A DNA stretch of 40,328 nt from an uncultured bacterium. Lineage in GTDB: Bacteria > Verrucomicrobiota > Kiritimatiellia > RFP12 > UBA1067. The translations under genes were made by a program, and so were the position numbers. The stretch lies in the NCBI GenBank assembly GCA_902779865.1, contig CACZDG010000013.1, forward strand, positions 462-40,789, given 5' to 3'. Positions 1 through 40,328 of this stretch are shown piece by piece. The notes under the pieces were generated by a model that saw only the letters and a list, made by a program, of their open reading frames with translations, was not told the DNA's origin and made no database searches. How positions within the stretch are numbered: position 1 is the first letter of the stretch; each line of letters starts with the position of its first letter.

Positions 1-1
1 C

Positions 2-3000
2 GGCACGGGCGCGGACGTCTCCTTCGGGTGGAACTACGACCCGGCGGACGAGACGGGCCTCTGGGACGTGCTCGTGCGCGCGGGCCTCATCGGCGAGACG
101 GTGACGAACTTCGTCCCGGCGGTGACGAACGACGAGCTCGTGAAGCCCGAGGTGATCGCAGCGCTGACGAACGACTGGAACTACGCGAACGGCGTGATGG
201 CGTACGCGCAGACGACCGCGCACGTGGCGACGGACGGGACCGAGAAGTACGTGGTGGTGATCGCGGGCGCGGACGACCCGGACGGCGTCGCGGAGGGCGC
301 GGTTAAGACCGTGCTCGAGACGGCGACGCTGCCGAACGGCGAGCTGGTCGCGTGGGGCTCCGAGGCCGCCGTCGACGTGTCGGGCATGGCGATCGGCGAG
401 GAGCCGGTGACGCTCGTCCACAGGGCGGTGTACCACTACTACGGCTTCGAGGCCGACACGGCGCGCGGCTGCGTCAACGACGGCGCGGCGGCCACCCCGG
501 CGGCGGGCACCAACGGCGTGGAACAGGCGGCGGGCTCGGGCCACACGGCTCCGTTCACGCACGCGTGGCGCTACTTCACCAAGGAGATCGTGGGCTACAC
601 TGACCCCGTCGAGGTCGTGTACGACTTCGAGGACGGCCTCGGCGACGGCCTCGCGGACGGCTGGCAGCTGTACGTGGGCGCGTCCGACACGGCGGCGTAC
701 AAGTATGGTTTCGATCCGCTGGATGACCACTACTTCTACAACAGCCTGATGGAACAGGATCCTGAACTTGCCGGGTCGCTGCCTCCTTACGACAACGCAT
801 TCGCCATCACGAACGGCTTGGCGAACGCGACGGTGGAAGAGCAGAAGGCGTTCTGGGACTGGGCGCCGGAGGACGACTACATGGCATACGTCCAGACGAA
901 CGTCCTGATTTCGGTGGTCACGAACGCCGAGGGCGAGGCGTCGATCTACGCGATCGACCCGGGCACGAACACGCTCTACGAGACCTTCTACGTGGGTGGC
1001 GAGCTCTTCGTGGGCGCGGTCTCCTCCAACGATGCCGCATACGCCGCGATGGAGAACGGCAACTTCATGACGATGGTCACGAACGCGACGGTGATCCACT
1101 CGGCGGTATATGACTGGTACGGCTTCGACCCGACGACGGCCAAGCCTTCGTACTGGTGGCCCGAGTCCATCGCGGAGTACGCCGAGTCCAACTCCAATTA
1201 CACGGTTGGCGCGAACAGCGTGCCGTTCACGCGCAGGCTGAAGTACATCACGCAGACGATGTACCTGCCGCTGGTTGGCGCCGAGGACGATTACTTCCTC
1301 ACGACCTCTTGGACTGAAGATCCATCGACGTGGTGGACCGACACGAACGGCAACGACATGCCCGATGGCTGGGAGCTGTACGTGAAGTACTCCGCCTTCA
1401 GCGATCCGGACAAGACGGACGACGATTACAAGGAAGACTTCATCGACAGCACCGACCCGAACTCCGAGGACACGGACGGCGACGGCATCCCCGACGACGT
1501 GGAGCAGTACTTCAAGGTGACAGATCCTCTCGTGAAGGACGGCGACTTCGCGGCTGACGGCGACGTGATGGCGTTCGCCACGGTCAATGCGACCGTCGTG
1601 ACCGTGCAGAACTCGGCGGAGGGCAGCTTGCCGGTGAGGTACCTGCTCGCCGAGGAAATGGCGGGCAACACCGTGACCGCGCCCAAGGTCGGCGACTACG
1701 CCGGTTCGCTTGCGCTGCGTGCGACGTACGATTACCTTGTGCCGTCCGGCGCCAACGACGGTTCCGTGACGAACCGCTGCGGCGTGGGTACGAACGTGAC
1801 GCTTACGGCGGCGGCCGGAACGGTCAACCGCGTTGTGGCGGTGTCCGTTGAGCCCGTCGTGCTTGTCCATGCGCAGGTGTACGACTACTTCGGCTTCGAC
1901 AAGGAAACGGCGAATGCGACGGCGGTCAAGTCCGACGGCGTGAACAAGACATACGGGCCGAACACCAAGCCGTTCACGGCGCTCGACAAGTACCTCGTCG
2001 TGCGTTACTTCGAGGCGTACGGCCTTGCCGACGCAAAGGCCGACTGGAAGAATCTTGCACTTGCGCCGGCTTCGCCCGACAACGACATCGACGGCGTCCC
2101 GGACGGCTGGGAGCTGTACGTGATGTTCGGAACGGAAGGCGTGACGGAGACGGTTGCCGCCGCCAAGATCAGCCCGTACAACTACAACGACGCCCGTGCG
2201 CTCGCTCCGGCCGGTGACATGACCGTGCTCGAAAAGTGGAACGGTGGCGCCCCGGCGTACAACCCGTGGACCACGGACACGAACGGCAACGGTATCTCTG
2301 ACGTGGATGAGGCCAAGTACAACCTCGACGAGCCGTATGACGATACTGACAACGACCAGCTGTCCGACCTGATGGAGTATCTGATCGGAAACGTCTTCAC
2401 CAACCTGAACCAGACGGGCATCTCATCAACGAACGGCTACTCGCTTGTGGACGGAATACCCGACTACTTCCGCCGTGTCGGTAACCTGTATCTTGGTGAA
2501 ATGTTCGCCGACCACGACTTCATGGAAGACGACTGGGAAGACCAGTACAGGGTCGCTACCGTGACCCGCGGCCTCTACGACCCATGGCGCGACTCCGACG
2601 ACGACGGCTGGAGCAACTACGCCGAATGCCGTGCCGGGACCAATCCCGAAATCCCGGCCAATACGTATGGCATTCAGGACATCAGTATCCACAACTACCC
2701 GATACCGACGATTCACGCCAAGGTCATGATGGGACCGGGCGAGGGCATGCTGAATGGCAATGTCGTGGTGCAGTCGTACTCCGACACGAGCAAGATGACT
2801 GGTCTGCCCGACGCAATCTGGACTGTGACGGCGGGATCGGCATCGACCGGAGGAGCGTCGTCCGGATCGTCAACTGGTTCAACAGGCTCGAACGCAAAGA
2901 CCTCTTATCTGGGCATCAACCCGGCCCGCGAGGTCACCCTCACCCTGGCACCCGGCTTCATCAGGCCCGGAAGCATCTCGGTTGACTTCCTCGATCCGGC

Positions 3001-5419
3001 TTACATTGTGGTCGAAGAAGGCGAGCCCACCTACGGCAACCTGAACAACGCCATTTGGAATGAAAAGCTGGTCGAAGACCGGCCGAATCCTGACGATGCA
3101 ACCAAGGGAACGCTTGTGACAAGGGCGTTCAACAAGGAGAACGTCGCCGTCGGTACGATCGACTACACGACCGGCCTTGCGACGATCGACTTCTCGACGC
3201 TTACGAACACTTGGTATCTCGTTGACGATCCGAGCGTTGACGTGAACGCCACGAACGCGTCCTACACGGTTGTCCACCTCAATAGCAGCCACGTGCGCGC
3301 CTCCTGGGACGCCAACATCGCTGGCGGCAACTCGTGGGCCACGCTGCACCTTACGGAGAGCGCAAGCTCCGAGCGTACAACACTCGGCCACGTCCGCGAG
3401 GGCAAGAACACCTTCGTGGTGTTCCTAGACAATGATGGCAGCGGTACGTGGAATCCTGGCGAGCCTTACGGCGTCGCGAAGGGCGTTGACGTAGGTTGGT
3501 CCGATGCCGAGTTCACGGTGGAGCTTACGCAGACGACGCCGATCATGGCCCGCTTCGACCTTGCGACGGCAATCGGCAATGGCTCTGTCACGACCTTCGA
3601 AACCGCGGATGGCGCTTCCGACCGCGGCAATGTCAACTCGATAGTCGGCTACTATGAAAACATTCGGATAGAAGATCCTTACGAGGGCACAAACATGCCG
3701 CCAAACTCAACCTCTCTCACACGCGTCCGGGTGGTCCGGAACTGGATCAACGGGGATTACCACAGGCAGGGAAGCTCCTCCACTTACGCTGAGGTCATCC
3801 TTGACCGCTACTTCGACCTTTCGGTGCACCCGACGCTGACTGAAGCCGATCTGCTTGCGGATGGGGCGTTTGACCTTGACTGGGATACGCTGTATTCGGC
3901 AAGGGGTCTCAACAGGATCCTGTTCAACAAGCAAGTCCGCAGTGCAACGTACCGCGTCGTGGTGGGCGACGGGGAAATCGGCGATCAGGCGCAGTATGCC
4001 AGCGGCAAGAATCTGCCGGTTCTGTTCTCGAATCGCTTCGAATACAATCCCGACTCCGTTGAAAATTACTACCAGACGCCTACGGTGCCGTGTACGAATT
4101 ACACTGCGCAGCTCATTTATCCGAGCCGTCCGACGTTCTGCTGGACGCACACCAACACAATCGACAAGGCCTATCCGGCGTTCCAGCTCCGAATCTATCG
4201 CGATGCGGAGAAGAGGTCCATCGTGTATGATTCGGGCATCCAGCGGGCTCCTGCGCGCGACCAGAATGGAATGTACAGGTGGACGGCGCCGGTTTACGCC
4301 GACATGGTCAGCGTTTGGAAGGATTCCAGCGGCGTGAAGCACGCGACAATGTTCACGACAACGAACAACTACTACTGGGCGGTGTCGATGCTCGATGCGA
4401 AGTTCACAACGTTCAGTCCCAAGGAGACGGTCACACCATTCCGCCTCAGCACCAGCGGTGCCGTTGCCGATGGCAAGGAGCATGGCTCCATTGCCGTGCG
4501 CGTGAAGTACTTCGGCGCACTTGCCGAGAAGCTGTCTGACAAGACGACGTCCATGTCCACCCTGACGAACCTCATACACGTTCAGGCGTTTACCACGCCC
4601 GACTTCTCCGGCTTGCCGGTGGCTGAAACGTATGTGACGAACGTTTCGACCATTGCGTCTGAGAGCGTGATCGCGACGAATGCCGTCTTGCGCGGCGTGG
4701 AGTACGGCGGCACCTACTACGTGCGCGCCTACATCGACACCGACGCCGACGGCGTGAAGTCCGATTGGGAGTCGTGGGGCTACAACTGCTACGTGGCCGA
4801 CAATTCGGTCAGGGAAGTGTATACGCCGAAACCCGTCACCGTGGATTACAGCCTGAATCCGTCGCCTGTCGCCACCGTGTTCATTGAAGACGCCGACATC
4901 GAAAACGACGGCTTCCCGGATGCGTGGGAGATGTACACGTACGGTAACCTGACGGATCAGGAGCCTGTGACCGGTAATACCTTCTTCGCGACGGTCAATC
5001 CCGAATTGAAGGACAAGGTGGACTTCTACCTTGCCGGCACGCCTATCGAAAAGGCGTTTAAGTACAAGAACGTGGTGGCGCTGATGGCACCGGCCGGCAG
5101 CAGCTCCGCGCCTGTCGAGACCACTGCGGTGCAGATCAGCAAGTTCTCGCTTGAGGGCGGCCTTGAACTGGAGGTCGTGAACACCACGTCTGGCGGCGAT
5201 TCCTCGAGCATAATCACCTTCAGTAAAGAAGCCACCGTGAACCTCTCGCTCATGTGCGCCACGACGCCCGACTTCTCTGACGCGGTGGAGGTGCCTGTCA
5301 AGAAGTTCACCATCCGCTCGAACGACACAACTGTGGAGGCGGTCACGGCCGAGGAGCTCGCCGAGGCGCGCGCCAAGGTACCTGAGGCACGGTTCTTCAA
5401 GGCAATCATCAAACAATAA
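2..5419 (+). CDS. Giant secreted repeat protein with TSP3-like calcium motifs, 5' end outside window
   Basis: The frame is open from base 2, so the start and any signal peptide lie upstream; about 1805 residues are visible. A module of roughly 230-260 residues occurs three times, each with a core of the type VHxxVYxYYGFDxxTA followed by PFTxxxKY (nt 410-600, 1085-1260, 1850-2010). The modules are separated by Asp-rich thrombospondin-type-3-like motifs such as DTNGNDMPDGWELYV (about 1339), DTDGDGIPDD (about 1471) and DNDIDGVPDGWELYV (about 2077), with more near 2275, 2341, 2587 and 4888. Such Asp-rich loops normally bind calcium in extracellular adhesins. The rest looks like beta-rich Ig-type domains. 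No sorting signal is visible at the C-terminus. An exported adhesin or surface protein is inferred; the exact role is unknown. Synonymous codon choice is very GC-rich in the first 700 bases and then relaxes. Confidence 0.85.
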   Translation, partial: GTGADVSFGWNYDPADETGLWDVLVRAGLIGETVTNFVPAVTNDELVKPEVIAALTNDWNYANGVMAYAQTTAHVATDGTEKYVVVIAGADDPDGVAEGAVKTVLETATLPNGELVAWGSEAAVDVSGMAIGEEPVTLVHRAVYHYYGFEADTARGCVNDGAAATPAAGTNGVEQAAGSGHTAPFTHAWRYFTKEIVGYTDPVEVVYDFEDGLGDGLADGWQLYVGASDTAAYKYGFDPLDDHYFYNSLMEQDPELAGSLPPYDNAFAITNGLANATVEEQKAFWDWAPEDDYMAYVQTNVLISVVTNAEGEASIYAIDPGTNTLYETFYVGGELFVGAVSSNDAAYAAMENGNFMTMVTNATVIHSAVYDWYGFDPTTAKPSYWWPESIAEYAESNSNYTVGANSVPFTRRLKYITQTMYLPLVGAEDDYFLTTSWTEDPSTWWTDTNGNDMPDGWELYVKYSAFSDPDKTDDDYKEDFIDSTDPNSEDTDGDGIPDDVEQYFKVTDPLVKDGDFAADGDVMAFATVNATVVTVQNSAEGSLPVRYLLAEEMAGNTVTAPKVGDYAGSLALRATYDYLVPSGANDGSVTNRCGVGTNVTLTAAAGTVNRVVAVSVEPVVLVHAQVYDYFGFDKETANATAVKSDGVNKTYGPNTKPFTALDKYLVVRYFEAYGLADAKADWKNLALAPASPDNDIDGVPDGWELYVMFGTEGVTETVAAAKISPYNYNDARALAPAGDMTVLEKWNGGAPAYNPWTTDTNGNGISDVDEAKYNLDEPYDDTDNDQLSDLMEYLIGNVFTNLNQTGISSTNGYSLVDGIPDYFRRVGNLYLGEMFADHDFMEDDWEDQYRVATVTRGLYDPWRDSDDDGWSNYAECRAGTNPEIPANTYGIQDISIHNYPIPTIHAKVMMGPGEGMLNGNVVVQSYSDTSKMTGLPDAIWTVTAGSASTGGASSGSSTGSTGSNAKTSYLGINPAREVTLTLAPGFIRPGSISVDFLDPAYIVVEEGEPTYGNLNNAIWNEKLVEDRPNPDDATKGTLVTRAFNKENVAVGTIDYTTGLATIDFSTLTNTWYLVDDPSVDVNATNASYTVVHLNSSHVRASWDANIAGGNSWATLHLTESASSERTTLGHVREGKNTFVVFLDNDGSGTWNPGEPYGVAKGVDVGWSDAEFTVELTQTTPIMARFDLATAIGNGSVTTFETADGASDRGNVNSIVGYYENIRIEDPYEGTNMPPNSTSLTRVRVVRNWINGDYHRQGSSSTYAEVILDRYFDLSVHPTLTEADLLADGAFDLDWDTLYSARGLNRILFNKQVRSATYRVVVGDGEIGDQAQYASGKNLPVLFSNRFEYNPDSVENYYQTPTVPCTNYTAQLIYPSRPTFCWTHTNTIDKAYPAFQLRIYRDAEKRSIVYDSGIQRAPARDQNGMYRWTAPVYADMVSVWKDSSGVKHATMFTTTNNYYWAVSMLDAKFTTFSPKETVTPFRLSTSGAVADGKEHGSIAVRVKYFGALAEKLSDKTTSMSTLTNLIHVQAFTTPDFSGLPVAETYVTNVSTIASESVIATNAVLRGVEYGGTYYVRAYIDTDADGVKSDWESWGYNCYVADNSVREVYTPKPVTVDYSLNPSPVATVFIEDADIENDGFPDAWEMYTYGNLTDQEPVTGNTFFATVNPELKDKVDFYLAGTPIEKAFKYKNVVALMAPAGSSSAPVETTAVQISKFSLEGGLELEVVNTTSGGDSSSIITFSKEATVNLSLMCATTPDFSDAVEVPVKKFTIRSNDTTVEAVTAEELAEARAKVPEARFFKAIIKQ

Positions 5420-5420
5420 C

Positions 5421-5453
5421 GGGAGGGCCGCGCCCCGTCGCGGCCAAAAGAAA
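5421..5453 (+). promoter_or_regulatory. Hairpin between Shine-Dalgarno and ackA start
   Basis: A GGGAG Shine-Dalgarno-like stretch (5421-5425) lies 28 bases before the ackA ATG, too far for normal use. Between them is a perfect 7-bp hairpin, GGCCGCG/CGCGGCC with loop CCCCGT (5426-5445), followed by AAAAGAAA and ATG. If the hairpin forms, it brings the Shine-Dalgarno to an effective spacing of about 8 bases. No T-run follows, so a terminator is unlikely. Function is inferred. Confidence 0.45.
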
Positions 5454-6671
5454 ATGGCAAAGAAAATAAACAAGGTACTGGTTGTAAACTGCGGCTCGTC
5501 GTCGCTGAAGTTCCAGCTCTTCGACATGACCGGCGAGAAGATGCTCTGCAAGGGCCTTGTCGAGCGCATCGGCATCGCTGGCTCGCGCCTCGTCTATACC
5601 AAGACGGGTTGCGACAAGATCGTGCGCGAGGTGCCGATGAAAAACCACGTCGAGGCAATCGCGCAGGTGATGGCTGTCCTGTGCGACCCCGGGCACGGGG
5701 TCGTCAAGAGCCTCGCCGAAATCGACGCGATCGGCCATCGCGTGGTGCATGGCGGCGATAAGTTTTCGGCACCGGCCAAGATCACCGCAGCCGCGAAGAA
5801 GCTCATCCAGAAGTGCGTGCCGCTCGCGCCGCTCCACAACCCCGCCAACCTGCAGGGCATCGAGGCGTGCGAGAAGGCTGCGAAGGGAGTGCCCAACGTT
5901 GGCGTGTTCGACACGGCCTTCCACCAGACTATGCCAGGCTGCGCCTACCAGTATGCGCTGCCGCGCAAGGTGGCGCGGAAGTTCGGCATCCGCAAGTACG
6001 GCTTCCACGGCACCTCGCACAAGTTCATCACGCAGGCCGCCGCCGCGTGGCTGAAGAAGCCCCTGAAGAAGGTGAACCTCGTCACGTGCCACCTCGGCAA
6101 CGGATCGTCGCTCGCCGCCGTCAAGAACGGCGAGTGCATCGACACGACGATGGGCCTTACGCCGCTCGACGGCCTGATAATGGGCACGCGTTCCGGCACG
6201 ATCGACCCGGGCGTGATCTTCTTCCTCGGCAAGCAGGGCTACACCTTCGACCAGCTCGACAAGATGCTGAACAAGGAAAGCGGCTTCCAAGGGCTCGCCG
6301 GCGCGCAGGGCGGCGACTCGCGCGACGTGGTGGCGAAGGCCGAGAAGGGCGACATCGACGCCGTCGAGGCGCTTGAGGCGTTCGGCCACCGCACGGCGAT
6401 GTACATAGGCGGCTACAACACGCTCGTGGGCGGCGCGGACGCCATCGTGATGGCGGGCGGCATCGGCGAGAACGCGGCGGAGCTGCGCGAGCAGATCGTG
6501 AAGCGCCTTGGCGCGCTTGGCGTGAAGCTCGACAAGAAGGCAAACCTCAAGGTGCGCTTTGGCGCGTCGGGCGTGATCTCCACGAAGGACTCGAAGATCC
6601 CCGTAGTCGTGATCCCCACGAACGAGGAGCTCATGATCGCCCGCGAGACGGTTGCGGTTTTGAAAGGTTAA
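5454..6671 (+). CDS. ackA: Acetate kinase
   Basis: This 405-residue protein interconverts acetyl phosphate plus ADP with acetate plus ATP in the cytoplasm, the ATP-yielding last step of acetate fermentation. It has the family length and signatures: the N-terminal NCGSSSLKFQLFD phosphate-binding strand, GHRVVHGG, the GFHGTSH loop, HLGNGSS, and MGTRSGTIDPG. The C-terminal half has the ASKHA-fold GGIGENAAELR motif. The ATG at 5454 is the only start that gives the conserved N-terminus. It lies 34 bases after the preceding gene and 6 bases before pta, so ackA-pta is one transcription unit. The DPGHGVVKS loop is normal for the family although its DNA is palindromic. Confidence 0.97.
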   Translation: MAKKINKVLVVNCGSSSLKFQLFDMTGEKMLCKGLVERIGIAGSRLVYTKTGCDKIVREVPMKNHVEAIAQVMAVLCDPGHGVVKSLAEIDAIGHRVVHGGDKFSAPAKITAAAKKLIQKCVPLAPLHNPANLQGIEACEKAAKGVPNVGVFDTAFHQTMPGCAYQYALPRKVARKFGIRKYGFHGTSHKFITQAAAAWLKKPLKKVNLVTCHLGNGSSLAAVKNGECIDTTMGLTPLDGLIMGTRSGTIDPGVIFFLGKQGYTFDQLDKMLNKESGFQGLAGAQGGDSRDVVAKAEKGDIDAVEALEAFGHRTAMYIGGYNTLVGGADAIVMAGGIGENAAELREQIVKRLGALGVKLDKKANLKVRFGASGVISTKDSKIPVVVIPTNEELMIARETVAVLKG

Positions 6672-6677
6672 GGCAAA

Positions 6678-7718
6678 ATGAAGGCAATTGAGAAGATCAT
6701 TGAAAGGGCCTCGGCGCTGAACGGCACGGTCGTTCTGCCCGAAGGCATGGATGCGCGTGTGATCACCGCGGCGTGCAGCTGCGTTGACCGCAAGATATGC
6801 ACTCCGATAGTGCTCGGTACCGCAGAGGAAATTTCGGCTGCCGAGGTGAAGGCGGGCCTTTCGCTCGCCGAGCACGGCATCAAGACGATAGACTACACGC
6901 AGGGCGACGCCGAGCTGGAGCAGGCGTACTTCGAGGCGTGGAACGCCAAGGAATCGAAGAAGCCGCCGGAGAAGCAGAAGATCATCGACCTCGCGACGGC
7001 GCAGAAGACGCTTCGCACGAAGCGCATCTACTTCGGCGGCATGATGGTGCGCCTCGGTCGCGTTGACGGCCTCGTGGCCGGCTCCATCGCCTCCACCGGC
7101 GACATGCTGCGCGCCGCGTTCCACACGCTCGGCACCGAGAAGGGCGTGAAGACGGCGTCCAGCTGCTTCATCATGGACCTCAAGACCCCGACGCCCTCCG
7201 GCGACGGCGTTCTCGCGTTCGGCGACTGCGCGGTGATTCCCAACCCCACGGCGGAGCAGCTCGTTGACATCGGCCTCTCCTCAGCGCAGACGTACCGCGA
7301 TCTCACCGGCAACGAGCCGCGCGTCGCGTTCCTCAGCTTCTCCACCAAGGGCAGCGCCGCAGGCGAGCTCGTCGAGAAGGTGCAGAAGGCGGTGGAGCTT
7401 GCGAAGCCAGTCTTCGCGGAGAAGGGCATTGCGATGGACGGCGAGCTCCAGTTCGACGCGGCGATAGTGCCGTCCGTCGGGCAGCTCAAGAACCCAGGCG
7501 GCGCAATCCAGGGCAACGCCAACGTCTTCGTGTTCCCAGACCTCCAGGCCGGCAACATCGGCTACAAGATCGCGCAGCGCCTTGGCGGCGCGACCGCAAT
7601 CGGACCGAACCTGCAAGGTCTCGCAAAGGCCATGAACGACCTCTCGCGCGGCTGCTCCGCCGAGGACATCGTGGGCACCATCTGCGTGACCCTCTTGCAG
7701 GCTCAGGCGAAGAAATAA
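6678..7718 (+). CDS. pta: Phosphate acetyltransferase
   Basis: A 346-residue protein of the short PTA/PTB family. It converts acetyl-CoA and phosphate to acetyl phosphate and CoA, supplying AckA. Visible hallmarks are the N-terminal LPEGMDARVITAA segment, GLVAGSIASTGDMLRAA, the acidic VIPNPTAEQLVDIGLSSA strand, and RVAFLSFSTKGSA. The C-terminal region has the NVFVFPDLQAGNIGYK motif typical of acetyl/butyryl transferases. The length matches the catalytic domain alone, without the long N-terminal DRTGG extension of the E. coli enzyme. The start at 6678 follows the ackA stop by 6 bases with an AAGG ribosome-binding site, consistent with translational coupling. Confidence 0.96.
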   Translation: MKAIEKIIERASALNGTVVLPEGMDARVITAACSCVDRKICTPIVLGTAEEISAAEVKAGLSLAEHGIKTIDYTQGDAELEQAYFEAWNAKESKKPPEKQKIIDLATAQKTLRTKRIYFGGMMVRLGRVDGLVAGSIASTGDMLRAAFHTLGTEKGVKTASSCFIMDLKTPTPSGDGVLAFGDCAVIPNPTAEQLVDIGLSSAQTYRDLTGNEPRVAFLSFSTKGSAAGELVEKVQKAVELAKPVFAEKGIAMDGELQFDAAIVPSVGQLKNPGGAIQGNANVFVFPDLQAGNIGYKIAQRLGGATAIGPNLQGLAKAMNDLSRGCSAEDIVGTICVTLLQAQAKK

Positions 7719-7721
7719 GGA

Positions 7722-8702
7722 ATGACCACCGACCAACAGATTGCACGCGCGAAAGAGGTCTTCGACATCGAGATCGAAGGCCTTCGGCGAGTGCGCGAAT
7801 CGCTGGGGGAATCGTTCACGCGAACGATCTCTCTCATGCAGGACGCGCTCGCGCACGGCGGCAAGGTGGTCGTGTCGGGCGTCGGCAAGAACCTTCACGT
7901 CGCGGAGAAGATGAGCGCCATCTTCGCCTCGACGGGCGTCAACTCCATCGTGCTCAATCCCGTGCAGGCGATGCACGGCGACCTGGGGATGACCGGTTCC
8001 GCCGACGTGTTGCTCGCGCTCTCTTTCAGCGGCGAGAGCGAGGAGGTGGTCCGCCTCATTCCGGCGGTGCGGCGCCACGGCCTCAAAGTCGTGGCAATCG
8101 TCGGCAATCCCGCATCCACGCTCGCGAAGCTCGCGGACGTGGTGCTTGAAATTCCCTGCGGCAAGGAGGCGTGTCCGTTCGGCATGGCGCCCACGAACTC
8201 GACCACGGCCACGATGGCGATGGGCGACGCGCTTGCGATGGTGATGATCGACGTGCAGTCGTTCGACCGCGAGCGTTACGCCCTCAACCACCCGGCTGGT
8301 GCGATCGGCCGCGCGCTCGTGCTGAAAGTCTCCGACGTGATGCGCACGGGCGACCACTTCGCGAAGGTCTCGCCGGAGGCGACCGTGCTCGACGCGCTCC
8401 TCGCCATGACCAAGGCGCAGGGCGGCTCGGCCGTGGTGGTGAATCCCGACGGCACACTCGCCGGCATCTTCACAGACGGCGATTTCCGCCGTCACGTGAC
8501 AGAGGGCCGCGACATCCTGCACGAGCCGGTTTCCTCGGTAATGACCGCGAAACCGCTCTTCATCCGCGACGGCGCATACGCCGCGGAGCTGCTGAAAGTC
8601 TTCGAGCAGCGTCGCATAGACGACCTGCCTGTGTGCGACTCGTCCGGGCGGGTGCTCGGAATTGTTGACATTCAGGATTTGCCGAAGATGAAGGTTTTAT
8701 GA
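7722..8702 (+). CDS. kdsD: SIS-CBS sugar-phosphate isomerase, KpsF/KdsD type
   Basis: The 326-residue product matches D-arabinose-5-phosphate isomerase, which makes arabinose 5-phosphate from ribulose 5-phosphate for Kdo synthesis and so for lipopolysaccharide. An N-terminal SIS domain (about residues 35-175) has GKVVVSGVGKNLHVAEKM, a TGVNSIVLNPVQAMHGDLGM strand and SFSGESEEV. Two CBS domains follow (about 205-325), ending in GIVDIQDLPK. Length and domain order are those of KdsD/KpsF/GutQ; the paralogues cannot be separated here. It starts 3 bases after pta, so it probably shares the ackA-pta transcript, an unusual partner because no other Kdo gene is nearby. Its last codons overlap the -10 box of the next unit. 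Confidence 0.9.
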   Translation: MTTDQQIARAKEVFDIEIEGLRRVRESLGESFTRTISLMQDALAHGGKVVVSGVGKNLHVAEKMSAIFASTGVNSIVLNPVQAMHGDLGMTGSADVLLALSFSGESEEVVRLIPAVRRHGLKVVAIVGNPASTLAKLADVVLEIPCGKEACPFGMAPTNSTTATMAMGDALAMVMIDVQSFDRERYALNHPAGAIGRALVLKVSDVMRTGDHFAKVSPEATVLDALLAMTKAQGGSAVVVNPDGTLAGIFTDGDFRRHVTEGRDILHEPVSSVMTAKPLFIRDGAYAAELLKVFEQRRIDDLPVCDSSGRVLGIVDIQDLPKMKVL

Positions 8703-8708
8703 TACAAT
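8700..8708 (+). promoter_or_regulatory. Extended -10 promoter upstream of the pilus block
   Basis: TGATACAAT (8700-8708) fits the extended -10 consensus TGnTATAAT with one mismatch. No good -35 box is seen at the right distance. It would start a transcript about 20-25 bases before the ATG at 8738. A similar TGGTATAAT stands before purL and xseB. Confidence 0.45.
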
Positions 8709-8737
8709 TTACACGTCCAACAAAAAGGAGAATAAAA

Positions 8738-9493
8738 ATGATGATGAAGAAAATGATTTGTTTCGCGCTCGCTGCGGCGTGCGTGGCCACGGTTTCCGCG
8801 CAGTATTCGCGGAGCAGGAACTCCCGGATCGGCCGGAATTCCGCCAAGTCCGAAGCGGAGGTCGCGCAGGACAAGATGGACGCCAAGGTGAAGATCAGCC
8901 AGATGCCGAGCATCGGGCCGCAGTCGCTGATCGCGTCGCCGGGGCTCAACGCGCAGGGCGGGCTTCAGCCAATCACCAAGAAGCGCCGCCAGTGGGGCGT
9001 CTATGACATGACGTACCGCACGCAGCAGAGATGGACGGAGGACCTCACGGTCAACTGGTACGTCCTCTGCGACACCTCCAAGGCGAAGGAGAAGGACAAG
9101 TCGAAGGCTGCGAAGCGCCTGCCGCCCTACGTTTACTACACCCTCGTCACCCGCTACGTGAACATCCCCGAAGGCGACCACCGTTCCTGCGCGTGCCTGC
9201 CGCCGTCGTTCATCGAGCGCTACGGCGAGCCCGTGGTCATCACCTGCGAGATCATGACCTCCGCCGGCAAGCTGCTCGACGGCGAGACGGTGGTCAGCAG
9301 CTTCCAGTGGGTGAAGCCCGGCAAAATCTCCGAAGAGACCAAGACGGCGATGGAGTGGTGGAACGACGACAAGATAATCAACGCCAAGGACAAGGCCGGC
9401 GAGTCAATGATCGAAGTGCGCCAGGGGCTCGTGGACCGTTCGAAGACGCCGTTCTGGCTCGTGAACAACGCCGACTACGAGGCCATCCAGTAA
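8738..9493 (+). CDS. Exported small pilus-locus protein, Amuc_1102-like by position
   Basis: The protein has 251 residues and an N-terminal signal peptide (MMMKKMICFALAAACVATVSA). The ATG at 8738 has AAGGAG seven bases upstream and was preferred over an earlier in-frame ATG at 8699, which would place charged residues before the signal peptide. The mature part is basic at first and then probably a compact beta domain, with RRQWGVYDMTYRTQQRWTED and later Trp-rich segments. I do not recognise a named domain. Its place directly before pilM, and the same gene order as Akkermansia Amuc_1102 to Amuc_1098, suggest a periplasmic or outer-membrane accessory of the pilus-like machine. That role is an inference from synteny. 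Confidence 0.75.
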   Translation: MMMKKMICFALAAACVATVSAQYSRSRNSRIGRNSAKSEAEVAQDKMDAKVKISQMPSIGPQSLIASPGLNAQGGLQPITKKRRQWGVYDMTYRTQQRWTEDLTVNWYVLCDTSKAKEKDKSKAAKRLPPYVYYTLVTRYVNIPEGDHRSCACLPPSFIERYGEPVVITCEIMTSAGKLLDGETVVSSFQWVKPGKISEETKTAMEWWNDDKIINAKDKAGESMIEVRQGLVDRSKTPFWLVNNADYEAIQ

Positions 9494-9511
9494 AACATCC
9501 AAGAGATTCAA

Positions 9512-11272
9512 ATGTCCCGCATACTCACACTTAACATTGGCGCGTCGAAGGCCACGCTCGCAGAGTACGCGCTTAACGGCAAGCGGAACCTCACGCTTAC
9601 CGCGTACGGCAGCGGCGACCTGCAGACCGTCGATGTGAACGACGCATCGTCGGTCGCCGCGTCGCTGCCCCCGATCATTTCGCAGATAATGCGCGAAACG
9701 GGCATCCGCCCCGCTCCGCTGGTGGTGTCGCTCGGCGGGCAGATGGTGTTCCCGCGCTTCGCGAAGATTCCGCCCGTGGGCGACGCCGCGAAGCTCGAGC
9801 AGCTCGTCCAGTACGAAGTGGAGCAGAACGTGCCGTTCCCGATCGACGAGATCGTATGCGACCACCAGTTCCTCGGCACGACGCCGGAGGGCGACCGCGC
9901 CGCGATGATCGTGGCGGCGAAGCTGGACGGCGTGACGGCGGTGACAGACGCCGTCATAGCCGCCGGGCTGAAGCCTGTCGCCGTGGACGTCTCCCAGATG
10001 GCGGTGCTGAACGCGCTGCGCTTCTCCACGCCTGATCTGTCGGGGTGCAACGTGGTGCTGGACGTAGGCGCGAAGACTACGAGCCTGATCCTCGTCGAGA
10101 ACGAGAAGATCTACACCCGCTCGATCACCGTCGCCGGCAACTCGATAACGAAGGAGATCGCCCAGGCGTTCGGATGCTCTATAGAGGAGGCCGAGCAGCT
10201 CAAGCTGGAGCGCGGGTACGTGTCGCTCGGCGGCGTCACCGAGGACGAGGACGAAATCACGGACAGGGTGTCGAAGATCATCCGCACCGTGCTCACGCGC
10301 CTGCACGCGGAGATTTCAAGGTCCATCAACTTCTACCGCTCGCAGCAGGGCGGCGCCGCGCCGTCGCGCATTTTCCTTACCGGCGGCTCGGTGCGGCTTC
10401 CGCAGCTCGACGAGTTCTTCCGCGAGACGCTGCAGATCGAGGTGGGGTACCTCAACCCGTTCACCGCCGTGGGAATCGGCGGTAAGGTCAATGCGGAGGC
10501 GCTTGAGAACGACGCGTTCACGCTGGCCGAGTCCGTGGGCCTCGCGCTGCGGCAGACGGACTTGCCGGACCTGATACGCATCAACCTCATGCCGCCGGAG
10601 CTCGTGGCGCAGGCGCGCAACGTGCGGCGCATACCGTTCCTAGTGACGGGAGCGGTCGGCGTGCTGGCCGCCCTCGGGCTTGGAATCCTCTGGCAGAACC
10701 ACGAACTGGAGACAAAGCAGGCGCAGCTTGAATACGTCCAGGCGGAGAACGGCAAGCTCGGCCAGAAACAGCAGCAGCTGCAGGCCGCGCAGGCGAAGGA
10801 GAAGACCGCGCTCGAGGCGTGCGACGAGCTGCAGAAGCTGATGCGCCGGCGCACGGCGGTGCTCGACCGCGTCCGTGCCGTCCGCGCAAGCCTCCTGCCA
10901 GGAATGTGGATCTTCAAGTGGGATCACATCCCGCCATCCGAAGAGGACGCCGAAAGCGGCCTCGAGGGCGTGAAGATCGTCGTGCTTGGGTGGAACGACA
11001 CCATGGAGAAGGAGTTGGCCAAGTGGAAGAAGGACCACCCCAAAGAACACAACGTCGATGCCCCGAACATCATCAAGAAGTCGCTTGAGGCGGTGCCGGG
11101 TCTCGTGGCGAAGCCGGAAGGCGATGAAGGGAAGCGCGACGCCGTGACCGTCAATTTCCAGACTGGTCCGAACCTGCAGGAGATCACGCTCCTGTTCAAG
11201 TTCGCGCCGGTGCCGTCCGCCGACCCGAATCCTCCATCGGGCAAGAACCAGAAGCGGAGGGGCAGGAAATGA
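9512..11272 (+). CDS. pilM: PilM-PilN fusion, type IV pilus inner-membrane assembly protein
   Basis: A 586-residue protein. Residues 1-340 form a PilM-like actin-fold ATPase: LNIGASKATLAEY at the N-terminus, a phosphate-binding LDVGAKTTSLILVEN strand, and FLTGGSVRLPQLDEFF near the end of the fold. PilM normally binds ATP and recruits the cytoplasmic tail of PilN. Here residues 355-370 (DLIRINLMPPE) resemble exactly that tail and are followed by a membrane segment (about 376-395), a Gln/Glu-rich coiled coil (about 396-450) and a periplasmic domain, so PilM and PilN appear fused. The next gene starts inside its stop codon (ATGA), and the previous one ends 18 bases before it. Akkermansia Amuc_1101 is the positional counterpart. 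Confidence 0.88.
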   Translation: MSRILTLNIGASKATLAEYALNGKRNLTLTAYGSGDLQTVDVNDASSVAASLPPIISQIMRETGIRPAPLVVSLGGQMVFPRFAKIPPVGDAAKLEQLVQYEVEQNVPFPIDEIVCDHQFLGTTPEGDRAAMIVAAKLDGVTAVTDAVIAAGLKPVAVDVSQMAVLNALRFSTPDLSGCNVVLDVGAKTTSLILVENEKIYTRSITVAGNSITKEIAQAFGCSIEEAEQLKLERGYVSLGGVTEDEDEITDRVSKIIRTVLTRLHAEISRSINFYRSQQGGAAPSRIFLTGGSVRLPQLDEFFRETLQIEVGYLNPFTAVGIGGKVNAEALENDAFTLAESVGLALRQTDLPDLIRINLMPPELVAQARNVRRIPFLVTGAVGVLAALGLGILWQNHELETKQAQLEYVQAENGKLGQKQQQLQAAQAKEKTALEACDELQKLMRRRTAVLDRVRAVRASLLPGMWIFKWDHIPPSEEDAESGLEGVKIVVLGWNDTMEKELAKWKKDHPKEHNVDAPNIIKKSLEAVPGLVAKPEGDEGKRDAVTVNFQTGPNLQEITLLFKFAPVPSADPNPPSGKNQKRRGRK

Positions 11273-12309
11273 GTATGACGAAACAGCAGAAGATTGGTAT
11301 TTGCGGCGGAGCCGTGTTCGGCGTCTGCGTGCTTGCGCTAGGATGGTTCCTCTACAGCGCATACGACGCCTGCGTCGTGGCCGAGGAGGGCGATCCCGAA
11401 TCCGGCGACGAGGGACTCGTGGCGGCCAAACAGAAGAACAAGGGCTTCTACACGCAGAGCACCGCCGCGAAGCCGTTCCCGTCGGCGGATACCATCACGT
11501 CCGTGAAGTCCAATGAGGCCGCCTACGTGAAATGGCGCACCGAGGCGATCGCGGTCGCCGCGCGCGGGGATTGTCCGCCACCGCCCGAGAACCTCGCCGC
11601 GACGGTCTTCAAGCAGCGCATCTACGACGAGGTCACGCGGATGCAGAAGCTTCCCGGCGGAACGGCCGGGCGAATCTGCGCTTCCGGGTTTCTGTTCGGG
11701 TTCGACCAGTACCTTGGCGAGCAGGGCGTCACGCCGAAGAAGCATGAGCTTCCCCAGCTGTACGCACAGCTCGGAGTGATCACGAACGTGGTGGATCTCT
11801 TCGTGCAGAGCGGAATCGTGGAGGTGCGGAAGTTCGAGCGTCCCGCCCTTGAGGATCCCGAGGCGGAGGGGGAGTCGCAGCGCGGGAAGGCGAAGGGCAA
11901 GGACAAGTCCGGAAAGGCTGCGGCCGCGACGGACGAGCCGAAGCGGTACGACTTCAAGGTCGAGTACACGGTCCGCGCGCCCGCGTTCGCGAAGGTGCTC
12001 AACGGCCTTGCGAAAAGCGATCGCTTCTACGTGGTGAGCGAATTCGGCTTCAGCCGCGAGGGCGAGGCGCTCCGTGAAAAGCTGAAGCGCGTGGTCGAGG
12101 CGGCGTCCACAAGCAGAAGGTCGTCGTCGCGCCGTAGCAGGCGCGACCAGAGGGAGCAGGAAGAGGAAAGCGGAGTCGTGACCGATCCCAGGACTGATCC
12201 GCCGATTAAGGTCAACATGACGCTGTCGGTTTACGACTTCGGGCGCGGCATGTCCAAGCCTGCCGCAGCAGCCGCAGCAGCCGCAGAAGAGCCGAAGGAG
12301 GGCAAATAA
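11269..12309 (+). CDS. Amuc_1100-like, PilO-type membrane protein
   Basis: A 346-residue protein with one N-terminal membrane helix (about residues 9-29), a coil-prone region and a periplasmic part. A second domain starts near residue 225 (RYDFKVEYTVRAPAFAKVLNGLAKSD) and has the strand pattern of PilO/GspM-like ferredoxin folds. A low-complexity Lys/Ala stretch (about 205-220) and a Ser/Arg-rich stretch (about 282-300) look like flexible linkers. It begins in the stop codon of pilM and its own stop overlaps the next start (TAATG), so the three genes are translationally coupled. In Akkermansia the equivalent position holds Amuc_1100, the protein reported to signal to host cells. Homology here is inferred from order, size and topology, not from an alignment. 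Confidence 0.72.
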   Translation: MSMTKQQKIGICGGAVFGVCVLALGWFLYSAYDACVVAEEGDPESGDEGLVAAKQKNKGFYTQSTAAKPFPSADTITSVKSNEAAYVKWRTEAIAVAARGDCPPPPENLAATVFKQRIYDEVTRMQKLPGGTAGRICASGFLFGFDQYLGEQGVTPKKHELPQLYAQLGVITNVVDLFVQSGIVEVRKFERPALEDPEAEGESQRGKAKGKDKSGKAAAATDEPKRYDFKVEYTVRAPAFAKVLNGLAKSDRFYVVSEFGFSREGEALREKLKRVVEAASTSRRSSSRRSRRDQREQEEESGVVTDPRTDPPIKVNMTLSVYDFGRGMSKPAAAAAAAAEEPKEGK

Positions 12310-13454
12310 TGGCAGCCTCATCAAAGCAGAACTTCTTCGCGGAGCACTATGACTGGCTGGTGGCGGGCCTGGGCCTGCTGCTGCTGGCCGGTGCGGCCGC
12401 GCTGTACGTGATGTCGCTCGGGAATTCCCCCGAGGACGCCCGCGCCGAGTGCGAGCGCGAGCTCAAGGCGAACAAGCCGGCCCACACCGGCGTGGCGCCG
12501 GCTAACATCAAGCTGCTCAACAAGGCGCTGGAGGGGATAAGCGATCCGTCGCTCCTCAAGGTGCCCGGGGAAAAGGAAGGAAGCTTCCTCGCGAGCGAGG
12601 GGCGTGTCTTCTGCCAGAATCCCGACATGACGAACCGCTGCCATCGCCCGATCCCGGCGAAGAGCGTGGTGTGTCCGTTCTGCGGTTATGCGCAGCCGTC
12701 CATGAAGCCCGTGGACGCCACGCGCGTCGGGGGCGACGCGGACAAAGACGGTTTGCCCGACGCCTGGGAGAACAAGTACGGCTTCAATCCCAACGATCCG
12801 GCAGACGCCCAGCAGGACGCCGACGGCGACACGTTCACGAACGCCGAGGAGTTCGAGGCGAAGACCGATCCCAAGGACGCCAACTCCCATCCCAACTTCC
12901 TTGAATTCCTCTCGGTCGCCGGCGACCTGCGCAAGGAGACGTTGCCGTTCTGGTTCAAGATGTCCAACCAGATCCGCGACGGCTACCGCCTGACGTTTGA
13001 AGTGCCCGACAAGAACTACCGAAACGTCACGACCGCGCTCGTGGGCGAGGAGATCGTCTTCCAGCTCGCAAGGCCGAAGTTCGAGAAGGGCAGGATGCTC
13101 GATGACAAGGTCAAGAGCGGCTGGCGCGTCGTCAAGTTCAACAAGAAGGAAGACCGCGTCCTCAAGAAGGGATCCGAGCAGAAGACCATGGTGGACGTCT
13201 CCACCGTTGACTTGGAGCGCGTAAGCGACAAGCGCACGCTGTCCGTCCGCGTGGGCGTCAAGTCCGTTGCGGTCGAAGAGCAGATCGACCTTCAGTGGAG
13301 CCGCGGCGGCGGCAAGAAAATGACTGTCACGACGGGGAGCGAGTTTGAGCTCGCGAACCGGAAATACAAGGTGAAGAAGATAGCAAAGGGCGCAAAGGGC
13401 TGTGAAGTGACAATCACGGACCTTGCGGACAACACAGAAAAAATATTGCAGTGA
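12309..13454 (+). CDS. Amuc_1099-like membrane protein with Cys4 cluster and calcium motifs
   Basis: The 381-residue protein has an N-terminal membrane helix (about 17-38). It is followed by a four-cysteine cluster, C102, C111, C122 and C125, the last pair in CPFCGY, which looks like a zinc ribbon. Directly after it are two Asp-rich thrombospondin-type-3-like loops, DADKDGLPD (143-151) and DADGDTFTNAEE (170-181). The C-terminal half (about 200-381) is beta-rich and ends in VTITDLADNTEKIL. Topology suggests a periplasmic body in which metal and calcium sites could structure the link between inner-membrane proteins and the secretin; this is inference. It starts in the stop codon of the gene before it and is the positional counterpart of Amuc_1099. 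Confidence 0.7.
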   Translation: MAASSKQNFFAEHYDWLVAGLGLLLLAGAAALYVMSLGNSPEDARAECERELKANKPAHTGVAPANIKLLNKALEGISDPSLLKVPGEKEGSFLASEGRVFCQNPDMTNRCHRPIPAKSVVCPFCGYAQPSMKPVDATRVGGDADKDGLPDAWENKYGFNPNDPADAQQDADGDTFTNAEEFEAKTDPKDANSHPNFLEFLSVAGDLRKETLPFWFKMSNQIRDGYRLTFEVPDKNYRNVTTALVGEEIVFQLARPKFEKGRMLDDKVKSGWRVVKFNKKEDRVLKKGSEQKTMVDVSTVDLERVSDKRTLSVRVGVKSVAVEEQIDLQWSRGGGKKMTVTTGSEFELANRKYKVKKIAKGAKGCEVTITDLADNTEKILQ

Positions 13455-13457
13455 GGC

Positions 13458-13505
13458 TTGATTATTGCGTAAGAATAGGGTATTATAAGAACCCGCTTTA
13501 AGGAG
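13458..13505 (+). promoter_or_regulatory. Sigma70-type promoter and ribosome-binding site of the secretin gene
   Basis: TTGATT (13458-13463) and TATTAT (13481-13486) are separated by exactly 17 bases, a good housekeeping promoter. AAGGAG (13500-13505) stands 8 bases before the ATG at 13514. The secretin can therefore be made independently of the four upstream pilus genes, although no terminator separates them. Confidence 0.65.
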
Positions 13506-13513
13506 CAGACTAA

Positions 13514-16500
13514 ATGAGAGCTAAAAAAATTTGTGCAGCAGTAGGTGTGGCGTGCGTTTCGCTCGTCCTTTCGACGAGTGTTTTTGCGCAGGACGACCTT
13601 GACAACCTGCTGAACGATCTTGAAGGTGATGTGAAGAAAAAGCCCGCAGAGAAGGCCCCCGCGCCTGCGCCCGCGCCTGCGCCCGCACCGGAGGTAAAGC
13701 CGGCAGAGCCCGCGCCCGCGCCTGCGCCCGCACCGGAGGTAAAGCCGGCAGAGCCCGCCCCCGCGCCCGCCGCGCCCGCACCGGAGGCGAAGCCGGCAGA
13801 ACCCGCGCCTGCACCCGCGCCCGCGCCTGCACCTGCACCTGCACCGGAGGCGAAGCCGGTAGAGCCAGCGCCCGCACCGGAACCTGCACCTGCACCGGAG
13901 GCGCCAAAGCCGCCGTCGGAAGTTGATAAGCTTGCCACTGTCCCGGCTGAACCTGCACCTGTCGAGCCGGTTCCTGCGCCTGCTGCTCCTGTAGCGGAGC
14001 CGACGCCCGCACCTGCCGCAGAGCCCGCTCCCGCTCCTGCGCCTGCGCCGGAGGTGAAGCCCGAAGAACCTGCACCGGAACCCGCACCTGCCGCAGAGCC
14101 CGCACCTGCTGCGGAGCCTGATGAGTCGGCGAAGCTGTTGAGCGATATTATCACCATGGAGCAAGCCAGGCGTGATGCGATACACAAACAGGCCGAAGAA
14201 GAGATGGATGCCGCCAACACCGCAATGAACAATCGTGACTGGGAGACCGCCTTCAGGCAGTTTGAGTTGGCCAAGTCTCATCTGCTGGAGATTGAAGACG
14301 AGGATAAGCGTGTGATATGTGCAGGGGGCATGGCCCAGGCCCGCTACGAATCGGCGAAGCAGGCCCTTAAGGAATCAAACCGCGAAGCGGCGATCAAGTT
14401 TGCGGAGGAGGCGTTGAAGCTGCGCCATCCCCATGCGGGCGCTCTGCTTGACGGCCTGAAGTCCGAGATGAGCGTGAGCACCGCCACGGACGCCAGCGAA
14501 ATCCGCCATCGCAGAAACGACGAGGACTACAAGAAGGATCGCGACATGATCCGCCAGCGGCTGCACTTGTCGGCGCAGTATCTTGCGGTTGCGGATTTGG
14601 ACCGCGCCCTTGAGCAGTGCGACCTCGTGCTCCGCACCGATCCGCACAACCACCAGGCCATTGCGTTGCGCGAGAGCATCCAGCGTAGGCGTCAGATAAT
14701 CACCGAGAAGGAGCGTGAGGCTACGCGCAACGGCATGATTGCCGACGTCGGCAAGGCTTGGCGGCCAGTTTACGCGATCGACTCCATGGAGATGAAAGGC
14801 GTTGACGGCGGCACGATGAAGACGCCGGTCGGAGGGGATCCCGTAAGGTCGGTGGAGCAGTCGATCGAGAAGCGCATGAAGGAGATGATTCTGCCGTCGA
14901 TCGCATTCCGTCCGCCGGCCACGATCGGCGACGCGGTGGATTTCTTCCGTCAGGCGTCGAAGGACTTTGACCGTCCCGAGATTCCGCAGGAGCAGCGCGG
15001 CTTCAATTTCGTCCTGCGGCTTGACAAGACGCTCACGAGCGATGCCGCTGCGGCGAACAACAACACGGAAGCGGCGTTCGGCGCCGCTGCCGACGACGCC
15101 GCGAACGCCGCGTCGGGCCCGATTCCGCAGATTCCGAACATTTCCGCCGCGAACATCTCCCTCTGGGAGGCCATGACGCAGGTGTGCAAGATCTCCGGAT
15201 TCAAGTTCAAGATCCAGGGATCCTTCGTGGTTGTCATGCCGAAGGACATGACGATCGACGAGCTGATCACGCGGTCCTACAACGTGGTGGAGGACTTCGT
15301 GACCATCATGACCGGCGCCTCCAGCAACCTGAAGAACGAGCAGGCCGGCCAGCTCGGCGGCGGCGGCGGCAACGATAACGCGGAAGAAGGCAACGACGAG
15401 GAGGCCTGGAAGAAGTACTTCGAGGAGATGGGCGTGACGTGGCCGCAGGGCGCGCGCATCAGGTATCTCAAGCATCTCGGCAAGGTGCGCGTAACGAACA
15501 CCGCCGACCAGCTCGCCATATTCGAGCAGGCGTTGAGCGAGCTCAGCGTCACGCCCATGCTGGTCGAGATCGAGACGCGCTTCGTTGAAGTGGCTCAGGA
15601 AGACCTCAACTCACTCGGATTTGAATGGCTGCTCAACACCGACTACTCCTTCAACGTGGGCGGCAAGCTCAAGAAGGTGCTCAACCTGAAGGACGGCGCC
15701 TGGAACATCAACGAGGGCTATAATCAGATTAACGGCACGCGCACCATCACGTCCACAACGGTGCGAGGCCTTGATTGGCCTGAGTTAGATGCCCATGGGA
15801 ATCCCACTAATCCACGTGCTAGCTGGGATGGTCCTGACGTTACCACGGAGACCACCGAGAATTTCCAGTGGCAGAAGGTTGCTTCTGGTTGGACTAACAC
15901 GGATCCTGAAACGGGGGAGCGCTACAGCCGCAGGAACGGCCCGCGCACGCGCAGGAACATGGGCATCAACGCCGTCAACGGCACTGATTACTCACCGGGC
16001 ATGCGCTACCTTTCCACGGATGGCAACCACATTTCCGGCCAGGGCGCGTCGTACAACGACAAGTTCTTCAAGGTCAACGCTTTCCTCGGCAACGCCGACC
16101 TCTCGATGATCCTGCACATGCTCTCGCAGCGCAGCGACACGGACCTCCTCTCCGCGCCGAAGGTGGTGACGAAGAGCGGCCAGGAGGCGACGATCAAGGT
16201 TGTGACGATCTACCGCTACCCGACTGACTACGACGTGACGATTCAGTCCGCCAGTTCTTCGGGCAGCAGCAGCATTTACGGCTCGACAAGCGGCGGTAGC
16301 AAGATCCTCCCGATGGTGGAACCGCAGAACTTCGAGACGCAGGAAGTGGGCGTGATCCTCACCTGTACGCCGGAGATCTCGTCCGAAGGCCAGATGATCA
16401 ACCTCACGCTCAATCCGAAAGTGATCAGCGAACCCGACTGGAAGGACTACGGCATGAAGGTTCCGATGGCGTCCGTCATGCCGGATAGGCAGAACGGCAC

Positions 16501-16900
16501 AACGCAGATCATCGACGGAATTGCGACGTTCGTCCCGAACAGCGATGCGCAGACGGGCGACATGGAATGGTACACGGTGCCGATGGAGCAGCCCTTCTTC
16601 AAGGAGCGTTCGATCGATACGCACGTCTCGCTCTACAACGGTGCGACGATCGTGATGGGCGGACTCATCACTGAGGAGCGCAAGTCGATGGAGGACAAGA
16701 TTCCGTTCCTCGGCGACATTCCGTTCCTCGGCCGTCTCTTCCGCAGCCGCAGCGAATGGTCGAACAAGCGCAACCTGCTGATCTTCGTCACGGCGCGTCT
16801 CGTGGATCCGCGCGGCCGGCAGGTCATGTTGGGCACCGGCGACGAAAATGAAGCGGCTGGCAACAAGGAAGCCGGCGTCACGCCCGCGCCCAGCAACTAA
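13514..16900 (+). CDS. pilQ: Outer-membrane secretin with Pro/Ala-rich and TPR-like N-terminus (Amuc_1098/PilQ type)
   Basis: A 1128-residue protein with signal peptide (cut after about SVFAQ, residue 26). Residues 46-203 are Pro/Ala-rich repeats, residues 215-390 are alpha-helical and TPR-like, and short N domains follow (about 450-680). The secretin channel begins near 675 with ARIRYLKHLGKVRVTN, VEIETRFVEVAQEDLNSLG and LLSAPKVVTKSGQEATI. It ends with VSLYNGATIVMGGLI and IPFLGDIPFLGRLFRS, the typical secretin C-terminal signature. Secretins form the gated outer-membrane pore of type IV pili and type II secretion. The Pro/Ala region may span the periplasm or bind peptidoglycan (inference). 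It has its own promoter after the inner-membrane genes. No pilin, PilB, PilT or PilC gene lies in the window. Confidence 0.93.
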   Translation: MRAKKICAAVGVACVSLVLSTSVFAQDDLDNLLNDLEGDVKKKPAEKAPAPAPAPAPAPEVKPAEPAPAPAPAPEVKPAEPAPAPAAPAPEAKPAEPAPAPAPAPAPAPAPEAKPVEPAPAPEPAPAPEAPKPPSEVDKLATVPAEPAPVEPVPAPAAPVAEPTPAPAAEPAPAPAPAPEVKPEEPAPEPAPAAEPAPAAEPDESAKLLSDIITMEQARRDAIHKQAEEEMDAANTAMNNRDWETAFRQFELAKSHLLEIEDEDKRVICAGGMAQARYESAKQALKESNREAAIKFAEEALKLRHPHAGALLDGLKSEMSVSTATDASEIRHRRNDEDYKKDRDMIRQRLHLSAQYLAVADLDRALEQCDLVLRTDPHNHQAIALRESIQRRRQIITEKEREATRNGMIADVGKAWRPVYAIDSMEMKGVDGGTMKTPVGGDPVRSVEQSIEKRMKEMILPSIAFRPPATIGDAVDFFRQASKDFDRPEIPQEQRGFNFVLRLDKTLTSDAAAANNNTEAAFGAAADDAANAASGPIPQIPNISAANISLWEAMTQVCKISGFKFKIQGSFVVVMPKDMTIDELITRSYNVVEDFVTIMTGASSNLKNEQAGQLGGGGGNDNAEEGNDEEAWKKYFEEMGVTWPQGARIRYLKHLGKVRVTNTADQLAIFEQALSELSVTPMLVEIETRFVEVAQEDLNSLGFEWLLNTDYSFNVGGKLKKVLNLKDGAWNINEGYNQINGTRTITSTTVRGLDWPELDAHGNPTNPRASWDGPDVTTETTENFQWQKVASGWTNTDPETGERYSRRNGPRTRRNMGINAVNGTDYSPGMRYLSTDGNHISGQGASYNDKFFKVNAFLGNADLSMILHMLSQRSDTDLLSAPKVVTKSGQEATIKVVTIYRYPTDYDVTIQSASSSGSSSIYGSTSGGSKILPMVEPQNFETQEVGVILTCTPEISSEGQMINLTLNPKVISEPDWKDYGMKVPMASVMPDRQNGTTQIIDGIATFVPNSDAQTGDMEWYTVPMEQPFFKERSIDTHVSLYNGATIVMGGLITEERKSMEDKIPFLGDIPFLGRLFRSRSEWSNKRNLLIFVTARLVDPRGRQVMLGTGDENEAAGNKEAGVTPAPSN
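13652..14118 (+). repeat. Tandem Pro/Ala-coding repeat in the secretin gene
   Basis: An in-frame low-complexity tract with a 45-base period at its start. GAGGTAAAGCCGGCAGAGCC recurs at 13691 and 13736, and each unit encodes EVKPAEPAPAPAPAP. Later units drift to EAKPAEP and EAKPVEP and then to irregular PAPAPEP. Copy number is likely to vary between strains by slippage. Confidence 0.85.
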
Positions 16901-16906
16901 GGTTTT

Positions 16907-17584
16907 ATGAAAATAGCCCTAACAGGCGGAATCGCCTGCGGGAAGAGCCTGTTTGCCAAGTTCCTCGGGGAGCTTGGCATTCAGCTTATCGACGCAGACG
17001 ACGTTGTCCATGAACTCGAGGCCCCCGGCGGTGCCGCAGTGGAGCCAATCGTCGCGCGTTTCGGGCGCGGCGTCCTTTCCTCCGACGGCGGAATCGACCG
17101 CGCCGCCCTCGCGGAGCGCGTCTTTTCGGATCCCGCCGCCCGCGCCGACCTTGAAGCCATAATCTTCCCCCTCGTGCGTACCCGCCTTGGCAAGGCGGTC
17201 GCCCCGCGACCGCAGCGAAGTAGCGCCCCCATCACCATCCACATAATTCCTCTTCTTTTTGAGTCGCATTGGGAATCCGATTATGATATAATACTGTGCA
17301 TCGCCTCCCCGGTAGGTCTGCAGATAGACCGGATGGTGCGCTCGCGTGGTTACTCGCGCCCGCACGCGGAGGCACGTCTCGCGGCACAATTGCCCGTGGC
17401 CGAGAAAATCGCCCGTTCCAATTACACCGTGATGAACGATTCAACACCGGAACATCTAAGAGACGAGGCGGAAAGGCTTGTCGATTGGTTGAAGGGAAAG
17501 ATAGAAGATGAAGGAAGAAGAAACAAAGAAAACGTCCGAAAAGGATCCGGCGGCCGAAGCGGCCAAGCCGGCTCCAGCGCCTAG
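16907..17584 (+). CDS. coaE: Dephospho-CoA kinase
   Basis: A 225-residue protein that phosphorylates dephospho-CoA at the ribose 3'-hydroxyl, the last step of CoA synthesis. The P-loop is GGIACGKS (residues 7-14), followed by [11 protein letters not shown], the LID/CoA-binding region IIPLLFES and [22 protein letters not shown]. The order is that of CoaE. The start at 16907 is 6 bases after the secretin stop. Two oddities: residues 97-108 come from a perfect palindrome (17195-17213) that lengthens the loop before IIPLLFE, and the last 25 codons overlap the start of rho out of frame, giving an unusual basic Gly/Ser tail. The catalytic motifs remain intact, so the enzyme should be active. Confidence 0.93.
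17195..17213. repeat. In-frame palindrome in coaE
   Basis: GCGGTCGC-CCC-GCGACCGC is a perfect 8-bp stem with a 3-base loop inside coaE. Together with the following AGCGAAGTAGCGCC it encodes [12 protein letters not shown], a segment absent from CoaE proteins I can recall. It resembles the hairpin before ackA in stem composition and CCCC loop. Confidence 0.6.
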
Positions 17585-19439
17585 GAAGAAACGCGGTCGT
17601 CCGTCGAAGGCGGAAAAGGCCGCGCGCGAGGCGGCTGCATCCGAGGCTAAGGCAGCTGCTGAGCCGGCCCCGGCGCCGGAGCCTGCGCCTCAACCGACAG
17701 CAAGCGTACAACAGCAAGAACCACCGCCCGCAGCTGCACAGACTCCCGCGCCAACGCCAGCTCCTGCGCCGACACCAGCTCCCGCGCCGACACTTGCTTC
17801 TGCGTCGGCACCAGCTCCCGCGCCAGAGCCGGCTCCTGCGCCTCAAGCGACGGCAAGCGTGCAAAAGAAAGAATCTGCGCCGGCACCCGTTACAGGTACA
17901 CCTTCCTCGACTGGGGCAACGGGCGCACAGCCTGTTGCACCCTCGCAGTCGAAGGGCTCTGCGTCAGGCGAACAGCCGCTGAGCAATAGGCAGCGTCGGC
18001 GTCTGGAGTGGATGGCGCGCGCGGCGCAGCGCAACGCGAACCGTCCGAACTTCAAGAACGGCGGCCAGCGCTTCCAGCCGAACTTTCCGCAGGGCAACCG
18101 TCGTTCGCCCGCCGAAGTGCCGCAGAACCTTCCTCCGCCTACTCCCGCCGTGCCGCGCAATCCCGATTTGCCGGAGTACAGTCTTGTAGATATCCAATCC
18201 TGGGACAACGGCGAGATCGTCGCGAAGATGTGGCCGGACGCGAACGCGGAGGACCTTGGCGCGATGAAGCGCCACGAGATCATCTTCGGCGCGATCCGCA
18301 GCTACCTCAACCGAGGCGGCGCAGTGATGGCCTCGGGATGTCTTGAGGTCGTGAAGGAGGGATACGGATTCCTGCGCAGCGCGAAGACGAACTTCCTAGC
18401 TTGCCCGGAAGACGTGTTTATCCCGCAGCAGCAGATTCGCCGCCACGCTCTCCGTACGGGCGATACCGTCGAGGGTCCGATCCGCGACCCGCGTGACCGT
18501 GACCGTTTCTTCGCCCTCGGCAGCGTCGTGACCGTAAACGGCAAGACGCCAAGCGAGGCCGCGCGTATAGTCCACTTCGAGAACCTCACGCCCACGTTCC
18601 CGACGCGCCGCATCATCCTGGAGACGTCTCCTAACGAACATGCGATGCGCGTGGTTGACCTTTTCACGCCTATCGGCTTCGGCCAGCGCGGCCTCATCGT
18701 GGCGCCTCCGCGCGTCGGCAAGACGGTCCTTCTCCAGAAGATGGCGAACGCCATCACGAAGAACCACCCCGACGCCGTCCTCATCGTGCTGCTCATTGAC
18801 GAGCGCCCCGAGGAAGTGACGGACATGCAGCGCAACACGAAGGCGATGGTACTCTCCTCCACGTTCGACGAGGAGCCGCAGCACCACGTGAACGTGGCGG
18901 AGATGGTGATCGAGATGTCGCGCCGCCAGGTGGAGAACGGCAAGGACGTGGTGATCCTGCTCGACTCGATCACGCGCCTCGCCCGCGCCTACAACACGGT
19001 GCAGCCGCACTCCGGCAAGATCCTTACCGGCGGCGTGGACGCCCTTGCGTTGCATCGCCCGAAGCGCTTCTTCGGCGCGGCGCGCAACATCGAGGGCGGC
19101 GGTTCGCTCACGATCATCGCCACGGGCCTCGTCGATACCGGCTCGCGCATGGACGAGGTGATCTTCGAGGAGTTCAAGGGCACGGGCAACATGGAGCTGT
19201 GCCTCGACCGCGGCCTTGCCGACAAGCGCATCTTCCCGGCCATCGACATAGACAAGTCCGGCACGCGAAAGGAAGACCTCCTGCTCGCGCCGCTGGAACT
19301 TGAGAAGACCTGGGCGCTGCGCCGCGCGCTGTCCGACGCCGGTCCAGAGCGCGCCATGCAGGCCGTGCTTGCCGGCATGAAGAAGTACAAGTCAAACCCC
19401 GAGTTCCTGCTCTCGATTGACGGTAAGAACATCTACTAG
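17508..19439 (+). CDS. rho: Transcription termination factor Rho with long disordered N-terminus
   Basis: A 643-residue hexameric RNA helicase that ends transcription. About 225 N-terminal residues precede the conserved body: a basic [13 protein letters not shown] segment, a Pro/Ala/Gln-rich tract (about 50-145) and an Arg/Asn/Gln-rich tract (about 160-220). The Rho N-helical and cold-shock RNA-binding domain follows (about 225-335, with [12 protein letters not shown] and [19 protein letters not shown]). The ATPase has Walker A APPRVGKT (about 399-406) and Walker [16 protein letters not shown] (about 482-496), plus [15 protein letters not shown]. The body is complete. Long disordered insertions are known in Rho of Bacteroidetes and Actinobacteria. 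The start at 17508 is inside coaE (77-base overlap). The basic RGRPSK segment recurs at the N-terminus of Rho in related phyla and supports it. Confidence 0.95.
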
Positions 19440-21232
19440 TGGATCTTTGGAAAAAAATCGCCGCATCCATTCTGCTGATGTTGCTCGTCTGGGCGCTTTT
19501 CCGCCAGACGGGCGACTTCGAGTTCTTGCGCCTTGACGACCACGACTATACCTACCGCTGTGCGTTCGTGAAGGACGGCTTGTCGTTGGCGAACGTGCGT
19601 GAGGCGTTTACGAATGCGCGGCACGGCGGAATCTGGATGCCGGTGACGTACATATCGTATATGTGCGACATCTCGCTGTTCGGTCCCGGCCCCGGCGCGC
19701 ACCACCTCGTGAACGTCGCCATACACGCGCTGAACGCGGTATTGTTGCTGTGGTTGCTGGTTTCTTTGGCCGCAAAGAACGCAAAGGTCGCAAAGATTAT
19801 CTTATTCCTTCTTGCCGCGTTCTGGGCGCTGCACCCGCAACGCGCTGAGGCGGTGGCGTGGATTGCAAGCCGGAAGGAACTGCTCTGCACCGCGTTCATC
19901 CTCGGCGGTCTGCTCTGCTGGCGGCGTTCCATCATTGGCACATACGCCTGCTTCTTGCTCGCCTGCATGAGCAAGCCCACGGCGATGTGCTTCCCGTTCC
20001 TCGTGCTGGCGGTGGATTGGATTCGTCATTCGATGCCCGACGCCCGACACCCGGCAACAGGCAACAATAACTTTACGCTTTATGCTTTGCACTTTCCACT
20101 CTTCATTTGCATCGCCGCCGCGATTGGCTCACTTGTAATCTATTCCCAAACGCATCCCGAGGGTCATGCCGAGCTGGCGCTGTATAGCGCACCGCTCTGG
20201 TGGCGGTTGCTAAACGCCGCAGTCGCGGTGGGGCTTTACCTTTTCCAGATGGTCATTCCGATCGGCATCCATCTCGACTACCGCGCCGTGCCTGGCGGAT
20301 GGCCCGTGCATGGTGCGCTCGGGTTGGGCGTGCTGGCGGTTGTGGTGGGGGCTGGCGCGTGGTGGATATGCCGCCGTATTCGGCGGCGACATGGACAGGA
20401 TCTGGTAGTCGATTGCCACTTGCTTTTTTTCATCGGCGCATCCTGCCTTTGGTTTTTTGCCGCGCTCGCTCCGACGCTCGGCATATTCGGAAGCTTCGGT
20501 GAGCACGCCCGCGCCGACCGTTTCCTCTACCTGCCCGCGATGGCGGTGCCGATCGCGGCGATGCTGCTGTATGGTGCGCAAGCCATGCCAACTGGGCGAA
20601 AAGGCATCTTGCCCGTTGCGGGGCTTGCAATAGTTGTGGCGGGATTTTCCGCTGTTGCCTACCCGGTCGTGGCGAGTTACCGCAACGACGTGACGGCGTT
20701 TATGCGTTCGGCTGAATGTGATCCAGGGCACGGACGCGCACTTGCGCATCTCGGCGAGGCGCGGTGTGCAGCGGGCGATCTCGATGCGGGTATCGAGTTG
20801 TTGAGGAAAAGCCGTGAGGTACGTCCGCGCGACGCCACCGACGCGAAACTCGCCTACGCCCTCATGCGTCGTGGACGAGCTGACGACTGGAAGGAAATCC
20901 GCGAAGTATGCGCGGCGATTGCGAAAGACCCTGCGCGGGACGAGCGCGGACAGGCTCTTGAGGCGCTTGGCACCGCAGAACTGGTTGCGCGGAACTGGGA
21001 TGAGGCGACTAGGCATCTTGTCCTTTCCGTGAAGGCCCCGGCCCGGCATTACTCGTCGGCGGACGCAATCCTGAAGCTGGCGTACGCGCACCACAACGGT
21101 GGACGTCGCGACGAGGCGCAGAAACTTTTTGAATGGGTGGTGTCCAAATCTGGACGCGAAGACCTAGCCGTGCGCGCACGGCAGGTACTTGCGATTATCG
21201 AAGCCAGCCCGCAAAGTATCTTGTTCTGGTAG
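19439..21232 (+). CDS. GT-C-like multi-pass membrane protein with C-terminal TPRs
   Basis: The 597-residue protein starts with GTG in the last base of the rho stop codon (TAGTG). About ten hydrophobic segments occupy residues 5-430. An early periplasmic loop has the GT-C-type acidic motif FLRLDDHDY, then GGIWMPVTYISYMCDISLFGPGPGAHHLVN, broken here by family variation, as in TMTC/PMT-like membrane glycosyltransferases. TPR-like helices fill residues 435-597 (HLGEARCAAGDLDAGIELL and later units). A role as membrane glycosyltransferase using a lipid-linked sugar is inferred from fold. Three tandem repeats and one palindrome lie in frame in its predicted loops (19771-19797, 20036-20063, 20071-20098, 20370-20387). 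Confidence 0.72.
   Translation: MDLWKKIAASILLMLLVWALFRQTGDFEFLRLDDHDYTYRCAFVKDGLSLANVREAFTNARHGGIWMPVTYISYMCDISLFGPGPGAHHLVNVAIHALNAVLLLWLLVSLAAKNAKVAKIILFLLAAFWALHPQRAEAVAWIASRKELLCTAFILGGLLCWRRSIIGTYACFLLACMSKPTAMCFPFLVLAVDWIRHSMPDARHPATGNNNFTLYALHFPLFICIAAAIGSLVIYSQTHPEGHAELALYSAPLWWRLLNAAVAVGLYLFQMVIPIGIHLDYRAVPGGWPVHGALGLGVLAVVVGAGAWWICRRIRRRHGQDLVVDCHLLFFIGASCLWFFAALAPTLGIFGSFGEHARADRFLYLPAMAVPIAAMLLYGAQAMPTGRKGILPVAGLAIVVAGFSAVAYPVVASYRNDVTAFMRSAECDPGHGRALAHLGEARCAAGDLDAGIELLRKSREVRPRDATDAKLAYALMRRGRADDWKEIREVCAAIAKDPARDERGQALEALGTAELVARNWDEATRHLVLSVKAPARHYSSADAILKLAYAHHNGGRRDEAQKLFEWVVSKSGREDLAVRARQVLAIIEASPQSILFW
19771..19797 (+). repeat. 9-base tandem repeat inside the GT-C gene
   Basis: Three 9-mers, CGCAAAGAA, CGCAAAGGT and CGCAAAGAT, encode AKNAKVAKI (residues 112-120) in a predicted cytoplasmic loop between two membrane helices. 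The same family recurs outside genes at 39390-39416. Confidence 0.7.
20036..20063 (+). repeat. Heptanucleotide tandem repeat (CCCGACG type) in the GT-C gene
   Basis: Four degenerate 7-mers: CCCGACG, CCCGACA, CCCGGCA, ACAGGCA. They encode residues 200 to about 209 (PDARHPATGN) in a loop after the DWIRHSM segment. A second heptamer array begins 7 bases later. Confidence 0.65.
20071..20098 (+). repeat. Heptanucleotide tandem repeat (CTTTxxx type) in the GT-C gene
   Basis: Four 7-mers: CTTTACG, CTTTATG, CTTTGCA, CTTTCCA. They encode about FTLYALHFPL (residues 211-220), leading into the next membrane helix. The unit differs from the neighbouring array, so two heptamer families sit side by side. 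Confidence 0.6.
20370..20387. repeat. In-frame palindrome in the GT-C gene
   Basis: GCCGCCG-TATT-CGGCGGC, a perfect 7-bp stem with a 4-base loop, encodes part of CRRIRRRHG in a basic cytoplasmic loop. It may be chance in GC-rich DNA, but its position in a loop matches the other in-frame repeats. Confidence 0.4.
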
Positions 21233-21243
21233 AAGGTCAGCAA

Positions 21244-24045
21244 ATGGCAGATATAATCATAGAGGGTGCGAAAGTACACAACCTGCGCGACGTCGATGTG
21301 CGCATCCCGCGCAACTCTCTCACCGTCGTGACGGGGCTTTCCGGAAGCGGGAAGTCCTCGCTCGCGTTCGACACGCTCTACGCCGAGGGGCAGCGTCGCT
21401 ACGTGGAATCGCTCAGCGCCTACGCGCGACAGTTCCTCGACCAGATGCAGAAACCAGACGTGGAGCGCATAGAGGGCCTTTCACCTGCCATCGCCATCGA
21501 GCAGCGTACGTCCGGCGGCAACCCGCGTTCGATCGTGGCCACGGTCACGGAAATCCACGACTACTTGCGCCTCCTCTACGGCAACGTGGGCGTGGCGCAT
21601 TGTCCGAAGTGCGGCAAACCGGTGCGCCGGCAGAGTGCGGAGGAAATAGTCGAGACCATTCTTAAGTATCCAGCCGGCTCGAAACTGATTCTCTACGCCC
21701 CCGTGGTGCAGGGACGCAAAGGCCGCCACGAGGAAACCCTCGCCGACATCAAGCGCGCGGGGTTCGTCCGCGTGCGCGTGGATGGAACTACATACGCCCT
21801 CGAGGAAGTGCCAGCGCTCGACAAAAAGAAAAACCACTCCATCGACGTGGTGGTTGATCGTCTCGTGATCCCCTCCGCAGCTGACCCGGCATTCACCACG
21901 CGCCTCACCGACTCCGTCGAACTCGGCCTCAAGACCGGCAACGGTATCATCGTGGTGGAGCGCGTTGGCGAAGGTCGCGACGCTTCCTCCTTCGTCTTCT
22001 CCGAGAAGAACGCCTGCCCAGACTGTGGCATCTCCTTCGACGAACTGAAGCCGCGCAACTTCTCCTTCAACTCGCCGTTCGGGGCGTGTCCCACGTGCGG
22101 CGGCCTCGGCTCCATCTTCTACTTTGACGAAGACCTCGTGATCCCAGACAAGACGCTTCCGCTCCGCGAGTGCATCCACCCGTGGCGCCGCGCCGGACAC
22201 ATGGCGATCATGTACTACAACGAAATCCTCTCGCGGATCGCGAAGCAGTACAAGGTGAAGCTCGATACGCCGTGGGAGAAGCTGCCCGCCGATTTCCGGC
22301 ACAAGCTGCTGCATGGTTTCGACGACGACCTCATTCTCCCCTGGCGCTCGAACGACAAACCCTTCGAGGGCGTGATGGCCACTCTCCAGCGCATGATGGA
22401 GCAGGCGGAGAGCGACGAGCGGCGCGAGAAGTTCGAGTCGTACCAGAGCGATCGCCCTTGCCCAGCCTGCCACGGCTCGCGGCTCAATCCCATATCGTGC
22501 GCCGTCACCGTGGCGGGCAAGACCATTGTTGACGTGATGGCGCTGCCGGTGAAAGACGCCTTGGCGTTCTTCAAGACGCTGACTGGCGAGAAATATTCTG
22601 TAGTGAAAGACGTGTTGAAGGAGATTGTGAAGCGCCTCGGCTTCCTCAATGACGTTGGCCTCGACTACCTTACGCTCGACCGTTCGAGCGGTTCGCTTTC
22701 CGGCGGCGAGATGCAGCGCATCCGCCTCGCCTCGCAGATCGGAAGTGGCCTCACGGGCGTCTTGTACGTGCTCGACGAGCCCACCATCGGTCTTCACCCC
22801 CGCGACAACACGCGCCTGATCGCTACGTTGAAGGAACTGCGCGACCGTGGCAATACCGTGGTGGTGGTGGAACACGACGTGGAGATGATGCGCACTGCCG
22901 ATTACATCGTTGATCTCGGTCCCGGCGCGGGTCGTGAAGGCGGCCGCGTGATGTACCAGGGCGATTTCAAGGGTCTGCTCAAATCCCGCACCCTCACCGC
23001 CGACTACCTCACGGGGCGCAAGAAAATTGAGGACCACGAACCACGCGCCACGAACCACGAACCACGAAAATACCTCACCATCAACGGCTGCACCCACCAC
23101 AACCTCAAAAACGTGACGGCGAAGATTCCACTCGGCACGTTTACTGTGGTGACCGGCGTATCGGGGAGCGGCAAGTCCTCGCTCATCGACGAAACTCTCA
23201 AACGCGAGCTGATGCGCCGCTTCTACCACGCAAAAGCCGTGCCCGGTAAGTTCCGCAAGCTCACCGGTGTGGAGCACATCGACAAGGTGATTGAGATTGA
23301 CCAGTCGCCCATCGGACGCACCCCGCGCTCGAACCCTGCGACTTACGTGGGCTTCTTCAGCGACATCCGCGAGCTGTTCGCGAAGACCGAGGGCGCAAAG
23401 GCGCGCGGTTACACGGCAGGGCGCTTCAGCTTCAACGTGAAGGGCGGACGCTGCGAGACGTGCGGCGGCGACGGCGTGCGCAAGCTTGAGATGAGCTTCT
23501 TGCCAGATGTGTACGTCACGTGCGAGCAGTGCAACGGCCGTCGCTTCAACAAGGAGACGCTTGAGGTGAAGTACGGCGGAAAGACGATCTCTGACGTCCT
23601 CGACATGACCGTGGCGGAGGCGTATGAATTCTTCGCTAAGGTGCCGCGTCTTGCGTCAAAGCTGAAAACGCTCGTCGATGTGGGCCTCGGCTACATCGGT
23701 CTCGGACAGCCCGCTACGACGCTCTCTGGCGGCGAGGCGCAGCGCATCAAGCTCGCAACGGAGCTTTCGCGCCGCTCGACGGGCCGAACGCTCTACCTCC
23801 TCGACGAACCGACCACGGGCCTCCACTTCGACGACGTGGCGAAACTGATGGCGCTCCTGCTCAAACTGCGCGAAAGCGGCAACACCGTTGTCGTGATTGA
23901 ACACAACGTGGATGTGATGCGCTGCGCGGACTGGATCATCGACCTCGGCCCCGGCGGTGGCGATGCGGGCGGCACGCTCGTTGCGGAAGGTACGCCAGAG
24001 GAAATCCGCGCCAACCCGGCCTCGATTACGGGTCGATTCCTGTGA
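21244..24045 (+). CDS. uvrA: Excinuclease ABC subunit A
   Basis: The 933-residue DNA-damage sensor of nucleotide excision repair; it loads UvrB. Two ABC ATPase halves are complete. The first has [19 protein letters not shown] (about residue 31), [14 protein letters not shown] and [15 protein letters not shown]. The second has [30 protein letters not shown] and [15 protein letters not shown]. Zinc-binding pairs are CPKC, CPDC/CPTC, CPAC and CETC/CEQC. The ATG at 21244 ([16 protein letters not shown]) is preferred to an upstream in-frame start at 21133 that would overlap the previous gene, and AGAAGG lies upstream. Residues 597-609 are encoded by a heptamer repeat in the linker between the halves. 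Confidence 0.97.
23034..23068 (+). repeat. Heptanucleotide tandem repeat (CCACGAA x5) inside uvrA
   Basis: Five 7-mers: CCACGAA, CCACGCG, then CCACGAA three times. They encode [13 protein letters not shown] between the two ATPase halves, just before the YLTINGC strand. The linker tolerates length change, so function should be kept. Confidence 0.85.
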
Positions 24046-24054
24046 GTGTTTTAT

Positions 24055-24086
24055 GGTATAATATTAACCCGATTTTCAAAGGAAAG
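24055..24086 (+). promoter_or_regulatory. Extended -10 promoter and ribosome-binding site of purL
   Basis: TGGTATAAT (TATAAT at 24057-24062) lies just after the uvrA stop and is a perfect extended -10. No convincing -35 is visible. AAAGGAAAG (24078-24086) precedes the ATG at 24096. An upstream in-frame start at 24042 would put the promoter inside the coding sequence and is rejected. Confidence 0.6.
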
Positions 24087-24095
24087 CAAGAAACT

Positions 24096-27000
24096 ATGAA
24101 ACCAATTTTGATGATGGGATCCGCGGCGTATTCGCCGTTCCGCCTCGACGCCCTGCGCGCCGCCCTTGCCGCCGCCGACAAGGCGCTCGCGAATGTGTCT
24201 ATCGACGCCCGCTGGGTGTACGCGATCGAGCCGGAGGGCGAAGGCCCCGATGCCGAGACGCTCGAACGTGCGGCCCTGCTCCTGAATGCCGAGAATGGGG
24301 AATGGGGAACGGGGAATGGGGAACATGGGTCGTTCTACGTCACGCCGCGAAAGGGGACGATCTCGCCGTGGTCGTCGAAGGCTACCGATATTTTCCGCAA
24401 TTGCGGTTTGAAGGGCATCGCGCGCGTCGAACGCGGCATCCTCTTCAACGTGTCGCCCGCCGTGCCGCCGGCAGCGCTCGGTGCGCTATACGACCGCATG
24501 ACCGAGGGCGTGTACACGGACCTCGACGATCTTTTTGACTGTCCGCCGCCGAAGCCCGGCGTCACGTTCGACGTGCTAGGACGCGGCGTGGAGGCGATCC
24601 GCGAGGCTAACGTCTCGCTCGGTCTCGCGATCAGTGAACCCGAGATGCAGTACCTCGCCGAGAGCTTCAAGGCCGCAGGACGCAACCCCACGGATACCGA
24701 GCTCGTGATGTTCGGTCAGGTGAACTCCGAACACTGTCGCCACAAGATATTCGGTGCGCAGTTCATCATCGACGGGAAGAAGCAGAAGGATTCCCTCTTT
24801 GGGATGATCAAGAACACCCACAAGAAGAACGGTAAGGGTACGCTCGTAGCTTATAAGGATAATTCCTCGGTGGTGGAAGGCTTCGAGACGGAGATGTTCA
24901 TGCCGACGGCAAACCATGACTACCACTTCAAGAAGCTCCAGCTTGACCAGCTGATGAAGGTCGAAACCCACAACCACCCGACGGCGATCTCGCCATATCC
25001 GGGAGCGGCCACGGGCGTGGGCGGTGAAATCCGCGACGAGGCGGCGACTGGCAGCGGCTCGCGCTCGAACGCGGGCATATGCGGCTTCATGGTGAGCGAT
25101 TTGCACATCCCCGGCTACCCGCAGCCGTGGGAGCGCGAGTACGCGGAGTTCCCGAAGCGTCTCGCCACGCCGCTTGCGATCATGACCGAGGGACCAATCG
25201 GTGGCGCGGCGTTCGGCAATGAATTCGGGCGTCCGCAGCTCACGGGCTTCTTCCGTACGTATGAGGGCGAGGCGTCGGGGCTCTATCGCGGCTACCACAA
25301 GCCCATCATGTTGGCGGGTGGACACGGCGTGATCATCCGCGACCAGGTGGAGAAGAAGCCGGTCAAGACCGGCGCATACATCGTCCAGATAGGCGGTCCC
25401 GCGATGCGTATTGGTCTCGGCGGCGGCGCGGCGTCCTCGATGATGACCGGCACGAACGACGAGGCGCTCGACTTCAACAGCGTCCAGCGCGGCAACGCGG
25501 AGATGCAGCGTCGCTGTCAGGGCGTGATCAACGCCTGTGCGTCTATGGGGCGGAAGAATCCCGTCCTCTCCATCCACGATATCGGCGCGGGCGGTCTTTC
25601 GAACGGCTGCCCCGAACTCGTGGAGGCGACTGGCGGAAAGTTCTCGCTCCGTACGGTACACAACGAAGAGCCCTCCATGAACCCGATGGAGATCTGGTGC
25701 TGCGAGGCGCAGGAGCGCTACGTGCTCGCGCTGAAGCGCGAGGCGCGCGCGTGGTTCGAGGAACTTTGCGCCCGCGAGCGCTGTCCCGTCGCGTTCATCG
25801 GCGAGGCGACGGGCGACGGACGCCTCATCCTCGAGGACGAATACTTCCACGACCGTCCGATCGACATGGACATCAAGGTCCTGCTCGGCAAGCCGCCGCG
25901 CATGGTGCGCGACGTCGCGCACGTGGCGCGTGCGCACGAAATGCTGAATCTTGCAAATGTGCAGCCGCAGGATGCGTTCTTCCGTCTGCTCCACTTGCCC
26001 ACAATCGCCGACAAGACGTTCCTCGTCACGATCACGGACCGTTCCGTGACGGGCCTCGTGGCGCGCGACCAGATGGTGGGTCCGTACCAGCTGCCCGCTG
26101 CCGACTGCGCGGTGACGGCGATGGGCTACAAGACGCTCCACGGCCAGGCCATGGCCACCGGTGAGCGCACGCCCGTGGCGCTCATCGACGCGCCGGCGTC
26201 CGGACGCCTTGCAATCGCCGAGGCGCTCACAAACCTTGCGGCAGCGGACTGCGGCGACATCCACAACGTGCGCCTCTCCGCGAACTGGATGGCCCCGTGC
26301 GGCGAACCGGGCGAGGACGCCAATCTCTTCGACACGGTGAAGGCCGTCGGTATGGAGTTCTGTCCTGCGCTCGGTATCTCGATCCCCGTGGGCAAGGATA
26401 GCTGCTCCATGCACACCACGTGGACCGACTCCAAGGGCGTTTCGCACAAGCAGGTGGCGCCGCTTTCGCTCGTCGTCTCCAGCTTCTCGCCTGTCGAGAA
26501 CGTGCAGCGCACCTTGACGCCTGATTTGAAGCCGGGTACGTCGCAGCTCATTTACATCGATCTCGGTCAGGCGAAGTACCGTCTCGGCGGCAGCTGCCTC
26601 GCGCAGGTGTACAACCAGCTCGGCGATGAAAACGCCGATGCCGACGCGAAGACCTTGAAGGCGTTCTTCAACGCGATGCAGAAGATCGTGTGCGATGGCC
26701 TCGCGCTCGCCTACCACGACCGCTCGGATGGCGGCCTCGCTGTGACGCTCGCCGAGATGGCGATTACGGGCGGGCGCGGTGTTGGTGTGACGCTGCCGGA
26801 TGCGGATGCCGACGGCAACCCGCTCGATCCGCTGGCGGTTCTATTCTCCGAGGAACCGGGTGCGGTGCTGCAGGTGGCGGATGAAAAGCTCAATGAGGTG
26901 CTCGCGATTTTCCGCCGCGCGCGCCTTGGCGACTGCGTGCATGTGATCGGTGCGCCCACGGGCGACCGCACCTTTACGATCCACGTCGGGTGCCGTCGCG

Positions 27001-27992
27001 TTCTCGCGACGGATATCACCTCCATCCGTCGCGCGTGGAGCGAGACGACCTACCGTATGCAGGCGCTTCGCGACAACCCTGCCACGGCGAAGGAGGAATA
27101 CGACAACGGCCTCGACGAGAGCGATCCCGGACTCACCTTCAAGCTCACCTACGATCCGGATAGTAGAACGGGCTGCCAGCCCGTTCATTCCCGGAACGGG
27201 CTGGCAGCCCGTTCTACCAAGCCCCGCATGGCCATCCTACGCGAGCAGGGCGTGAACGGCCACATCGAAATGGCGGCGGCGTTCGCACTCGCGGGCTTCG
27301 AGAGCGTGGACGTACACATGACCGACCTCCTCGCCGGTCGCGTGGACCTCGCGGACTTCCAGGGCCTCGTCGCGTGCGGCGGTTTCAGCTACGGCGACGT
27401 GCTGGGCGCGGGCAGCGGCTGGGCGCGGTCGATCCTCTTCAACCGGAAACTCAAGGCGATGTTCAGGAAGTTCTTCCACCGCAAGGACACCTTCTCGCTC
27501 GGCGTGTGCAACGGTTGCCAGATGCTGTCGCAGCTCAAGGACATCATCCCCGGCGCGGAAGCGTGGCCGGAGTTCAAGCGCAATACGTCCGAGCAGTTCG
27601 AGGCGCGGTACTGCACGCTTGAGGTGCTTGACTCGCCCTCGATCTTCTTCAAGGGCATGGCGGGCAGCCGCATCCCGATCGCCGTTGCGCACGGCGAAGG
27701 GCGCGTGGTGTTTCCTGCGGGCGTCGATGCCGCGAAGGCGAAGGCGGCGCTTCGCTACGTCGATGGCCGCGGCAATCCGACGGAGCGTTATCCGTGGAAC
27801 CCGAACGGCTCGGCGGGCGGCCTCACGTCGTTCACGACGCGCGACGGACGCGCCACGATCATGATGCCGCACCCGGAGCGCGGCTTCCGTGCCGCGCAGC
27901 TCAGCTACAATCCGGGCGTGTTCACCGGCGAGGCCGGCCCCTGGATGCGAATGTTCCGCAACGCCTACGCCTTTGCGGTTTCCCAAAGGTGA
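24096..27992 (+). CDS. purL: Phosphoribosylformylglycinamidine synthase, single-chain
   Basis: A 1298-residue enzyme (E. coli 1295) converting FGAR, glutamine and ATP to FGAM in purine synthesis. Domains in order are the N-terminal PurS-like domain (1-150), linker ([16 protein letters not shown]), and two AIRS-type ATP-binding units (with [53 protein letters not shown] and [11 protein letters not shown]). The C-terminal glutaminase (about 1045-1298) has nucleophile Cys1138 in [10 protein letters not shown] and a His/Glu pair in MMPHPERGF. All motifs are intact. Two repeats are built into the frame: a heptamer array at residues 68-77 and a large palindrome at 1023-1041, the latter just before the glutaminase domain. 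It has its own promoter and is probably monocistronic. Confidence 0.97.
24297..24324 (+). repeat. Heptanucleotide tandem repeat (GGGGAAT/GGGGAAC x4) in purL
   Basis: Four alternating 7-mers, GGGGAAT GGGGAAC twice, i.e. two exact 14-mers. They encode [10 protein letters not shown] in the N-terminal domain, in a loop before a beta strand (SFYVTPRKG). Confidence 0.85.
27163..27217. repeat. Large perfect palindrome inside purL
   Basis: Two arms of 23 bases (27163-27185 and 27195-27217) are exact reverse complements around a 9-base loop CATTCCCGG. The arm core is AACGGGCTGCCAGCCCGTT, itself nearly palindromic. It is read through in frame as [19 protein letters not shown] (residues 1023-1041), at the junction between the last AIRS domain and the glutaminase domain. 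Confidence 0.95.
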
Positions 27993-28002
27993 GGCGGTTT
28001 GT

Positions 28003-28025
28003 GGTATAATATCCACCACAGGAGG
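28003..28025 (+). promoter_or_regulatory. Extended -10 promoter and ribosome-binding site of xseB
   Basis: TGGTATAAT (TATAAT at 28005-28010) is a perfect extended -10, and AGGAGG (28020-28025) follows directly. A start of transcription near 28017 would leave a leader of only about 16 bases before the ATG at 28033. No -35 box is evident. Confidence 0.6.
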
Positions 28026-28032
28026 TTGGCCG

Positions 28033-28266
28033 ATGAGTGAAGAGCAGAAAAAAGAGACAACGTTCGAGCAGTCGCTTGCGCGGCTGGAGCGGATTGTCTC
28101 CGAGATGGAGGGCGGCACCCTCCCTCTTGACGACATGATGAAGCGCTTCGAGGAGGGGCGCGCGCTCGTGGCCGAATGCACGAAGCAGCTGGAAGGCATC
28201 CGCCAGCGCATCGAGAAGGTCACTTCCGCAGTACCGCCAGCAGTGGAGCCGATGAACATCTTATGA
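28033..28266 (+). CDS. xseB: Exodeoxyribonuclease VII small subunit
   Basis: A 77-residue protein of the normal XseB length. FEQSLARLERIVSEMEGGTLPLDDMMKRFEEG is the family helix pair, followed by a coiled helix CTKQLEGIRQRIEKV. XseB coats the XseA catalytic subunit and regulates single-strand DNA digestion. XseA is not in the window. The ATG at 28033 follows AGGAGG by 7 bases; a longer reading frame upstream overlaps purL and is not real. Its TGA overlaps the next ATG (ATGA), so the downstream ATPase is translationally coupled to it. Confidence 0.93.
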   Translation: MSEEQKKETTFEQSLARLERIVSEMEGGTLPLDDMMKRFEEGRALVAECTKQLEGIRQRIEKVTSAVPPAVEPMNIL

Positions 28267-29396
28267 CAAAGGACATCTACGTACAGGCCAAGGCCGACCA
28301 CATCGCCTCGCTGGCGCGCGCGACTCCGCTGTCCGCCATCGAAGAGCTGGTGTGGAACGCGCTCGACGCGGACGCGCGCGAGGTGCGCGTCGATCTGGTG
28401 CAGAACGCGCTTGGCGGCATCGACGCCGTCCGCGTATCCGATAACGGCACCGGCATAGACATCCTCCGCAGCGAGGAGACGTTCGGCTCGCTCGGCGGAA
28501 GCTGGAAGATGCAGGACGCAGGTACGACGGCTGCCTACCACCGCCGTCTCCACGGCCGGCACGGGCGTGGACGCTTCAAGGCGTTCGCCCTCGGCACGCA
28601 CGTCGAATGGCGCACCACGATGAAGGCGGGCGATTCGCTGCTCTCCTACATGCTTGCCGGCGATGCGGCCGACCCGGGCGTGTTCCACGTGGCGCAGGCG
28701 ACAGAGCCAGGACCGGCAACTGGCACGGAGGTGTACGTCACTGGCGTGCGCGCCACTGTGGATTCCCTTGCAAACGCCGAAATGGTCGTGCAGACCCTCG
28801 CGGCTAAGTTCGCGCTATACCTCAAGGCGTATCCCGGAGTTGCGGTGTATTTCTGCGGACTCCCCGTCTCGCCAGTCATCGTGCAGAAGAGCACGACTGA
28901 CTACACGGTGCGCCTCGAATCGGGCCAGGAGGCGAAGCTTGAGGTGATCGAGTGGCGCAAGAAGTTCTCTGGCAAGGGCCGCATCGTGTTCTGCGGACGC
29001 GATGGCTTCACGTTGCATGAGCGTCCGTCGGGAGTGCGTTCAGGCCAGCCGTTCAGCTACACGGCCTACCTCGTGGGTGCTCGCTTCGGCGAACTCGCGT
29101 CGGAGAACGCGCTCGTGATGGACGAGCTGCATCCAGAGGTACGGGCGTGGCTCGATGCGACGCGCGCGATTCTGAAGGAGCATTTCCACCGGCGGACGGA
29201 GGAGGCGGTGCAGGAGCGTCTGCGCCGCTGGATCGACGAGAAGATCTACCCGTTCGAGCCGGACGACACCAGCGACTCGCGCACGGCATTCGACGCCGGC
29301 GTTGCGGAGATGCGTTCAAAGATCGACGGTTTCGACTCCATGCCCGTTGCGGAGCGCGGCTACCTTTTCGACCTCTTGAAGAAGGCGGTGTGCTGA
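28263..29396 (+). CDS. GHKL-fold ATPase of unknown role
   Basis: A 377-residue protein with an Hsp90/MutL/histidine-kinase type ATP-binding domain. The N-box is EELVWNALDADA (residues 27-38), the G1 box DNGTGI (60-65), then FGSLGGSWK, and a Gly-rich lid GRHGRGRFKAFALG (about 98-111). No histidine-phosphorylation domain, TM segment or sensor is visible. A middle beta region (about 150-260) may be an S5-like second domain, and the C-terminus is helical. The start at 28263 overlaps the xseB stop. Pairing with xseB and an RNase Y-like gene suggests nucleic-acid processing, but that is inference from context. MORC- or MutL-like chromatin/DNA clamps are alternatives. Confidence 0.75.
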   Translation: MTKDIYVQAKADHIASLARATPLSAIEELVWNALDADAREVRVDLVQNALGGIDAVRVSDNGTGIDILRSEETFGSLGGSWKMQDAGTTAAYHRRLHGRHGRGRFKAFALGTHVEWRTTMKAGDSLLSYMLAGDAADPGVFHVAQATEPGPATGTEVYVTGVRATVDSLANAEMVVQTLAAKFALYLKAYPGVAVYFCGLPVSPVIVQKSTTDYTVRLESGQEAKLEVIEWRKKFSGKGRIVFCGRDGFTLHERPSGVRSGQPFSYTAYLVGARFGELASENALVMDELHPEVRAWLDATRAILKEHFHRRTEEAVQERLRRWIDEKIYPFEPDDTSDSRTAFDAGVAEMRSKIDGFDSMPVAERGYLFDLLKKAVC

Positions 29397-29400
29397 CGCC

Positions 29401-30993
29401 ATGTTTGCCGCCCTCGCCAACGATTCCTGGAGCAGCACGTGGAGCCTCCTTTCGGACGGCGTCGCGATTCTCATCATCGCGGTGCTGCTTCTGCTTGGCG
29501 CCTTCCTCGGCTACGCGCTGCGCGGGCTCGTCGGACGCTGGCGCGCGGAGGCGATCGAACGGCAGATGCGCATTCGCGAGGAGGAGAGCGAAAGCGAGAT
29601 CAAGGCCAAGCTGAAGGAAGCGGACATCGCCGCGCGCGCGGCGGTCGTGAAGGCGAAGGAGGAATTCGAGGCGACGGCGAAAAAGCGCCGCGCCGAATTG
29701 CAGGCCATTGAGGACCGCCTCGCCCAGCGCGAGAACGCCCTCGATAGGCGCGCGGATCAGCTGGACACGAAGTCCGCCGCCGTGGAGGCGAAGCAGTCCG
29801 CCGTCACCGCCGCCGAGAAGAAGGCCGCCGCCGACCTCGCCGTAGCCGACAGGCGTCTGCGCGACCTCGCCAAGATGACCCACGAGGAGGCCCGCCGCGA
29901 AATCCTCACGCGGGCGAACTCTGAGCTTCGCGCCGATGCGGCAATCCTCTCGCGCCGAATCCAGGAGGCAGCGCGCGAACAGGGCGAGGCGAAGGCCCGG
30001 CAGCTCGTTGCGGACGCCATCCAGCGTTGCGCCGTCGCCCATTTGAACGAACTTGCGACGACAGCGGTGCAGCTTCCGAATCCCGAAATGAAGGGGCGCA
30101 TCGTCGGACGCGACGGCCGCAACGTGCGCGCGTTCGAGGCGGCGACGGGCGTGACGCTGCTGTTGGACGACGCACCGGAGACGGTAATACTTTCCGCGTT
30201 CGATCCCCTGCGCCGCGAGATCGCGCGCCGTGCGCTGACTGCGTTGATCGCCGACGGGCGCATCCATCCCGCCTCCATAGAGAGCGCGGTCGAGGCGGCG
30301 CGGTCGAGCGTGGAGAGTTTGAACGAGGAGGCCGGCGCTGCCGCTGCTGCGGAGGCCGGCGTGCCGGGGCTTCCTGTTGACGTCCTTCGCCTCATGGGTG
30401 CGCTTGCGTTCCGTACGTCGTTCACGCAGAACGTGCTGCGGCACTCGGTGGAAGTGGCTCTTCTCATGGGCACGATGGCTGCGGAGATGGGCCTTGACGC
30501 AGCGCGTGCGCGTCGCATCGGTTTCCTGCACGACATCGGCAAGGCTCTAACCTCAGAGAAGAAGGGCGCGCACGCCGCGCTTGGCGCGGAGTTCCTGAAG
30601 ACGCACGGCGAGAACGATGAAGTCTGCGCGGCGGTCGCCGCGCACCACGCCGACCCGGGAACGGATGGCGGCGTGTACGGCACGCTCTGCTCCGCCGCGG
30701 ACGCAATTTCGTCCGCACGGCCGGGCGCGAGGCAGGAGAGCCTCGGCGACTACGTGCAGCGTCTTGAGGCGATTGAGAAACTGGCACGCTCGCACAAGGG
30801 CGTGGTGAACGTCTATGCGGTGCAGGCGGGACGCGACCTGCGCGTGATAGTCGATCCCGCCGAAGTGCCGGACCAGGACATGTCGGCGCTTGCCGGCGAC
30901 ATCTGCCGTGAAATATCGGCGCAAGTGAAATTTCCGGGGCTGATCCGGGTGACGGTCATCCGAGAGCGCCGGTGCGTGGAATACGCGAAGTAA
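29401..30993 (+). CDS. rny: RNase Y-like membrane-anchored HD-domain endoribonuclease
   Basis: A 530-residue protein with the architecture of ribonuclease Y. A membrane helix (about 19-41) is followed by a long charged coiled coil (about 50-200), a KH RNA-binding domain with MKGRIVGRDGRNVRAFEAATGV (about 230-255), and an HD domain with RHSVEVALL (about 347) and the metal-binding HDIGKA (about 376-381). The C-terminal domain ends in KFPGLIRVTVIRERR as in the family. RNase Y starts mRNA decay at the membrane; the HD metal site does the cleavage. The length matches B. subtilis Rny (520). It starts 4 bases after the GHKL gene stop, so the two are likely co-transcribed. Confidence 0.92.
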   Translation: MFAALANDSWSSTWSLLSDGVAILIIAVLLLLGAFLGYALRGLVGRWRAEAIERQMRIREEESESEIKAKLKEADIAARAAVVKAKEEFEATAKKRRAELQAIEDRLAQRENALDRRADQLDTKSAAVEAKQSAVTAAEKKAAADLAVADRRLRDLAKMTHEEARREILTRANSELRADAAILSRRIQEAAREQGEAKARQLVADAIQRCAVAHLNELATTAVQLPNPEMKGRIVGRDGRNVRAFEAATGVTLLLDDAPETVILSAFDPLRREIARRALTALIADGRIHPASIESAVEAARSSVESLNEEAGAAAAAEAGVPGLPVDVLRLMGALAFRTSFTQNVLRHSVEVALLMGTMAAEMGLDAARARRIGFLHDIGKALTSEKKGAHAALGAEFLKTHGENDEVCAAVAAHHADPGTDGGVYGTLCSAADAISSARPGARQESLGDYVQRLEAIEKLARSHKGVVNVYAVQAGRDLRVIVDPAEVPDQDMSALAGDICREISAQVKFPGLIRVTVIRERRCVEYAK

Positions 30994-31015
30994 TAAAAAG
31001 AAAAAGGAGAAAGCA

Positions 31016-32854
31016 ATGCTAAAGCAAGTAATCAGTGTGTTTGTGGGCGCGGCCGTCTGTGCAACCGCGGTCGCAGAGGGCGTGAAACCGAAAACCGAGC
31101 TTCTGGGCACGGTCGAGTTCGCGTCATTCGACGAAGTCCAGCAGAAGATGGCAGATCTCGGGGCCACCGTAAACAACCCCGTCGTGCCGATGCTGGTGAT
31201 GCCATCGCTCCAGAACTTCCTGAATGAAAACTGCGGCAAGTTCCGCAAGGACGCGCCGATGACGTTCTACTGCTACGCGCAGATGGAAGCGCTGCGCAAG
31301 GCGATGTCGGACAGTTCTGACGAGGTAGATGTTGATGATGCAATCGATCCGGTTTTCGTGTATCCCACGGCGGAGGACCAGACGGCGTTCATGGCAAGCC
31401 ACCCCGAGGCGCAGAAGGCCGCTGACGGCACGATCAAGCTTGACGACGACACCGTGGTGGTCTTTTCGGCCGACGGCCGCACTTGCGCGTTTGCCCAAAA
31501 CGTGGAAACGGCCAAGCGCGCGCTTGGCGCAAAGCCGTCGCCTGCCGCGAAGCGTCCCCTCATGCGCTTGGATGTTGCGGAGCCCGCCTTCGCGCTGATT
31601 GCGGATTTCCAGCGGAAAGTCTCGAAAGTCTCCGAAGCGCAGACAAAGCAGCTGCAGAGCCTGGATTCGACGAATGGAACCGAGCAGATCATGGCGGCGG
31701 TTGCGAAGGTTCAGCAGAGCCAGCTCAAGAGGCAAAACGCTTTCATCCGCGCGTTCGCGAAGGGCTGCATGATCGTCGATCTCGACGACACGGGATTCGT
31801 GGTCAAGGCATCCGCCACCGCGAAGCCCAACGCGCCTAAGGGCGTTGCCGCGGGATTCCGTCTGCCGTCCGGCGCGCTTGACGTGGCGCCCGCCGATGCG
31901 AAGATGTGCATTGCGTTGAATCCGTTGGCAGGCGAGTGCTTCACGTCCGAAAAGGAATTCGCCGGGTACATTGACGAAGCGATGGAGATGATCAACGCCA
32001 TCGCCTCGTGCGCCGCGAAGAACCTGTCCGATCCCAAGTACGCCCCGACCGTGGAAGGCCTGCGTGTTGCGGTTAACGATTACCTTGCGGCGTTGAAGGC
32101 CGATTTCTCGCCTTCTGACTGGGGCACCACCGCGCTAGCGTTCGGACCGAAGCAGGAACCGTACATGGTGGAGGGCGGCACTTGCAAGTCGTCGGCGTCC
32201 GACATCGCCCTTGCAACACGTTTCTTTGCGGCCGTAGCCGACGCCATCGGCAAGTCCTGGCCCGGCATCCTGAGCGCGAACGGCGCGAGCCTGACGATTG
32301 ACTGGGAGCGCCTGATGGATGCCGCAGCGGAGGCGTCCGGCGTGAAGGGCGATGCGCAGAAGGAGCTTGCGAACGCCAAGAAGAAAGTCGCGGCGGTCCT
32401 CGGCTCGACCAAGACCGAGATCGCGAGCAAGGCGACGTCCGCGACGTCCTTAGGCAGCGTCATCGGCCCTGTCGGCTTCACGCCGCCCGCCGTGAAGTCC
32501 AACGGCGAGGCGCGTTTCGCCGCCGCGATGCCGGAAGCCGCGAAGGACCGTCCCTCCGGCGCGTTCTACTTCGCGCTCTATTCGCTCCTGCGCGACAACG
32601 CCCTTCCCATCGCCATGAAGGTGATGCCCAAGGACAAGGTTGACCAGGTACAGCCGATCCTGGCCGTGTTGCCGGCCGCCGGCGAAAACAGCGCGCTCGC
32701 GGCCGCTGCGTGGTTCGACAAGGATTCGTCATTCCGCTTCATCTTCCGCATTACGTCCGGCGAGATCCGCAACTACGGCGCAGCGGCCAACGCCGCGATG
32801 GCCGCAAGCGCGTCGCAGGGGCAGAAAGCCGGCGGAAGCGATGAAGACAAGTGA
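31016..32854 (+). CDS. Exported protein of unknown function
   Basis: A 612-residue protein with a clear signal peptide (MLKQVISVFVGAAVCATAVA). GGAG (AAAAAGGAGAAAGC) stands before the ATG. The mature part mixes helical and beta segments with many Lys/Ala residues. A Lys/Glu-rich helical stretch lies about 445-470 (AQKELANAKKKVAAVLGSTKTE), and a charged Gly/Ser/Lys tail ends the chain. No catalytic or binding motif is recognisable and I cannot assign a family. The first half (ELLGTVEFASFDEVQQKMADLG) and a later part (SLGSVIGPVGFTPPA) might be two related domains, but this needs profile searches. Neighbours are housekeeping genes, which give no clue. Confidence 0.8.
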   Translation: MLKQVISVFVGAAVCATAVAEGVKPKTELLGTVEFASFDEVQQKMADLGATVNNPVVPMLVMPSLQNFLNENCGKFRKDAPMTFYCYAQMEALRKAMSDSSDEVDVDDAIDPVFVYPTAEDQTAFMASHPEAQKAADGTIKLDDDTVVVFSADGRTCAFAQNVETAKRALGAKPSPAAKRPLMRLDVAEPAFALIADFQRKVSKVSEAQTKQLQSLDSTNGTEQIMAAVAKVQQSQLKRQNAFIRAFAKGCMIVDLDDTGFVVKASATAKPNAPKGVAAGFRLPSGALDVAPADAKMCIALNPLAGECFTSEKEFAGYIDEAMEMINAIASCAAKNLSDPKYAPTVEGLRVAVNDYLAALKADFSPSDWGTTALAFGPKQEPYMVEGGTCKSSASDIALATRFFAAVADAIGKSWPGILSANGASLTIDWERLMDAAAEASGVKGDAQKELANAKKKVAAVLGSTKTEIASKATSATSLGSVIGPVGFTPPAVKSNGEARFAAAMPEAAKDRPSGAFYFALYSLLRDNALPIAMKVMPKDKVDQVQPILAVLPAAGENSALAAAAWFDKDSSFRFIFRITSGEIRNYGAAANAAMAASASQGQKAGGSDEDK

Positions 32855-32881
32855 TTTGAGAAAGAGGAAAACAAGAAGAAT

Positions 32882-35593
<2,712 letters not shown>

Positions 35594-35603
35594 GGAGAAC
35601 GCC

Positions 35604-36809
35604 ATGCAGACCGTTACGAACCAGATCAAGCAGTCGATGGCGGGATCCAGCTGGATCCGCAAGATGTTCGAGAAGGGCATCGAACTGAAGAAGCGCTACG
35701 GCGCGGACGCGGTGTGCGACTTCTCGCTCGGCAACCCCGATGTGCCGCCGCCCGCGAAGACGAAGGAAATTCTGGAGGGACTCGCCGCGAAGGCGATTGA
35801 GCCGCTTGGGCTCGGCTACTGTCCGAACGCCGGCATCCCCGCCGTGCGCGAGGCGATTGCCGCCTACCTCTCCAAGCAGCAGCAGGCCGACGTCAAGGCC
35901 GCGAACGTGGTGATGACCGTCGGCGCGGCCGGCGCGCTCGTGGCGTTCTTCCGCGCCGTGATCGAACCGGGCGACGAGGTGCTGTGTCCCGCGCCGTACT
36001 TCGTGGAGTACGGTAGCTACTGCGGACACTTCGGCGGCGTGTTGAAGGCCGTTGATTCCAAGCCCGAGGAGGGATTCCGTCCCGACTTCGACGCGATGGA
36101 GAAGGCCATCGGACCGAAGACGCGCGCGATCCTCGTGAACTCCCCGAACAACCCGACGGGCTGCATCTACGCGGCGGAGGACATGGCGCGGCTTGCGTCC
36201 ATCGTTGACCGCGTGAACGCGGTGCGCGAGGCGGAAGGGGGGCGTCCGCTCTTCCTCCTCAGCGACGAGCCCTACCGCGCGTTCGCCTACGACGGCGCAA
36301 CGGTGCCGGCCGTCCTGCCGCTCACGCCCTACGCCGTGGTGCTCGGCTCGTTCTCGAAGACGCTCTCGCTCGCGGGCGAGCGCATCGGCTACGTGGTGGC
36401 GAGTCCGGCGATGCCGGACGGCGACACGCTCATCAACGCCGTCACGCTCACGAACCGCACGCTCGGCTACGTCAACGCGCCGGTGCTCGGACAGCGTCTC
36501 GCGGCCGCGCTTCTCGACCAGACGGTTGACCTCGAGATATACGACCGCCGCCGCAAGCTGATGGCGAAGGTGCTGTCCGAGGCGGGCGTCGAATTCACGA
36601 TGCCGAAGGGCGCGTTCTACTTCTTCCCGAAGGTGCCGGGTGGCGACGACATCGCGTTCGTCGATGCGCTTCAGGAAGAGAAGGTCCTCGCCGTGCCGGG
36701 ACGCGGTTTCGGCATGGCCGGATACATCCGCCTCTCGTGCAGCGTGGATGAGGCGATCATCGCGCGCAGCGCGGAAGGCTTCAAGCGCGCCGTCGCGAAG
36801 TTCAAGTAA
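35604..36809 (+). CDS. PLP-dependent class I/II aminotransferase
   Basis: A 401-residue fold-type I aminotransferase of the AspC/AlaT-like group. The PLP lysine is K252 in GSFSKTLSLAGERIGYV. PNNPTGCIY, SDEPYRAFAYDG and MAGYIRLSCSVDE are conserved substrate- and cofactor-binding segments. Substrate specificity cannot be told from sequence by eye; aspartate, alanine or aromatic aminotransferase are possible. The ATG at 35604 has AAGGAG 6 bases before it and follows valS by 10 bases, so the two are co-transcribed. A TTG start at 35586 would overlap the valS end and is not needed. Confidence 0.92.
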   Translation: MQTVTNQIKQSMAGSSWIRKMFEKGIELKKRYGADAVCDFSLGNPDVPPPAKTKEILEGLAAKAIEPLGLGYCPNAGIPAVREAIAAYLSKQQQADVKAANVVMTVGAAGALVAFFRAVIEPGDEVLCPAPYFVEYGSYCGHFGGVLKAVDSKPEEGFRPDFDAMEKAIGPKTRAILVNSPNNPTGCIYAAEDMARLASIVDRVNAVREAEGGRPLFLLSDEPYRAFAYDGATVPAVLPLTPYAVVLGSFSKTLSLAGERIGYVVASPAMPDGDTLINAVTLTNRTLGYVNAPVLGQRLAAALLDQTVDLEIYDRRRKLMAKVLSEAGVEFTMPKGAFYFFPKVPGGDDIAFVDALQEEKVLAVPGRGFGMAGYIRLSCSVDEAIIARSAEGFKRAVAKFK

Positions 36810-36810
36810 G

Positions 36811-38211
36811 ATGAAAATCAACAAAGAGACACAGAGGCACGGAGGCACAAAGGTTATGACAAATGGTATCTTGAAAATCTCTGTGCCTCTGAGCCTCTGC
36901 GTTAAAAAGCAAATAAGGCTTTTGGGCGTATGGCTCGCCTTGTCTTGCGCCGCGGCGGAGCCCGCGCACGTGCCGATGGAGTGGAAGTGCGTGCAGACGA
37001 ACGCCATCGCCGCGTGGAAGTCCGCGAACGCCGCACCGGACGGAATCGTTGCGGATGCCGCGTCGCGCTCCGTGCGTTTCCTCGCCGAGGCCACCGGACT
37101 TGAAGACGCCACTACGGTGGAGTTCCTGGCCATCGGCCCGCTCTCCGACCGCGCATACGAATCGCTATTCGTCACCGTGCCGTCGCCGGCGGCGATTGCG
37201 TCCGCGCTCGAGCGCGTGGGCGTGCCGCGCGGAGTGCCGCCGGACATCGCCGGCGCGCGCCTGTGGCCGTGCGGCGAGAAGCTCACGCTCTCCGCGAAGC
37301 GCCTTAAGCCCGACGCCCCGTCGCCCGCGCCGCTTGCGCTTGCCGATCTCCTCAACGACACCGCCGCGAAGGACGAGGGCGCAATCCTGCACTCGCCGTT
37401 CCTCTACACCGGCGGACAGCGCGACGACGCAGGCGCCGTAGTCGCCGCCACGAACATCCCCTGCGCCGTGTTCGCGCTCTACAGCCACTCGCCGTCGCTG
37501 CTTCTGCTTGACGGACAGTTCGACCAGTCGAGCGCATACGGACGCTTCCGCGCGAAGATCAAATGCGCGCCCGGCGATCTGTTCGAGATGACGCTGCGCT
37601 GGGACGGACGCACCACGGTGCTGCGCCGCGACGTGACGTTCACGGTGGCGAACATGAAGGAACAGCTCGCCGCGCTGCGTTCGGAGTCGGAGGGACGCGA
37701 CCTCTTCGTGTGCCCGTCCTTCGGCGCGGGCACGACGGTGGAAGACGCGGCGTCCATCGCCCACGCGCTTTCGATGCTTGACGGCAAGGCCCTGAAGATA
37801 TCCGGTGCGGCTTCTGGCAAGTTCTTCTTCCGCGCGTTCCTGCCGGATTCCACGTGGCGCGAACGTTCGGGACGAATCTTCCAGCCGTTCGAGGTACATG
37901 TGGCGGCGGACGGCAAAAAGGGGTTTGTGTTCGTTGAGGAGGACTGGTCCGGCGAAGGGCTTGATCCCGTCCTCAAGCCGAAGGAGACGCCGTTTGCGGA
38001 ATGGAAAGAGCTGCCGGGGCTCATTGCGAAGACGGGCGAGGCTGGAGGCAAGATAAACGTCCTTTTCATCTTCGCGCCTAAGGCGACGCCCGTCTCCGCG
38101 CTTGAGCCAGTCGTTACCGCGCTCGGTTCCCGCATCACCACCTACTACGTCTTCGGCGAGGAAACTGCCAAGCCCGCCGAACCCACCACCAAAAGGCAAG
38201 GCATTGAGTAG
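36811..38211 (+). CDS. Exported YdjY-like protein with a repeat-encoded N-terminus
   Basis: A 466-residue protein starting 2 bases after the aminotransferase. Residues 6-31 are encoded by an imperfect inverted repeat (36828-36903). A typical signal sequence follows only after it (KKQIRLLGVWLALSCAAA, cleavage before EPAHV). The mature start, with FLAIGPLSDRAYESLFVTVPSPAAIASALERVGVPRG (interrupted pieces: FLAIGPLSDRAYE and PSPAAIASALERVG), resembles the YdjY domain common in Planctomycetes and related phyla, function unknown. The C-terminal half is beta-rich and unassigned. A second in-frame ATG at 36856 inside the repeat could be the real start, giving a shorter N-region. It probably acts in the periplasm. 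Confidence 0.75.
   Translation: MKINKETQRHGGTKVMTNGILKISVPLSLCVKKQIRLLGVWLALSCAAAEPAHVPMEWKCVQTNAIAAWKSANAAPDGIVADAASRSVRFLAEATGLEDATTVEFLAIGPLSDRAYESLFVTVPSPAAIASALERVGVPRGVPPDIAGARLWPCGEKLTLSAKRLKPDAPSPAPLALADLLNDTAAKDEGAILHSPFLYTGGQRDDAGAVVAATNIPCAVFALYSHSPSLLLLDGQFDQSSAYGRFRAKIKCAPGDLFEMTLRWDGRTTVLRRDVTFTVANMKEQLAALRSESEGRDLFVCPSFGAGTTVEDAASIAHALSMLDGKALKISGAASGKFFFRAFLPDSTWRERSGRIFQPFEVHVAADGKKGFVFVEEDWSGEGLDPVLKPKETPFAEWKELPGLIAKTGEAGGKINVLFIFAPKATPVSALEPVVTALGSRITTYYVFGEETAKPAEPTTKRQGIE
36828..36903. repeat. Inverted octanucleotide repeat at the start of the YdjY-like gene
   Basis: Left arm 36828-36855 has three 8-base units of the type GCACxxAG; right arm 36876-36903 is the inverse, with units reading GCxCAGAG on the other strand. 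The arms match at about 22 of 28 positions. It separates the ATG at 36811 from the signal peptide yet keeps the frame. Confidence 0.85.
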
Positions 38212-38404
38212 GCTGTCTTTTAAATCGTTTTGCATAGAGTTCTATGCGCGTCACATTGGCTCCACGGGGGCCGATGTGTACAGGATGTTTTCGGAAAGTG
38301 GGCTTCTGAAGACACTTGACGATGACTATGAAGACCTTCATGGACTCGGCTGGGAGGCGTTGATGCCGATGTTCGATGAATACCTCGGGAGGGTGTCGAA
38401 ATGA
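38204..38404 (+). CDS. DUF3791-like small protein, first of a three-gene cassette
   Basis: A 66-residue protein. FKSFCIEFYARHIGSTGADVYRMF and the following DDYEDLHGLGWEALMPMFDEYL match the DUF3791 pattern (FCIExYA, then a YDxLHxxG strand and a C-terminal helix). The TTG start at 38204 is chosen because AAAAGG lies 7 bases before it, and it overlaps the preceding stop by 8 bases. Its TGA overlaps the next ATG. Members of this family usually sit beside DUF3990; an antitoxin-like role is inferred. Confidence 0.7.
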   Translation: MSRLSFKSFCIEFYARHIGSTGADVYRMFSESGLLKTLDDDYEDLHGLGWEALMPMFDEYLGRVSK

Positions 38405-38907
38405 TTTTATATCATGGAAGTATTGTCGAGGTATCCGTCCCGCAGATCATCGCCTCGGATATCGGGCGCGATTTCGGGCCTGCCTTTTATACAACCGGAA
38501 TCAAGGCGCAGGCCGAGCGTTGGGCGGTTCGTCGTGCGAAGTTTGCGCGTAAAGGCGGAAGGGCTGGAACGCCCGCCATCGTCTCAATGTACGAGTTTGA
38601 CGAGGTGGAGGCGCGGCTGGTTCTGAAGTGCAAGGACTTTTCCGGGGTGTCGATGGAATGGCTAGACATGGTTGTGGCATGTCGATCCAGGCCTTCGTAT
38701 CGGCATGGTTATGATTTGATGTCGGGAAAGGTCGCGAACGACAATGTCGGCGAAACGGTCTCGTATGTCGTTGCCGGCGTCATGCCGAAGGAGATGGCAA
38801 TCGAGCAGCTTAAGTTTCAGCAGATAAACGACCAGACGGCATTTTGTTCCGCTGCTTCGCTCCAGTTTCTGAGATTCGTCGGTTCGTACAAACTGGAGGT
38901 CCAGTGA
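38401..38907 (+). CDS. DUF3990 protein, ADP-ribosyltransferase-like
   Basis: A 168-residue protein. LYHGS (residues 3-7), DFGPAFYTT (24-32) and QAERWAVRRA are the DUF3990 hallmarks. They have the H and Y positions of ADP-ribosyltransferase folds (H5, Y30). NDQTAFC (143-149) with Q145 fits the third conserved position. Other conserved parts are YDLMSGKVANDNV (104-116) and the helix MPKEMAIEQLKFQQ. The enzymatic activity is inferred, not proven for the family. It starts in the stop codon of the preceding DUF3791-like gene and is followed after one base by another, as in toxin-antitoxin-like operons. Confidence 0.85.
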   Translation: MILYHGSIVEVSVPQIIASDIGRDFGPAFYTTGIKAQAERWAVRRAKFARKGGRAGTPAIVSMYEFDEVEARLVLKCKDFSGVSMEWLDMVVACRSRPSYRHGYDLMSGKVANDNVGETVSYVVAGVMPKEMAIEQLKFQQINDQTAFCSAASLQFLRFVGSYKLEVQ

Positions 38908-38908
38908 C

Positions 38909-39121
38909 ATGAATGAAGACCACACCTTGATTCGCGCAACGCTTGTTCCGGCGATAGTGGCATTCCTTGCTGCGCACTACCACATATCTGATGGTGATGC
39001 GATGGATATGTTTTATAAGTCGAGAACGGCTGAAGCGTTTGCCGATGACAGCATCGGCCTTTATGGGCTGAGCGCACTCCATATCGCAGCCGACGTCATT
39101 CAAGAGCATTCCGCCAAATGA
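38909..39121 (+). CDS. DUF3791-like small protein, third of the cassette
   Basis: A 70-residue protein, with GGAGG (38895-38899) 9 bases before the ATG. AIVAFLAAHYHISDGDAMDMFYKSRTAEAFADDS and the C-terminal helix (SALHIAADVIQEH) resemble DUF3791, but from a different subgroup than the first gene. Its stop is followed by repeat-rich DNA. A second antitoxin-like partner is inferred. Confidence 0.72.
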   Translation: MNEDHTLIRATLVPAIVAFLAAHYHISDGDAMDMFYKSRTAEAFADDSIGLYGLSALHIAADVIQEHSAK

Positions 39122-39164
39122 GCCGCCAGGGCGCATCTACGTTTTTCACCCATGCGCTTTGAGA

Positions 39165-39327
39165 TTGGAAACAACCATAACAACTTTCAATAACAACTTT
39201 GTCCTTCTGGTGAGCCTTGAGCTGACCGATTGCAAAACCCTGCCGTGGCAGTTTGTGATGTGGCAAATGAGCGCGGGTGAGTTAACCCGCGCGCATAAGC
39301 GAGTTGTTTTCAAACTGTTGTTTCCAA
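39165..39327. repeat. TIR element copy 1
   Basis: Starts TTGGAAACAACCATAACAAC and ends GTTGTTTCCAA, giving terminal inverted repeats. The first 31 bases are identical to copy 2. The middle holds a hairpin GCGCGGGT/ACCCGCGC (39271-39292). No open reading frame of note; a non-autonomous, MITE-like element is likely. It fills most of the 306-base gap between DUF3791 and the DUF3800 remnant. Confidence 0.75.
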
Positions 39328-39389
39328 TAATAAAGAGCGGCAGTGGGCGCAGCTGGGGCGGGTAAGGGCGCGGGGAATGGCTTTTTAGC

Positions 39390-39416
39390 CACAAAGAACG
39401 CAAAGATCGCAAAGGT
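39390..39416 (+). repeat. 9-base tandem repeat in the intergenic region
   Basis: Three 9-mers, CACAAAGAA, CGCAAAGAT, CGCAAAGGT, the same family as at 19771-19797. It lies just downstream of the 3' end of the truncated DUF3800 gene. Confidence 0.75.
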
Positions 39417-39427
39417 GGGATAGGGTT

Positions 39428-39862
39428 TCAGATTTCCTTACGCTTGATGTATTTATTGTGCCATCGGGGCAAGACAACCGTTTCAACGGTTTCGGTTATT
39501 CCTGTTTTGATCAAGGCGATGAACTGTTCTTCCGACGCCACGAATTTCTTGTCGATGCAGATACATCTGTATCTGAAACTAGCCTTTCGGGCAAAGGCCA
39601 TCATCATCGAGAATATCCGGTAGCGCAGTTCCCAGTTCATATATTCGTATCCGTCCTCATGGCGGATAATGGGTCCGGCGTGAAAGCAAAGGTTGGTGAA
39701 ACCAATCCTGTCGAGATCGGAGTCGAATTTCTTGACAAGCGGTTCGATAGATTCTGACTGATCATGGAACAACATGCAAAGCAAGAAGAAGCGAGAAGAA
39801 TCTTTCATGCTAGAAAGGTTCCCCGATTCATCCACGAAAATGCTGACACACTGTTCCTTCAT
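39428..39862 (-). pseudogene. Truncated DUF3800 gene
   Basis: 144 residues on the - strand from MKEQCVSIFVDESG. FVDESGNL is the DUF3800 N-terminal motif, then FFLLCMLFHDQSE, HAGPIIRHEDGYEYM and RYRCICIDKKF. DUF3800 proteins usually go on for about 80-100 more residues, with YYDNGQ and a C-terminal DYxLFQVADL block. Here the frame stops after HNKYIKRKEI, 12 bases before the 9-mer repeat, so the C-terminal half is missing. DUF3800 proteins have an RNase H-like fold and often accompany mobile DNA. A TTG at 39901 would add 13 residues; the ATG at 39862 better fits the conserved start. Confidence 0.75.
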
Positions 39863-40034
39863 ATTGAAAAGACATGAGCGACAGGTCTCCCCGTCGCTCA
39901 AGGCGAAGAACTTTCTCCGCGTCTCGGTGACCCCGGCAATATGCCTTCGTCGAGAATTAGTGTATCAAATCTTGGGCGATGGCGCAAGGGTGTGGCGCGA
40001 AAAAGGTTCTTGGGTGCCGCCGGCGCTTTGGGAA
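39863..40034. other. Gene-free stretch upstream of the DUF3800 remnant
   Basis: No convincing gene, promoter or RNA is seen. It probably holds the former upstream region of the DUF3800 gene. The stretch from 40298 to the window end is AT-rich and shows no gene either. Confidence 0.4.
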
Positions 40035-40258
40035 TTGGAAACAACCATAACAACTTTCAATAACAACATTATCCTGCGGGCGCACCTTGAACATTCAGAA
40101 TCGTGACAGTTTGAGGATCGGCAAATGTGTACGGGCGAGTAGATGCGCCTGTCGCGAAGCGATCAGGTTGGGTGAGCGCGAAGCGCGAACTGCGAAGCAG
40201 CCGCAAGGCCCCGCGCCCGTGCGCCAAATGCAAGTTGTTTCTAACAAGTTGTTTCCAA
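40035..40258. repeat. TIR element copy 2 with stable mini-hairpins
   Basis: Same ends as copy 1 (TTGGAAACAACC... to ...TTGTTTCCAA) with a diverged, longer middle. CAGTTTG, GGCAAATG and related words are shared with copy 1. Three GCGAAGC hairpins, TCGCGAAGCGA (40152-40162), GCGCGAAGCGC (40176-40186) and CTGCGAAGCAG (40190-40200), and GCCGCAAGGC (40200-40209) follow one another. No gene. A structured RNA or DNA element is possible. Confidence 0.72.
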
Positions 40259-40328
40259 TCATCAGAAGGCTCGGCGGTGAATGACGCAGATGCGCCCCTT
40301 TGATAAATTTCCTTAAAATTATGGTTGC

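What the first reader, a model, noticed from the sequence alone, without database searches (positions are those of the whole stretch)
17195..36903. Several repeat families inserted in frame into conserved genes
At least ten short repeats lie inside reading frames of coaE, purL, uvrA, valS, the GT-C protein and a YdjY-like protein, and all keep the frame. They are of two kinds, palindromes and 7/8/9-base tandem arrays, and fall mostly at predicted linkers or loops. Families differ between genes, yet the 9-mer also occurs between genes at 39390, so these are dispersed repeats and not local slippage. Rickettsia palindromic elements behave like this, and cyanobacterial STRRs are heptanucleotide repeats; neither is known to me from this lineage. 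It suggests continuing creation of new peptide segments in essential proteins.
Basis: partly seen in the sequence, partly recalled or inferred. Interest (0 to 1): 0.8.

Follow-up and report, generated by a model that had tools for sequence, protein, structure and literature searches.

The report
Short repeats planted inside bacterial genes
In a group of uncultured gut bacteria, several unrelated kinds of very short repeated DNA sit inside the protein-coding parts of housekeeping genes without breaking them, and different species carry different repeats at the same spots, so these tiny repeats seem to keep rewriting the loops of basic enzymes.

Summary
The window lies in a 4.3-Mb metagenome genome of a gut Kiritimatiellae species. 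Nine of the ten listed repeats lie inside coaE, GT-C, uvrA, purL and valS and keep the frame; the tenth sits at the start of the YdjY-like gene. The five window families searched genome-wide are all dispersed. Two kinds exist. (A) REP-like hairpins: the purL palindrome is a GTAG-tagged head-to-head dimer, a known kind, already reported inside Opitutus genes. (B) 7-, 8- and 9-base arrays, single or as array-spacer-inverted array. In orthologues the same linkers of purL, uvrA, valS, GT-C, coaE and gltB hold unrelated families. In this genome GGGGAAY and ACCACGA arrays lie mostly in genes, and the clearly coding ones are all sense; published heptamer repeats are mostly intergenic. Best explanation: continual insertion by several small-repeat systems (RAYT-type transposase likely for A, unknown for B), with selection keeping copies that are in frame, stop-free, hydrophilic and in loops. 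Not uniform: the GCAAAG 9-mer is mostly intergenic, and in uvrA the array replaces linker without lengthening it. Kind A is known, kind B a new variant.

The parts
17195..17213 (+). palindrome GCGGTCGC-CCC-GCGACCGC inside coaE (aa 97-103, read AVAPRPQ); no GTAG tag
   Evidence: sequence; relatives G007 and G014 carry a different palindrome (GCGGCACTCCTGCCGC) here, G006 another sequence
19771..19796 (+). 9-mer array GCAAAGAAC in the GT-C membrane protein (AAKNAKVAK)
   Evidence: 49 hits in own genome, control 1; G010 shares it, G014 and G006 have GTAG-type hairpins at this site
20031..20066 (+). 7-mer array CCCGACA/CGACACC in GT-C
   Evidence: G010 and G014 have longer versions, G006 a palindrome GGGACAACGGGCATCTTGCCCGTT
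20370..20387 (+). short palindrome GCCGCCG-TATT-CGGCGGC in GT-C, weak
23033..23068 (+). 7-mer array ACCACGA in uvrA, in the linker before the second ATPase half ([11 protein letters not shown])
   Evidence: alignment to solved UvrA 2r6f; 9 sites in own genome
24293..24323 (+). 7-mer array GGGGAAY in purL ([11 protein letters not shown])
   Evidence: coil between helix 53-63 and strand 79-84 in the predicted model
27163..27217 (+). GTAG-tagged head-to-head REP dimer in purL ([19 protein letters not shown]), before the glutamine amidotransferase domain
34234..34254 (+). palindrome TGGTCAAAC-TGT-GTTTGACCA in valS (DGQTVFDQ)
   Evidence: Thermus ValS 1gax has a 6-aa gap here
34738..34758 (+). palindrome TGGCCAAAC-TGT-GTTTGGCCA in valS (DGQTVFGQ)
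36825..36899 (+). array AGAGGCAC plus its inverted copy at the 5' end of the YdjY-like gene
   Evidence: start codon uncertain
39392..39414 (+). intergenic copy of the GCAAAGAAC 9-mer array, preceded by the left end TTTTAGCC seen at other copies

Best explanation
The genus carries many families of very small dispersed DNA repeats at the same time. Kind A are REP-like hairpins, alone or as inverted dimers, some GTAG-tagged; the likely movers are RAYT-type Y1 transposases (inferred). Kind B are degenerate 7-, 8- and 9-base arrays, single or as array-spacer-inverted array; how they spread is not known (guess: copying of a short single-stranded or hairpin intermediate). Insertions may land anywhere, but inside genes mainly those copies survive that keep the frame, contain no stop in the used frame, encode a hydrophilic peptide and lie in a loop or linker. 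A linker that tolerates one repeat tolerates others, so unrelated families replace each other at the same sites as species diverge. Shown: presence, dispersal, frame, sense bias of two families, site re-use, one loop. Inferred: mobility, the enzymes, and selection as the filter.
For: Dispersal with controls. Orthologue alignments: purL aa 1023 holds a REP dimer in G000, CTAG 9-mers in G010 and G012, TCCGGAA 9-mers in G014, a TAGTGCC array pair in G004, a CAGAG array pair in G016, G011 and G013, CAATCAAA 8-mers in G005, GTAG hairpins in G008 and G006, nothing alike in G001 and G009. 33 of 76 inserts of 24 nt or more are array or hairpin against 2.3% of 1505 control segments; in GT-C, uvrA, purL, valS and ydjY 31 of 55 against 2.4% of 1087. 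gltB, 802 of 996 aligned aa identical between G000 and G294: a 16-aa GGGGAAY insert is cleanly absent in G294, and one site has GGGGAAY in G000 and ACCACGA in G294. Strand: by the scores printed and the cut-off (both flanks over 7), 15 of 20 GGGGAAY and 7 of 9 ACCACGA sites are clearly coding and all 22 are sense; the sense peptide is the more hydrophilic (GRAVY -1.91 against -0.44; -2.53 against 0.66). The REP dimer is read in the SRTGCQPV / NGLAARST frames in all 9 of 10 copies that pass the coding test, though a second frame is open. Y1_Tnp is in 17 of 17 genomes of the genus (also in 5 of 14 control genomes); in G000 one such gene has 8 GTAG-tagged hairpins in and around it. purL of G004 carries one ~100-nt array-core-inverted array element four times.
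Against: The RAYT-linked hairpin (CGACGGCG) is another family than the purL REP and hardly dispersed (one further copy). Of 50 Y1_Tnp matches 30 were held as loci, and 24 of these 30 show no tagged hairpin; the second Y1_Tnp gene of G000 shows none. The valS and coaE palindromes have no GTAG tag. No transposase is tied to the arrays. The GCAAAGAAC family is mostly outside genes (4 of 22 printed sites pass the coding test, one probably by chance). In uvrA and at purL aa 71 the repeat gives little or no net lengthening. The sense rule is not absolute: gltB of G294 reads an antisense ACCACGA unit (GSWFV) in frame beside sense units, and GGACTTC units occur in genes in both orientations. Of the 7 GGGGAAY and ACCACGA sites that fail the coding test, 3 have an antisense best frame, with weak scores. 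All genomes are metagenome assemblies; there are no transcript or protein data.
Confidence: 0.72

Rival explanations
1. The arrays are not mobile in the transposon sense: they are copied between sites by templated repair or gene conversion between short homologous stretches, then grow and shrink by slippage.
For: Period 7 stands out, as in published heptamer repeats for which polymerase slippage was proposed (PMC4692102, section 16). Array lengths differ between close species (G000 and G010 purL). The arrays replace linker rather than only adding length. Four GGGGAAY arrays lie within about 10 kb of C31 and several arrays lie within single genes.
Against: Array-core-inverted array elements with a similar core recur as units: four times in purL of G004, and with GCAAAG arms at several sites of G000.
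Confidence: 0.3
2. Function keeps them: the arrays act as linkers or as G-quadruplex or hairpin signals in the mRNA, and selection favours their presence.
For: Sense orientation of the clearly coding GGGGAAY and ACCACGA copies. GGGGAAY could form G-quadruplexes by analogy with the repeats of PMC4692102 (not tested here). Coding copies are not depleted: 39 of 50 sites of four families pass the coding test against 393 of 600 random segments.
Against: Families and presence differ between close species at the same site, and some species lack any insert. ACCACGA shows the same strand bias without G-runs, and hydropathy can explain the bias.
Confidence: 0.12
3. Local replication slippage of native codons made each repeat on its own.
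For: Arrays vary in length.
Against: The same unit occurs at 9 and 18 sites in the genome with reversed controls at 0; unrelated units occupy one site in related species; palindromes are not simple slippage products.
Confidence: 0.03
4. The inserts are removed from the RNA or skipped by ribosomes (intron or translational bypass).
For: Many inserts are hairpin-forming.
Against: The inserts keep the frame and avoid stops, which bypass or splicing would not require. Of three frame-broken gene copies one break lies at an insert site (purL of G007) and two lie elsewhere. One search used open-frame copies only, so this rests on few broken copies.
Confidence: 0.03
5. Assembly artefact of metagenome genomes.
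For: The own genome and its relatives are metagenome assemblies; three gene copies have frame breaks; several relatives' purL contigs begin or end inside the gene.
Against: The same phenomenon in species assembled in several projects, with intact flanks and open frames.
Confidence: 0.02

Closest known systems
GTAG-tagged REPs and RAYT transposases (Di Nocera et al. 2013, PMC3733652; REPINs, PMC3116915)
   Same: GTAG tag, 8-bp stem with 3-nt loop, head-to-head dimer, dispersed, intragenic copies known including uvrA in a verrucomicrobium, Y1 transposase genes with tagged hairpins in the same genus
   Different: the purL family could not be tied to its own transposase; 9 of 10 copies pass as intragenic here, whereas published REPs are mostly intergenic; valS and coaE palindromes lack the tag
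Rickettsia palindromic elements (RPE; known here from PMC3733652 and recall)
   Same: palindromes read in frame inside unrelated, also essential, genes
   Different: shorter here (19-55 nt); many unrelated families at once; different lineage; no sequence relation tested
Heptamer repeats of Xanthomonas and Nostoc (Rehm et al. 2015, PMC4692102) and TAACTGA repeats of Beggiatoaceae (MacGregor 2015, PMC4679880)
   Same: 7-base units in dispersed arrays; in Xanthomonas also degenerate and often as nearby inverted pairs; patchy distribution across lineages
   Different: there 89% and 93% intergenic (two xanthomonads) and under-represented in coding regions; here 16 of 20 sample arrays lie in called genes, the clearly coding GGGGAAY and ACCACGA copies are sense, and several unit families coexist
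Cyanobacterial STRR and small dispersed repeats (recalled; no full text of these papers read)
   Same: short repeats, heptamers, dispersed
   Different: in-gene use not compared here

Membership tests
GTAG REP (purL palindrome) | unpaired GTAG at one end of the hairpin | tested here: met
   GTAG-AACGGGCTGCCAGCCCGTT and its inverted copy ending CTAC, window 27163-27217
GTAG REP (purL palindrome) | stem 5-13 bp, loop 2-20 nt, head-to-head dimers (Table 1 of PMC3733652) | tested here: met
   read from the sequence: 8-bp stem, 3-nt loop, inverted dimer (criteria)
GTAG REP (purL palindrome) | dispersed copies | tested here: met
   10 sites in G000
GTAG REP (purL palindrome) | association with a RAYT gene | tested here: inconclusive
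   Y1_Tnp present; tagged hairpins of another family in and around it
GTAG REP (valS palindromes) | GTAG tag | tested here: not met
   the 11 copies printed show no GTAG or CTAC next to the stem
GTAG REP (coaE palindrome) | GTAG tag | tested here: not met
   no GTAG or CTAC next to the stem
Rickettsia palindromic element | palindrome read in frame within unrelated genes | tested here: met
Rickettsia palindromic element | sequence relation to RPE families | not tested
   no RPE sequence was compared
Heptamer simple sequence repeats (Rehm type) | degenerate 7-nt unit in dispersed arrays | tested here: met
Heptamer simple sequence repeats (Rehm type) | preference for intergenic DNA | tested here: not met
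   16 of 20 period-7 arrays of the G000 sample lie in called genes; 12 of 14 at the stricter score
Heptamer simple sequence repeats (Rehm type) | inverted pairs of arrays near each other | tested here: met
   G004 and G007 purL, G000 uxuA-like gene

The most novel reading that the evidence does not exclude
This Kiritimatiellae family hosts a still undescribed mobility system for 7- to 9-base arrays that puts them into genes on the coding strand, so that new hydrophilic linkers of housekeeping enzymes are continually written from a shared pool of short DNA units, with several unit families competing for the same sites.
Probability: 0.25. Interest if true: 0.88.

Novelty: new variant of a known kind. 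Interest (0 to 1): 0.66.

Why it matters
It is a natural experiment in how new protein segments arise: the same loops of essential enzymes carry different repeat-encoded peptides in sister species, so insertion, tolerance and fixation can be read from orthologue alignments. It reverses the published rule for heptamer repeats (mostly between genes) for at least two unit families in one genome, and makes the open question of how such arrays spread testable, because empty and occupied sites exist side by side. It also warns that linkers in these genomes are poor for alignment and that assemblies may break at repeats.

Tried and rejected
Local slippage: rejected on dispersed copies. Ancestral residues: the best solved homologue shown for each of PurL, UvrA and ValS does not carry these peptides (the PurL alignment was cut before aa 1023), though UvrA of Geobacillus has a linker of nearly the same length. 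Intron or bypass: disfavoured on frame and stops. Frame breaks in relatives: the coaE 'stops' were the natural gene ends; purL of G012 and valS of G007 break away from the repeats, purL of G007 at the insert site. The RAYT on C85 as mover of the purL palindrome: not supported, its hairpins are a different family. The reversed control of ACCACGA is itself a heptamer array and hits 5 genomes (8 hits), so that control is not neutral across the phylum. Target-site duplications were not analysed. The structure of the C-terminal PurL part was never computed: the machine was busy.

Rows dropped: one search asked 19 window genes, found orthologues at 50% identity or more for 11 in the stretches given, left out 5 gene copies for stops or frame, and could not count coaE (too few rows left), so inserts come from 10 genes. 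One search left out 20 inserts under 24 nt. Related species share alleles, so the 76 inserts are not independent events. The cut-off of 7 for clearly coding sites was set and applied by hand to the scores printed.
Full report
Setting. The window is G000:C13:462-40789, part of a 4,298,331-base genome in 272 contigs. The named relatives closest by PurL are mostly gut Kiritimatiellae, for example RGIG6444 from sheep rectum. Seventeen genomes of the genus were searched.

Observation. Nine lie inside coaE, GT-C, uvrA, purL and valS in frame. The tenth, at the YdjY-like gene, lies at its 5' end where the start codon is uncertain, and relatives start the gene after it. Pfam confirms CoaE, UvrA, PurL and ValS; the GT-C and YdjY-like proteins have no match.

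More than chance. In a 400-kb sample of the own genome (18 stretches of 20 kb plus the window) period-7 arrays number 14 against 1 in an order-3 Markov control; periods 5, 8, 9, 10, 11 and 13 give 0, 0, 1, 1, 1, 0. Twelve of the 14 lie in called genes; at a laxer score 16 of 20; 89.5% of the sample is called coding. Host genes by Pfam: a glutamate synthase with four arrays (seven at the laxer score), UxuA with three, a Glu/Gln-type tRNA synthetase with one and a glycosyltransferase with one. In 1175 kb of mostly proteobacterial PurL neighbourhoods period 7 gives 6 arrays, in 240 kb of other loci labelled Kiritimatiellae or kin 1. Perfect hairpins of arm 8 or more number 105 against about 65 expected; 8 of them have GTAG or CTAC beside them, 7 in called genes.

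Dispersal. Own-genome sites: purL palindrome 10, valS palindrome 11 with compensating changes in the two arms and no control hit, ACCACGA 9, GGGGAAY 18 (20 with the laxer pattern), GCAAAGAAC 49 hits, control 1. With one coding test (both 450-nt flanks scoring over 7 in the same open frame) 9 of 10 purL-type REPs and 8 of 11 valS-type palindromes are intragenic, and, by the scores printed, 15 of 20 GGGGAAY and 7 of 9 ACCACGA sites; 393 of 600 random segments pass. These four families are thus not kept out of genes. The GCAAAGAAC family differs: 4 of 22 printed sites pass, one probably by chance, and many of the others carry TTTTAGCC or TTCAGCC at the left end.

Orthologues. Aligning the DNA of coaE, GT-C, uvrA, purL, valS and ydjY across the genus, and taking length-variable blocks of 10 genes (96 alleles at least 6 aa longer than the shortest, at 32 sites), shows the central fact: homologous linkers hold unrelated repeats. 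purL aa 1023: REP dimer (G000), CTAG 9-mers (G010, G012), TCCGGAA 9-mers (G014), TAGTGCC array pair (G004), CAGAG array pair (G016, G011, G013), CAATCAAA 8-mers (G005), GTAG hairpins (G008, G006), none alike in G001 and G009. Similar re-use, read by eye, is seen at purL aa 66-72, 270 and 812, uvrA 608, valS 450, GT-C 118 and 200, and coaE about 97. In gltB, G000 and a species of another genus (G294) share 802 of 996 aligned residues; a 16-aa GGGGAAY insert of G000 is cleanly absent in G294, and near aa 1345 G000 has GGGGAAY where G294 has ACCACGA. Against 1505 control segments of the same genes (2.3%), 33 of 76 inserts of at least 24 nt are arrays or hairpins. The inserts of secretin, rny and most of rho are ordinary length changes and were counted as misses unless they passed.

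Not simply added length. In uvrA the stretch with the array is 96 nt against 99 nt in G009, which has no repeat; purL aa 71 gains 9 nt for a 31-nt array; purL aa 1023 gains 33 nt for a 55-nt element. So the repeats often replace linker sequence.

Strand and frame. The 22 GGGGAAY and ACCACGA copies of G000 that pass the coding test are all sense; of the 7 that fail, 3 have a weak antisense best frame. Neither strand of these two units has stops, but the sense peptide is the more hydrophilic one (GERGTGN and TNHEPRT; the other strand gives VPRSPFP and SWFVVRG). A 7-base unit passes through all three frames, so its peptide is the same in any frame. The rule is not absolute: in gltB of G294 an antisense unit (GSWFV) is read beside sense units, and GGACTTC units occur in both orientations. 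The REP dimer is read as SRTGCQPV or NGLAARST, with small changes, in the nine copies that pass, although another frame is open. This is what selection for harmless loops would leave. In the PurL 1-620 model (33 sequences, mean pLDDT 72.7) the array peptide is coil between helix 53-63 and strand 79-84, pLDDT about 63-77 there.

Kind A and its movers. The purL palindrome has the GTAG tag, short stem and head-to-head dimer of GTAG REPs. Di Nocera et al. (PMC3733652; passages, section 15 and section 17 part 1 read) report such REPs inside genes, most in Opitutus terrae, both uvrA genes included. PMC3116915 on REPINs was seen in passages. Y1_Tnp genes are in 17 of 17 genomes of the genus and in 5 of 14 control genomes. 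In G000 one, on contig C85, has eight tagged hairpins in and around it, some read as LRSDGASPS in its own frame; of 50 matches 30 were held as loci and 6 of these have at least one tagged hairpin nearby. The C85 hairpin family is not the purL one and is scarcely dispersed, so the link for the purL REP is inference.

Kind B. Published heptamer repeats are mostly intergenic: 89% and 93% in two xanthomonads, under-represented in coding DNA (PMC4692102; abstract, passages, sections 10 and 16); TAACTGA repeats likewise mostly intergenic (PMC4679880, passages). In G000 they are mostly in genes. The exact 20-nt ACCACGA array is in 7 of 387 genomes drawn from the phylum, patchily. Read by eye on open frames without a coding model, 5 of 7 arrays fetched from G294 (of its 37 hits) and 3 of 5 from G007 lie in long sense frames, the single ones of G016 and G366 do not, and 4 of 4 in the distant families G097 and G175 lie between genes. 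The in-gene habit thus looks like a property of this lineage, on small numbers. Discrete units exist: the G004 element (array, core of about 40 nt, inverted array) is four times in one purL, and a GCAAAG-armed palindromic unit recurs in G000.

Literature. In the listings of nine searches of the held library (heptanucleotide and small dispersed repeats, intragenic palindromes, Kiritimatiellae) I saw no report of heptamer arrays placed mainly inside genes or of repeats of this kind in Kiritimatiellae; most listed papers were not opened, and the library lacks most subscription journals.

Judgement. A real and strong phenomenon. Its palindromic part is a new member of a known kind, its array part a new variant. 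The mechanism of spread of the arrays is open.

Noticed in passing
window 13649-14127 and 17663-17842: Pro/Ala-rich low-complexity codon repeats (units of 12 to 63 nt) in the secretin-like and Rho N-terminal regions; ordinary tandem repeats in multiples of three, unlike the dispersed families.
   Followed up: no
L203:85-3624 (G000:C85): A Y1_Tnp gene runs in one open frame through a cluster of tagged hairpins into a GH127 beta-L-arabinofuranosidase, so the repeats fuse or bridge two genes, unless the second gene has its own start.
   Followed up: partly
G000:C31:17712-27750 (L275): Four GGGGAAY arrays within about 10 kb, on both strands, none passing the coding test, unlike the other sites of this family.
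   Followed up: partly
L301, L307, L317, L319, L320: A palindromic unit with GCAAAG 9-mer arms and similar flanks (AATATCGTGATTTTCAGCC-like) recurs outside clearly coding DNA; looks like a small mobile element.
   Followed up: partly
L153:3797-7960 (G004 purL): One array-core-inverted array element of about 100 nt occurs four times in a single purL gene.
   Followed up: partly
window 39154-39175 and 39317-39338: Inverted repeat (22 nt, 82%) 141 nt apart in the spacer near the window's end.
   Followed up: no
L200 and L199 (G008, G001): GTAG-tagged hairpins near other Y1_Tnp genes, with different hairpin sequences in each species.
   Followed up: partly
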